A DNA stretch of 64,000 nt from Liolophura sinensis. Its lineage: Eukaryota > Mollusca > Polyplacophora > Chitonida > Chitonidae. The translations under genes and the position numbers were made by a program. Numbering within the stretch: position 1 is the stretch's first letter; every line of letters starts with the position of its first letter. The notes beneath the pieces were generated by a model, which saw only the letters and a list, made by a program, of their open reading frames with translations, was not told where the DNA came from and searched no databases. Positions 1 to 64,000 of the stretch are shown here, in pieces. The DNA lies in assembly GCF_032854445.1 (NCBI RefSeq), contig NC_088303.1, positions 11,043,501 through 11,107,500 of the forward strand. Direction: 5' to 3'.

Positions 1-85
1 ACGTTCCTGGTTAATAATCGCAAGACCAATTTTCAAAACAATGTTTAAGACAAACCACGAAGGGACTAATAAAGTATGGTTAAAA
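1..85 (+). repeat. Dispersed repeat, copy 1 (window edge)
   Basis: Shares the spaced blocks AATAATCGCAAG, GCCAAT-like, CAAACCAC and AAAGTAT with about 16,620-16,700 and 50,500-50,590. No coding capacity is visible. It is probably the end of an unnamed interspersed element cut by the window edge. Confidence 0.4.
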
Positions 86-539
86 ATTTAGAAATTAAGA
101 AGAATTCGTGCGATGGATATCTACATAGTTATTTTCATAAGTGTGTTGCAACGTGGAACTTTTTTTCTGTAATGCGAAATAATCCTTAATCCCGGTGTAT
201 TAACCGATTTAATCCCATAGGAAGGGATAACAGGTGCAGTTTACTTTAACTGGAGTATTAATCATTTCGCAGCAAAAATGATTTTACTGTATCCAAAGTA
301 ATGAAATGTGATTAAACAACAGAATTTACAAAAGTCACTAAATGTAAATGTTGCTGAGAGACTTAACGTGAGCACTCTAGGAAAATGGTTGAGGTAAACT
401 ATAACAAGAATTGGGGAATTTCAGCTTCTCTATCAAATCTGACTAAACTGAAAGAAAATGCCACACTGGACGACCAGACAATAGTCACGCTGTGAACTGT
501 CCTAATGAAGAAAGTGAGAATCACACGATCTGACAGCTG

Positions 540-670
540 CATGGATAAACTGATTCCTAATATATTCCTGAAAGTAATATACTTTTAAGACAGGTGAAAT
601 AAATAGGTGGAATTAGAAGATGATATGGAATTGGTGACACGTAGAATAATATTAATTGATTCTTAATGAA
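540..670 (+). repeat. Dispersed repeat (GATATGGA.TTGGTGACAC family), copy 1
   Basis: Ends with GATATGGAATTGGTGACAC, which recurs at about 6,715-6,736 and, with one change, at about 9,113-9,135. Upstream blocks (ACAGGTGAAAT, TTTTAAGACAGG) also match those copies at the same spacing. No open reading frame spans it. Family unknown. Confidence 0.45.
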
Positions 671-939
671 GACCTTCAAAATGTCATTAACAACAGAAGG
701 CAAAAGGTCACATGAAAAGAGCATGGTTTTATCCCCTTAGGTTACAAAACAAAGGTATTTAAATGAGGATCCCGACGCATGTGTACTGTATATTTCTTGA
801 CGACACAAAAGCCGCACATCTCACATGCAGCTACAATGGGTGCACGGTACCAGCTTATATATCACTTCATTCGGGGAATTCCAGATGCAGATTTTATTAA
901 AGAAATACTTGTAGTAACTGAAGTGTGGAGATTGCAAAA

Positions 940-1230
940 ACCTTAACACAGTTTGACTTCTATTAGAAATAAATTTTAATTCCTGTTGTCAGATAAGGCC
1001 AGGCTCCTTTAGATTTGACCCGCACTTTCAAAATTTTCCAGCAAGACAAATTAAGGCTATTTGACATATCATTTGGCTCGTGCCGTTGTAGTCTGTGGCT
1101 TGTGGGTAATGAATACTAGTCCCTAATTTCACAGGAAATATACTCAATAATCCTACTAAGACTCGACACAAGGTTTTGGCAGTAAGCGTGGGTGCCCGCG
1201 TAGCCTGGGGACAAATGTGAAGGGGGGCAA
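940..1230 (+). repeat. Diverged direct repeat, copy 1 (partner 2,790-3,055)
   Basis: Shares CATTTCATTTGGCTCG-like, TCTGTGGCTTGTG, GTAATGAAT and GCGTGGG blocks, in the same order, with about 2,790-3,055. Function and family are unknown. Confidence 0.4.
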
Positions 1231-2394
1231 GAGGATATCATCAAACTACCGGAGCTAAAAAATTATGACGTAACAATAATTTGGTTCCTCTGTTTTACCA
1301 TTGTTGTGTTGCAATTCCAACGTGTATAGATTTGGTAGACAGACGTCGGAAATCTTATAGGTGATTGTGGGTTTAATTTCTACCTAATCCAGTGATGTGT
1401 CCATTTATTGTGTTAGGACATTTACTAAAAGGTGTACACATGTCTAATTTGTGCTCTTTACCAGAAGCGTGAATCACCGTCCAACTTGCCTGCATAATGA
1501 GAAATAATCCCTAATTCTGGTGGGTAATCTATTTTAATCCTATCGGATTATTTCGGGAAACATTTTCCTTTCCCGGGGCTATTTAGTAAGTAGTATTAGT
1601 CATTTAATAAACACTGATAATTTACATTACATATAGAACGTTCTTTGACAGTAAAATATTGTTCCTGTAATGTTGTTTAGAGCAATGGGAGATTTTACAC
1701 AACTGAGAAATGGTGCAAGACATTACTTGAATTTTTACCAGACCCTTTGACTTCATAGACCTTAATGCATTATCATCATAAAAAATTTCGCTAAAATGTT
1801 TTTTCTTAAAGTGAGATTTTGAATTAGAAGTCTTACGTCATGGTAATGACTTGGATTTTAATAATAATCGCTTCATATAACATTTCTCAAAAGTTTTTAG
1901 GTGTTTTTTTTATATATGATAAATATGGTACTTATGGCAATTTATATTCATGTGCAAAACTATTTAGAAGTCAGAAAATATATTACTGGACTTTACATCA
2001 CTGTATGTTCTCGCGATTCCCAGGAAAGACACAGTTACATGAAGGTCTACTCTTTAATCAAGAACTGACCTCTTACTGAAATAGGTAATGCAGTAATATA
2101 TAATGGATAGTTTTCGAACCATAGGCACATAAGCGGAATGGCATCCACGAATCTGATATACAAGGCTTGACGTCTAAAGTGGCATATATAAGCCTCAACA
2201 TCTTTGTGTTAAGAGCGATACTCCATGACACTTGACGGTCACCCATATAAGCAGTAGCTGCCGTGATACCGAGCCTAACGAAGAGTAAGATTGGCTCGAT
2301 AGCACATTGTGTGCACGGAGATAATCCAAAATACTTGTTTTTCTCCATACTTTGGCCTGTGTGCTCCAAGCATTCCTTTGACAAATGACATCTG

Positions 2395-2605
2395 GGTAAT
2401 TCAACGTGAAAGAAAAGTCTCTCTGTGAATTCAAGTCGAGCTGATGCTGGCTTCCTCCCCAGCCGTACGTGGGAAGGTCTGCCGGAAACCTGCGGATGGT
2501 CGTGAGTTTTCCCCGGGCTCTACCCGGTTTCCCCACCATAATGCTGGCCGCCGTCGTATAAATGAAATATTCTTGAGTACGGCGTAAAACACCAATCAAA
2601 TAAAT
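2395..2605 (+). mobile_element. tRNA-derived SINE, + orientation
   Basis: Matches the SINE family that recurs throughout this window. It has a B-box-like GAATTCAAGTC near 2,427, then the conserved central block (GGCTTCCTC, GTACGTGGGAAGGTCTGCC, CCTGCGGATGGTCGTG) and the 3' block TATAAATGAAATATTCTTGAG followed by an AATAAAT-type tail. The tRNA-like 5' head is degraded. Confidence 0.8.
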
Positions 2606-2789
2606 CATATAAAAGAAAAGTCGAATCATTTATTAACTCATTCAAACTTCAACACAAGGGTAAAAAGTGGACAATAATAAATTATAATCCATGGCTAAGG
2701 ATTTTGGCAGGTATTTCAAGACATTACTCCCTTCTTAAAACCAGGTACGCAATGTAACAAAATCTACAAGTATTAGCCGTTATGTGGAT

Positions 2790-3055
2790 ATTCCAGGCAG
2801 TTAAACATAGTTTAACTTGTGTTACAAATAGATAAATAATCTGTTGCCAGATAATTCTTTGCTTCATTTTCTGTACATGTTTTTCGCTGTGTCAAAATAA
2901 TACAGAGAAAAAAGGTAAAGTTTCTAGACATTTCATTTCGCTCGCAGCGTTGTGTTCTGTGGCTTGTGCGTAATGAATGCTAATCCCTAACCTTCAGGCG
3001 TGGGCGCCTGGATGACGGGGGAACACGGGGGGAGAGAGGGTGACATCGTCAGACA
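2790..3055 (+). repeat. Diverged direct repeat, copy 2 (partner 940-1,230)
   Basis: The second copy of the repeat described at 940-1,230; it ends in a G-rich stretch before 3,050. No coding capacity. Confidence 0.4.
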
Positions 3056-3173
3056 ACATCGCGCGCCGAAGGTGAAAATGATATGTGGTAAATAATATTT
3101 TACAAAAATATAAATTTTCTGATTAAACGAGACTCGTTAGTTCTTTGAATGAATAAACCCTTAATTATTTCTT

Positions 3174-3188
3174 GGGTTAGGGTTAGGG
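3174..3188 (+). repeat. Short TTAGGG run (interstitial telomere-like)
   Basis: GGGTTAGGGTTAGGG, two and a half units of the metazoan telomere hexamer. It is too short to mean more than a chance or repair-derived tract. Confidence 0.5.
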
Positions 3189-4146
3189 TATCAGACTACC
3201 TGACGTACCCAAACTCGAGGAATAAATATCAAAAGAGTTCTTTGTTTAATGCAGGCTGGTTAATAGGCCTATGTGCTTTTGTCCGTGAAACTTTGCATGG
3301 AATTTTAGCCACGACTTAGGTATGTAGTCTATATAAGTATGAAGAAAAGAGTAAATTAATGATGCAATGTCCTTCTTCGTCACCCAATCCAATAATTAGG
3401 AAGAACATATAAATGTTTAAGTTAGATATGTTCTATTTTGAACTCTCGTCAAAAATGTAGCATTTTCGCTTTGTGCTGTATGTCTTGGTCACGATAAACT
3501 TCATCTGTGTAACACTGTAGTTAGTTTTTGTCCATGTTTAAACTGATGGTCTATCAGAACTGTGTAGAACCATGCAATTTGCTTGTATAAATGAGGACTA
3601 ATCTCCAATTGCGACTGATTATCGCATTTATTCCGATCGAATAACTCAAAGAGCTCTCTCATTTACATGTGGAATTTTCTTAATAAGAGTATTCCTCATT
3701 TTAGAACCAATCGCAGTTTGCACGTCATCTTCGACACAGCAGTGCGATTCCCATGTTGTGTTACCAAGAAAAAATTATTTCCAAGAATTTACACAGCTGA
3801 GAATTATACAATGTTTGCAATAGTTTTGCAAAAGCCATCATCACAATAACCAAAATAAAATAGATTATCAGAAGGCTAAATCCAAGGACATTCGGCATGA
3901 TTATATACTTATTACGATATATGTATCATTGAACATTCCATCTAGTGTCATGCGCATTAAACAATATGATGATGACAGTTTGTATCCAGTTCAAAACACA
4001 TTCACACAGTTTGTTCAGGACAGTTTGATGTGTACTGTTACACCATTAACAAGCACTCTGAGGGGATATTCTGTGTATACGATAACCATATCTCTGTTGG
4101 GACAGCCGTGTAATTATCTTGAGTTATATCATGCGAGGGCAAATAC

Positions 4147-5434
4147 TTCTGTGAGGCAACATAATGCAGTCAGGATGTGTCCACTCCGGTTCTTCTTCTG
4201 TGGGACAAGATAATGCAAACAGGATGTGTCCACTCCCGATTCTCCTTCTGTGAACAACACAATGCAGTCAGGATGTTTCCAGTCTAGGTTTTTCTCCTGT
4301 GGGACAACATAATGCAGTCAGGCAGTTTCCAATCCCGGTTCTCCTTCTGTGAACAGCATAATGCAGTCAGGATGTTTCCACTCCAGGTTCTTCTTCTGTG
4401 GGCAAGATAATGCAGTCAGGATGTTTCCACTCCAGGTTCTTCTTCTGTGGAACAAAATAATGCAACCAGGATGTTTCCACTCCAGGTTCTTCTTCTGTGA
4501 AACAAGATAATGCAGCCAGGATGTTTCCACTATAGGTTCTTCTTCTGTGGGGCAAGATAATGCAGACAGAACGTTTCCACTCCAGGTTCTCCTTCTGTGA
4601 ACAACATAATGCAGACAGAATGTTTCCACTCCTGGTTCTCCTTCTGTGGGACAAGACAATGCAGTCAGGATGTTTCCACTCCAGGTTCTCCTTCTGTGAG
4701 ACAACATAAGGCAGTCAGGATGTTTCCAATCCAAGTTCTCCTTCTGTGGGGCAAGATAGTGCAGTCGGGCAGTTTCCACCCCAGGTTCTCCTTCTGTGGG
4801 TTAAGATAATGTAGTTGGGATGTTTTCACTCCAGATCCTCCTTCCGTGGGGCAAGATAGTGCAGTCGGGCAGTTTCCACCCCAGGTTCTCCTTCTGTGGG
4901 TTAAGATAATGTAGTTGGGATGTTTTCACTCCAGATCCTCCTTCCGTGGGGCAAGATAATGCAGTCAGGCAGTTTCCACCCCAGGTTCTCCTTTTGTGGG
5001 ACAACATAATGTTGTCAGGATGTTTTCACTCCAGGTTCTCCTTCTGACGGGCAAGATAATGTAGTCAGGATGTTTTCACTACAGGTTCTTCTTCTGTTGG
5101 GCAAGATAATGTAGTCAGGATGTTTCCACTACATGTTCTCCTTCTGTGGGACAACATATTGCAGCCAGGATGTTTCCAATCCAAGTTCGCCTTCTGTGGG
5201 GCAAGATAATGCAGTCAGGGTGTTTCCACTCTAGGTTTTCCTTCTGTGTGACAACGTAATGTAGCCAGGATGTTTTCACTCCGGGTTCTCCTTCTGTGTG
5301 ACAACATAATGTAGCCAGGATGTTTTCACTCCAGGTTCTCCTTCTGTGGGACAAGATAATGTAGCCAGGATGTTTTCACTCCAGGTTCTCCTTCTGTGGG
5401 ACAAGATAATGTAGTCAGGATGTTTCCACTCAAG
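4147..5434. repeat. 50-bp tandem satellite, about 26 copies
   Basis: The unit reads approximately CTGTGGGACAAGATAATGCA followed by GTCAGGATGTTTCCACTCCA and GGTTCTCCTT (50 bp). Because 50 is not a multiple of three, the minus strand gives shifting pseudo-frames with recurring words such as HRRRTWSGNI and KENLEWKHPD; these are not proteins. A higher-order 100-bp duplication is visible: the block beginning at 4,751 recurs almost unchanged at 4,851. Confidence 0.93.
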
Positions 5435-5529
5435 GCTATTAAAGGAAGGTTAATAGTTTAATATAAACCATGAGAGTAGTGTTAGTAATAACAAAATGTA
5501 TGTAAGACAAGTCTGAATTGTCTTGAGTT

Positions 5530-5800
5530 TTATCCTCGGGTTACACTGGCGACACAATCCTCGGATTACACTGGCGACACAAGCTGGTCTGTGGGACAAT
5601 ACAAAGCACATAGGATGTTCTTTAGAGGTGAAAAGCTTGCCCCTGACAATTATGTAAGCGACAAAATGTGTGTAAAACAGGAGTAGGTAAGTACATGTGA
5701 GTAAGTAAGCCAGTAAGTAAGTAGGGGGAGGGGTATATATAGCGACTGTCAAGAAATCGTGGTTGAAGCTTTTGCACACCACACAAACTGCAAGTGACGT
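5530..5800 (+). repeat. Diverged direct repeat, copy 1 (partner 8,110-8,320)
   Basis: Shared blocks in order: CTCGGATTACA, TTCTTTAGAGG, GAAAAGCTTGCC, TGACAAT, TGTCAAGAAA and AAGTGACGT. A GGGGTATATATAG stretch follows in this copy and a GGGGTATAAATG stretch follows the partner. That could be a shared promoter fragment, but no downstream coding exon was found in either place. Confidence 0.45.
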
Positions 5801-6599
5801 CCTGCTCTCACCAACACGCTTTACTCGCTTACACACGGCGGGGAAATCATTGTCCAAATAAAATGGAGCTTAAACAAAATTCTGCTTCATGGCCTCATAA
5901 GTCCAAGACCAGGTTGTGTTGACGTTCACGATTTACATGTGCTGTGCACATTGTTCTTTTGTCTTACATACTATGTTCTCTGCTTAATATCACCCGTACT
6001 TCTTAGAATATCATTCAGGATTATTCATTTCTCTATTCCTTCACTTGATATTTTTGGCTTTGTCGTCTGCTTACCGCTTCATGCGAGTGAACTGTTTGGA
6101 TGTGCGCAGTCTTAAATTGCCTTCACTTCATTATATTTATTTGATCGCAACTTCAATGGCTGGCACAATTTATTTTATATATGACAGCATTTTAGACTAC
6201 CTCCATCAGATTGTATTATTATATACAGAAATTGCTTCCATGCAGCAGATTGCAGTTTTATTTCTGTGTCTTTATCCATCTTATACACGTCTTTATTGTT
6301 GTCATTTCACGAATGACGGTCAAAAACAAACGCATGTAGCACAGTAAAAATAATGTATTTCAACTGGTTTTGATTTATATGCTTCACTTTATAATTATAC
6401 GTTATACCATGAGATGTGATAGTGTATACACACGATTTCTTATCCAAGCTGCCTTATACCTTGTGGCTGCGTTACAGTTATTAAACGATTGATAAACCCT
6501 AATCCATTATTTCGCCACTGCCATACCTTAGGCACAGTGCGAAGCAAAATTGTTGTCAAGGTGTCAAAGGAAGGGCGAATTCAATTGCACCATAAAATC

Positions 6600-6745
6600 G
6601 GTCTAACAGTGGACGGTTATACATTATTTTCACGCACGCTGCGAGCTGACCGAATGGACAGTGGGACCAGCTCGGTAACGGCATTGTATATTTGTGCAGA
6701 AAGGGGGCTTTTAGGGCGATATGGAATTGGTGACACCTGAAATGT
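6600..6745 (+). repeat. Dispersed repeat (GATATGGA.TTGGTGACAC family), copy 2
   Basis: Shares CTGCGAGCTG.CCGAAT.G.CAGTG, TTTTTAGG and GATATGGAATTGGTGACAC with about 8,960-9,145 and, more weakly, with about 540-670. The open frames across it are short and differ between copies. Confidence 0.5.
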
Positions 6746-7284
6746 CTTAATTGAAGTCCTTCACAATATCTGGTCATCTACACAGCTCATCTCCAGTCTG
6801 TTTGAAACCACATAATTCTCAACTGCTGCGCTGCAGTGCTTGAGAACTAAATGCAGACCTACATGTACGTCTTGCTTAACGAGCATAAGTAAGTCTATAC
6901 AGAAACAGTGATGTACTCAAAGCACAAAAGAATCTCTATAGACCAACTTGTTTTAGGCGCGAAATGCATTTCCCATTATTTACGCGATAGTTTTTTAATA
7001 GACATATGGACTAAATAAAAATAAAATTAAAATAAAGCATGCAGATCCTGCCTTCTATGGTTGACTTGTCGACTCCAACAGCTAAATGTGAGACATTATT
7101 CGAATACATGTACTTGATCGCCACTGACAATAACGTAGAACCAAGGTAGAACTAAGACGAGCTATATATGAGTTAGGGCCAAGGCCCTAACCTTGTGCCA
7201 CATACATGTATGGAGACGGCTGAGATAACGTGAAATCTTTTCTGAGATAAGTTTATACATATATATAAGTATATTATTCAGTTT

Positions 7285-7445
7285 AATTTTCACTTTTTTT
7301 GCTCGGGGTTCCGACTTTAAAATTCAGGAGTTAAGAAAAAGATATTCTCTGCCAAAGAATTTTTTTTCCACCATGTTATTTTTTTTTCTTCTAAAATTTT
7401 TTCTTTCTCTTTCAAAAATTTTTTTCTCTTCCAAAAATTATTTTC
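7285..7445. repeat. T-rich imperfect tandem / low-complexity tract
   Basis: Degenerate repeats of TTTTTTTCT(C)TTCCAAAA-type words, bracketed by two CACCATGT words at about 7,370 and 7,446. Confidence 0.6.
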
Positions 7446-7550
7446 ACCATGTCACTTATACGACTCCGAAGTTTAAGGCTGTATCGCACCAGATATCGTA
7501 GAGAGGATTGAATTAACTCATAGCAGCTGCCTGATGCGTGGATAATCACA

Positions 7551-7728
7551 GTATTTATTATGTATTTCATTGGTGTTTTATGCCATACTCAAGAATATTG
7601 CACTGATGCGACTGTGGCCAGCATTATGGTAGGAGGAAAGCGGGTTGAGTCCGGAGGAACCCTCGACAATCTGTAAGTTTCTACCCGACCTTCTCACGTA
7701 CGGCCGGAGAGCATGAGCTGGAAGTAAC
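7551..7728 (-). mobile_element. tRNA-derived SINE, reverse orientation, truncated
   Basis: Begins with the reverse of the 3' tail (ATTGGTGTTTTATGCC, CAAGAATATT, GGCCAGCATTATGG) and runs to GTACGGCCGGAGAGCATGAG. The tRNA-like head is missing. Confidence 0.75.
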
Positions 7729-8109
7729 CGAAATACAGGAGAATGTCGTCAGCGATATGTTGTTTGATGCTGGATAATAGTGGTCATCATTGTCTGATGC
7801 TGAATGATGTTAGTTATCATGGTTGGTAGAGGGGGGGGGGGTGTAAAACTATTTACATACTGAACATACTGAGTGAGAAATATTCACAAACAAAATGCTT
7901 AGAGCTAATTTAATTGATATATCGATGAAGACGTCCGTTAATTGTTACTTTTCAGTGTTGACTAAGCCTATTTTACAACGTCAACCTCAGCGTTTATGAA
8001 CATTACACATTTTTCTAAATGCCACTGATAGAATATTAATGCTGACAATCTCTCGCGCCGAGTGATTGTCATTAAGTCTGTCTGTGCTGCATCGAAACGA
8101 AGTATGCGT

Positions 8110-8320
8110 CACACTCGGATTACATGGGTGAAACAATCTGATCTCTGGGCCAAGGCAATGAACACAGATTCTTTAGAGGGGAAAAGCTTGCCAATGACAA
8201 TAATGTAACTAACAAAGTGCGTGCTAAACAAGAGAGGATAAGTAACTATGTAGGTGGGGAAGTTATTTTATTGAGTGTCAAGAAAGTGCAAGTCAGAGTT
8301 TTCCGGAAGTGACGTATTTT
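8110..8320 (+). repeat. Diverged direct repeat, copy 2 (partner 5,530-5,800)
   Basis: See the partner copy for the shared blocks. It is followed by two TATA-like motifs, GGGGTATAAATG near 8,345 and GGGTATAAAAGCGG near 8,480, but no coding exon is recognisable downstream. Confidence 0.45.
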
Positions 8321-8959
8321 CTACACAGCAGGCACGTTGAGAGGGGTATAAATGAACTTATTTTTCTAACTGTTACACAGAAATTTGTCACTTCTAAGTT
8401 ACAAACGGTCTCAAAACATTACAATGTTGTCTTACACTGAATGACCCGTCCCAACACCAACTACGTTTCGGTGTCCACTGGGTATAAAAGCGGTCCTTCA
8501 TATACTGTAAGCACAACAAAGGTTAAGATCGGTATTATCGGAGTAGAGGAATTTGTAAGTAGCAAAGTGCCACAACATTTCGGCAGTAATAAAAAAAACC
8601 CTCATAATTAGAATGCAGATATTTACCTTTGTTCTTCGCACGTACCCTTGTCTTCAGTCCTTACACCTGATCACCGTCAAAAGAAAATTATAAATAAGTA
8701 TATATGCCGTGAAACGCTAATAAAAGAATTATCAGTTTTAACCAACATTGTTAAATGCAGTCTGGAAACCATCATAAAATCAAAAAGTCAAACCTAACGA
8801 AAACGATTTTAATTTCATCAATTAGGAAGCAAAACCTCTTTGAATGCTATACATGTATTTTCATACCCGTAGCACAAACACTTCACTAAATCTTGTAATG
8901 TGTTGCGTTTTACAATGGAAATTCAATTTACAATAAAAACGGCATACAAAACGTGAAGA

Positions 8960-9145
8960 AAACTCCATATTGGACGGCAAGACAGTATAACCATGCACAC
9001 TGCGAGCTGGCCGAATAGGCAGTGAGAGTTGCACGACAAGACAGTTAGGTAAACGCATATTTGTGAGAGAACGATGTTTTTAGGACAGGGGAAATACATC
9101 GGTGAGATTAGAGAGGATATGGATTTGGTGACACACGGAATACTG
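8960..9145 (+). repeat. Dispersed repeat (GATATGGA.TTGGTGACAC family), copy 3
   Basis: Shares ACTGCGAGCTGGCCGAATAGG and GATATGGATTTGGTGACAC with the copy at 6,600-6,745 at comparable spacing. Same strand as the other two copies. Confidence 0.5.
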
Positions 9146-9280
9146 TTAATCGACTTTATTTTAATTTCAACAGTTGGAAAGCAAAACTAAATCTTGTAAA
9201 GTGTTATGTTTTTTTAATTTATATAAAGAATGCCTCAATTGAAATAGTTTTAAAGGGTATGTGCTTGTCCTTCAATGAAG

Positions 9281-9455
9281 TATTTATTTATTTATTTGAT
9301 TGGTGTTTTACGCCGTATTCAAGAATATTTCACTTATACGACGGCGGCCAGCATTGTGGTGGGAGGAAACCGGGCAGAGCCTTGGTGGAAAAACACGACC
9401 ATCCGCAGGTTGCTAGCAGGCCTTCCTACGTACGGCCGGGGAGGAAGCCAGCATG
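9281..9455 (-). mobile_element. tRNA-derived SINE, reverse orientation
   Basis: A well-conserved 3' part: the TATTTATTTATTTGATTGG tail, ACGCCGTATTCAAGAATATT, TACGACGGCGGCCAGCATT, and on to CCGGGGAGGAAGCCAGCATG. 5' truncated. The open frames here are repeat-derived. Confidence 0.85.
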
Positions 9456-10384
9456 TTTAATGAAGTAAAACTGAACATTATTCTATTCCATAATAATGGT
9501 TATGATTAATGGTCATTAAATCATTGCTTTTTTTTTTTGTAACGTCTAGATTACCCATTCTTATATTGAAGCTGGACAAGATAATGTAGGCTTTCATCCC
9601 AAAATCTTTGACACGAGTGAATAAATAAATAGGGGTCTGGGCAGAGGAGAATGAAGCTTTGCGCAAGACACGGGGACAGACTTTATAAAACGAACATTTT
9701 AACAACCAGTTAAAACTCTTTGCACTGTCATTCGGTTACAAAAGAATTTCCGTCGTGAGGTTAATCCCGTTTGTTATTGAATGGCCCATTAACTTTCAAC
9801 ATCCTTTACCCAGGATCATGAAGCTGTCCTACACTTAAGTGTGGTTTAGTCCTAAAGGAGAAGAAAAACATAAAAATGATACCAAAACCAGATGAAAGGG
9901 GTAAAAATTTATTTCAAATTTTCTTTTTCGATTTTTTCTTTCAGGAGAAAAGTCTATTTGAAAATATTTTGTGTGGTGGGTATTTGGAACCACCTTTTGG
10001 CATATATCGTCATCGCATAATAATGTTCAAAATAACGATGTGATGCATATCTAATAAATTTATTTGAATGTAAATATGTTGTTTATATCCAAACACATGT
10101 ATTTAATCCGAATTATGATAATATTTATAAATATCTTTAAAATATAAATATCAAACCACCAAATGATGAAGGTCTTTCCTACAATACAATAATAGTATGA
10201 GACGACTGCGAAATGTGCATTCTAATCCGTGTCAAAGAATGAAAAAGGCATGATTTCTCTCCGATTTATGGATATAAACAATAAAGTAATCTTAACAAAT
10301 CATGGTGCAGTTTAAGTCTAATGGGTTCAGCGGCTTATACTCTGAAAAACATTAGCTGGCGTCTTCGATGCAATTATCTCCCCT

Positions 10385-10520
10385 GAAGCCAACAGCTGTC
10401 GCAGTTGTGATCACGTGACTCATCCTCGTCACCTTTAATCCCAAGCTCATCTCGCCTCTCGAGGTAACATCTTTGCTGACACTTGGATGATAATCTCAGA
10501 TAATTAATTAGTAGCGGCTT
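10385..10520 (+). repeat. Dispersed repeat (GGTAACATCTTTGCTGAC family)
   Basis: Shares CTCATCTC.C.TCT, GGTAACATCTT.G.TGACA and a following TAATCTCAGA.AATTA block with about 11,470-11,545 and about 12,400-12,555. Unknown short interspersed family. Confidence 0.4.
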
Positions 10521-11047
10521 GTTCCTCACGAGATCACATTGTAATTCTCAGCTGAGAAGAAATATTTTGACAGTTCAAAACGTGCCATTTATCACTTAGC
10601 CCACAATGTCTCTACAATACTTGTTTCTTAAACGGCTAGTTAAATATTTGATGGTTATCTGAAACTTAAGTTCAACAAACTAAAATTATTTAAAATCTCT
10701 TATAATTCGGCGTTTTCCACAACAAACACTTTGGTCAATATGCCTCCTTAAACCATTAACGATGCTCATCCAAGAAAGAAATGAGTCTTTCCTCTTGTTT
10801 TTATTCTTGTTTTATCATCGTACAAATGAGGGTGTTCCAGTGAACTGTTTACTCATATTTCTCATAACATATCCCAGTGAAGTTTCGTTAGTTTTAACTC
10901 ATTTCTGTCGTTCTTATTTAAGGCGGTCCAGATCAAAATTCTATAACTTACTAAACGCTACTACAAAAATATTTCATCTAAAACCATAATTTTATGGTTC
11001 AAGGATATTGGAAAATAAACGTGCCACCGCAGCACATGCCAAAGGCA

Positions 11048-11210
11048 TCTCACAAATGCGGTCGCTGTGAGCTCAGTCTAGCTCCAGCTGGCTTCCTCTC
11101 CGGTCGTACGCGTGAGAGTCTTCCAGCAACCTGCGTATGGTCGCGATTTTCCTCACGGTCGTGGTTTCCTTGCATCATACTGCTGGTCGTCGTCTTATAA
11201 GGGAAATATA
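11048..11210 (+). mobile_element. tRNA-derived SINE, diverged, + orientation
   Basis: Carries ATGCGGTCGCTGTGAG, GGCTTCCTCTCCGGTCGTACG and CAACCTGCGTATGGTCG, ending at TCGTCTTATAAGGGAAATAT. Confidence 0.75.
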
Positions 11211-11469
11211 ACGCTGGCCGCTTTGCACTCGGGCAAGTTTTAAGGCTTAAAAGTCAACACGGAATGAAGTCATGATTTCCACCAGCACTTAATAATTCTA
11301 TCGCGTGTAAAAAGAAAATAAGTGTTCTATTATTTCTGCTTTAGATACACCTGTAGAGTGCGTTCTATTAAGTTTTCTGTTTGGAACTCTCGTTTAACGG
11401 CATTAAAAGAGATACGATTACAACCACTATAACGCCCTGGTTAAGTCGTCCGTTTCTTGTAATGTTCTT

Positions 11470-11545
11470 CACATTGTCACCTGACTTCTAATGGTAACAT
11501 CTTCGTTGACAGCTCAGAAATAATGTCAGACAATTATTAATCATG
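11470..11545 (+). repeat. Dispersed repeat (GGTAACATCTTTGCTGAC family)
   Basis: Carries GGTAACATCTTCGTTGACA and AATGTCAGACAATTATTAAT, matching about 10,470-10,520. Confidence 0.4.
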
Positions 11546-11624
11546 AAGTCTTTAAAAAATGATCTCGTTGAAGAGATCCAATAAGACTTACCAATCGCCA
11601 TATAGCGAGTCGCGTCAATACATG

Positions 11625-11859
11625 TATTTATTTACTCATTTCATTGGTGTTTTACGCCCTATTCCAGAATATTTCACTTATACAACGGCGGTCAGCATTA
11701 TGGCGTGAGGAAACCGGGCCGAGTCAGGTGAAACGCAAGGCCATCTATAGGTTTCCGGGCACACATTCTCACATATGACCAGAGAGGAAGCTAGCATGAT
11801 CTGGCCTTCAACTCATAGGTACCGTATTGTGCTGCCCGAGTACCCCAACCACTAGGCCA
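11625..11859 (-). mobile_element. tRNA-derived SINE, reverse, near full length
   Basis: Runs from the ATTTATTTAC tail through ATTGGTGTTTTACGCC and the central block to a tRNA-like end (CGAGTACCCCAACCACTAGG), so it keeps a recognisable though diverged head. Confidence 0.8.
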
Positions 11860-12399
11860 AGGATACACAGTCGCTTATATACGTACACACATGCATATAT
11901 GTCAGAAATTCTCAATTCGAACAATTTTTGTATTTCAGTTTACCGAAAAAAAAAATAATTCACTGTATTTAAGCATTTTAGAATAGAGCCGTTCTAAACT
12001 TTTTTTCTAAACTATATCACATAATTGCCCGTTAATCAGGAAAGACATATTTATTTCTCCATTCATGATTTGTTCAGCAAAAAGTAATTCTGTGTAACTT
12101 CCACCCCCCCCCCCCCACCCAAGGGTCCATGATTTTGAAAATATTGAAATTTTTGTGATATCCTGACAGAGGCTAATTTAAGAGTAAAATTTAGGATCAA
12201 ACAGACACATCAATGCTAATAAAATGAGGACAATTTATTTTTGTGGAAAAGGTATTCAGACATGGCTTGGCAACTTTCACAACAGCATGGCAAGAGCAAC
12301 TGACAACTCCATATATCCATTCCGTTTCCCCTCACAAATGAAGCAACCGATTAAGCGATTAAAGTCTTTATCTGTCAGTATAATCCGTTCATGTGTCAT

Positions 12400-12555
12400 T
12401 ACAGGACAGCTTGCCTCAGTTGGGATTATCTCTGGTCTGCGGCACGAGCTGTTGCCGTCTGGCAATGCCGAAGTCCTCTTATCACACTTCAGGAACATCA
12501 CTCACAAACTCATCTCACTTCTATGGTAACATCTTGGCTGACATCTGAATCAATA
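12400..12555 (+). repeat. Dispersed repeat (GGTAACATCTTTGCTGAC family)
   Basis: CTCATCTCACTTCT, GGTAACATCTTGGCTGACA and a following AATA-CTC block match the copies near 10.4 and 11.5 kb. The open frames across this stretch on both strands show no protein similarity. Confidence 0.4.
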
Positions 12556-13540
12556 CTCTGTTTTGTCATTTATTTGTAAAAAAAAGGGTGTTAAAGTGCA
12601 TAACAAGAACTACGTCCAAAGACTAACTGTGTTTCTGTTCAGTTGTATAAGTGGGTAGATCTTTAATAGAATCCCGTTGGACGGGTTAAAAAAGTGCCTA
12701 ACTCTTTTAAATACGGCAAAGTATAACTATTCAAACGAAACACACTACATGGCGTAGTAAGATTATTTTAGACAGATGATGAAAGATTATATACTTGTAG
12801 GTATTTATTGAAATTTTCTTATAATGTTAAACGCCATACTTGTTTAAGTATTTGCATTTCATACATTTCGATGCAAAAGAAACACAAAAGATGGACTATT
12901 TAAAACACGAGGTGACAAAATTTCTCAGTAAAAGTTACTTATAAGGGTTCGTCCTCTCAGTGGGTTACAGTTAACTTCGTCAAACATGATAGAGCAAGAG
13001 AATTCATACAAGATAACTGCGAATGATATTTCACTGTCAACCCAAAGGTTGTCGTGCGTGAAAATTTTTTTTGCCTAAACATTATGTTTTTTCTCATTTA
13101 TTCTTATTTCATAAATTTATATATCAGTGTTACCATGCCTATTTATTATAGCGACTTCTTCCAAAAATAATCCATTTCCAGGAGTCAGAATTGTACTTGT
13201 TTGGATTGGTCATACTGCTGAATTCTTTTACAAATACGAGCAATAAACGGAGAAATTTTCGATTAAGACATAGGCAGGTGAATAAACTTTTTGACACAAA
13301 GCAGTCCACTTTTCTCCTATTCTGTCTTCTTGGTTGTTTGTTTTTGTATCCACTGTGGACAAGCTTATGATGTTTACTCTTGAGTATGATCTGCTAGACC
13401 ATGACACTAGAAAACTCAGCTCAAATACTGCTCTCCAGGTAAAACAATATCAAGGTAAATAGCTGAGCATTGTTCAACGCTCATCATAGCTTCTACGCAG
13501 ATAATCTCCCTTTAATCGAGCTCATCTTTTGAGGAACATA
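12556..13540. other. No feature seen
   Basis: AT-rich sequence with stops in all frames and no repeat that I could match inside the window. Confidence 0.5.
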
Positions 13541-13542
13541 GA

Positions 13543-13779
13543 GTGAGTTGCATCTCTGGGCGGAGCAAGGTCATTGTTCCCACAAGCACCCCCGGAGCGA
13601 CAAATGACGGCGACAAACACCAGCACCTTAGCTGCCTAGGGTGTCAAGCCCTCGCGATCGTGCCATCCCACCTACTGCTAATGATGACTCTGGGGCAGTA
13701 TATTAGTGCGTTTGCCACCGAGGCCCAGCATTATCAGCGACAACTAGCTTCCAAGCGTAACTTCAGTGGAACTCTTTGA
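13543..13779 (+). pseudogene. Possible retroelement gag fragment (weak)
   Basis: A GC-richer 78-codon open frame. Its HQHLSCLG word and the spacing after it loosely recall the (D)xH..C..CLG.EHA zinc-binding signature seen in gag-like proteins of some animal LTR and DIRS-type elements. The second cysteine pair is not evident and no flanking element was found. It may equally be a chance open frame. Confidence 0.2.
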
Positions 13780-16619
13780 AACAGCTGTTAACAGAGAATT
13801 AGAATTCAGTTTAAGAGGCTTGCCGGATCCATAGAAACAACGAAAACAGAACTTCATCGTGTAGAAAACCGTAAGACATTTTTATTTTGCTATCATATCG
13901 CTGCTATTGATATTACAACCCGGTGTTTACAAAACCTGTGTCGGAACAGAGTTCGACTCCAGGGAGTCACATTTTGTATTGTCTCATACCACTGATTCAA
14001 ATCTGGACAGTCATAGTGGTTATAACAGGGGGCTGGTGTCAATTTAAATGTTATGTTACATGTACATGTCAAGTTACATGTTACATGTTAAGTTACAAGG
14101 TTTACTAGTATAAGGCTGTAATAATTTTCACTGTTAGTTCACTACGCCAATCACAACTGATGAATAGGAATGAATGTCTTTTTGAAAATATAATAATCGA
14201 TATTTCAAAAGTTTGGATTTGTGAGGAAACAATTTTGAGAAATGAATGGTTTGATTGAAAAGGGGAAAGTTTCTTCTTGTTAGAAGCGATTGATATACCA
14301 ATACTTTATTTATTTTGTCTTCAAGCCAACATACCAACTAATCACTCACAAAGTATCTAATTTTTAGTGTCAAACTACATGTACCTTGACATGTCATCAT
14401 TCCATGTTTGTTGAGTTGCTTCCCTTTGCACCAATGCATTGTAGGCCTACACACTGCTCTCTGTCTGGCAAATATGGTATGAGTACCATTAGTGTGGACC
14501 AGATTTAGATTTTGGGACTGTCGTGCCAAGATGTCCTCTCGTGCCGACAGTAGGTCTACACGACTCGCAGTTGAGGTCACATGTTCAAATCCAGCAACAT
14601 CCATTATTATTTTTGGTGTAAGATTTGCAGATTGTATTGCTAGATACGAGCATGGCCGCGCCATTCTCATACAAGTACCTCCTGCATTTAGCTCTACCAC
14701 CATGGCCATAACACTTAACCAATGGCCTACGCCTACATGTGAAAATCTTTAAAGTATGACTTAACGCACATGGTACATGGTAGTTTTAGATAAATAATAT
14801 TAATACATTGGCTATGATTGAGTAACCAATAAAGCCATATATTGCCCAGCGAATTAAGTGTTGAACAATGACCACATAGGCCTAAACAAGTAATAATCAT
14901 GGGATCCGTTAGTCTTCGATTGGCATACATGTAGTCTGGTTAACTGCGAACATTTTAAACACGTTTTTCCCAACTCGAAAGATTATCAGGCACTCAGATA
15001 TAATCTTCGTATGGAAACAAAGTGCAACGACCGTTTGGACAGCTGGATGTTTTAGCAATTATCACGTCCCACCCCCAGAGTCACAACTTGTAAGTCTCAC
15101 ATAGAACAAGGCAGAAAACACGACTCACACCAGGCGGGGGCGATTTTGCAGTTTTACATGATTGTGAGAACACTTTTGTGAAATTACATTCCATCTAGGG
15201 TCCGTAGGAATGCAGGCTAGCCAACATTAGGAAATATGTACGGGGGTAACAACGAAATGTCTGGAATGTCTAATACTGCCGTGTGTAATAAACGTTTCAT
15301 GATGACTGAGGATTCTCACGTATTACATTTGATGTATTTTACTGGGATGAACAGTGTTAAAGAATTTCGGCTGGATATGTCGGACAATGGTTTTTCCTAA
15401 GATCTTTTGAGTTACGAAAAACTGTAATTTACAGGACAATAATTAATCAATGCAGTTTTTCCATGCTTACAAAGAATTCAGGGTATTTTTCTTTTCATCT
15501 TTATGGATTGCTAAAAAATAGAAAAAAGAAGATTTATTTCGAAGTAATTATTTTATATAGGTATATTGTCAGAAGTGTTTGATACTCCTAATAGTTTTTA
15601 AGATGGCTTGAAATGATTTGACTGATACATCTGGCAGATCATTACAATGGGTCGTCTGCCACATGTTACATGTCTAGAAGATTTCTTTAAAATGTTTAAC
15701 TCGAATTATTGAGCTGTGAAAAGAAAATGGAAAAACTGTCTACAAATGATGAAAGACAGCAGGATATCTTTTAAAAAAGTGGTTTGAGGCCATGTGGCGG
15801 AAAATTTGTCTTTTGATGTCGATTCGGATGTGAACGAGGGCAGCTGATTCTGTTAAACATTCGCTAAAAAGCATATTTCAATTGATTTCTTGGAGCAGGT
15901 GTTTTAGGAGTGCCACTTCACGGGTTAAGAGTGTAAATAGGTACGTTTTAAACATCAAAAAGATCGCCGACACGTATTGTTAGGCGGCAACGGTCACGTG
16001 CCGTTGATTGACCGTGAAGTTGTCGGAGAATCTTACGTCATGTCTTACCTAACACCTATTCTTCCATGGTCTGCGGGTCTAAAGTCACGCGTGCTGTGGG
16101 GTTTTGTCATAACGCTTCCATCTCTAATAGGCCCATCTTCTCCCACCCTTGCATAACTGTCTGCGCCATTCCTCAAGTGCGCGACAAACAACTTGACTAA
16201 AGTTGTGGAGCCAACAATAGTTCAACACACGCAGTGCGACAGACGATGTTTGCAGTGAACTGTCAAGAGCCATTTAAAACGCATTTGCTCGGGTATTATC
16301 AACAATGACTTATGTACTCTTACCATATGCTTTATGTTTTAGAACAGCAGTTTGTTTTTCGCCCTGTGTGGTGTTAGCATTTCTATCATCACGCACACAC
16401 TTAGCATTACGTCACCAGCTCTTGCTTCTTAGCTAAGCTATCCTAACTTGTATAGGGCACTACCTGTAGCATAAAACAACTTAAAGCTACACACCTAAAA
16501 TATCATTTGGGGATGGGACATAATCTGACCTTAAACTAACACGTTTGTACGACCCTAGAGTTACCATTAGTATTTACCATCGAAACAGACATCCGTATAC
16601 CTGCTGTCTACCAATATGG

Positions 16620-16700
16620 ACATTCGAGGTCAATAATCGCAAGGCCACGTATAGCACAAACCACCGACACTAAGAAAGTATATAAAATAACCTTCCACAT
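16620..16700 (+). repeat. Dispersed repeat, copy 2 (partner 1-85, 50,500-50,590)
   Basis: Shares GGTCAATAATCGCAAGGCCA, CAAACCACCGACACTAAG and AAAGTAT with the other two copies. Confidence 0.45.
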
Positions 16701-17065
16701 GGCTGAGTTGGAATGATGACCTTGAAGTGTTTTTAGCAACAAACGCTTGGCCAAATAATTAGTTGCAAATGCACAATATTTTGTTTACACATCAAGTGTG
16801 ATGTGAATGAAGGAAAATACGTATTCATGTTCAAGAAAAAGTCACTTAATATAGATATAATATAATATCTTTACGCATGTGCCAAGTCTCAAGATAAATT
16901 AATATAGAAATAGACATGATTAAAACTACCATATGCGGCCAGTTTGATCAAGATTGTATGCAGATGCTGGACACGGCAGAACAATCTATTGCTTGAATGT
17001 TTTTACAATTCATTATCATGATTGGTCATCAGTGTTTGAGTATTGAATACCAGGATTAAGACAAT

Positions 17066-17124
17066 GGGGAATCCCCATGGGTTCATAGGTCATGGGTGGT
17101 CACGTGGCGGGAATTCACGTGGGT
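17066..17124. promoter_or_regulatory. Cluster of kappaB-like, E-box and E2F-like motifs
   Basis: GGGGAATCCCC at 17,066-17,076 is a symmetric kappaB-type site. Two CACGTG E-boxes follow at about 17,101 and 17,116. GGCGGGAA, the E2F consensus, lies at 17,106-17,113. The cluster is 1.6 kb upstream of the cdc25 start. Control of cdc25 by E2F is known in animals, but whether this cluster acts on this gene is inference. Confidence 0.25.
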
Positions 17125-18479
17125 AAACAGATCAGTACGAGTCCCAGCAGGTGGAGTGAATGTTTACTGAGCTAAGTCAATCACTGATTAACGCAAATAC
17201 TTCCTTTGTCTCAGTCAGCACAGATATTTGTGAGTTTACCTGTGGACAGGTGACCATTACACGCTTGTACTAACTATCTAACAAATCCAGCAGCCTGTGG
17301 TAGAAACATATAATCATACCGAGTCCACGGGCAGGTGTAGATACGGCTAAGTCTCACCTGATCAACCCACTATTGTGCAGGTCTAAACTGTCTTTTGATC
17401 AATTCTACACGTATCCTGTGTATTTTGTGCAAGGGAATCTTACGTAATACACAGTCAAGTCACTACACGGCTAAGCAGTGTATTTCTGTTAACAATTTTC
17501 TTCACAAACAGGAAAAGCTGTAATCTGACTACTCATCCTAAATAACACTACAGAGAGGTAGAATCAACAAGTACCAACTGAATACTGAACCCAATAACAC
17601 TCAGGTGGCAACTTAACACCATATACATTTCTTACAGTTACAATTTCACAATTCAAAATTAAACATCCATTCAAATTTATTTTAATAAATTAGCAAATCA
17701 CCTCTTTCGCGACCCAATCTCCTCATATAATATTATTCTTAAATAAAACAGAGTAAACCGAACGACTGGTTCAATATGACGTGCCTCAGGAGTTATGGAC
17801 GTGGGCCTGTTTTCTTTGCCATAGATAACATCCCCCCAAAACGCGTTGATGGAGTTGCTGATTAGTGGTACTTTTTCAGTAAATCATATGGAAATATTCA
17901 GCAAGTTCTCGCTTTCAGGAATTTTAAATGACGTCAACAGATCAAGGTAACACATAGCGTTTGCTACGTTGCAGTTGGGTTAACATAATTTTTGAACGCG
18001 AATGACAAAATGCCGTAAAGCTAATTTCTGAGGTATACTTCATATCTAATATGAACGCCTTCATTATTTGCAAAGACTTGAATTCTGCGTGTTCATTCCA
18101 GTTTATCAGTGATTAGAATTGCTACTGCGGTTTACTTTCTATAAAGTTTGTCCTTTTCTTTGAGGTTTGGTCGGATGTGTTAAAAATATTAATAATTTGA
18201 CCGATATGTATGCATGCAAGCAGTTGCGTGTAGATATTGTAAAACATTTAACTCCAGGTCGACGTATCAGCTGTCTGCCTGATCATGTAGTAATCCCATT
18301 CAGTGTGTTCACAAAGATCAATTGTTGTCAACACTGCTGGATAGGATTATGAAAACATAATTCCTGCAAATTGCTTAAACAATGATTTTTTGTAGTGTAA
18401 CAGAGTTGCAGGTAGGGGTGGGGATTGGGGTGGGTGAGACCTGGTCGCCGTATATACAAGCATATGCTCATCCACAAAT

Positions 18480-18729
18480 CCCGGGGGATAAGGTCTTGTT
18501 TCTGATTGGCTTCTCCTAAACACGTGACAAGGCTATCACCTGTCGTCCTTTGGAAAGGGCATGTATATAGCTGATTTCCTCACCACACCTGACATTGAGT
18601 TATCTCATTTATAAGCAACACATACAACTAGTTGGCACTTAAGTGTACCAAACGAGACTGTCTTGAGGATATTTCTCAAGAAAATCAACGGCTTCAAACC
18701 AAGCAACTTCTGGACATCAACTTTACCGT
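18480..18729 (+). promoter_or_regulatory. Putative cdc25 promoter and 5' UTR
   Basis: In the 250 bp before the start codon there is an inverted CCAAT box (GATTGG, about 18,504-18,509), an E-box CACGTG at 18,521, TATA-like ATGTATATAG at 18,561 and TTTATAAG near 18,609, and a CHR-like TTCAAA at 18,693. CCAAT plus CHR elements are typical of G2/M genes such as vertebrate cdc25. No TSS can be read directly, and an upstream non-coding exon is possible. Confidence 0.35.
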
Positions 18730-21338
18730 ATGCTTATGGGTTCTTACAGAAACATCATGGACTGCAAATCTCACTCAGACATCCTTATAAACGACGAGAG
18801 TTCCCGTGACAGCGGTGTGGACATGGAAGGGGACATTCTGACCGAGCTGGCATCCCCTGTCTGCCACAGACGGATGCTGTTCACAGACCTGGACTTCTCC
18901 CCAGCAGAGGCATATCAGTCCCCTGACTCACCACTTAGCTTCAAGCCTCTCAGGAACCTGGTAAGTTGACAAACCGTACATTTTACTTGAGCGTGTCATG
19001 TATTGATCTTATGAATATCATTTTATGGAAATTTCTTGAAAGTTTATGAAGTATTTCCAGAAATGTGTTCGCTTTCGAACTTTTTGGCTTGAAAAAGCTT
19101 TGACAGATAAAATGGACCGTCAACAATTGTCAAGTTTGCTAAGTGATCAGATTATTTTGATTGACAGCGACGATCTATCAGTTTTGCCAAATATCGCTTT
19201 AACAACAATGTGGACTAACTCTCCACATTACAGCGTTAAGCACAGCATCGTTAAGCAAGCAATGATAGTCAATTTATCGTACTCCACTGGTCAAATATTA
19301 TGCTATTCGTTTTATCTGTATTTTACCGTGCGTATATTTTTGGATTTTTTCGTAACAGAATTTCGACATGGACAGTCCAGTATCCAAACGAGTTGTTTCT
19401 CCTATACGCTATGACTGTGTCGAGCTCAAAGTACCAGGTAGTTTTTCCTCACTGTTCAATGGGTCGGTTGCCTTAGACAATGAAGTTGACACGCCTAAGA
19501 GCCGTCGCCTAGCTACCCAACTGGACTCGTTACAAATTCGTATTAGAACAAACAAGAAGAGGGCCTCTCCTTCGACAGATGTGAATGGCTGTGAAAACAC
19601 GCCCACAAGCAAACGGCCCCGGGCTAACATTCTGAGAAGAAGATGTCAAAGCATGGAGTTAGACTCCTCTCCACAGTTTAGCCTGGGAAAGAGTCAGTCT
19701 GAAAACGAGGCTGCCATCATGAGAGCTCTAGACAGAGGTAATTAGCAAAACACTGAAGGTTAATTTGAACTTTTATTTACCGTTAATACTAGCATATTTC
19801 AAAGTGATTTCAACAATCTTGTTTACCTTTTAAATTGTATGCTTTGATTTTTATAAACTTTAAGGTTTATAAAAGTATATCGATTTCTTTATCAAGGCAA
19901 AATCTTAACTTTTGAATCTCAAATTCTTTTTAGTGTCGGAAGATGCCGATTTGATCAGTGACGGAAGTAAGACCTGCTGCCTTCCCACAATCCCCGGTAA
20001 ACACCAGGATTTGAAATCCATTACACCCGAGACTCTCGCCAAAGTCATGAATAACGAATATGATCACGTGATCGAGAATTACGTCATCGTGGATTGCCGT
20101 TACCCATATGAATTCGACGGGGGTCACATTAAGGTAAGAAAAATGGAGTCGAGCTGTTGACTTGGCTAATCAGTATACAAGTTAATAAATTGACGTCCGT
20201 TTCTCGGGTAATACATTTGTGTTAAACGTAAGTTTATTGAAAAAGAACACAGTGAGCCAGTGGTTTATAAGGTATAACATACAGCTATACAGACATTTTG
20301 AGTACACTTCTATTTATTAAGATTATGATGGTGTTAACAAGACCAAAACTAATGTCTTAATAATCCAGTATTTTAGGGTTAAACAGCCTGTATTACCCAT
20401 GCATTGATATGCTATATTTTTCTTTCAGTCAAAATATAAATGCTAAAATGTGTTTCAATTGTTGTCATTTCATAGGGCGCCAAAAACTATTACACCAGAG
20501 AGAGTATAATGGAAAATTTAGTGAATAAACCAATAGCCGGAAGTGACGTCATCAAGAGAACAGTCCTGATATTCCACTGCGAATTTTCATCTGAACGAGG
20601 CCCAAAAATGTAAGTGTTCAAACTAACTACATAATATCTAGTTAAATATAGTTACACTATGTCGATAAAAATACCAATTAACTTTGACAAAAGCAAAGCA
20701 AAATACTCAAATCTTGTACCTGTGTGGCTTTGAACATGTATTTATCAGTGTAAAATCCAAACTGCTCCCACAGAAAACCCTCTCCTCTTCCTGTAGAAGG
20801 ATTTATTTGTTGAAACAGTAAACACATTCTGTCTGTCCGATGGTCATTTATTTTGTTCTCCTTCGCTTTTTTCTTTAGGTCAAGGTTTTTGCGGGCCATG
20901 GACAGGGATTTGAACAAAGATCGTTATCCAGAACTGTTTTACCCAGAAGTATACCTGTTAGACGGCGGATACAAGAACTTCTTCCAAACCCAGAAGGTAT
21001 ATTTCACGATGTCACATGTTTATTCTCGCCCTCAAACGAGCTAAGAAATTAATTTGGCATCAATAAAATTTTTTTCAAAGTCTTTATAGGATGATGCCTA
21101 AATTGACTAAATCGAAAGTTTAAAATTGTGTCCAATATTTAATTGACATTTATTCATACGTTAATTAGAGAATTGTTTATGCTTCCAGAAATGCTGTCAT
21201 CCCCAAACTTACATGCCCATGCATCATGGTGATTATAAAGAGGATCTGAGAAAGTTCCGAGTCAAGTCCAAATCTTGGGGTGGAGAGAAAACTTCCGGTG
21301 TAGCACGCACCAGCCATAGGCGAGGATTGCGATTCTAA
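18730..21338 (+). CDS. cdc25: M-phase inducer phosphatase (Cdc25), six exons, 403 aa
   Basis: Dual-specificity phosphatase that removes the inhibitory Thr/Tyr phosphates from Cdk1/Cdk2 to drive G2/M entry. Exons, all GT-AG and in phase: 18,730-18,960; 19,359-19,737; 19,934-20,133; 20,476-20,609; 20,879-20,996; 21,189-21,338. They sum to 1,212 nt (404 codons with stop). The C-terminal rhodanese-fold domain (about 235-385) has the signature VDCRYPYEFDGGHI (256-269) and the P-loop HCEFSSERGP, with catalytic Cys305 and Arg311. The tail RVKSKSWGGEK (378-388) matches the basic Cdc25 C-terminus. The regulatory N-terminus has several SP/TP Cdk-type sites, a DSG motif (27-29) like the beta-TrCP-type element of vertebrate CDC25A, and RRRCQS (170-175), a candidate 14-3-3 site. 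It is shorter than the human paralogues. Met3 and Met10 are alternative starts. It appears to be the only housekeeping gene in the window. Confidence 0.96.
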
Positions 21339-21464
21339 ATCTCTTCCCCGAAATTAGATCTGATTGTTTTAAACTTAGTGCTAACATTCTTGTTGTTGTT
21401 GATTATAATGTTGTTATGATTGTTTTGTACATACCTCCTTTCAATACCTATATTTTTGATGGTG

Positions 21465-21470
21465 AATAAA
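21465..21470 (+). terminator. cdc25 polyadenylation signal
   Basis: AATAAA 127 nt after the cdc25 stop codon, preceded by a T-rich 3' UTR. Confidence 0.7.
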
Positions 21471-21700
21471 TCACGTGGTCATTCAAGCTCCTCCTGAGAT
21501 TGTACTTTAGTTCATTGAGTCACTGGATGCCAGTCTTGTAGAATCTCGTCTGCATGTCGCGAGTTAGCCCGTGACCAACAGGTAGCGTGTTAAGAGAGCC
21601 GTTAAAGATTTAAATACACCCAAAACACTGATTGGTTTAAAAGTATGTGGTAGATGAATTCTAACTGGCTTATTGTCAGCTGAATATTGGCAGAGGTATT

Positions 21701-21861
21701 TAGCGTGCTAGTGCGGCCCTATGACCCAGGAACTTCTCACCAATGCTGTCGGTGTGAGTTCAAGTCCAGGTCTTATGTGGGAGGATCTCTCAGCAACCTG
21801 CGGATGATCGTCGGTTTCCCCGGGATCTGTCCAGATTTCTTTCTATAAGTATTCTTGAGTT
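21701..21861 (+). mobile_element. tRNA-derived SINE, + orientation, 3' truncated
   Basis: tRNA-like head (GTGCTAGTGCGGCCCTATGACC), B-box GTGAGTTCAAGTCC, CAACCTGCGGATGATCGTCGG and TATAAGTATTCTTGAG. The terminal tail is lost. Confidence 0.8.
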
Positions 21862-22120
21862 CAGTGTCATCCTAAGTATGTTGTTGTTGACCTTTTTGAC
21901 AGCCGTTCAGAATCTTTGGTTACTGGTGAGGAGCAAAGATCTCTCTGATGGAATCATAAAGACACACTTTTATATATTTTTGCCAACGAACATGTTTGTT
22001 TGACTGGCAACAGACCACTACATCTGGTAAATATGCGAGCCTGACATCGTCTTTATACACCCGACCGTGTAGACATGTGACCGGTAGATTGTCATATATT
22101 AGGAGCGGAAACGATTTGTT

Positions 22121-22167
22121 CATTTATTTATTTGATTGGTGTTTTACGTCTTTGTGAAGAATATTAG
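22121..22167 (-). mobile_element. SINE 3' end fragment
   Basis: Only the tail is present, in reverse: CATTTATTTATTTGATTGG, TGTTTTACG and GAAGAATATTA. Confidence 0.6.
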
Positions 22168-22842
22168 TAGAAACGAAAAAAGACTAATGGTGGGCGGTCT
22201 TGAGTATAGATGTCGAGAAATATTCATTTACAATGCTATTAGGCGCCTATATATAAAACGATTACCAGCTTTAATGAACAACGGGGTTAAGTTGAGACTT
22301 AGGCTCTCTGTGACTGCTACACACCTATTCTGGTGTGATAACTACAGGGCAGATCAATTGTATAAGTTGTAACGAGCTGAGGTGCAGTCGGTTGTTTGTG
22401 TAGAAATAATCACTGAAAATTTATGCCTCACCATAATACATTCATATTTCCTTCATCCATCTTAGTCGCCAATGCCATTTTGCTGTTACAACCTCTCAAG
22501 CTGTAAAGCAGCAATTTTTAGGGTTTGGACTGATACAGCCTACATGTAGCTGAGACCGAAAGATGTCGGAACTGTGAACAAATCATTTTGAAGAGTTTTA
22601 GACTTCATGGATGATCGGCACAATAAAATCAGTGCTAACAAGGTCGATTGTCATGCTCAAATCTTCTGACCAGCGATTCCAAATGATGGTATCACCAGCG
22701 CATGGCACCGCCACCAGCCGTGGATGATAGCCGGTGCATGATTGGTCGTGCATTTAGTCATGTTATCGGACAACTGGTGGTGCCACCTGTCATGCAACCT
22801 TACGATCGGTAGTACGATTTATCTCGTGGGGGCTTTTGTGGC

Positions 22843-23070
22843 GGAGTTTTTAGTGTGCTAGTGGAGCACAATGAGCCATGAGCCTCTCAGCAATGCGGTC
22901 CAGCTCTTGCTGGCTTCAAGATGGGTTGCATATGAGGGAAGGTAATTCAACAGCCTGCGCATGGTTGTGGGTTTCCACCGAGATCTCTCTGGCTTCCTAC
23001 CATCATAATGCTGACTGCCGTCGTATAATTAACTGAAATATTCTCGAGGAGGCATAATACACCGATTAAA
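22843..23070 (+). mobile_element. tRNA-derived SINE, + orientation, diverged
   Basis: Head GTGTGCTAGTGGAGCACAATGA, GAGCCTCTCAGCAATGCGGTC, CAGCCTGCGCATGGTTGTGG, and 3' block GCCGTCGTATAATTAACTGA with ATACACCGATTAAAAAG. It is followed by an A-rich, AAAC/AAAT microsatellite tail to about 23,140. Confidence 0.8.
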
Positions 23071-23331
23071 AAGACAAAAAACAAACAAAAAAACAAACAA
23101 ACAAACAAAAAAAACCAAATAAATAAATAAATTTATTTATTGTTCACTTATGTGACAGTATTCAGGTGTATGGGCTGAGGAAACCAGAGGCTGAGGAAAC
23201 CAGAAACCAGAGTGTCTATAGAAACTACCGACCGGTACCGGACAAACTTCCTGAGTTAAAGCCACAGCCGAAACAGGGAGGGCTAAATTCGACTATGCGA
23301 TATCATTTGTTAATAGCCAGAGAGCCGCAGC

Positions 23332-23510
23332 GAGCCGGCGTTATAACCATCTGAGCCGGCGTTTTAACCATCTGAGCGAGCATTATAACCATCTGAGCCG
23401 GCGTTTTAACCATCTGAGCGAGCATTATAACCATCTGAGCCGGCGTTTTAACCATCTGAGCGAGCATTATAACCATCTGAGCCGGCGTTTTAACCATCTA
23501 AGCGAGCATG
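23332..23510. repeat. 21-bp minisatellite with 42-bp alternation
   Basis: Two alternating 21-bp versions, GAGCCGGCGTTTTAACCATCT and GAGCGAGCATTATAACCATC(T), give a 42-bp higher-order unit over about 8.5 half-units. The 64-codon minus-strand frame (MVKTPAQMVIMLAQ repeats) is only the repeat read in one frame. Confidence 0.92.
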
Positions 23511-24385
23511 GTCCCATCCAGTTTATTGTTAATAAATTGGACATAAATTATTAGGTTATGCATTTTGAAAAGGGTCGCCTGGCATTTTGACCGGCCCCTA
23601 CTGATATTCGTGTTATGATAGCCTATTCTGACCACGCAGACGATACCGATGTGAATAAAGTAATGAATTAAAACAGCGGCATACTTATGTTGTTTTACAA
23701 TTGCTATTACTATTTAACACCTGTAATCAACCAACCAGCAAAAGCCTTGGGTTTTGTGTGAAAACTCAACATATGTGTAAAATCAATATTTGTGGGAATT
23801 ACTTTACTTTTTACTGATAAACCTCCTGATGTAAACCGCAACACGACCACGAGAACCGACAGTCGTCTTGAGTATGTGCTATAGGTAAAACACCCCAGTT
23901 CCATAAATATGTAAGAAATTATAGTAAAGTGTGACTTGAAACTCTACACATCTGTAGTTTTCTCTACATAAACTGTAATTCTAACATACCTCCCAAAACT
24001 GTAACACTAAAAGCAGTGGTGAGCGAAGTGTGCTAAAATTACCAATCTGTACACAGTTGCCGTCCTTGTCACGGACGCTGGGACGGTTCCATTTCGCTAA
24101 TAAAATAGGAAGGTTGGGTTGTGCTGTCAACGTCTGTTTTTTTCAAAATTTTACAGCTCACATTTTCCGAGAACAAAAGCAAAATGAATTTAGATATAAT
24201 TGGTCAGGTAGTAAAGTTTAAAGGTGAATTATTTACCATCACCGACATCATGCGACCAATAGGCACTTATCCCGTGTATGAGATATAAAGAGGTGGCATC
24301 AAACAACAAATAGGTATTATATCTGGATAAGCGCAGCATGGGCGACGATGAGTTTTTTCAACGTCCTCTTATAGTAACCCCTGCA
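23511..24385. other. No feature seen
   Basis: AT-rich intergenic sequence with no protein or repeat recognised. Confidence 0.5.
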
Positions 24386-24401
24386 AAAGTTGTGGATTTA
24401 C

Positions 24402-24670
24402 TGGTATTACAAGCAAGCGACTGGAGTGGACAGCTTATGCTCGATGATGGCAGAAATCTCCCGTGATGCAGAGCTCAGTCGGCGGTACACAAACCACTCT
24501 CTCCGCTCCACCGCAGCCACTATTCTGAGCCACCCTGGTGTTGGAATATAGGGTATAACGCCCGTAACTGGCCACCGGAACGAGTCCAGCCTGAGGAGTT
24601 ACATACAGCGACAGCTCCTCTGTAGAACAACGCCGCACTTTGAGCAGTGTTTTACACTCAACCGTTGTTT
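24402..24670 (+). pseudogene. Crypton/DUF3504-type tyrosine recombinase relic
   Basis: The + frame containing the ATG at 24,447 reads WYYKQATGVDSLCSMMAEIS upstream and through it, then LSRRYTNHSLRSTAATILSH. After one in-frame TAG (24,549-24,551) it continues with TPVTGHRNESSLRSY. This matches the catalytic C-terminal half of eukaryotic tyrosine recombinases of the Crypton / DUF3504 group: HxxR (HSLR), the later GHR, and the nucleophile Tyr (24,600-24,602). The N-terminal half and termini were not found. It is a relic because of the stop and its isolation. The overlapping minus-strand 115-codon frame at 24,435-24,782 is probably a shadow. Confidence 0.6.
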
Positions 24671-24797
24671 CCTCCCAGTCGTCGGATGCCTTTGTGACTT
24701 GTGTCAGCGCGCCTGGCTCCATACCTACCGTGACCCCCACACAGGAGCTGTAGGCCTGAGTCTTCCGCAATCGGCTCCACATGGCTACAGACCCCCA

Positions 24798-25094
24798 TTA
24801 AGTTTCCATCAGCGACAATGTTAACGTTAAGCGTTGTAGCTCAGCCCGAAACATTCCGTTGTCAATAAGCTTTGGTGCATACCTGCCACAGCCTGTGAGA
24901 AAGAAGCCATTAAAATCTTGACACAGGTTGACCGTTAAAATCTGGACCTTTCTATGCCGGCAGCTGGGAGGGATGCCCAGCAACGCCAAGGGGACGTCGC
25001 TCGCAGCCTCATCACCACCTATCTCCTTGTGACCTCTCGCCCAGAATTTCAAACTTTCATCAGTAAAAGTCATACCTGCCCAAAGCTTAGACAA
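24798..25094 (-). other. GC-richer open frame of unknown status
   Basis: A 98-codon minus-strand frame in a stretch visibly richer in G+C than its surroundings and contiguous with the recombinase relic. No motif recognised. It could be a gene fragment, part of the decayed transposon read on the wrong strand, or non-coding. Confidence 0.2.
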
Positions 25095-25627
25095 TTTCCA
25101 TCATTTTGATACCAAGCATGCACCTGTGCACCACAAACGGCAGGCTGGCATCAAAAAAGACTTTACACCCTAAAACATACATAAATACATACCCTCCCGA
25201 AAAACGGAAGTTGTAGTGGGGGTCTTTGTCCACATGGTCATCAAATTCTCAGCAAACGCTACCAACTCAGGAGACACCTTCCATTTAAGCTTCAGTTGAA
25301 TCTACAAGTTTCTCCACGAAAGAAATTGTTCAGTTCTGACTTTTTTATTAGTTTGACCTAAAATCATCATTCCAAAGCTGTTACGTTCAAATTTAGAGCT
25401 CGAACATTAAGAGGTGTTGGCGGGGAAATATGCATTTATTGGTCAATAACTGTCACGTGCCCCGTTCTGATCGGATGATTTATTCTCACCCATTCCATTG
25501 ACATGAACTTGCCCAACATCATAACAAAACTACCTAGACAGTTACAAATTAACAAAGAGGAGAGACTGTTTTCTTTAAGTGTTATTTTTCTCCTAATGTC
25601 TCAGTTATTTCATAATGGTATGTTTGA

Positions 25628-25773
25628 AGAGAAATAAAACATAGATTGCCATGCTCAAATCACCAAGACAATGCACAGCAGATCGGAGTTGTCCAATGTT
25701 TGAGAACGAGGGGCAGCAGGCTGTTCATTAACTTGGTGATTTGAGCATGGCAAACTACGTTTTCTTTCTTAAA
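25628..25773. repeat. Foldback repeat (22-bp perfect core arms)
   Basis: TTGCCATGCTCAAATCACCA(AG) at 25,646-25,667 is exactly reverse-complementary to 25,732-25,753. Similarity continues imperfectly on both sides (GAAATAAAACATAGA against the complement of TACGTTTTCTTTC, and AATG.ACAGC inward), giving arms of about 40 bp. A related half-arm (GTCATGCTCAAATCTTCTGA) lies near 22,650. It looks like a MITE or hairpin-forming element. Confidence 0.7.
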
Positions 25774-26084
25774 TAAAATTGGTTTGATATGTACAAATAC
25801 ATTTCTGTTCGCATTATAATAACACTTAAATATGTCAGGCTTATAAACGCTTAGTGTTTTACGGTCAAATGCAAAGTGTTTCAGTTATAAACAGAGAGTG
25901 CTTTACTTCAAAACAATGATCTTTAAAACACTAAAGGTGTCTTTAAGCTTGTCCCGACTTTGAAAACACTTTCCATGTTTATAAATAAAACGCTTTTTTG
26001 AATATGCAGGTAACATTTGGCCGGTTACAAGGCCAGTTGATGACTCTCTTACTTAAAAAAAATTCTGCATCTGTAAGTGTATAA

Positions 26085-26290
26085 TTTTACGTGTCGTTAG
26101 TCGATGTTTCTTACACACTACGTCTGCTTCATCGCCAAATTTTCCCGCGCCCTATTAAGGACACCAAGGTAATGGAGGACGATGCTGGTGCTCGAGGACC
26201 AGGAGGCAGACCTTCTGGAAAACAACTTTCTCGGAATCTGCCACAGTGGAAAGTATACGCCAACCAACTAAACCAAACTAATATACAAAC
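26085..26290 (+). pseudogene. C1q-locus exon 2 fragment (ancient, + strand)
   Basis: The upstream words TTTCTTACACACTACGTCTGC match the sequence just before exon 2 in the C1q copies at 40.3 and 50.76 kb. Downstream, GGRPSGKQLSRNLPQWKVYA parallels the Gly-rich linker and the start of the C1q domain (QGRPSSRQLPRKLPQPEVYV) of the intact gene. The C1q domain itself is missing after ANQ. It shows that the C1q cluster once extended further left. Confidence 0.65.
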
Positions 26291-27027
26291 ATAAGAACCA
26301 TTAGCAAAGGAACGTTCGTATACCAGCCTTTTTACCTACTTGCATAAGAAATTAAGGTAAGGGATGGGACCTCGTTTTAGGCATGTGGCAGATAGTGCTT
26401 TCAGTTGCCGGTGCTTCTTACGGCGTTTTAGTGGTATTAATATTACCAGAATGTCCCAGGTATAGAAAGATTGAAGAGTTTAACCAAAAAGCGCTACACT
26501 CTGAAGCACAACTACCAAGTGATAAATGTGAATAAATGCAAATGAAGATAAGATTTTTCAGCATTTCAGTCACATAGTGGCTATACATATATAAAACGTC
26601 ACAAGTAATGACGTCATGATGTCGTCATTTTAGTTACGATACCCCGAGTGAGTAGAGTCACTATATTCTGAAGGTGACTATGTATAAAAACTATTAAGGA
26701 GTAATTTTCACCAGGCCCCGTCTTTCTCGTTCACATAAATGGTATATTGACGACCTGCTAGCTTTACGCAAATATGTAACAAAGGCTCTGGAAGATATTA
26801 ACCTACCTTTCTACCTAAGGAAATCACAGACTCTCCAGAAGGAAGATGGTATTGGTTACTTTTAGTATTTCAAGAAGCCGGTTACGCTTGACCAATTGCG
26901 AAACACCACCCTGTTGTCGCTGCTTTGCTTTTACTCTGTGTGTTGTACGTCAATAATTATGTTGTATTCCTGCATAAGCCAGGATTCTTCTGAAGGGCTA
27001 AGCATCGCCGAGGTAGCCTATCCCTAG
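26291..27027. other. No feature seen
   Basis: Intergenic. Short frames only; no protein or repeat family recognised. Confidence 0.5.
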
Positions 27028-27930
27028 TTTATTTACTACATGTACATAAGGTCTTGAAATTGGAAATTGCTCAAACATAAATGGCATAGTCCCGAACTGC
27101 TTTATTTTTGTTAAGCATTTATATTTGAGAACTTTTTCATTTATATTATAAGCCCCAGGTGATGAAAACAAAGCTTTACAGAAAAAGCCAGATGTTTTTA
27201 ATAAAAAGAAAAGTTTCTTCTAAACACTTTATCCCTTATCGGATCAGAGGGAAAGCAAAAAAAAAACAACAATACAAACAGATTTGACAATAAAATCCAA
27301 CTCAATTCAGGCATGTATGCATGAGTCAGGCCTATCCATAGTGTAACAGTTATTACATATAGGGCAAAATTCCATCCATAAAGATTACCTATAATGTAAT
27401 AATGAATCCATTATGTGTAGTAAGTGCTACCCGTATAATGTCATACCCTTGACCAAAAATAACATTTGGCATAAATTCCTGTACATTGGAATGTAAAGTA
27501 GAAAGCACAAAGTACAGAAGTACAGATATAATCCCTCTGGTTGAGAAGGGCTGATGTTTTCTCCAGAGTATGGGTTGTTATAGAATACTTTGATGTTGTG
27601 GCGATTGTTGTAGTGTTGTAGTGATATTAAGTTCCTCTACAAGAACCTAATGGGAACAGTTCTTCCAGTAAATGTAACAATAATAGGAGATTTGTGCACA
27701 AGTAAAGCTGCAGACATGTACTGAAATACCGATGTATTGATCATAAAATCAACCAATTTACCTAATATACAAATAAATAAATAAGTAAATGAATAAATAA
27801 ATGAAAAAGAATTATGCATTTCAACACCTTATATCGATGTGAATCGTTATCCACTCGCTAAATGGACATTGGTTTGTTGGCTAATAGACGATAAATAAAC
27901 TATCCCAAACTCAACTGAAGTCGTTCAGCT

Positions 27931-28395
27931 ACGTATGCCACAACTCTACAAAGATTCCAAAAAGGCATCAGTCCCAAGTTCAAGCTCGATTTACGGCGGA
28001 ATCTGGAAGCTGTACCACCAAACTTGTAGTTGCTCTCTTAACGAAGGTATTGCAAAAAGTACAATCAGAAAAAGTACTTCAGCAAAAACAACACAAAAAC
28101 TCTCTTGAAAACTGCTAACGTCTCACTGAAGAACTAGACAGTCAAATACATATAACGTATCGTCATATGTCTACTTGGGATTTCTCCACTCTTTGTACTA
28201 CAATTCCTTTGTCAGTCATACGGGACGGAAATCAAAACAGAAGGAATCGTTTGTCGACCTACATCAAACATGTTAGAAGTAACATCTAAATGTGACCAAA
28301 GGCTCGAGTCTGTGATATACTGTTTTGAGCCAAAGCCAGGTGCTCAGGATTGCTTGGAGAGTTTACACGCTCAAACAAACCACTGATCACTACCA
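27931..28395 (+). pseudogene. Reverse-transcriptase relic, + strand
   Basis: Decayed coding sequence with frameshifts. MPQLYKDS and, in another frame, ARFTAESGSCTTKLVVALLT match the N-terminal RT blocks of non-LTR / Penelope-like elements. A later block ends ESVIYRF/CDILF-like. The same material lies in the opposite orientation at about 29,000-29,600, so this is one arm of a large inverted pair. Confidence 0.55.
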
Positions 28396-28505
28396 TCTCT
28401 AGTTTAAACCAGCTTTATTACATATATTAGTTTACTATATGATGACAATCTTAAATACGGGTACAACATTTGTAGGTGTACGATCACAATCTCCCAGTTA
28501 GCAGC

Positions 28506-28618
28506 GTTGTTTAAGCTACATGGTAACGTTCACTACCTAAAGTGTTGTTGAAGCTACATGGTAACGTTCACTACCTAAAGTGTTGTTTAAGCTACCTGGT
28601 GATGTTCACAACCTAAAG
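28506..28618. repeat. 38-bp tandem repeat, three copies
   Basis: GTTGTTTAAGCTACATGG followed by TAACGTTCACTACCTAAAGT, three times with small changes. It is repeated in copy B at 62,556-62,668. Confidence 0.9.
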
Positions 28619-28962
28619 ATGGAACAATGAGCGTTGATGCTCATAGTCCTGACATCGGCGGTACCATCGCCATTTTCCATTCAGTTTACACTCGTATGTT
28701 AATTTGAATTTATCCTTACAGTTTTTTTTATGACATAAGATGCCCATTTTAACGGTTGGAGATTTATATACGTATGTCTCCCCAAAAGATCAGTGATGAC
28801 TTGAAAGTGAATGTATTTTTAAGGACTAATTACAGACATATAGGAATATGTATAAATAGTTGACATTTTGTTCACAGATGTCCATTTGGTGCCCGATGAT
28901 TGCTTTACGTTATACCGCTGAAGAACGAAATATCCCACGTGGCTGGTGACCCATGTATGTAG

Positions 28963-29760
28963 TTAAACTGAAGAGGGCTGTGTTGCCTTCGACGTGATGC
29001 AGCAGTGACCGATTTTATTAAACGTCGATACCATTAGTGATAAAATTCTGTCAATTAAATCTGTGTAAGGAATTGTAGTATGAAGAGTGGAGAAATCCCG
29101 AGTAGACATATGACGACACGGTATACGTATTTGACTGTCTAGTTCTTCAATGAGACGTTTGCAGTTTTTAAGAAAGTATTTGCTGTTGTACAGAAGTAGT
29201 TTTCTCTGACTGTACTTTTGCAATACCTTCGTTAAGAGAGTAAGAGTTAAAAGAGATTTTTTTGTAAAGGTTTCGAGCTCCGAGAGGACAATTTTCTAAT
29301 TAGCTCTTATATTTATGTTTTTCGGCTCTGAAGACTTCGGACCAACTTTTGCAATACCTTCGTTAAGAGAGCAACTACATGTATAAGTTTGGTGGTACAG
29401 CTTCCAGATTCCGCCGTAAATCGAGCTTGGTCTTGGGATTTATTTTTGTACAATTGTGGCATATGTACGGATGTATCCCTCTGGTTGAGACAAGGCTGAT
29501 GTTTTCTCCAGAGTATGGTTTGTTATACAATACGTTGATGTTGTGGCGATTGATGTACTGATATTCAGCTCCTCTACAAGAACCTGATGGGAATAGTTCT
29601 TCCAGTAAATATAACATTATTAGGAGATTTGTGCACAAGAAGAATAATTTGAAAGCCATCAATATGAAGGTTATCAAGCACCTTTCGCGCTGTAAAGCCC
29701 TTCAGAACTTGTTTGACTGTCTTGTGAGCATCGGTATTCGTATAAAGGATTGGATACACG
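28963..29760 (-). pseudogene. Reverse-transcriptase relic, - strand (unit 1)
   Basis: Reading right to left: VLDNLHIDGFQIILLVHKSP and NNVIFTG (about 29,700-29,580), MPQLYKN (near 29,460), ARFTAESGSCTTK (near 29,410), then STRDFSTLHTTIPYTDLIDR and ILSLMVSTFNKIGH (about 29,100-28,990). These follow the block order of animal reverse transcriptases with DFSTLYTTIP and GIPMGTxCAPLLADL motifs. Several frameshifts and stops mean no intact protein. Assignment to Penelope-like or other non-LTR elements is uncertain. Confidence 0.6.
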
Positions 29761-30424
29761 AATTTTTTCTTTACAACCTTGGACCAAATGTCAATGCCTG
29801 AAGGTTCTACCTTCTCCCCTTTAGACTAATTTTTTCTTAAGAATTCAAGCTCTGGAAGGACAATTTTCCAGTTAGCTCTTATATTTATGTTTCCCGGCTG
29901 TGAATACTTCGGACCAATCACCATTACTTACAACATTAAGGTTACTAGTCATGAGATGTTTCCAGGGATTGAAACTAAAGTCTGACGATGCACAGTCACA
30001 AATGTATCGCCCAGATGTATACTTAGACGCGGAATTATATCTCTTGGATGCGATGTGTTCGGTGTATTAGTGGGAATTATGCATATTTGGACTCTCGTAT
30101 GTTGAAACAGAAAGTGTAGAACTGGACGTTGCTCAATATTTTAAGAGAAAGTGCATAGAATAATGTGCGTAGAGCGTGTATGCAATATGGTTGTTTCAGA
30201 CAAACCTACAGGATAGTTCACAGTCATATTGCTCTGAACCGACTTCCTTAACTTCCTCACACCATGGCACTCGAACGGCTGTGTTGTGTTAATGTCGTGT
30301 TATTGACTAGATGTTAGGTTGCCAACGGGTCACATTCTACAGAGAAATATACTGCTGACAACTTGTATATATACAAATGTCCTTTATAATTCTTGACAAC
30401 TGGTTTAGTTTTAACCGTTACCGA

Positions 30425-30740
30425 CTGAGGACTGGTACATTTTACCATTAGAGGGTGCGGGGTGGTATATTTTAATAGTAACGGGTTCGAATTGCTTTAT
30501 ATTGCCATCAGCGGGTGAGAACTGGTATATTTTACCGTTGGCCTTTGTAGACTGGTATATTTTACCATTAGCGGATGAGGATTGGTATATTTTACCATCA
30601 GTTTGTGAGGACTGGTATATTTTACAATCAGTGGGTGAGGATTGGTATATTTTACCATCAGTTTGTGAGGACTGGTATATTTTACCATCAGTGGGTGAGG
30701 ATTGGTATATTTTACCATTACCGAGTGTAGACTTAAATAC
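30425..30740. repeat. 30-bp minisatellite, about 10 copies
   Basis: Unit approximately GAGGACTGGTATATTTTACC + ATCAGTTTGT. A unit of 30 keeps frames open on both strands (YILPSVGEDW on +, KYTNPHPLMV on -), so the long frames here are artefacts. It lies just 3' of a C1q copy; the equivalent array is at 35,445-35,890. Confidence 0.93.
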
Positions 30741-31626
30741 GAATTTCGGATGCATCTTTAGAACGTTTTAGGAGATCTTCATGATCCACTCTAATTATTC
30801 ACACCAAAACATCCCGCTTGAAATGTTTTCATTCTTAAAGAAACACCACCAGCAAACCATTTTAAATTATTGTTTACTCTTTCTGATTCTTTGGGCGGTG
30901 GACGTTCTTTGTCTTGCCGTTTTGCGCTGTCAAACGTTCGTTGAAGACCAGTTGTTTACCACCAATACGCTGTGCATATCTGTACGTCACATGTGGGAAT
31001 GTTCGTCCGTAACTTGCCAAAGGGTTTACACCAGGAATTCCGTTTCACTTCATGCATAAACCTGAGCGCGGTCGTAGGATAGGTAGACGAGTCTTTAGTA
31101 AACAATAACAAAACCAGTAAAAATATTTAAATCAAAGTATTATTTCCTTTAACGATGTGGTTTCAAGTTTTAGACATGTTATACATCATATAGGTCTTTT
31201 TCGAAAATATTGAATAAATCATACCTGTAGCTTTTACCTTGAAAATGACAAACGTAACGTACCTAACAGAATAATCAGTAAATCATCACCTGCATGCAGT
31301 AAACAAAACACGGAGAACGAATTAAGTCTTGAAAAGGATATTTTAATTCCAACTTAATATAGTCAACATGACATCGAAAACTGTTACATGATGGCTGTAG
31401 AGAACATTTTAACAGAGGAAAGTTTGTTGAAAGTTGATTAGGAATAAGTGTAGCTATGAATGATGACGTTGGGCGTGGTAGATGTTTGTTTAACTTTTGT
31501 GTGTAACTACTTCACAATTTGCTTGCACTTGACTTGAGATACAAATTACAAACAACACTTCCCATGCATAGACATTATCTCTTTGAAACTGAGGGAGTAA
31601 CCAAAAAGTTATACGACAAAGATCAT

Positions 31627-33227
31627 TTACCATTTGTCCATTGGTACAGCTCTGGGGATTTTCAGATCCGTGAATCTACCCGGTTTAACCAGAGACACGC
31701 TGAAGCTACAGAAACCGTTATTCTCACAGCCAATGATGGTTCCTTCACGACCGACAACACTGAGCTGGTCAAACTGGTCAAGGTAGAGGACGGCGGAGTT
31801 GGAGGCCGTGACACAATCACCTTCTGCCTTGGCCGAGTTGACGACTTCTCCGTTCTGGGTCAGATCCACATGGGCCTCTTTGGTGCTGCCTTTCTTGCTT
31901 TGTACGTGATAGTTGATGGAATAGATTCCTGGGACAGGAGCAGTGAAGACACCATATTCTGTGTTGTACCCGCCATTGATGTTTGTGATGATGTTGTCAA
32001 AGCCAACAGGTGCGGTTTTATAGAAGTACTGGTCAATTGTTCTGGCCACAGATGTGGCCACGGCGTCCTGAGGGTTGACGTATACTTCCGGCTGAGGCAG
32101 TTTCCGGGGAAGTCGGTCAGACGGGAAACCAGATTGTGAAACAGATATGGTGTGAAAGAAGCACTGAGGAATGAGATGCATAAAAATTAACATATTGGTG
32201 CTGAATAGTGTACATGAGTGGCCATCAAAGACCAATCAAGTCATTTACCTGGCAGCTTATTACCTGAAGTCGATGTGCATTCCGAACGAGACGACTGTTC
32301 CCTCTGGGAGAAGGTGCAGAACTCAAACAGCTGTATCCAAGATTTTCTCCAGATCAGAATATGTTTTAAGAACTGATTTACATCGTGATAACATAGTTTA
32401 AGTTTAAGTAAATAACCTAATGAAAGGATGTGTCTGTTTTTGGAAGAGCTGAAGAAGGTTTGCTAGCCTAACACTAACTACCCAAAGCCCTGGAGGCTAT
32501 ATCATGGTGATAAATGTTATCACCTCACTTCAATGGAGCAATTATAACAAACTGTGATTATTCCAGGTTATAAAGGTATTATATAGCCTAAACATGGTCA
32601 TAGGTTTCTGATCTATATTTCTGTGCTTCCATTTTCATTTAGCAGCAAATTTTTACCACTTGGGTGGCATTAATTTCCACGCAAAGCATATGTCAAGCTT
32701 AGACCTAAGTTTCATTATCACACAGCACAAAATGTTTTAAAGCTTAGTGAATGAGTCAGTATCTAAGATAATTTACATATACATTCTTTCTTACGGTCAG
32801 TTATCTAACAGTGACCACATCCATCTGTCTGACCGCTTCGTGGGGTAAAGAGCGTCAGTCTCAGAGCATGCAAACAGGGCCGCTTGGACGAGTGTTAGTA
32901 TAAAGTGACTTGGTGGGGTTTCATGTTGCGTTGTCTTCGCCATGGTGCTTCAGTGGGGGCAGCTCATTGACGCCATAGGTTCACGCTACCACAAGAAGAC
33001 GGAGTATATGTATACACACATAATCATCGTCAAATGACATAAACAAAAAAGTATTGCTAAGTACGACTTAAAACCCCAAGGATACATATACATGCTCCCC
33101 TTTTAACCAGCTATTCAGTTATTATTTTTGTAATAAAATAATTATCATTGTATAACATTCTCCACGGCATGATATGCCTGACAGGTAAACATACGATGGC
33201 CAACATGACAAGAGTCAGGGACGTCAT
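31627..33227 (-). pseudogene. C1q-domain gene, copy A (defective)
   Basis: Exon 2 (about 32,120-31,627) encodes a full C1q domain (from PQPEVYVNPQDAVATSV, through GVFTAPVPGIYSINYHV and CENNGFCSFSVSLVKPG, to a stop after VPMDKW). The Gly-rich segment is absent, and the position of the intron acceptor reads TCTG instead of TCAG. Exon 1 survives only as 38 nt after the ATG (33,227-33,190): the rest of the signal peptide and the splice donor are deleted, and intron sequence follows directly. The promoter is conserved with copy D, including an AATATAAG TATA variant near 33,330. Probably cannot make a secreted product. Nearly identical to copy C over exon and intron. Confidence 0.8.
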
Positions 33228-33360
33228 GTTTGTAGGTTGATCTGAGGACTCACAAGTAATTCTTTTTCAAAAAGAGTTGTGTAAAACTGTTCCAGAAGCT
33301 TTGTGTTGTCTCCGGTACACCTGGTCACTTATATTCACGCTGAGTAGGGTGGGGACTACA
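33228..33360 (-). promoter_or_regulatory. Promoter of C1q copy A (conserved with copy D)
   Basis: The complement of 33,228-33,360 matches 49,400-49,545 closely: CCCCACCCTACTCAGCGTG, a TATA element altered to GAATATAAG, and TGACCAGGT and AACACAAAG in the 5' leader. It drives a gene with a damaged first exon. Confidence 0.55.
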
Positions 33361-33949
33361 TAATTTACCTTGAGGAATATTTTATTTGCAATATGGGCTT
33401 CGTTATTAGTGAAAAGAAATGAGGAAAGAAACACGGTTTAGTGTTATATAATATGCAGTTTCAATTCAATGGTTACGTTATAGGATCGATCTTATTTTTC
33501 ATTTTAGCCCTAGTCAAATGCTACTATATTGATTATACCTGAAAACAGGAGATTACACGTCTTCTGGTTTTATTCTTATAACGAGTGTTTGCTCTTTGAT
33601 GCTCTTCATAGAGAAGAATTTCGAAACATATGAGATGGTTTTTTTGTTCAACCTTCATAGTTTTATATCAGATTTAATGATAATTTCTTATTTGATGAGT
33701 GTTCCTGTCAATGTAATTAACATGCATACAGCTCTCAGCGTCTTTTAGCACGAAATCAGATGATTTGGTGTTCAGTTTTTAAAAAGGCTGACTACATCTA
33801 AACCTAAACAGTCTTTTGTTACTGATGTTAGGGCCAAGTCATCGACTATGAAACGTTTTATGATGTAATCTGTGTCATAATTGTGGGTGGTGAGCCAAAA
33901 CAAATAAAATGACCGAGGAAATTTACTGTGATTTTTTCAGATGGTGACT

Positions 33950-34195
33950 GATTTATAAATGTCTATTTTACAGCTGATGGATGATGTACGAGTGTCCTTT
34001 CAACAGCTTGTGATAGATGTACGAATACCCACTTCGCAGCTGGTGATTAATGTACGAGTTCCCACTTCACAGCGAGTGATCGGTGTATGAGAGTAATTGG
34101 TATTTGAGTGTCTACTTAACAACTGTGTCTGATCTATAAATGTTCACTTTACTGGAGATTGGTCCATGAATGTCCACTTAACAGCTGGTGATTGA
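33950..34195 (-). repeat. 33-bp minisatellite, degenerate
   Basis: Diverged units built on CAGCTGGTGATTAATGTACG + AGTTCCCACTTAA. It directly follows the RT relic on its 3' side, as does the better-preserved array at 52,355-52,560 on the other strand. Confidence 0.7.
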
Positions 34196-34196
34196 T

Positions 34197-34850
34197 CTAG
34201 GGTATTCTCTTAACAAAGGAAATTTTGGTCTTTGTACAAATATAGAACCATATTAAATGTATGAGATCACCCAAAAGGAGAGCACAACTGGTACTCATCG
34301 GAATAAATGTACACTGGTGATATATGATTTCACCTAATTTCACACAGATGTTATTAAAGAGAAATTCATGCAACTCGACGAACAAGGAAACATCCCATAA
34401 ATGGTGACCCTTGTATGTAGTGGAACTGAAGAGGGCTTTGCTGCCTTCGAAGTGATGTACCGGTGACCGGTTTTATTAAACGCCGATACAATTAGTAATA
34501 AATCTCTACCAGTAAAATCTGTGTAAGAAATAGTATTATAGAGAGTTCGAAAAATCCCAAGTAGACATAGGCTGATACGGTATATGTATTTGAGTGTCTA
34601 GTTCTTCAGTGAGAGGTGTGCAAGTTTTAAGAAAGTTTTCGCAGTTATACAAAAGCACTTTCCCTGAATATACTTAGTTAAGAGAATAACTACAAGTTTG
34701 ATGGTACAGCTTCCAGACCTCGCCATAGATCGAGCTTTGTCTGGGGATTTATGCTGTTTTGAATCTTTGTAGAGTTGTGGCATATGTACGGATATACCTT
34801 CTGGTTGTGAAAGGGCTGGTGTTTTCTCCAGAGTATGGGTTGTTATAGAA
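34197..34850 (-). pseudogene. Reverse-transcriptase relic, - strand (unit 2)
   Basis: Blocks on the minus strand: MPQLYKDSK (near 34,780), ARSGSCTIKLVVILLTK (about 34,740-34,680), and FVELHEFLFNNICVKLGEII then FIPMSTSCALLLGDLIHLI (about 34,385-34,240), the counterpart of the RT block GIPMGTxCAPLLADLFL. The gene is broken by stops. It is more complete towards the RT palm than unit 1. Confidence 0.65.
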
Positions 34851-35444
34851 TACGCTGATGTTGGGGCGATTGTTGTAGTTATATTAGGCTCCTCTACAAG
34901 AACATGATAGTAATAATTCTTCCCAGAAATATAATATTAATCATCATTATTTACAATATTAAGGTTGTTAGTCATGAGAAGTTTCCAGGGATTGAAGCTA
35001 AAGTTTGACAATGAGCAGTCACAACTGTAGTGCCCACATGTATAATTAGACGGGCAATTATATATCTTGGATGTGATGTGTTCAGTAGGAATCAGTAGGA
35101 ATTACGCATGTTGGAGACTCTCGTATGTTGAAACAGAAAGTGTAGAACTGTACGTTACTTGTGTGATCACTTTACTCAATATTTTAAGAGGAATTGCATA
35201 GAATAATGTGCGTAGAGCGTGTATGTTATATGGTTGTTTTAGACAAACCTACAAGATAGTACACAGTTACGTCTTCCTTAACTTCCTCCCACCATGGCAC
35301 TTGAACAGCTGTGTTATGTTAATATCGTGTCATTGACTAGATGATAGGTTGCCAACGATTCACATTCTGCAAAGAAATATACTGCTGACAACTTGTAAAT
35401 ATATACAAATGTCCTTTATAGTTCTTGACAACTGACTTAGTTTT

Positions 35445-35890
35445 AACCATTACCCACTGAGGACTGGTACATTTTACCATTAGAGGGTGAGGGGTGGTAT
35501 ATTTTACCATTAACGGGTGAGAACTAGTATATTTTGCCATGAGCAGGTGAAGACTGGTATATTTCACCATTAGCTTTTTTGGACTGGTATATTTTACTAT
35601 TAGGGAGTGAGGATTGGTATATTTTATCATTACCGGATGAGGTCTGGTATATTTCACCATTAGAAGGTGAGGACTGGTATATTTCACCATTAACGTTTGT
35701 AAACTGGTATTTTTTACCATTAGCGGATGAGGACTGATATATTTTACCACTAGCGGATGAGGACAGGTATATTTTACCATTAGCGGATGAGGACTGGTAT
35801 ATTTTACCAATAACGGGTGAGGACTGGTATATTTTATAATCAGCGGATGAGGACTGGTAAATTTTACAATTAAAGGGCGCAGACTGAAAT
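35445..35890. repeat. 30-bp minisatellite, about 14 copies
   Basis: Same unit as 30,425-30,740 (GAGGACTGGTATATTTTACC + ATTAGCGGAT) in the equivalent position of unit 2. The two overlapping long minus frames are repeat artefacts. Confidence 0.93.
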
Positions 35891-36785
35891 ACGAATGTCG
35901 GATTCAACTTCACAAGGTTTTAGGAGATCTTCATGATTCACTCTAATTATTCACATCAAAAATGCCGCGTTATTAGTTTCCAATCCTAAAGAAATACCAC
36001 AGGAAACCTGTTTAAATTATCGCTTACTCTTTCTGACTTTTTTTTGACAGTACACGGTGGTCGTTTCTTGTATTGCTGTTATGCGCCGTCAAACGTTCGT
36101 TGAAAACCACTTGTTTACCACCAATGCGTTCTCCATATCTGAACGTCACATGTGGGAATGTTCGTCCGTAACTTGCCAAAGGGCGGTGGTTTACACCGGG
36201 AACTTCGTTTCACTTCATGCATAAAATTGAGCGTGGTCGTAGGATAGATAGGCTAGTCTTTATTAAACAATAACAAAATCAGGAAAAATAAATAAAAGTA
36301 TTGTTTCCTTGAGAGATGTGGTTTCAAGTTTCAGACATGTTATACCTCATATAGGTCTGTTTAAAAAGCATTGTTTAAATCAATCATACATGTTGCTTTT
36401 ACCGTGAAATGACAAACGTAACGCACCTAACAAATAATCAATAAATCATCACCTGCATGCAGTAAACAAAACACGGAGAACGAATTTAATCTTGAAAAGG
36501 ATATTGTAATTTCACTATAATAAAGTCAACATGACATCGAAAACTGTTATATGACGATTCTAGAGAACATTTTAACAGCAGAGAGTTGATTGAAAGTTGA
36601 TAAGGAATAAGTGTAGCTATGATTCATAGCGTTGGGCGTGGTAGCGCGTTGTGTGTAACTACCTTCACAATTTGCATGCACTTTACGGAAAATACAAATT
36701 ACAAACAACACTTCAAATGCGTAGACATTGTCTACTATTCTTTGAAAGTACGGGAGTAAGCAATAAGTTATACGACAAAGATCAT

Positions 36786-38722
36786 TTACCATTTGTCCAT
36801 TGGTACAGCTCTGGGGATTTTCAGATCCGTGAATCTACCCGGTTTAACCAGAGACACGCTAAAGCTACAGAAACCGTTGTTCTCACAGCCAATGATGGTT
36901 CCTTCACGACCGACAACACTGAGCTGGTCAAACTGGTCAAGGTAGAGGACGGCGGAGTTGGAGGCCGTGACACAATCACCTTCTGCCTTGGCCGAGTTGA
37001 CGACTTCTCCGTTCTGGGTCAGATCCACATGGGCCTCGTTGGTGCTGCCTTTCTTGCTTTGTACGTGATAGTTGATGGAATAGATTCCTGGCACAGGAGC
37101 AGTGAAGACACCATTTTCTGTGTTATACCCGCCATTGATATTTGTGATGATGTTGTCAAAGGCAACAGGTGCGGGTTTATAGAAGTACTGGTCAGTGGTT
37201 CTGACCACAGATGTGGCCACGGCGTCCTGAGGGTTGACGTATACTTCCGGCTGAGGCAGTTCCCGGGGAAGTCGGTCAAAAGGTCTACCTGGTTGGGCAC
37301 CTCCGACACCGCCAGCACCAACACCCACTCTATCACCTCCGGCAACTCCAGCGCCTCCGCGCCCTCCAGCACTTCCAATTCCTCCGGGCCCCCCAGCACC
37401 TCCAACGCCTCCAGCTCCTCCGAGTCTTCCAAGCCCTCCGAGTCCACCAGCAGCTCCGAGTCCTGCACCACTATCACGTGCACCATCTTGATTAGCTCTT
37501 GCAGGACCCTGGCGCCCTCCTCTACCAAAGGGACTTTCAAACGGGTAACCTGATTGGTAAGCAGATATAGTGAGAAACAAACACTGAGAAATGAGACGCA
37601 TAAAAATGAACATAGTAGTGCTGAATTAGGCCATCAGAGACCAATCAAGTCAGTGACCTGGCCGCTTGTTACCTACAGTGTATACTCAGTCGCTGCATAT
37701 TCTAAACGGAACGACTGTTCCCCCAGGAAGAAGATAACACAAGCAGAACTCAAACACCTGTATCGAAGATTTCCTTCAGATCTGAATATGTTTCAGAACT
37801 GATTTGATTGGTTATGAAATAACTTAAGTTAAAATAACTAAATAAAACGATGTGTCCGTATTTTGAAGACCTGAAGAAGGTTCGCTAGACTAACACTAAC
37901 TATTCAAAGCCCTGGGGCTATACCATGGTGACAAATGTTATCACTTCACTTCAGTGAAGCAGTTATAACAAACGGCGGCTATTTTAGGTCATAAAGGTAT
38001 TATATAGACTAAACATGGTCATAAATTTCTGTTGTATATTTCTGTGCTTTCATTTTAACATAGCAGCAAATTAATTCTCACGTAAAGTATATGTCAAACA
38101 GTAAATAGCTGAGACCTGAGTCTAATTATTACAAAGCACAAAATGTTTTAAAGCACAAAATGTTTTAAAGGGAATGAATCTGTATCTTAGATAATTTACA
38201 TATACGTTCTATCTTACGGTCCGTTATCTAAAGGTGAACCACATCCATCCGTCTGACCGCTTCGTTGATTAAAGAGCATCGGTCTCAGGGCATGCAAGCA
38301 GGACTGGTTCGCCCGGTGATTAATATAATGTGACTTGGTGGGGTTTGATGTTATGCTGTCTTCAGCATGGTGCTTCAGTGGGGGCAGCCCATTGACACCA
38401 TGGACTCACGCTACCACAAGAAGACGCAGTATATATATACACACGTAATGGCTGTTCATCGTCAAATGATAATAGCAATAAAGGTATTGCTAAATACGAC
38501 GTAAAACCCAAAGCATAAATAAACATTCCCCCTTTTAAACAACTATTTAGTTATTGTCTTTGTAATGAAATAATAATCATTGTATAACATTCTCCACGGC
38601 ATGATATGCCTGACAGGTAAACCTTACCTGGACCATGGTTGTAGTAAGGTGGAGACCAACCACCGAATGCAGGGAATGACGAACATACAGACGGCCACCG
38701 TGACAAGAGTCAGAGACGCCAT
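36786..38722 (-). CDS. C1q domain-containing protein, copy B (one-base frameshift in exon 1)
   Basis: Two exons on the minus strand: exon 1 38,722-38,628 (95 nt, ATG to donor CAG|GTAAGG) and exon 2 37,549-36,786 (764 nt, acceptor TCAG|GTTACC). Exon 1 begins MASLTLVTVAVCMFVIP like the signal peptide of copy D, but TTCCC replaces TTCC after the ATT codon. This one-base gain makes the exons out of phase (859 nt total); without it they would join exactly. Exon 2 has a remarkable GGX-rich region of about 60 residues (GGLGGLGRLGGAGGVGGAGG type), then RELPQPEVYVNP and a complete C1q domain ending PMDKW. The product would be a secreted C1q protein, a family used in molluscs for pattern recognition and biomineral or byssal matrices. 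Its upstream flank differs from that of copies A and D. It may be a very young pseudogene or carry a sequence error. Confidence 0.65.
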
Positions 38723-39585
38723 GGTTGTAGGTTGTCGACGACTGCTATAATTTTAGCATTAGCGATTACCAATGCCGGATTTCGTTGTCTGGGTGTCTGG
38801 GTGACTGACACCTGGGAGCTTTGTGCAGCTCTGGATGAATGGCTCTTCTGAAGTTGCTCTACACGACGATTGTGGGTTTATTTGTTTTTATGCTAACAGA
38901 AAGACCACAGCAGACGTTTCTTATTTCCTAGCATTAGTTTCTGAGTTTCGAACATTACTTTATGAACATTATAATAGACTATAGTTTTAGGGTGTAAGTC
39001 TAGAGCAATAGTTGAGCAACAATGTTATAGTTGCAGAAAGTCACATGTAACCGTTGAAAAGCCAGACTCCAGAGGAGCTTACCTTTGTCAGGGTTTCATT
39101 CTAACTGTTGATACGACAGTCTGTATCAATGCAATGTTAAGGAACAATAAATATAGTCTATCCTGCAGAATGTTAACAAGCAACAAGAAATTAATATGAA
39201 AACAATATAAGCAAAAATAATAAACAAAATGCAAGAGAATTGGTTCATGACATAGACATTTTAATTTCACTGAAATGTGATCAGAATGACACTGAAAACT
39301 GTAGTGGGGAAGTTATAAAGAAAATTGTGACATGGAATTTCGTTGATTTTGCTGAGAAATAAGTGTACATATTTAAATTATTGGGACTCAGCGTGTTAAA
39401 ATCACTCTGTAAACGTTATTATGTGTATCTACAGTCAAAATGTGTTTTACAGAGAATATACATAATATACTGAACTGTGCTTCATGCAAAGCCCGAGAGT
39501 AGACTTAGGAGAGAACTCAATAAATTGTTAAGATCATGGAAGATCCTACAAGATCGTTTACTGGCTCGTTTATTTATTCAAACTG
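38723..39585. other. No gene seen; 5' flank of copy B
   Basis: Unlike copies A and D, the 5' leader after GTTGTCGACGACTGC does not match the shared promoter, so copy B may have a new promoter or a break point close to its ATG. Confidence 0.4.
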
Positions 39586-40290
39586 GCCAAGGTAGAGGAC
39601 GGCGGAGTTGGAGGCCGTGACACAATCACCCCTCTGCCTTGGCCGAGTTGGACGACTTCTCCGTCCTGGGTCCAGATCCACCTGGGCTTCTTTGTTGCTG
39701 CCTTTCTTGGTACGTCCGTGGTAATGATGGAATAGATCCCTGGTACAGGAGCAGTGAAGACGCACATATTCTGTGTTGTATCCGCCATTGATTGTTTGTA
39801 ATGATGTGGTCAAGGCCAACAGGTCTGGGTGGTCGTGGGTTTCCCCCGGGCTAGGCCGGTTTTACCATAATTCTGGCCGTCGTCGTATAAGTGAAATATT
39901 CTTGAGTGCGGCGTAAAACAAAAATCAAATAAATAAATAACAGGTGTGGGTGTGTAGAAGTACCGGTCAGTGGTTCTGACCACAGATGTGGCCACGGCGT
40001 CCTGAGTATTGCCGTATACTTCCGGCTGAGGCAGTTCCCGGAAATGTTGTCCGCCAGAAGGTCCACCTTGTACGGCACCCCCGGGTCCAGTACCGCCGAG
40101 TGCTCCAAGCTCTCCGACTCCACCAGCACCTCAGTGTATTGCGGTACCTCCGCGTCTCCCAAGCATTTCGAGTCCTCTGGGGTCGTCCAGCAACGTCACG
40201 TGCACCATCCTGATCAGTTCCTGCAAGATCCTGGAGCCCTCCTCTACCGTCCATAATACGGCCCAAGGTAATCTGACTGGGAAGCAGACG
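39586..40290 (-). pseudogene. C1q-domain pseudogene, copy E, split by a SINE
   Basis: Minus-strand exon 2 from an acceptor-like CCCAGTCAG (near 40,277). It runs through a diverged Gly-rich stretch (GRGGLQDLAGTDQDGARD) and the C1q start, and is cut at 39,939 by a SINE. The C1q sequence resumes (GGYNTEYV..., GDCVTASNSAVLYL) and ends prematurely at GQFE followed by a stop. Several frameshifts are needed to follow the domain. Clearly dead. Confidence 0.85.
39825..39938 (+). mobile_element. SINE insertion in C1q copy E, with TSD
   Basis: 3' part of the window's SINE family (GGTCGTGGGTTTCCCCCGGG, GCCGTCGTCGTATAAGTGAA, AATAAATAAATAA tail), flanked by a 7-bp target-site duplication AACAGGT (39,818-39,824 and 39,939-39,945). 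The direct break in the C1q reading shows insertion after the gene had formed. Confidence 0.92.
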
Positions 40291-40339
40291 TAGCGTGTAA
40301 GAAACACTGGGGAAAGACACATAAGAATTTACACATTGT

Positions 40340-42000
40340 TACGTATATTATGTACATGAGCGTGTGGAATAAGAACTCCTTGTTGAAATAGGTCAGAGTG
40401 TTGTGAATTTTTGGAAGAACTAACGAATATCATACTGAGTATGTACTACGTAACCCTCTGTTGTCTACACCATTGTGACGAATTGTTATAGCCTCGCTTA
40501 CATGGAGCAGATGTAGCTAAACAAACCGTGGCCATTCCAGGTTGTACTTGGGATATGTTGGAGATAACAAGGTAATTTCCGCGTGGTGGTGAGACATGGT
40601 TGAGTTAAAGTTGACAACAGTTTTCATAAATGACAGCAAAGTGTATGCGGAGTTAAAAAATTGATTGGAGTTTTTAGGCTTATCAGAGAGCTTAAACATG
40701 GTGATAGGTAACTTTCGGTGTTTCTACGTTTACATTTCCCCTCAGCAGCGAATCCTTACCGTCTCATTATTATCAAGCTCAATGGCTTCGGGGTTGACTG
40801 TGTGCCAAAGTTAATTGGTTTAACTTTTATTTCAGGATTACCTTAAAATTCATTCAGGTTCATGCATATCTTTCAGTGAGATTCGGCTCGTACACGAAAT
40901 TTTTTGTATGTCTTGTCAGATACACTAATAAGTTATTACTTTTGTACCCAAGATGCAAGTTGGACGCTAATAAGTTTGCTAGGACGTGGACTCACATCAC
41001 TCGTGTCTTTATCTTTGTATTGAATCTTTGCCTTTCTCACTCAGTTGCTGCTCACCGTTAATAAGATGAGCCTAGAAGTCCGAGGGGATTTCTTTGACCA
41101 GCTTTGGTACTTTCATGTCAGATAACTCGGTGTAGTTTGCTCAGTGACTTCCGTCAGGTCTGTCAATGAGAGCTTCTCATTCTCATTCACATTTTCATAA
41201 ACTTCTGTTATCTGCCGTATATTTATGGTTTATTCAAATAAAGAACAGAATACCAGACGTTGGAACAATAATAAATTTATTTAGTTATGTTTTGAATTGT
41301 AATATTTGCATGATGTCTCATTTCTATCATTGGCATTATGAGTGTTTACATTATGATTAAAATGTGCTGTTATTTATTACATCCCAGACCGCTTACCTTG
41401 GGCAAAAGTTGTATTTGTTCTGTAGCTTTTTGTATCACATTAGTTACTAACATGGAGACGTAAAAAGAAACAAGATTATTGTTTAAATGAAATGCAGTTT
41501 TTAATTCAAGGATAACTTTTATTGCACAATTTTAATGTTTTAACCCTGTTGTACGCCAGCATTTTGGTCATGGTCGTACAATGATTTTCTACTGACGTTT
41601 CATTCTGATCAGAATCAGGGATAAACACTGAATAATGTGAAGTATGTTTTAGACGCATGTTAACAAATCTTTATGAGATGGCCTGTTCTTATATAGTGAC
41701 AGTGCCTTTTTATTCGCGTGGTACTCACATTCGCGGATTTCGCGGCAAACACATTTCCGCGAAAATAAGTTCCATCGAATATAAAACCCATGTAAGTAAT
41801 TTATTAATGCAGCATACGTTACAGTTATAATTTCGTTGACAAGCACTACACTTCAAATACCTTTTCACACACGCTAATTAGAAATACCTAATTAGAATGT
41901 ATTCCGGCTTTCACAAATCGAGCTTAACTGATCGTCAGTTAATCTTGCTTATATTATATGTTCTTATATAGATACTGCTCATACTTAGTGTATTTGCTTG
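40340..42000. other. Gene-free DNA
   Basis: No protein recognised. A short GC-richer patch at about 41,700-41,790 has repeated TTCGCGG / TTTCCGCGAAAATAA words, resembling a small non-autonomous repeat. Otherwise nothing seen. Confidence 0.5.
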
Positions 42001-42053
42001 TTTATTTGATTTATTTATGTGAATTTTGTTTTACGCCGAACTCAAAAATATTA
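42001..42053 (-). mobile_element. SINE 3' end fragment
   Basis: TTTATTTGATTTATTTATG, TGTTTTACGCCGAACTCA and AAAATATT only. Confidence 0.6.
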
Positions 42054-42720
42054 TAATTGCTTGTAGACCATATAATTAAATGGTCCCCCTACCATACTGT
42101 TGGCTTGATATTAATATCGAGCAATGTTGATATCTACGCCAGCATCTGTATAGTATAATGATGTATAATATCTGACTTTCGCAGCTCATCAGTTGAACAG
42201 TCGTATTACATTCTATCAGTCAAAGTTAAGAGCAGTATAATCTAGCTCCCGTTTGGATACTTTTCATAATTCAGAACTGCATTTTCTCAGCGTAAAACGT
42301 AACGAAACAAAATTTAAATTAAATCAGATGAACGTACTTTAAAGTTAACACCATATCAGGTATCCTTTATCCTTTTCCACGCTTTTATGTCTTCTGGCGC
42401 TTTTCCTTCACTACTGGAAACTACAAATTTTGTACAAGTATTTAAGACTGGGGATAGTCACCATGTAAAAAACTCATTAATATAATACAGGTCATTTAAA
42501 CCAGAGCGGGTCGCGTGCAGTGGTTTGCTTGAGCGTGACTCGAATCTTTGGTCATATTTAGATGCTACTCCTAACATTGATGTAGGCCGACAAGCGATTC
42601 CTTCTGTTTTGATTACTGTCCCATATGACTAAACAAAGTAACAGTTTTATGGAATTGGTAGGACCTGTCTAAAATGTTTTGGATCTTTCGTAAGTGTCAG
42701 CGAAGTGTAATTTTCAACAG

Positions 42721-43494
42721 TGTTACGACCCAAACTGTCTGTATTATAAAGAGATGGCTTGGTCGAAATACACGACAGTTTAGCCGCACCAAAAAGTAAC
42801 CAAAACCAGCAGATTTTATTTTACAACAATTTATTAGGATTAACAAGAACAGATAACAAGACTTTTACAAATACTTAAGTGCTTAAGTTTAACAAGAAAG
42901 GATAGCAGTATCTATACAAATACTAAAGTACTTACATGTACAACGGTGTCAAGTCCAAACGGACGCATATATTCCACAATGCGGAAAACCATACAGGCAT
43001 AAATGCACAAATAACAGGGAAAATCCACAGTATAACTGAGTGTATGACGAAATATACACAAAATTCCACAGACAAGGTCCGTGTACTAATAAGCACTGTG
43101 TACACAAGAGCACAAATTAAATATACAAGTTCAGACTGGACAAGTACTCGGTGGAGATATGATATAACAAAGCCAGAGGCTATAAAGACACCAAAATTCA
43201 GCACAAAAGGCCTACTAAAGTAACACACAGCGAAAGCATCCAAAACTCTCAATAATTGTCCCTTCTCTCCCTTTGACCTGCTTTCATATGTTTTTTATAT
43301 AGACTGGTGGAACTTTCTAGAATAAGAAAATTCTTGAACACTTGTTGTAAACAAACAGGCCCCGAACTGAGCGTATTCTGGAACATTCTAGAGGCTGTCT
43401 GCCTCTAGAGGTAGAGGCAGACAGCTGGCCCTGAACTCAGCATATGTAAACAGTGGCAAGCTAAATTTAGAAGCTGACGGCAGTTCACATAACA
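42721..43494 (-). mobile_element. Solo LTR of the Ty3/gypsy element, 774 bp
   Basis: Begins TGTTACGACCC and ends CACATAACA, so the termini are inverted (TGTTA...TAACA). It matches the 3' LTR at 55,263-55,998 along its length. Flanked by ACAG on both sides (4-bp target duplication, or AACAG with one base less of LTR). A TATA-like TATAAAAAA in LTR orientation lies near 43,295. The inverted paralogue at about 53,850 has the uninterrupted site CAACAGTTATGG. The 106-codon minus frame inside it is discussed as a finding. Confidence 0.9.
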
Positions 43495-43540
43495 ACAGTT
43501 TTTGGAGATCAAGGGTTATCAGTGGTGTAATGATGTATTT

Positions 43541-43790
43541 AAGTTATTTATTTGATTGGTGTTTTACATGGTATACTCAAGAGTATTTCACTTACACGAC
43601 AGCGGCCAGCATTATAGCTGGAGGAAACCGGGCAGAACCCGTGAGAAAATCACGATCATCCGCAGGTTACTAGCAGACCTTCCCACGTATATATGGAGAG
43701 GAAGCCAGCATGAACTGGACTTTAACTCACAGCATTGGCTTCTGGGTCATTGCGCAGCGCTGGCACTTCGGTCGCGAAGGCCCTTGCAGA
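43541..43790 (-). mobile_element. tRNA-derived SINE, reverse, in left inverted arm
   Basis: Tail TTATTTATTTGATTGG, GGCCAGCATTATAGCTGGAG, CGCAGGTTACTAGCAGACC and tRNA-like end TGGGTCATTGCGCAGCGCTG. The same insertion is present in the partner arm at 53,545-53,812, so it predates the duplication. Confidence 0.85.
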
Positions 43791-44199
43791 ATAATGGCCT
43801 TTTAAATGTATTACTGTTTGGCGTAGATACAATCTGTTAATTTTAACAGAAAGTCTGCTGTCTGAGTAATGCTAGAATGTCTTCTGGTATTTCAACATAT
43901 TATTCTAATAAATATAACACACATATTATCTTATTTCAACATAAAGGCTCTATTAAATTAACAGGATATTATGTTGAAAATGACACATCATTCTGTTATA
44001 ATAACAGGTTACAACTGATTTTCCGTTCAAGTTAACAGATTAATTTTTTGAGTGTACTAGAAGATGTTATATAACTTCTTTTACAAACACAAGCCCAAAA
44101 ACCGTGTTTTTTATCAATGTACGACGCCTTTAACACAAACTGCATGAGAAAATCTTCTGTGAAAGACATCTGATTTGTTGGTCATCAAATACCTTTTGC

Positions 44200-46011
44200 T
44201 CAGTAAGCTCCCCCAGAACTTGTTTGACTGCCATGAGCATTGTTTTGGTATAAGGAATGCATACACAACTGTATTCTTTACAAATGTAAACCAGTTGTAA
44301 GTGTCAGAGGGTTCTACCTTCTCCCGTTTAGACCAAATTTTTGGAAAGTTTTCAACCTCCGCACGGACAATTTTTTCATTAGCTGTCACATTATCTATCA
44401 TATCTGTACGTCACAAGTGGGGATGTTCGTCCGTGGCTTGGCAAATGTCGGTGGTTTACATCAGGAACGCCGCCTCACTTCATCTAAACAAAACACGGAG
44501 AACGAATTTAATGTTGAAAAAGGTTTATTTTCCAGGTCAATGTAATCAACATGACATCGAAAAACTGTCATCGGACGGTTCTAGAGAACATTTTAACAGA
44601 AGAAAATTTGTTGAAAGTTGATGGGGAATAAGTGTACCTATGAATCATAGCGTTGGGCGTGGTAGATGTTTGATTAACTTTTGTGTGTAACTACTTCACA
44701 ATTTGCTTGCACTTGACTTGAGATATAAATTACAAACAACACTTCCCATGCATAGACATTATCTCTTTGAAACTGAGGGAGTAATCAATAAGTTATACGA
44801 CAAAGATCATTTACCATTTGCCCATTGGTACAGCTCTGGGGATTTTCAGATCCGTGAATCTACCCGGTTTAACCAGAGACACGCTGAAGCTACAGAAACC
44901 GTTATTCTCACAGCCAATGATGGTTCCTTCACGACCGATAATACTGAGCCGGTCAAAATGGTCAAGGTAGAGAACGGCGTGATAGAGAACGTGATAGTTG
45001 ATGGAATAGATTCCTGGCACAGGAGCAGTGAAGACACCATATTCTGTGTTATACCCGCCATTGATGTTTGTGATGATGTTGTCAAAGCCAACAGGTGCGG
45101 GTTTATGAAAGCACTGGTCAATTGTTCTGACCACAGATGTGGCCACGGCGTCCTGAGGGTTGACGTATACTTCCGGCTGAGGCAGTTTCCGGGGAAGTCG
45201 GTCAGACGGGAAACCAGATTGTGAAACAGATATGGTGTGAAAGAAGCACTGAGGAATGAGATGCATAAAAATTAACATATTGGTGCTGAATAGTGTACAT
45301 GAGTGGCCATCAAAGACCAATCAAGTCATTTACCTGGCAGCTTATTACCTGAAGTCGATGTGCATTCCGAACGAGACGACTGTTCCCTCTGGGAGAAGGT
45401 GCAGAACTCAAACAGCTGTATCCAAGATTTCCTGCAGATCAGAATATGTTTTAAGAACTGATTTACATCGTGATAACATAGTTTAAGTTTAAGTAAATAA
45501 CCTAATGAAAGGATGTGTCTGTTTTTGGAAGAGCTGAAGAAGGTTTGCTAACCTAACACTAACTACCCAAAGCCCTGGAGGCTATATCATGGTGATAAAT
45601 GTTATCACCTCACTTCAATGGAGCAATTATAACAAACTGTGATTATTCCAGGTTATAAAGGTATTATATAGCCTAAACATGGTCATAGGTTTCTGGTCTA
45701 TATTTCTGTGCTTCCATTTTCATTTAGCAGCAAATTCTTACCACTTGGGTGGCATTAATTTCCACGCAAAGCATATGTCAAGCTTAGACCAAAGTTTCAT
45801 TATCACACAGCACAAAATGTTTTAAAGCCTAGGGAATGAGTCAGTATCTAAGATAATTTAATAATTTACAATTTCTTTCTTACGGTCAGGTATCTAACAG
45901 TGGACCACATCCATCTGTCTGACCGCTTCGTGGGGTAAAGAGCGTCAGTCTCAGAGCATGCAAACAGAGCCGGTTGGACGAGTGTTAGTATAAAGTGACT
46001 TGGTGGGGTTT
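44200..46011. repeat. Segmental duplication unit 3 (partial, C1q copy C)
   Basis: 44,200-44,390 matches RT-unit flank at about 29,700-29,880. It then jumps directly to the C1q 3' flank (TATCTGTACGTCACAAGTGG), so the minisatellite is missing. From 44,640 to 46,011 it is nearly identical to 31,450-32,940 and stops abruptly inside the intron before exon 1. Confidence 0.85.
44811..45233 (-). pseudogene. C1q-domain gene, copy C (exon 2 only, internal deletion)
   Basis: Minus-strand exon 2 nearly identical to copy A, but about 99 nt of the C1q domain are gone: after SINYHV the frame passes directly to AVLYLDHFDRLSIIGREG, losing the strand-loop segment that contains HVDLTQNGEVVNSAKAEGDC in the other copies. 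The reading frame is kept. No exon 1 exists because the duplication ends in the intron. A folded, secreted product is unlikely. Confidence 0.85.
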
Positions 46012-47205
46012 CATTCAAAAATGGGGGGAATGAATCTGTCCTGATTTCTTACTTTATATACTGCTCTATTTCATTACACAGAGCCTTAAAGCCAGAACGA
46101 CGGTGTTATAATTGGCAAAGGGTCACAGTAAGAAGTAATAATATTTTTCCCAGCATGTACCAGCTGATGATCTGTATACGAATATTTCATACACTTCTGA
46201 CACCTGGCGCCCGAGTGTTCTTTTTTTCACTCCTTCCCTAGGCGCATTTACCCCCTTGTATTGTCGTGGAAATTGCGCCAGGCGCAGCTTGAGGCTGCTT
46301 CATACAAAGGGTCCCTGGGTTCATGTTGATGCTTTTTTTTCGGCTAAACAGGAAAATTTTCCAAAGACTCTGGTGTAAGAGCAATTTTTGCGCACCTGTG
46401 GCAGACAATTTAACTTATTTGTTATAATATATATGTACATACAAACTGATTGTATAATTTACCTATACTATGCTAAATGATATTTGTAGTTTGTGCTGTA
46501 ATTGAGAACAAGTTCAAAGGTATCAAACATTACCCGTTATACATTACCGGACATTGGCATGCCAATCGCCAACCGTTAAACTAATAGTCGTATGCTAATC
46601 AGCAATAATCCTTCACGCAGGTAGTCGGATAAACTGGGAAAAATATTATATACCCTGCGTTGTTTTGAAACGTTTATTTGGATGTTTTCGACTGGTCTTT
46701 TCAACAATATTAATGTGTAACGCAATCAGAAAGCGTTCGTTTACATCCTTCATGGCCCACCGTCGATGTGTCTTGACAATGGAATTTCCCGATCGTCTGA
46801 ACTTCCAGGACTGGGCGGAGCCTAGGGCGTGTCTGATGGAGTTCTAGATCCCACTGATAGATTATGAGATAGCCTTGCCTTATTGTTTGTTTACGAATAT
46901 TTTTCAATTATAAGTAAGTATTAGACGGAATTAACGTCAGGCATTCAGATTAACTCAGAGGAACACGATCGCTGTCACCAGAAGTCGCGACTGAGCTAGT
47001 TGTTCTACTTACTGCTTACTTTGGGGCTTACTCGACAGGTTCAGTCTTAAGTGCATGCTATCTTTCCTTCTGTCTGTTCAATACTTCCTTCTCTCAAGTT
47101 CAACTTATCCATCTCTCTATCCTGTACGCATTCTCTCCTTTTCTCTCCCCTGGCCTTTCTCTTCTACCGGCACTTTGAACTTGAAGTATGGGGACAGATA
47201 TTATT
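46012..47205. other. No gene seen
   Basis: Unique-looking AT-rich DNA with short frames, slightly GC-richer near 46,200-46,330 and 46,730-46,850 but without recognisable protein. Confidence 0.5.
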
Positions 47206-47214
47206 GTGCATCAT

Positions 47215-47272
47215 CATCATTAAGTGAAATATTCTTGAGTACGGCGTAAAACAACACACAAATTAATAAACA
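47215..47272 (+). mobile_element. SINE 3' end fragment
   Basis: TTAAGTGAAATATTCTTGAG, TACGGCGTAAAACAACAC and an A-rich tail. Confidence 0.65.
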
Positions 47273-49399
47273 AATACAATATTGGTATGCACCAATGCCA
47301 CAAAGTCACAGAATTATAAAGGCATATATTTAGGCATATATGAAATATTTAGGCAAATGTGAAAAGGGAAATATAGAATATACATTGACGCGGTCATCAT
47401 ATGATTTGAAGGTTATCAAATTATTACCCTGGTGAGCACAAGGCGTAACGGCTACATTGTAATTTGTTACTACCTAATGCATGCGAGATATTTTAATTAA
47501 ATTTACATATTACCTCCTGAGTATGAAGATATCAGAACGTTAATCTTGATGTCATAATATGATAAGACGGCATATGGAAAAACATGTCCCACATCGTCAT
47601 CGTTTGATTCTTTCACAATACTCCCTTCCTAATTACAAAGCGGCTGATTGTATCTGTGGCTATTTTATCAGTTTCGGTGTGACATATTACATATAATATT
47701 CTAAATATAAACACATCAAACGTTTAGTCGTCATCACTGACAGGAGACACAAGTCGTTTAAAATAAAAACCCAAGGACACCTCCATAGAGACTCGTTTTC
47801 CTCAGCAGTACATGAAAGAGAACTATTGATATATTTGCAGCCAACTGCGCGGCTTCAACGCACGTGCAAGTACGTCATGTTAAGACGTACGTTAGTTACA
47901 TTAGTCGCGTTTCGCGTTCTTTGAATTACACATTAAAGCAGTATAACGATGTTCGTGTAACGGGCTAAAATGAATTTCTATCGAAAATCGTCATTATATG
48001 ATACATCATTGAGAATATAAGTACGACGTTAAAACCCAAGCACTCACACACACTCACTCATTACGAATATTAATATGTTTATTTAGCTGGTGTCTACACC
48101 GTATTGAAGAATAATTTACTAATACGACGGCGGTCAGCATTCTGGTGGGACAAAGACCCATGAGCATCCTCCGAATGTTGAAAGACGTAGGAGTTAGAAT
48201 GAGTAATTGTGTTGCGCTAACACGCTAACCACCAGCCTTATTACGAATGTCCTATACGTCCAAGTCTAACATCAGTCAAATGTAGGATTATTCTGACAAG
48301 GTTAACACGCGACACATAGATAAACACAACACAGGTATGCATTCCTCTAAAATACAAGCCAACAGTTTGAGGGAAAAAAATTAATTTTCAGTGAACCAGA
48401 TAAGGCCTAAAAACAAAACATACCATTAACTTTGATTTAAAAACATCCTTTTGTATTATATGTAAAACATCTGATGAGCTACTGTTTCTGCAAGTACAGT
48501 GATACAAAAAGCCATAAATAGTAGCATAAATGAAATTTCCACAAGGTAGTGATAAAAAGTCTATTGTATAAAGAATACTAATATTTTTTAGGCAAGCATT
48601 CCGATATTAGTGTATCCAATACAGGCGAAAACAGTTATGTTAAAACATAAACAGTGTCTCCATACGCACTACATGATGTAGATGAAATAACCTTCCTTTG
48701 TTTAACACCACGCGCAAGCGGGTAAAACATATATCAAGAGTTTAACCGTTTATCAGTGCGTGTACTCAGATTACGTCATCGTTAACAGATAAATTATGAA
48801 TTGCCAAAAAACACGAAATGGTGTTATAAAATTCATCCTGAATTTAAAAACTGTAATTTGTTAAGCACAAATTTAGTTATAAATATATCTGAAACAATCA
48901 GATGACACAATTTCATCAAATAACCTTTACGAATAAACCTAACTATATTCAATAAAAACATATTGTTTAATTATGAAAACAATCATCAGATCAGTAAATG
49001 TCATTAAATCTTACATGACAGTGAAATGGATGAACAAAGAAATCATCTAGGACGTCCAGAAATACCTATACTATGATCAGCTTCAATTAAATGTCAGAGG
49101 CATAAAATTAAGACACAAGAAGTGTAGCTCTACATCCCCAATGCTCTTTTCAAATTTGTTATCGTTCAGCTGGCAACTTAGTACAAAAGTAGATAACAAT
49201 GTATCTGATAAGGTACGAAAACAATGATATATAGTAAATGGGTATTCGTGTATACCTGAAAAAGCGAAATATGTAATAACGTGATTCTGTATCTTATTAA
49301 ACTCCAGACCTTGTTTCTTTTGAAGTCTCCATGCATAATGTTTGTGTTCAAAAACATAACAAAGCCAATAGACTTTCCGCTGCAAGTAAAAAGTCGCCT
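47273..49399. other. Intergenic DNA upstream of C1q copy D
   Basis: One reverse SINE (48,076-48,234). The remainder has no protein similarity or matched repeat. Confidence 0.5.
48076..48234 (-). mobile_element. tRNA-derived SINE, reverse, with internal deletion
   Basis: TTTATTTAGCTGGTGTCTAC, TACGACGGCGGTCAGCATT and GGTGGGACAAAG, then a jump to the tRNA-like end GCGCTAACACGCTAACCACC. Confidence 0.7.
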
Positions 49400-49545
49400 C
49401 AAGGTAACTTATGTGGTCCCCACCCTACTCAGCGTGTATATAAGTGACCAGGTTTACCGAAACAACACAAACGCCTCTGGAACAGTTTTACAGAAGACTT
49501 TTTGGAGATAGAATTACTTGTGAGTCCTCAGATCAACCTACAAAG
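49400..49545 (+). promoter_or_regulatory. TATA promoter and 5' UTR of C1q copy D
   Basis: TATATAA at 49,437-49,443 after CCCCACCCTACTCAGCGTG, about 103 bp upstream of the ATG, so a TSS near 49,468 and a short leader are expected. The same promoter, with a weaker TATA, precedes copy A. The preserved block over both copies argues for function. Confidence 0.65.
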
Positions 49546-51378
49546 ATGACGTCTCTGACTCTTGTCACGGTGGCCGTCTGTATGTTCGTCATTCCTGCAT
49601 TCGGTGGCTGGTCTCCATATTACTACGAGCATGGTCCACACGGCTCAGGTAAGGTTCAACTGTCTGGCATATCTTGCCGTGGAGAATGTTATACAATGAT
49701 AATTATTTCATTACAAAGATAATAACTGAATAGCTGGTTAAAAGAAGGGTATGTATATGTATGCTTGGGTTTTACGTCGTACCTAGCAATACTTTATTGT
49801 TATTGTCATTTGACTATGAAGAGTCATTACATGTGTATGCATATACCGCGTCTTCTTGTGGTAGCGTGAGTCCATGTCGTCAATGGGCTGTCCCTATTCA
49901 AGCTCCATGCCGAAGACAGCATAACATGAAACCCTACCTCGTCACATTATACTGAACAGTGGGTCAACCAGTAGTGTTCCCTTGCTCCAGTCTTTAGGTG
50001 ATGAGCGCCAGGCCATACAGCAGCAAATACAATTTAGAGCCTTTTGCATGACCCGACCAGGGTTTGATCCCAGGTCTCCCGACTTTAATCCACGAAGCGG
50101 TCAGACGGATGGATGTGGTCCGGTTTTAGATAACAAGCCTAATGAGATTTAGATCTAAATTAATTACCGTTTAACAGATACTTTATGTGGGAATTAATCG
50201 CACACAAGGGATAAGAATTTTCTGCTGAGTAAAAATGAAAGCACAGAAATATAGACCAGAAACTTATCATCATGTTTAGGCTACATAATACCTTTGTAAC
50301 CTGGAATAATCACAGTTTGTTATTACTGCTCCATGGAAGTGAGGTGATAACATTTATCACCATGGTATAGCCTTAGGGCTTTGAGTAGTTTGTGTTAGGC
50401 TAGCGAACCTTCTTCAGGTCTTCCAAAAACGGACACTTTGTTTCATTTGGTTTTTTGCACTCAACTGTTTTCTTGACATTCGTATACAAGCCATCAACAA
50501 ACAAGGACGTTCCAGGTCAATATTCGCAAGGCCAATTCCCCAAAACGACATATCACACAAAACACCCAAAAACTAACATAGTATACAAATTACAAAAACA
50601 TGACGGAATCATGAAAAGAGAAGACGTCAACAGTTTTCAGTGATGTTGGAAAGACATAAGGTCTTTAATTCTCATACTCAGAGTTAAATTCAAATCGTGC
50701 ACCATACCAGAATATCAGTTGTCGATAACGAAATATCTCATTCTTCAACTTTTAGGACACACTACGTCTGCTTTCGAATAAGGTTATTCGTATTTTGCAG
50801 GAACCAATCAGGCAGGAGCTGGACGACTCGGAGGTGTTGGGAGACGAGGAGGTGCTGTTGGACAAGGTAGACCTTCTAGCCGACAACTTCCCAGGAAACT
50901 GCCTCAGCCGGAAGTATACGTCAACCCTCAGGACGCCGTGGCCACATCTGTGGTCAGAACCACTGACCAGTACTTCTATAAACCCGCACCTGTTGGCTTT
51001 GACCACATCATCACAAACATCAATGGCGGGTACAACACAGAATATGCCGTCTTCACTGCTCCTGTGCCAGGAATCTATTCCATCAACTACCACGTACAAA
51101 GCAAGAAAGGCAGCACCAAGGAGGCCCATGTGGATCTGACCCAGAACGGAGAAGTCGTCAACTCGGCCAAGGCAGAAGGGGATTGTGTCACGGCCTCCAA
51201 CTCCGCCGTCCTCTACCTTGACCAGTTTGACCGGCTCAGTGTTAACGGTCGTGAAGGAACCATCATTGGCTGTGAGAATAACGGTTTCTGTAGCTTCAGC
51301 GTGTCTCTGGTTAAACCGGGTAGATTCACGGATCTAAAAGTCTCCCGAGCTACACCGGCACCTTACGGAAGACGCTGA
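49546..51378 (+). CDS. Secreted C1q domain-containing protein, copy D (intact, 226 aa)
   Basis: Two exons: 49,546-49,648 (103 nt, donor TCAG|GTAAGG) and 50,801-51,378 (578 nt, acceptor TTTTGCAG|GAACC), joined in phase to 681 nt including the stop. Residues 1-20 are a signal peptide (MTSLTLVTVAVCMFVIPAFG). Then come a short aromatic stretch (WSPYYYEHG), a Gly/Arg-rich linker (about 33-60), RKLPQPEVYVNP, and a C1q jelly-roll domain (about 80-212) with FTAPVPGIYSINYHV, DLTQNGEVVNSA, ASNSAVLYLDQFDRL and CENNGFCSFSVSLVKPG. There is no true collagen Gly-X-Y run. C1q-domain proteins form trimers that bind ligands outside the cell and in molluscs are diversified immune lectins or matrix proteins; the ligand here is unknown. 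It lies inverted relative to copies A, B, C and E and is the only copy whose exons, splice sites and promoter are all sound. Confidence 0.92.
49990..50120 (+). repeat. tRNA-like SINE remnant in C1q intron
   Basis: The intron carries a B-box-like GGTTTGATCCC followed by CAGGTCTCCCGAC and CCACGAAGCGGTCAGACGGA. Diverged copies of the same block lie in the introns of copies A, B and C (for example about 32,820-32,870), so it was present in the ancestral gene. Confidence 0.45.
50500..50590 (+). repeat. Dispersed repeat, copy 3 (partner 1-85, 16,620-16,700)
   Basis: GGTCAATATTCGCAAGGCCAAT, then CACAAAACACCCAAAAACTAA and ATAGTATACAAATT, inside the copy D intron. Confidence 0.4.
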
Positions 51379-51457
51379 ACCATATTTCTTGTTTGACTTC
51401 CCAGAAAGACAGTCCTAAAGCACATAAATCCTTTACGTCCAAATTCATTTTCATGAA

Positions 51458-51463
51458 ATTAAA
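51458..51463 (+). terminator. Candidate polyadenylation signal of C1q copy D
   Basis: ATTAAA variant 80 nt after the stop codon. No AATAAA is closer. Confidence 0.4.
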
Positions 51464-52165
51464 CAAATTTCATTCCTTTGTTTAACACGGTCCATTGACA
51501 GTTTACAAAGTCATGCTGATCATATTTAATCATATTAAAACACCTGTTTTATACACCACCCCATTGGTAAATGTTCTTTGTCGTATAACTTATTGGCTAC
51601 TCCCGTACTTTCAAAGAATAGTAGATAATGTCTATGCATCGAAAGTGATGTTTGTAATTTGTATTCCCGTAAAGTGCATGCAAATTGTGAAAGTAGCTAG
51701 ACATAAAAGTTAACAAAGTCATCTTACCACGCCCAACTCTTTGATTCATAACTACACTTATGAACCGACATATAACAGTTTTTCGCTGCCATGTTGATTA
51801 TATTAAACTGGGAATAAACTACGTGTTTCAAGAACCAATTCATTGTCCTTGTTTTGTTTACTGCATGCAGGTGATGATTTATTGATGATGATTTATTTAG
51901 TAGGCACGTTTTTACGTTTAGCATTTTACGGAAAAAGCTACAGGTATGATTGATTTATTCAATGTTTTTGAAACACAGCTATATATGATGTAGAGCAAGT
52001 CTGAAACTTGAAACCACATCTTTCAAAGAAACAACACTTTGTTTAATTGTTTATGCTGGTTTCTCATTGTTTACGAAAGAATGTTTTACCTGTCTTACGA
52101 ACGTGCTCAGTTTTATGGATAAAGTGAGACGAAGTTCTCTGGTGTAAACCTTTGGCAAGCCACGG
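51464..52165. repeat. 3' flank of C1q copy D, inverted relative to the other copies
   Basis: 51,560-52,160 is the reverse complement of the material 3' of copies A and B: GTTCTTTGTCGTATAACTTA, TGCATGCAAATTGTGAAAGT, and the block at 52,040-52,165 with TTTGGCAAGCCACGGACGAA. The frames here are shadows of that non-coding flank. Confidence 0.7.
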
Positions 52166-52169
52166 ACGA

Positions 52170-52345
52170 ACATTTCGTTGTTGTAATTCGTTGTTCAGAA
52201 AGTTCAATGAATTTTTCATTAACAACACTTATGTGAAATTAGGTGATATATATCAACGGTGTATATTTATTCCGATGAGTACCAATTGTGCTCTCCTTTT
52301 GGGTGATTTCGTACATCTAATATGGTCCTTTATTTGTACAAAGAC
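52170..52345 (+). pseudogene. Reverse-transcriptase relic, + strand
   Basis: FNEFFINNTYVKLGDI then FIPMSTNCALLLGDFVHLIW, the same palm block as at 34,240-34,385 on the other strand. Only about 55 codons are left. Confidence 0.65.
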
Positions 52346-52354
52346 CAAATTTAT

Positions 52355-52562
52355 TCTGTTAAGTGTACATTCCAATACCAATCACCAGGTGTTAAGTGTA
52401 CATTCCAATACCAATCACCTGCTGTTAAGTGTACATTCCAATACCAATCACCAGCTGTTAAGTATACATTCCAATACCAATCACCAGCTGTTAAGTATAC
52501 ATTCCAATACCAATCATCAGTTGTTAAGTATACATTCCGATACCACTCAACAGCTGTTAAAT
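52355..52562. repeat. 33-bp minisatellite, six copies
   Basis: Unit CTGTTAAGTGTACATTCCAA + TACCAATCACCAG. Being a multiple of three, it keeps frames open. It follows the RT relic directly; the degenerate counterpart is at 33,950-34,195. Confidence 0.93.
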
Positions 52563-52599
52563 GGGAAATCAGTCATTAGTTGTGGACATTGTTATGCTA

Positions 52600-52925
52600 A
52601 TCCACATTCGCTAGGAGAGCATTCGCATACCAGCTGTAAGCTCGGTCACCAAATGGACATCTGTGAAGAAAATGTCAGCGATTTATGCACATTCGTATAT
52701 GCGTGTAATCAGACGTTAAAAATACATTCGCACACAAACCACCACTGATCGTTTGGGGAGACATACGTGTTTCAATTTCCAACCGTTAAAATGGACATCT
52801 TAAGTCATAAAAAACTCCAAGGATAAATTCAAAATAACATACAGGTGTAAAATGAATGGGATACGGCGATGATTGTTGACGTTGAGCATCAAGGCTCATT
52901 GTTCCTTCTTTAGGTTGTGAACAAC
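52600..52925 (-). repeat. Segmental duplication end, inverted match to 28,600-28,900
   Basis: In reverse complement it contains AACAATGAGC, GCCTTGATGCTCAACG-like, CATTTTAACGGTTGG, ACGTATGTCTCCCCA and ACAGATGTCCATTTGG in the order seen at about 28,620-28,890. It marks the distal end of the inverted unit carrying copy D. Confidence 0.75.
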
Positions 52926-53219
52926 AACACATTTAAGCAAAAAGCTCAGATATTACATTTTATACGCAACACCATGAAAAACTGTATTTAAAATATATTA
53001 AATTCAATGTAGTTATTTGTTTGGATTTTGAAGTGGGTTTTCCGGACCATAATGTGTGTCACCGTGGAAGTTTCTCTGAACGAACTGGATATTGCTGAGG
53101 AGATACCGCCAGGGATACATGTAAAAGTGCAGTATTCCAAAGTACTGCGGATTACAAGCATGCAGTATGGTTCTTGGAGCCCACTTATGCAAATTAATCT
53201 TAAACTGCTTGAGTATAAA

Positions 53220-54440
53220 CTACAAATCAGATGTCTTTCACAGAAGATTTTCTCATCCGGTTTGTGTTGAAAGCGTCGTATTCAAAAATAAATCTGTTAA
53301 CTTGAACGGAAAATCTGTTGTATTGTGTTATTATAACACAATACAACATAATATCCTGTTAATCTAATACAACCTTTATGTTGAAATAATATAATATATG
53401 TGTCATATTTAACAGAATGATCTGTTGAAATACCAGAAGGCATTCTAGCATCGCTCAAACAGCAGACTTTCTGTTAAAATTAACAGATTAGTTTTTAGTT
53501 TGTATCTTCATCAAACTGTAATACATTCAAAAGGCCATTATTCTGCTGGGGACTCTTCGCGGTCGAGGTGCTCAACGTGCCAGCGATGCGCAATGACCCA
53601 GAAGTCTCTCACTAATGTTGTCGCTGAGAGTTAAAGTACAGCTCATGCTGGCTTCCTCTCCAGCCGTACATGGGAAGGTCTGCTAGTAACCTGCGGATGA
53701 TCGTGGTTTTCTCCCTGGCTCTGCCCGGTTTCCTCCATCTATAATGCTGGCCGCTGCGGTAAGTGGAATACTCTTGAGTATACCAAGTAAAACACCAATC
53801 AAATAAATAACACAAATAAATCATTACATCACTGATAACCCTTGATCTCCATAACTGTTGATAATTAAACTTTGCTGACACTTAGGTAAGATCCAAAACA
53901 TTTTAGACAGGTTCTACCAATTCCATAAAACTGTAAATTTGTCAGTCATATGGGACGGAAATCAAAACAGAAGGAATCATTTGTTGGCCTGCATCAAACG
54001 TCTCAAGAAGTAACATCTAAATATGACCAAAGATTCGAGTCTGTGATATACCGTATTAAGCGAAACACAGCTGTTCAGGATTGCTTGGCCAGTTTACACG
54101 CTCAAGCAAACCACTGCACACGATCGTCTCTAGTTTACATGGCCTTTATTATATTTATGAGTTTTTTTACATGATGACGATCCCCAGTATTAAATACCTG
54201 TGCAACATTTGTAGTTTTCGGTAATGGAGAAAAAACACCTTAAGGGAGAGAAGCGTGAAAGAGGATAAACGAAACCTGATGTGATCTTAACGTTATGTAC
54301 GTTCGTCTCATTTAATTTAATTTTTGAAAATTTGGTCCTGATTATTGAAAAGTATCCAGACGGGAGTTTTTTTTCATACTAAACACTGACTGATAGAATA
54401 TGATGTACCAGTTATTTTACACGGTTATACATATACCGTA
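53220..54440. repeat. Inverted duplication, right arm (partner 42,150-44,190)
   Basis: Reverse-complement match to the left arm, without the LTR: the site reads CAACAGTTATGG (complement at about 53,851-53,862). A further partial direct copy of 54,230-54,420 follows at about 54,720-54,920. Confidence 0.85.
53545..53812 (+). mobile_element. tRNA-derived SINE, + orientation, in right inverted arm
   Basis: tRNA-like head (CGTGCCAGCGATGCGCAATG), GGCTTCCTCTCCAGCCGTAC, CCTGCGGATGATCGTGG, and tail AACACCAATCAAATAAATAA. Same insertion as 43,541-43,790. Confidence 0.85.
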
Positions 54441-54589
54441 TCAGCCTACGTCGACTTGGCATTTCTCAGATCTGTATAATACTAATAGTATACAGATCCT
54501 TACATATATTTAATGATAGAATTCAATCATTTGTTGCATCGGTGTTTAATAAAGCCTTCTTCAGCTCTACTACAGATAAGGGTCACAGT

Positions 54590-54715
54590 TCATGAGATGT
54601 GTCATTGTTATATACACGTATATGAAATTAGGTGATACCATATATAAACAGTGTACATTCATTCCGATGAGTACCAGTTGTGCTCTCCTTTTGGTGATCT
54701 CAAAAATCATTCAGC
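54590..54715 (+). pseudogene. Reverse-transcriptase relic, + strand
   Basis: YTYMKLGDTIYKQCTFIPMS and TSCALLL, the same palm block again, then loss of similarity. Confidence 0.55.
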
Positions 54716-55262
54716 AGTGTAGGAAAAACAACTTAATAAAGAGAAGCGAGAAAAAGAATAAAGTAAACCTAATGTGGTGTTAACTTTATGTACCATCGTT
54801 TCATTTAATTTAAATGCTGAAAATTCAGTACTGATTGTTGAAAAGTATCAAGGCGGGAGCTCGTTTTTTTCGTACTAAACACTGACTGACAGAATGTAAT
54901 ATAGCAGTTCAGTTGCTGAGTCAGATATTATAGATCACTATACTTTACAGATGCTGGCATTGATTTCCACATTGCTCAACATCTATTACAGGAAAGCCTT
55001 GTTTGTATTTTCCAGCACCAATTTCTTACCACAATTTATAGAATGAGGGCATTTTTGTATTCATCTTTCTTTAACAAACCCTTGAGGTTCCGACCTGTCT
55101 GATTTGATAAACAGATTGTAAGATCATACACTGCTAAAGACTCATAGTTGTACTTGGGTTCAGTAATAATTATGAAGTCAAGGCATCACCACGTAAATGT
55201 GGATCGAAAACTTGTGCAGCCTTTTTTTACATTTTTCCTTTCATCACCACATTTTTGCCAAT
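54716..55262. other. Repeat debris, no gene
   Basis: About 54,720-54,920 repeats the 54,230-54,420 block (GTTGAAAAGTATC, GCGGGAGCTCG, CACTGACTGA). Nothing else recognised. Confidence 0.5.
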
Positions 55263-55998
55263 TGTTACGACCCAAACTGTCTGTATTATAAAGAGATGGC
55301 TTGGTCGAAATACACGACAGTTTAGCCGCACAAAAAAGTAACCAAAACCAGCAGATTTTATTTTACAACAATTTATTAGCTTAACAAGAACAGATAATAA
55401 GACTTCTACAAATACTAAAGTACTTAAGTTTAACAAGAAAGGATAGCAGTATCTATACAAATACTAAGGTACTTACGGTGTCAAGTCCAAACGGACGCAT
55501 ATATTCCACAATATATACCACACAGGCATAAATGCTCAGAGGCAAATTCACAAGAGGGAAAATCCACAGTATAACTGAGTGTATGACGAAATATACATAA
55601 AATTCCACAGACAGGGTCCGTGTACTAATAAGCACTGTGTATATAAGAGCACAAATTAAACATACAAGTTCAGACTGAACAAGTGCTCGGTGGAGATAGG
55701 ATATAACAAAGCCAGAGGCTATAAAGACACCAAAATTCAGCACAAATGGCCTACTAAAGTAATGAACAGCAAAAGCATCCAAGCTCTCATTAATTTTCCT
55801 TTCTCTCCGTTCTCTGTTCTCTCCTCTTGACCTACTTTCATAGGTCTTATATAGCCTGGTGGAATTGTCTAGAATAAGAAAATTCCTGAACACTTGATGT
55901 AAACAAACAGGCACCGAACTGAGCGCATTCTGGAATATTCTAAGGTAGAGGCAGACAGCATGCGCTGAGCGTATGTAAACAGTGGCAAGCTAAATTTT
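55263..55998 (-). repeat. 3' LTR of the Ty3/gypsy element
   Basis: Matches the solo LTR from TGTTACGACCC to GGCAAGCTAAATTT, then departs into a purine-rich tract on the minus strand (GGGAAACTTAA preceded by A-runs) that may be the polypurine tract. About 30 bp of LTR terminus present in the solo copy are absent here. A 153-codon minus frame crosses it. Confidence 0.85.
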
Positions 55999-56097
55999 AA
56001 GTTAAGTTTCCCTAACTTTTTTTTACTTACAATATATGTTAAGCAACATTATATACAACATTGTAAAACCACATGTAATTAAACATTTATACACAAC

Positions 56098-56460
56098 TTA
56101 TACACGAGACAAGCAATCTGCAATAACATTATCTTTTCCCTTTACATGTTTGATTACAAGATTGTGTCCCTGCAACAATAAACTCCACCGTAACAATCTC
56201 TGATTCTTTCCCTTAACTTTCTGTAGAAACACAAGTGGATTATGATCAGTATTTACAATCACAGGTTGTCTCGAAGCTGTTACATAAACTTCAAAATGTT
56301 GCAGAGCTAAAATAACAGACAAACATTCTTTTTCAACAGTTGAATAATTTCTCTGAAACTTGTGAAGTTTACATGAAAAGAAACAAACTGGATGATCAAC
56401 ACCAAGATTGTCTTCCAGAAGCAAAACAGCACCCATAGCAACATCGTGAAAAAATGACAT
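56098..56460 (-). pseudogene. Ty3/gypsy RNase H domain
   Basis: The minus frame contains HDVAMGAVLLLEDN, FQRNYSTVEKECLSVILALQ, VNTDHNPLVFLQK and GKDNVIADCLSRV, the RNase H of Ty3/gypsy polymerases (acidic residues in the VEKEC, TDHNP and ADCLSR motifs). The first motif is damaged: the residues before DVAMGA do not match the usual VDASD, because the RT deletion ends there. It would follow the missing RT in the polyprotein. Confidence 0.88.
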
Positions 56461-56464
56461 CAGT

Positions 56465-56797
56465 TCTTGATGGTACATCCGGAAACAAATGTGAAAACTC
56501 AAAAACAAGTTCAGACAGTTGCTGTTGCTGAATGGGTTCCAGATGTTGCAGTTTAGAATCAAGTTGTTTTAAGACATCTGAATTCTGAAGCTTTGAAGAA
56601 TTGAGCTTAGAATCAACCAACTGTTCGCCAATATCATCTGTATTACAGCAACTCTGGTCAATGTCAGCAGCAACAACATTAACAGAATGTACAGCAGTGT
56701 TGTCAGTGTCCCTTCTGTTTACATAGGGTTTCAGCATGTTAATATGACATAACTGACTTGATTTGCGCCGATCAGGTGTTTTAACAACATAGTTAAG
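56465..56797 (-). pseudogene. Ty3/gypsy integrase C-terminal end and pre-RT linker
   Basis: Directly after an in-frame TAG (56,800-56,798), the same frame continues LNYVVKTPDRRKSSQLCHIN and MLKPYV, the end of the integrase. A linker follows that finishes SELVFEFSHLFPDVPSRTD, the segment normally found just before RT. The frame then jumps into RNase H sequence. Confidence 0.8.
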
Positions 56798-57815
56798 CTA
56801 ACTCAGCTGTTTGTCAACAAGATATGGACCAAAATATCTGACATCAAAGCATTTACCAGGTACAGGTAACAATACTAAAACTTTCTGACCAGGTTGAAAT
56901 GACCGAACAACAGATTTCTCATCATATCTACGTTTCATATTCTTCTGCTTTAGCCAATTCACATGCTCTGACAAGCTTAGCACGAAAATCAGATACATAA
57001 TCCAAAATATTTATATTACTTGTGTCATCATTGAGAAACTGTTCCTTGTAAATTAACAAAGGTCCTCTAGCAGTATGTCCAAATACTAAATCAAATGGAC
57101 TGAAACCCAATGATTCTTGTACTGACTCTCGAACAGCAAACATAAGAAATGGAATACCTTCATCCCAGTCTTTCTCTGTATCATAACAATAAGTCTTAAT
57201 CATGTTCTTTAATGCTTGGTGAAATCTTTCAATTGTACCTTGACTTTCTGGGTGGTAGGCAGACGACTTGTAGTGTTTAATGCCTAACTGGTACATAACT
57301 TGCTGAAAAATACCAGACATAAAGTTTGAACCTTGATCAGACTGTATGGATTTGGGTAAACCAAACAGAGTAAAAAACTTTGTTAAAGCTTTTACAACAG
57401 ACTTGGTGTTTATATTCCTTAAAGGAACAGCTTCGGGAAATCTGGTTGCTGTACACATAATAGTTAACACATACTGATTCCCAGACGTCGTCTTAGGTAG
57501 AGGGCCTACACAATCAGTCAATATTTTGCTGAATGGCTCTTGAAAAGCTGGTACAGGCTCTAATGGTGCAGGCTCTAGGAATAGTCTGATTAGACTTACC
57601 CACTACTTGGCATGTATGACATGATTTACAAAACTGGGTTACATCTCCCTTTAATCCTGGCCAAAAGAAGTGGTTCAGTATCCTGTAGTAGGTCTTGTTA
57701 ACACCCAAGTGACCAGCTAATGGCATTTCATGTGCCATACGTAAAATTTCAGTTCGGTATGCCTTAGGTACAACAATCTGATGTTTAACAGCCCAGTCAT
57801 CATCAAACATGAAAT
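56798..57815 (-). pseudogene. Ty3/gypsy integrase
   Basis: Three overlapping minus frames. The HHCC zinc-binding domain is at about 57,810-57,600 (HEMPLAGHLGVNKTYYRIL with CKSCHTC). The catalytic core is at 57,521-56,928 with DD35E intact: Asp in TDCVGPLP, Asp in QSDQGSNF, Glu in TIERF, the last two separated by 35 residues. The C-terminal part (RSFQPGQKVLVLLPVPGKCF, YFGPYLVDKQL) is at 56,998-56,798. Frameshifts lie near 57,540-57,560 and 56,950-56,990. Integrase would insert the cDNA into chromosomes; this copy cannot be translated as one protein. Confidence 0.88.
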
Positions 57816-58790
57816 TTCCAGGTCTTTATGCTGTTCATTTACAAGCTGATGTTTAGAAACATGTGATATGTCACTAGGTGTACAATGGTCTGATTCATCA
57901 TTATCAATGCAGTCGCCTTGAGTAAACATTTGTGTAAGAAATGTATCTTGTAAGTCCGTTACTGTGTTTTGGCCGTTATTAGAAAGTTTGTTTGACATAG
58001 ACCTCGTTACAGCACAAGGGGGATACAAATCTGGAATTTCTTTCTCAACAGGATCAACAGTTTGATTTAAACAAGGTTTATCAGTCACAATAGGATTAAC
58101 CATTACTTTGTCACCAGCAAGATCATTACCAAGTAGTAGATGAATTCCTTTAAAAGGCAAAGTAGGCCTAATGCCGACAGTAACAGGACCCGAAATAATA
58201 TCTGATGACAAGTAAGCTTTGTGAAGAGGCGCAGATTCAAATTCAGCAGAGCTTACACCTCTAATTAATGCATTTAATCCAGAATATGACTCATCAGAAA
58301 ATGGCAAAACATCTTGTAACAATAAAGACTGAGAAGCTCCAGTATCTCTTAATACCCTGATCTTTGTATCACAAGACATGTCACTTTTAAGTGAGACTTT
58401 ACCGTCACAAATAAATGGCTCATAAACCTTCATAACATTATCCTGTGAATTCTGTGTACAATCTACTGGTGGAGTCTTAACATAATCAAATGCATCAACA
58501 TTGTTCACTATATCAGACTTTTTAGCAGTAACACACAAACCAGTAGGCTTGGAGCCATCCTCCTGTTCTTGCCTTCTCTTTAAAGCATAACAATTTGATA
58601 TGACATGGCCTGGCTTCCTACAAAAATTACATGTAACCCTGCTAAACTGTCTATCAGTAAATGTATGGTCAGACCTTCGTTGAGTAGTGTTCGAAACTTC
58701 TTTGATCACCTGATTTGTCAAAATTTTGAGCCTGTTTCGGTGGGCCTGAATTTGAGTCAAATGAACCGCTGGAAAAGGGTTGAAGCTTTC
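57816..58790 (-). pseudogene. Ty3/gypsy gag zinc knuckle and aspartic protease
   Basis: Minus frame with a zinc knuckle CNFCRKPGHVISNC (CX2CX4HX4C) at about 58,631-58,590, followed by a retropepsin-like domain: VLRDTGASQSLLL (active-site Asp near 58,346) and the later HLLLGNDLAG. The frame begins inside LTR-derived sequence because the 5' LTR and gag capsid region are deleted, so the apparent N-terminus is not genuine. The frame is lost near 57,815, where integrase continues in another frame. Confidence 0.85.
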
Positions 58791-58825
58791 TAATTTAGAA
58801 ACTGACGGCAGTCGTGCACATAACA

Positions 58826-59229
58826 TGAGTGATATAGGGATGTAAAATTGCACTGTACGTGTATTATGACATAAGCTGCTGAGCTCAGATTGGAACGTCA
58901 TGACACAAATGTTTCTTTTTCCACGTCATGGCATCTGGGTGTAAACTATCAAAGATGTAGAAACAGAAACGATGTCTTTAAAGTGTGCGAAATAACACTT
59001 TCATCACTGAGGAAAATTCCGATAGTTCACCTTTATATAAATCACAAAAGCAAATCTGACAAGTAAACGAATTTAAATTCTTTTATTTGTAGACATAAGC
59101 AGTATGAAATCATATTACTCTCAGAGGCAAACGTACCGGCGGTGGTGTTGCGTGAAACACTCGATGTTGTTTAAAAGGTAATCTCTGTTTAACATGTATA
59201 TTTGCACGCGGCCCGCAACTAACAGCGGG
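58826..59229. other. No feature seen
   Basis: Flank of the retroelement. No matching target duplication with the left end was found, consistent with end loss. Confidence 0.45.
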
Positions 59230-59490
59230 ATAGAAGAGTGAACCTTCTTAAGGTCTTCAAAAAACGGACACATCGTTTCATTTAGTTATTTTAACTTAAG
59301 CCATTTTATCACCAATTAAATCAGTTCTGAAACATATTCAGATCTGAAGGAAATCTTGGATACAGCTGTTTGAGTTCTGCATGTGTTAACTTGCCCTAGA
59401 GGGAACAGTCCTCTCGTTTAGAATATACAGCGACTGAGTTCATACTGTAGGTAACAAGTTGACAGGTAAATGACATGGATACCACTATGT
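59230..59490 (+). repeat. C1q-locus intron fragment, inverted
   Basis: Reverse complement of about 37,650-37,885 (intron of copy B): CTTCAAAAAACGGACACATCG, ATTCAGATCTGAAGGAAATC, GATACAGCTGTTTGAGTTCT and GGTAACAAG. No exon accompanies it. A stray piece of the duplicated locus. Confidence 0.75.
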
Positions 59491-60482
59491 TTGTATCGAC
59501 TCTCCTTGTCTGAGGCCGGCCTGTCTCACCAGACTCGCTCTTAGAGCTCGGTCGCCCTGAGACAAGAATAGCTGCATTCGAGATCACACGCCTTTCTACG
59601 TGTACCCAGACAAGACTCGTGTATAGATGGGCGCCATCAGCGCAGTTATTCCCCCCTATATCTGGGGATAATTGTTGATAGAGAAGTATCAGATATTTAA
59701 TAAGTATTTTCAGATTCCTTGAGTCTAAATCTCTACCAATTAGATAAAATCAAGAAACTGCCTGCATCCGAAATAATCGAAAACATCCAAAAAATGAACT
59801 ATTTACTCAAGTATTAACTAATGAATATTAAGTTATCCAACATTGCGGCGCCCACCAAAGACGACATGGTTTTTTTAAATTTTGATTCATAATTGTTCCG
59901 CTTAACCCCGGGTTGTGGATACGGGCTGTGTCTTCATCGTGTTGATTTAGATCGCCACAATGGATATATAAACAGTTCCAATCAAAGCACAACTGGGGTC
60001 CATGTATTATTATCGATAACTTATATACTAGCAAGGTACACGGTTTCAATACTGATTTCACTCGTTCGCCTAGAACATGCCTTGCGCTTTTCGGGCATCA
60101 TTGAAAACCGCTGGCTGCTTCCCTCTGATTCCGTCCTATTTTCGTACTTTATATAGTTTGTGTTAAACGACCTTCTGGGAATTGACCTTGCCATTACTGA
60201 TCTGGAACGTCAAACTTGGTAGTCGGCTAGAACGAATGTCTGTTTCGACGAGTGGATTAGATAGGTGAACCTCGATATCTCACCTACTGAGAGATACAGA
60301 GGTTTTGCATTTTAAGTCATTGTCTCAAAGCAAACATTTTTATAGTAATTAAAAATGTATAACCGAAATGATGTTGAGTGACCAAAACAAACAAGCGATT
60401 TTTCCTGTCGTCAGCTGTTAAAACGACATTCGCCTAACAAACATCAGCTGTTTTACGAATTCTTATGCTAATATTAGTTTTT
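59491..60482. other. No gene seen
   Basis: A GC-richer patch at about 59,495-59,640 lies next to the C1q intron fragment but shows no recognisable protein. The rest is AT-rich. Confidence 0.45.
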
Positions 60483-60491
60483 AAGTGGACA

Positions 60492-60761
60492 CGGGACCTC
60501 CGCGGGCTCAGTTCTTTAGCGCGCTAGCGCAGCGTAATGACCCAGGAGCCTCTCACCAATGCGGTCGCTGTGAGGTCAAGTCCAGCTCATGCTAGCTTCC
60601 TCTCCGGCCGTAAGTGGGTAGATCTGTCAGCAACCTGTGGATGGTGGTGGGTTTCCCCCGGGCACTACCCGGCTTACTCCCACCATAATGCTGGCCGCCG
60701 TCGTATAAGTGAAATATTCTTGAGTACGGCGTAAAACACCAGTAAAATAAATAAATACATC
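60492..60761 (+). mobile_element. tRNA-derived SINE, full length, with TSD
   Basis: The best-preserved copy: tRNA-like head (GGCTCAGTTCTTTAGCGCGC), B-box GTGAGGTCAAGTCC, conserved centre, GCCGTCGTATAAGTGAAATA, GAGTACGGCGTAAAACACC and an AAATAAATA tail. Flanked by a 9-bp target duplication AAGTGGACA (60,483-60,491 and 60,762-60,770). Confidence 0.95.
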
Positions 60762-60770
60762 AAGTGGACA

Positions 60771-61021
60771 TTTGTGTAGCGATTCTCGCTCGGGCACTCG
60801 CTGGCTCAGTCATTTGAGGTGTTGGATATCGATGTGGATCACAAATTCTTAACCTTTAAGGGCTCAAGCTTTTACTCATCGTCCGCTTGGTTTGCCTCGT
60901 AACTAGTAAAGTGCTATGGTTTCCTCCGGGCTCTGCACAGTTTCCCTAACCATATGTTTTGCAGAGGGATAATAGAACATTCATTTACTTTACTGTAGGT
61001 ATATGGTAGCCTGTCCGAAGA
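60771..61021. other. No gene; faint SINE remnant
   Basis: GGTTTCCTCCGGGCTCTGCAC near 60,920 resembles the SINE central block but the flanks do not. Confidence 0.4.
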
Positions 61022-61906
61022 TTATTTACTACATGTACATAAGGTCTTGAAATTGGAAATTGCTCAAACATAAATGGCATAGTCCGAACTGCTTTATTTT
61101 TGTTAAGCATTTATTTTTGAGAACTTTTCATTTATATTATAAGCATCAGGTGATGAAAACAAAGCTTTACAGAAAAAGCCAGATTTTTTAATAAAAAAGA
61201 AAAGTTTCTTCTAAACACTTTATCCCTTATCAGATCAGAGGAAAGCAAAAAAAAACAAACAAACAGATTTGACAATAAAATCCAACTCAATTCAGGCATG
61301 TATGCATGAGTCAGGCCTATCCATAGTGTAACAGTTATTACATATAGGGCAAAATTCCATCCATAAAGATTACCTATAATGTAATAATGAATCCATTATG
61401 TGTAGTAAGTGCTACCCGTATAATGTCATACCCTTGACAAAAATAACATTTGACATAAATTCCTGTACACTGGAATGTAAAGTAGAAAGCACAAAGTACA
61501 GAAGTAGCTGAACGACTTCAGTTGAGTTTGGGATAGTTTATTTATCGTCTATTATCCAACAAACCAATGTCCATTTAGCGAGTGGATAACGATTCATATC
61601 GATGTAAGGTGTTGAAATGCATAATTCTTTTTCATTTATTTATTCATTTACTTATTGATTTATTTGTATATTAGGTAAATTGGTTGATTTTATGATCAAT
61701 ACATCGGTATTTCAGTACATGTCTGCAGCTTTACTTGTGCACAAATCTCCTATTATTGTTATATTTACTGAAAGAACTGTTCCCATTAGGTTCTTGTAGA
61801 GGAACTTAATATCACTACAACAATCGCCACAACATCAAAGTATTCTATAACAACCCATACTCTGGAGAAAACGTCAGCCCTTTCTCAACCAGCGGGATAT
61901 ATCTGT

Positions 61907-62430
61907 ACGTATGCCACAACTCTACAAAGATTCCAAAAAGGCATCAGTCCCAAGTTCAAGCTCGATTTACGGCGGAATCTGGAAGCTGTACCACCAAACT
62001 TGTAGTTGCTCTCTTAACGAAGTTATTGCAAAAAGTACAGTCAGAAAAAGTACTTCAGCAAAATCAACACAAAAACTCTCTTGAAAACTGCTAACGTCTC
62101 ACTGAAGAACTAGACAGTCAAATACATATAACGTATCGTCATATGTCTACTTGGGATTTCTCCACTCTTTGTACTACAATTCCTTACACAGATTTAAATG
62201 ACATTCGATATACAGGTTCTACCAAGTCCATAAAACTGTCACTTTGTCAGTCATATGGGACGGAAATCAAAACAGAAGGAATCGTTTTTCGGCCTACATC
62301 AAACATGTTAGAAGTAACATCTAAATATGACCAAAGGCTCGAGTCTGTGATATACCGTTTTGAGCCAAAGCCAGGTGCTCAGGATTGCTTGGAGAGTTTA
62401 CACGCTCAAACAAACCACTGATCACTACCA
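61907..62430 (+). pseudogene. Reverse-transcriptase relic, + strand (copy B)
   Basis: MPQLYKDSKK, ARFTAESGSCTTKLVVALLT (other frame), STWDFSTLCTTIPYTDLND and ESVIYRFEPKPGAQDCLESL. It is the counterpart of 27,931-28,395 but retains the TTIPYTDL block that copy A has lost (copy A goes from TTIP directly to the later block). Confidence 0.6.
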
Positions 62431-62555
62431 TCTCTAGTTTACACCAGCTTTATTACAATTATTAGTTTACTATATGATGACAATCTTAAATACGGGTGCA
62501 ACATTTGTAGTTTTCAACAGAGTAGGTTTACGATCACACTCTCCCAATTAGCAGC

Positions 62556-62668
62556 GTTGTTTAAGCTACATGGTAACGTTCACTACCTAAAGTGTTGTTG
62601 AAGCTACATGGTAACGTTCACTACCTAAAGTGTTGTTTAAGCTACATGGTGATATTCACTACCTAAAG
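62556..62668. repeat. 38-bp tandem repeat, three copies (copy B)
   Basis: Same array as 28,506-28,618, same length and copy number. Confidence 0.9.
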
Positions 62669-62789
62669 ATGGAACAATGAGCGTTAATGCTCATAGTCCT
62701 GACAAGGCTAAGGTACCATCGCCGTTTTCCATTCAGTTTACAATCGTATGTTAATTTGAATTTATCCTTACAGTTTTTTTTATAACTAA

Positions 62790-63480
62790 AGATAGAACGT
62801 CTAAAGGTAGACATATGACGACACGGTATATGTATTTGACTGTCTAGTTCTTCAGTGAGACGTTTGCAGTTTTTAAGAAAGTATTTGCTGTTGTACAGAA
62901 GTAGTTTTGTCTGACTGTACTTTTGCAATACCTTCGTTAAGAGAGTAAGAGTTAAGAGAGATTTTTTGTAAAGGTTTCGAGATCGGAGAGGACAATTTTC
63001 TAATTAGCTCTTATATTTATGTTTTTCGGCTCTGAAGACTTCGGACCAACTTTTGTAATACCTTCGTTAAGAGAGCAACTATAAGTTTGGTGGTACAGCT
63101 TCCAGATTCCGCCGTAAATCGAGCTTGGTCTTGGGATTTATTTTTGTACAATTGTGGCATATGTACGGATGTATCCCTCTGGTTGAGAAAGGGCTGATGT
63201 TTTCTCCAGAGTATGGTTTGTTATACAATACGTTGATGTTGTGGCGATTGATGTACTGATATTCAGCTTCTCTACAAGAACCTGATGGGAATAGTTCTTC
63301 CAGTAAATATAACATTATTAGGAGATTTGTGCACAAGAAGAGTAATTTGAAAACCATCAATATGAAGGTTATCAAGTGCCTTTCGCGCAGTAAAGCTCTT
63401 CAGAACTCAGTTTGACTGTCTTCTGAGCATCGGTATTCGTATAAAGGATTGGATACACGAATTTTTTCTTTACAACCTTG
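62790..63480 (-). pseudogene. Reverse-transcriptase relic, - strand (copy B)
   Basis: Counterpart of 28,963-29,760. On the minus strand, the ARFTAESGSCTTK-type block is near 63,120 and MPQLYKN near 63,160. The DFSTLHTTIPYTDL block is lost with the deletion near 62,790. Confidence 0.55.
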
Positions 63481-64000
63481 GACCAAATGTCAATGCCTGA
63501 AGGTTCTACCTTCTCCCCTTTAGACTAATTTTTTCTTAAGAATTCAAGCTCCGAAAGGAAAATTTTCCAGTTAGCTCTTATATTTATGTTTCCCGGCTGT
63601 GAATACTTCGGACCAATCACCATTATTTACAACATTAAGGTTACTAGTCATGAGATGTTTCCAGGGATTGAAACTAAAGTCTGACGATGCACAGTCACAA
63701 ATGTATCGCCCAGATGTATACTTAGACGCGGAATTATATCTCTTGGATGCGATGTGTTCGGTGTATTAGTGGGAATTATGCATATTTGGACTCTCGTATG
63801 TTGAAACAGAAAGTGTAGAACTGGACGTTGCTCAATATTTTAAGAGAAAGTGCATAGAATAATGTGCGTAGAGCGTGTATGCAATATGGTTGTTTTAGAC
63901 AAACCTACAGGATAGTTCACAGTCATATTGCTCTGAACCGAGTTCCTTAACTTCCTCACACCATGGCACTCGAACAGCTGTGTTGTGTTAATGTCGTGTT

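Follow-up and report, generated by a model that had tools for sequence, protein, structure and literature searches.

C1q clusters and comparable gene families

Tandem duplication and diversification are held to account for the large C1q repertoires of bivalves, and tandem C1q expansion has already been published. A further point of comparison is the sea urchin Sp185/333 (SpTransformer) family, whose protein we take to be unrelated to C1q. In Crassostrea virginica, the sC1q-like genes described in the passages of PMC6835236 are clustered, close secreted paralogues with two exons and one intron and with exons more alike than the intron, all of which they have in common with the locus presented here, and their tandem duplication is attributed to unequal crossing over. 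The present locus differs from theirs in its mostly damaged copies, one inverted duplication, a Gly-X-Y-like segment of variable length and a tract pointing to exchange among copies; a word search of that paper for 'pseudogene' or 'gene conversion' gives no match, and its discussion treats pseudogenization in general terms only. TE-driven duplication has a low prevalence according to the same paper. The passages of PMC8905726 on the C1qDC genes of Mercenaria mercenaria likewise report tandem, dispersed and segmental duplication, but they give no anatomy of a single locus and contain no match for 'gene conversion'.

For Sp185/333, the passages of PMC5103432 describe clustered immune genes in segmental duplications with tandem repeats nearby, as is the case here, and recombination and conversion are proposed. 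The short repeats of that family, however, surround all genes and mark the edges of the duplications, whereas a 30-bp minisatellite accompanies two of the five copies here; a section heading of PMC5103432 states that the family has no pseudogenes, whereas the present C1q copies are mostly damaged.

Gene content of the locus

Within the 64-kb window (the whole stretch of Liolophura sinensis DNA that was analysed), about 27 kb hold five C1q-type gene copies, A to E, and fragments, mostly damaged:

26167-26266, + strand: 5' fragment of a C1q exon 2, covering the Gly-rich end and the first part of the C1q domain (local alignment, tblastn)
31627-32163, - strand: copy A exon 2, C1q frame open, starting at an alternative acceptor
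31627-32235, - strand: copy A exon 2 stretch tested by Pfam, PF00386 at 58.1 bits
33195-33227, - strand: copy A exon 1 remnant; GTATGT comes next
36786-37549, - strand: copy B exon 2, C1q domain plus a Gly-X-Y-like segment of 14 consecutive triplets
36786-37625, - strand: copy B exon 2 stretch tested by Pfam, PF00386 at 58.5 bits
38628-38722, - strand: copy B exon 1, with one extra base
about 39577-40275, - strand: copy C exon 2, multiple indels
39825-39945: SINE-like insert within copy C; 7-bp target-site repeat
44811-45205, - strand: copy E exon 2, C1q domain shortened by an in-frame loss
44811-45320, - strand: copy E exon 2 stretch tested by Pfam, PF00386 at 39.7 bits
49437-49442, + strand: TATA-like box of copy D
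49546-49648, + strand: copy D exon 1, signal-peptide-like start (judged by eye only), phase 1 donor CAG/GTAAGG
50783-51378, + strand: copy D exon 2; start at 50801 if the second in-frame acceptor is used
50782-51378, + strand: copy D exon 2 stretch tested by Pfam, PF00386 at 53.2 bits
59229-59477, + strand: C1q intron fragment (201 bits)

The five copies, exon fragment and intron fragment listed in the earlier note are thus all C1q-derived: in a profile search the exon 2 stretches of four of the five copies (A, B, D and E) match PF00386, whose curated cut-off is 23.7 bits, and copy C and the fragments are homologous by alignment. The single frame of C searched (39851-40195) gave no PF00386 match; this copy aligns with A, B, D and E in both DNA and protein. 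The exon fragment aligns locally to D with a score of 58 (the maximum of 500 shuffles being 26) and matches by tblastn at 65% over 20 aa.

Copy D has a complete two-exon frame with a GT donor and a choice of two in-frame acceptors (232 or 226 residues), and the layout of a secreted C1qDC gene of bivalve type (short exon 1, one intron, C1q domain in exon 2). Its sequence matches among solved domains are cerebellin, C1q-like 2 and C1q-like 3; a single-sequence structure model of exon 2 is poor (mean pLDDT 38). D has four consecutive G-X-Y triplets against the 14 of B, both segments being poor in Pro; the two are candidates for the collagen-tailed (type 1) C1q-like class, which has a Gly-X-Y repeat ahead of the C1q domain. 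We infer a putative secreted, lectin-like role for the product of D. A search of prokaryote genome contigs for relatives of D gave 63 pattern matches, none of them confirmed, as expected for an animal gene.

The damage to the other copies is varied. In A a deletion took part of exon 1 together with the donor, the ancestral acceptor of exon 2 is gone and the Gly-rich segment is deleted. Homology between B and D stops at 38734, and the upstream region common to A and D is therefore missing from B. The in-frame loss in E amounts to a net 33 codons, its intron is truncated at 46014 and exon 1 is absent. Individual lesions are thus seen, but the earlier view that each defective copy is broken in its own way does not extend to A and E, which have two lesions in common: the acceptor AG and the Gly-rich segment are lost from both. 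In A, B and E an open frame that includes a Met and hydrophobic residues extends 5' of the acceptor; it was considered as a new, intron-borne leader and rejected, and it looks like unconstrained intron, because 9 of the 12 codons changed between A and B are non-synonymous.

Shared flanks and duplication history

Self-comparison of the window, proposed earlier as a check for shared flanks, reveals copies that are alike well beyond the gene and are therefore segmental duplicates that have since decayed. Expressed as sums of the kept BLAST pieces, gene included, A and B share 3663 bases at 82.5%, A and D 2280 bases at 84%, and B and D 2469 bases at 81%; the flank homology of C is weak (51.8, 39.9, 31.8 and 24.8 bits). 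Three larger segments were delimited by BLAST:

42210-46014, - strand: E arm of an inverted duplication, holding copy E and a solo LTR
49381-54399, + strand: D arm of the inverted duplication
61005-64000: segment F, a recent duplicate of the A-unit stretch 27012-30301

On the same measure the D and E arms share 2217 bases at 85%, in inverse order, and A and F 2960 bases at 96%. Another 1.2 kb beyond the D relic (53222-54399) also belong to the D-E homology. The inverted duplication, of which D and E form the arms, explains why D lies on the + strand and is, as previously described, inverted relative to A, B, C and E. F contains an inverted 0.4-kb block and runs off the window edge.

Relic and minisatellites

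Repeat-relic pieces and minisatellites lie beside some of the copies:

28023-29295: A-unit relic block (tblastn)
30426-30718: A-unit 30-bp minisatellite (TRF)
34224-34661, - strand: B-unit relic, both relic peptides in a row (tblastn)
35458-35872: B-unit 30-bp minisatellite (TRF)
52128-52349, + strand: D-arm relic piece, second relic peptide (tblastn)
52356-52560: D-arm 33-bp minisatellite (TRF), weakly similar to 33958-34084 on the B side

The A-unit block holds one relic peptide in two opposed copies, 28023-28226 (+) and 28966-29295 (-), and the D arm retains a different piece of the relic. A repeating unit of relic, 30-bp minisatellite, exon 2, intron and exon 1, as once proposed for all copies, is complete in A and B but incomplete in C, D and E: the 3' side of C has neither relic nor minisatellite, D has no 30-bp minisatellite by TRF, and E retains relic-adjoining sequence but neither a relic peptide match by tblastn nor the 30-bp minisatellite. 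No relic peptide was found by tblastn in the first 28 kb of the window.

The relic may resemble reverse-transcriptase (RT) motifs; a class such as Penelope-like was considered and is not claimed. The RT label finds no database support: 28963-29295 has no RT match in Pfam or NCBIfam, and with E values of up to 10 allowed, Pfam, PDB, NCBIfam and PHROGs gave none for the relic frames, singly and joined by X. Seven stretches of viral contigs matched the relic pattern, none of them confirmed. An RT origin may nevertheless apply, since the pieces are short and decayed.

Possible exchange between copies

Copies A and E share a near-identical tract:

A side 31467-32924, E side 44651-46014, - strand: A-E tract of about 1.4 kb

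Inside it there are 28 differences in 1339 aligned columns, whereas the adjoining flank has 27 in 165 (Fisher 4e-13, a descriptive value, the tract edge having been picked after the differences were seen); identity, 98% in the tract, is down to 84% in the 3' flank. One end coincides with the E truncation and the other lies inside older homology. As in a conversion tract, where high identity is set between diverged homologous flanks, homology that is 16% divergent adjoins one side; on the other homology ends, so that strictly speaking the tract has a boundary of this kind at a single end. Within it the two copies differ unevenly (11/794 in the intron, 12/371 in exon 2), and exon 2 of A is equally close to that of B (14/470).

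Longest shared runs were compared in trios of copies, and the p-values for A-B, A-D and B-D each concern a single pair among several and are uncorrected. In the trio A, B and E, the values are 2e-4 for A-E, 0.007 for A-B (a run in exon 2) and 0.10 for B-E; with A, B and D, they are 0.20 (A-B), 0.009 (A-D) and 0.013 (B-D); with A, E and D, 0.02 (A-E), 0.30 (A-D) and 0.26 (E-D). Columns 721-734 and 2055-2064 were dropped as misaligned except in the A, B, D trio, and non-aligning D stretches (601-816, 1101-1481, 1501-1711, 2211-2426) were dropped from the trios with D. Because of their indels, C was left out of the run tests and E out of the fourfold test.

At fourfold sites of exon 2 the copies differ by 2/68 (A-B), 4/67 (A-D) and 2/69 (B-D), which is lower than in aligned non-coding DNA, counted without exon 1 and with the far 3' flank (378/2687, 214/1283 and 189/1134; p 0.003, 0.010 and 0.0005, respectively). 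With all synonymous sites instead, p becomes 0.010, 0.028 and 0.057, and the three comparisons are not independent. Indels between A and B number 0 in 476 bases of exon 2 and 16 in 1036 bases of intron. Open exon 2 frames alone prove little, because a neutral frame with substitutions only stayed open in 45-72% of 5000 simulations. Gene conversion between copies is suggested both by the A-E tract and by the scarcity of fourfold differences in exon 2; for the latter, selection acting on synonymous changes or a reduced mutation rate could also be responsible.

Origin of the cluster

Birth and death of copies, as the earlier note had it, agrees with the duplication and decay seen here, but may be incomplete as a simple process, given the hints of later exchange in the A-E tract and at the fourfold sites of exon 2. 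In its pure form, with independent decay, exon 2 kept by purifying selection until the death of a copy and no exchange, it is possible though rather doubtful. It is in line with the dN/dS values between A, B and D (about 0.29-0.33) and with the indel-free A-B exon 2, and the passages of PMC6835236 attribute the slower exons of oyster C1q paralogues to constraint; yet fourfold sites should then equal introns, and they do not, and the shift in A-E identity at the 3' flank also speaks against it. That A and B are alive, making C1q proteins via shifted splice sites, seems unlikely. The complete frame of D stands, but its claimed status as the only intact copy is unproven, because the open C1q frames of A and B can be reached via in-phase alternative splice sites: in A, ATC/GTATGT and CTCATTCCTCAG/ join in phase into a complete 189-residue frame with a signal-like start, and B has three in-frame splice combinations with its GTAAGG donor. 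Against this, the A donor matches 5/9 consensus letters and at a 6-of-9 limit A had no combination, a B-type combination arose in 185/500 trials with shuffled DNA, B lacks the upstream region, and the pre-exon stretch with its mostly non-synonymous changes is without protein constraint.

An active role of the relic or its minisatellite, duplicating C1q by ectopic recombination, is improbable. It keeps some probability because some between-copy BLAST pieces break within the A relic block, and because relic peptides do occur in segments A, B, D and F as well as next to the D arm, with none found in the first 28 kb. The cluster need not, however, be built around relics as had been supposed: their pieces lie within the duplicated segments, an unsystematic mapping placed no duplication end in them, and the relic-less C, the peptide-less E, the three copies lacking the 30-bp minisatellite and the missing RT family match all argue the other way. 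Also improbable is an assembly artefact placing alternative haplotypes in tandem, at least for A/F and A/E. The bivalve range of allelic divergence may cover the identity of these newest pairs, and A-F homology reaches the window edge, but the pairs A-B, A-D and B-D and the D-E arms differ by about 15-19%, E carries an older flank beside the young tract, and the window contains no N.

We regard as probable an account in which one old C1q gene underwent repeated segmental duplication, decay and continued recombination between copies. A two-exon secreted gene would have been multiplied in several rounds of segmental duplication, one inverted (the D and E arms) and one recent (A and F), with the relic pieces, and in A and B the minisatellite, travelling inside the duplicated segments. 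Deletions, a frameshift, the SINE-like insertion and loss of an upstream region would have brought decay, and post-duplication homologous recombination would have overwritten a stretch of about 1.4 kb in the A-E pair and probably made exon 2 of A, B and D more uniform. What the window shows directly is the homology of the copies, their order and orientation, their lesions and both divergence patterns; conversion would explain the patterns, and unequal crossing over the duplications. It is a highly speculative extension, by analogy, that the damaged copies serve as a sequence store from which recombination diversifies D, and perhaps A via shifted splice sites; if true, the locus would resemble conversion-fed immune gene systems.

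The locus is a well-preserved example of known gene-family turnover and gives a detailed view of the losing side of the C1q duplication process. It also provides a testable hint that exchange between copies, besides constraint, may keep the C1q exon alike. If general, such exchange would bias trees and selection tests on C1q paralogues.

C1q copies and the structure of copy D

Pfam C1q matches identify four of the five C1q copies, A, B, D and E, with no match in the one frame of copy C that was searched.

C1q-related features (window positions)
31627-32235, minus strand: C1q copy A, Pfam C1q match above the curated cut-off
36786-37625, minus strand: C1q copy B, Pfam C1q match above the curated cut-off
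44811-45320, minus strand: C1q copy E, Pfam C1q match above the curated cut-off
49437: TATA-like box of copy D
49546-49648, plus strand: copy D exon 1, phase 1 donor CAG|GTAAGG
50782-51378, plus strand: C1q copy D, Pfam C1q match above the curated cut-off
59229-59477: C1q intron fragment

When the window was searched by tblastn with exon 2 of copy D (E <= 1), copies D, A, B, C and E were recovered along with a 5' piece of exon 2 at 26167-26266 (plus strand), whose alignment to D scores 58 against a top value of 26 in 500 shuffles. Among domains of solved structure, those of cerebellin and C1q-like proteins match D exon 2 (best E 6e-25). The sequence of copy D can be read as a complete gene: exon 2 ends at 51378, and two acceptors 18 bases apart each keep the frame, for a product of 232 or 226 residues. 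D also has a different C-terminus: the stretch 51359-51564, which takes in the last part of exon 2 and continues past it, is 206 bases long in D and only 8 in A, B and E. This difference may set A, B and E apart from D as a group.

Shared flanks and duplication geometry

The earlier note placed a birth-and-death C1q cluster on segmental duplications and named a dot plot as the test; self-comparison of the window indeed reveals flanks common to the copies. The A-B alignment covers 3663 bases with 82.5% identity. The D arm (49381-54399) and the E arm (42210-46014) form one inverted duplication, with 85% identity across 2217 aligned bases that include the gene, which is why D is oriented opposite to the other copies; a 1.2 kb D-side match (53222-54399) lies on the far side of the relic, a decayed repeat with two peptide pieces. 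The A-unit block 27012-30301 is repeated at 61005-64000 (duplicate F) over 2960 bases at 96%, the match reaching the window edge, with one 0.4-kb block inverted between the two (27520-27932 / 61504-61908) in a region that holds opposed relic copies. The counterpart of the A minisatellite is predicted to start some 125 bases outside the window, where another unit may therefore lie. Homology of the copy C flank and intron is weak (51.8, 39.9, 31.8 and 24.8 bits).

A solo LTR occupies 42721-43481 in the E arm. The corresponding site in the D arm, around 53854-53871, is unfilled, which places the insertion after the D-E duplication. Another copy of this LTR, with 86% identity, occupies 55263-55997; next to it is a Gypsy-like element whose integrase and RNase H matches fall at 56.1-57.6 kb. 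Among the matches listed (120 of the 164 self-comparison pairs), the SINE-like element inserted in copy C recurs at least at 2420-2613, 7550-7722, 9274-9455, 11622-11829, 43529-43764, 53576-53825 and 60520-60762. Elsewhere, 4146-5435 is a tandem array of about 26 copies of a 50-bp unit with more than one reading frame open, and a 129-aa open frame at 19356-19745, with zero Pfam matches up to E = 10, might be a host-gene exon.

Composition of the units

The proposed unit (relic, then minisatellite, then exon 2, intron and exon 1) is complete in two of the five copies (A and B) and incomplete in C, D and E. Both relic peptide pieces stand in a row in B, only the first is present in A (and F), only the second in D and neither in E, which carries just sequence matching that of A beside the relic. 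In D the relic piece directly follows the C1q 3' flank; the 30-bp array is missing, and D has instead a 33-bp array weakly similar to 33958-34084 on the B side. The 3' side of copy C has neither relic nor array, as only about 490 bases separate the end of the B-D homology from the recognisable C 3' flank. The relic had been called a reverse-transcriptase (RT) relic, an identity that found no backing in Pfam, NCBIfam, PHROGs or PDB (zero RT matches, E up to 10). Its two peptide pieces presumably resemble RT motifs, and decay may mask a true match. Any role of the relic in the cluster is putative.

Lesions and remaining coding potential

In copy A a deletion runs from exon 1 through the donor. 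Exon 1 of B has one extra base, and homology of B to the D upstream region ends at 38734, so B is without the upstream region common to A and D. E has lost a net 33 codons in frame within the C1q domain and its homology stops in the intron (46014). C is interrupted by the SINE-like element, for which a 7-bp target repeat is present, and has several indels besides. To say that each defective copy is broken differently is inexact, because the ancestral acceptor AG and Gly-rich segment are lost in both A and E. As for D being the only intact copy, its frame is complete, but the death of A and B is presumptive, as in-frame splice options remain. A single in-phase splice pair in A, ATC|GTATGT with CTCATTCCTCAG|, yields a full 189-residue frame, this alternative donor having only 5/9 consensus letters; B has three in-frame splice combinations, of a kind that also arose in 185 of 500 shuffles.

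Probable exchange between copies

Over A positions 31467-32924, 28 of 1339 aligned columns distinguish A from E, versus 27 of 165 in the adjoining 3' flank (Fisher 4e-13, for a tract edge picked after inspecting the differences); in that flank A is no closer to E than to B (23/167 differ). On its other side, the tract is bounded by the end of E homology. Conversion along E's remaining homology is the simplest reading, with no direction assignable. Inside the tract, the intron has 11/794 differences and exon 2 has 12/371, and A and B differ in exon 2 at 14/470, i.e. A is equally close to B and E there. The closer intron, together with this A-B closeness, fits a second and later exchange within exon 2, though chance may account for the pattern.

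In comparisons among A, B and D, exon 2 gives dS of 0.06-0.08 and dN/dS of 0.29-0.33. Its fourfold sites differ at 2/68 (A-B), 4/67 (A-D) and 2/69 (B-D), versus 378/2687, 214/1283 and 189/1134 in non-coding DNA (p 0.003, 0.010 and 0.0005); when all synonymous sites are set against smaller non-coding totals, p becomes 0.010, 0.028 and 0.057. Between A and B, exon 2 has 0 indels in 476 bases versus 16 in 1036 in the intron. Purifying selection at the protein level would leave fourfold divergence unlowered, but synonymous constraint could lower it.

Relation to known clusters

A word search of PMC6835236, on C1q paralogues of the oyster Crassostrea virginica, found neither "pseudogene" nor "gene conversion", and no title on C1q gene conversion was found in a collection that covers the bivalve and mollusc literature in part, so such work may exist. 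For the hard clam, PMC8905726 reports C1qDC genes duplicated both in tandem and segmentally, and PMC5103432 describes a sea urchin immune cluster in which repeats lie at the edges of duplications. The Liolophura sinensis locus is a true cluster of decaying segmental C1q duplicates, of a kind already known; what it newly offers is modest evidence of exchange between C1q copies.
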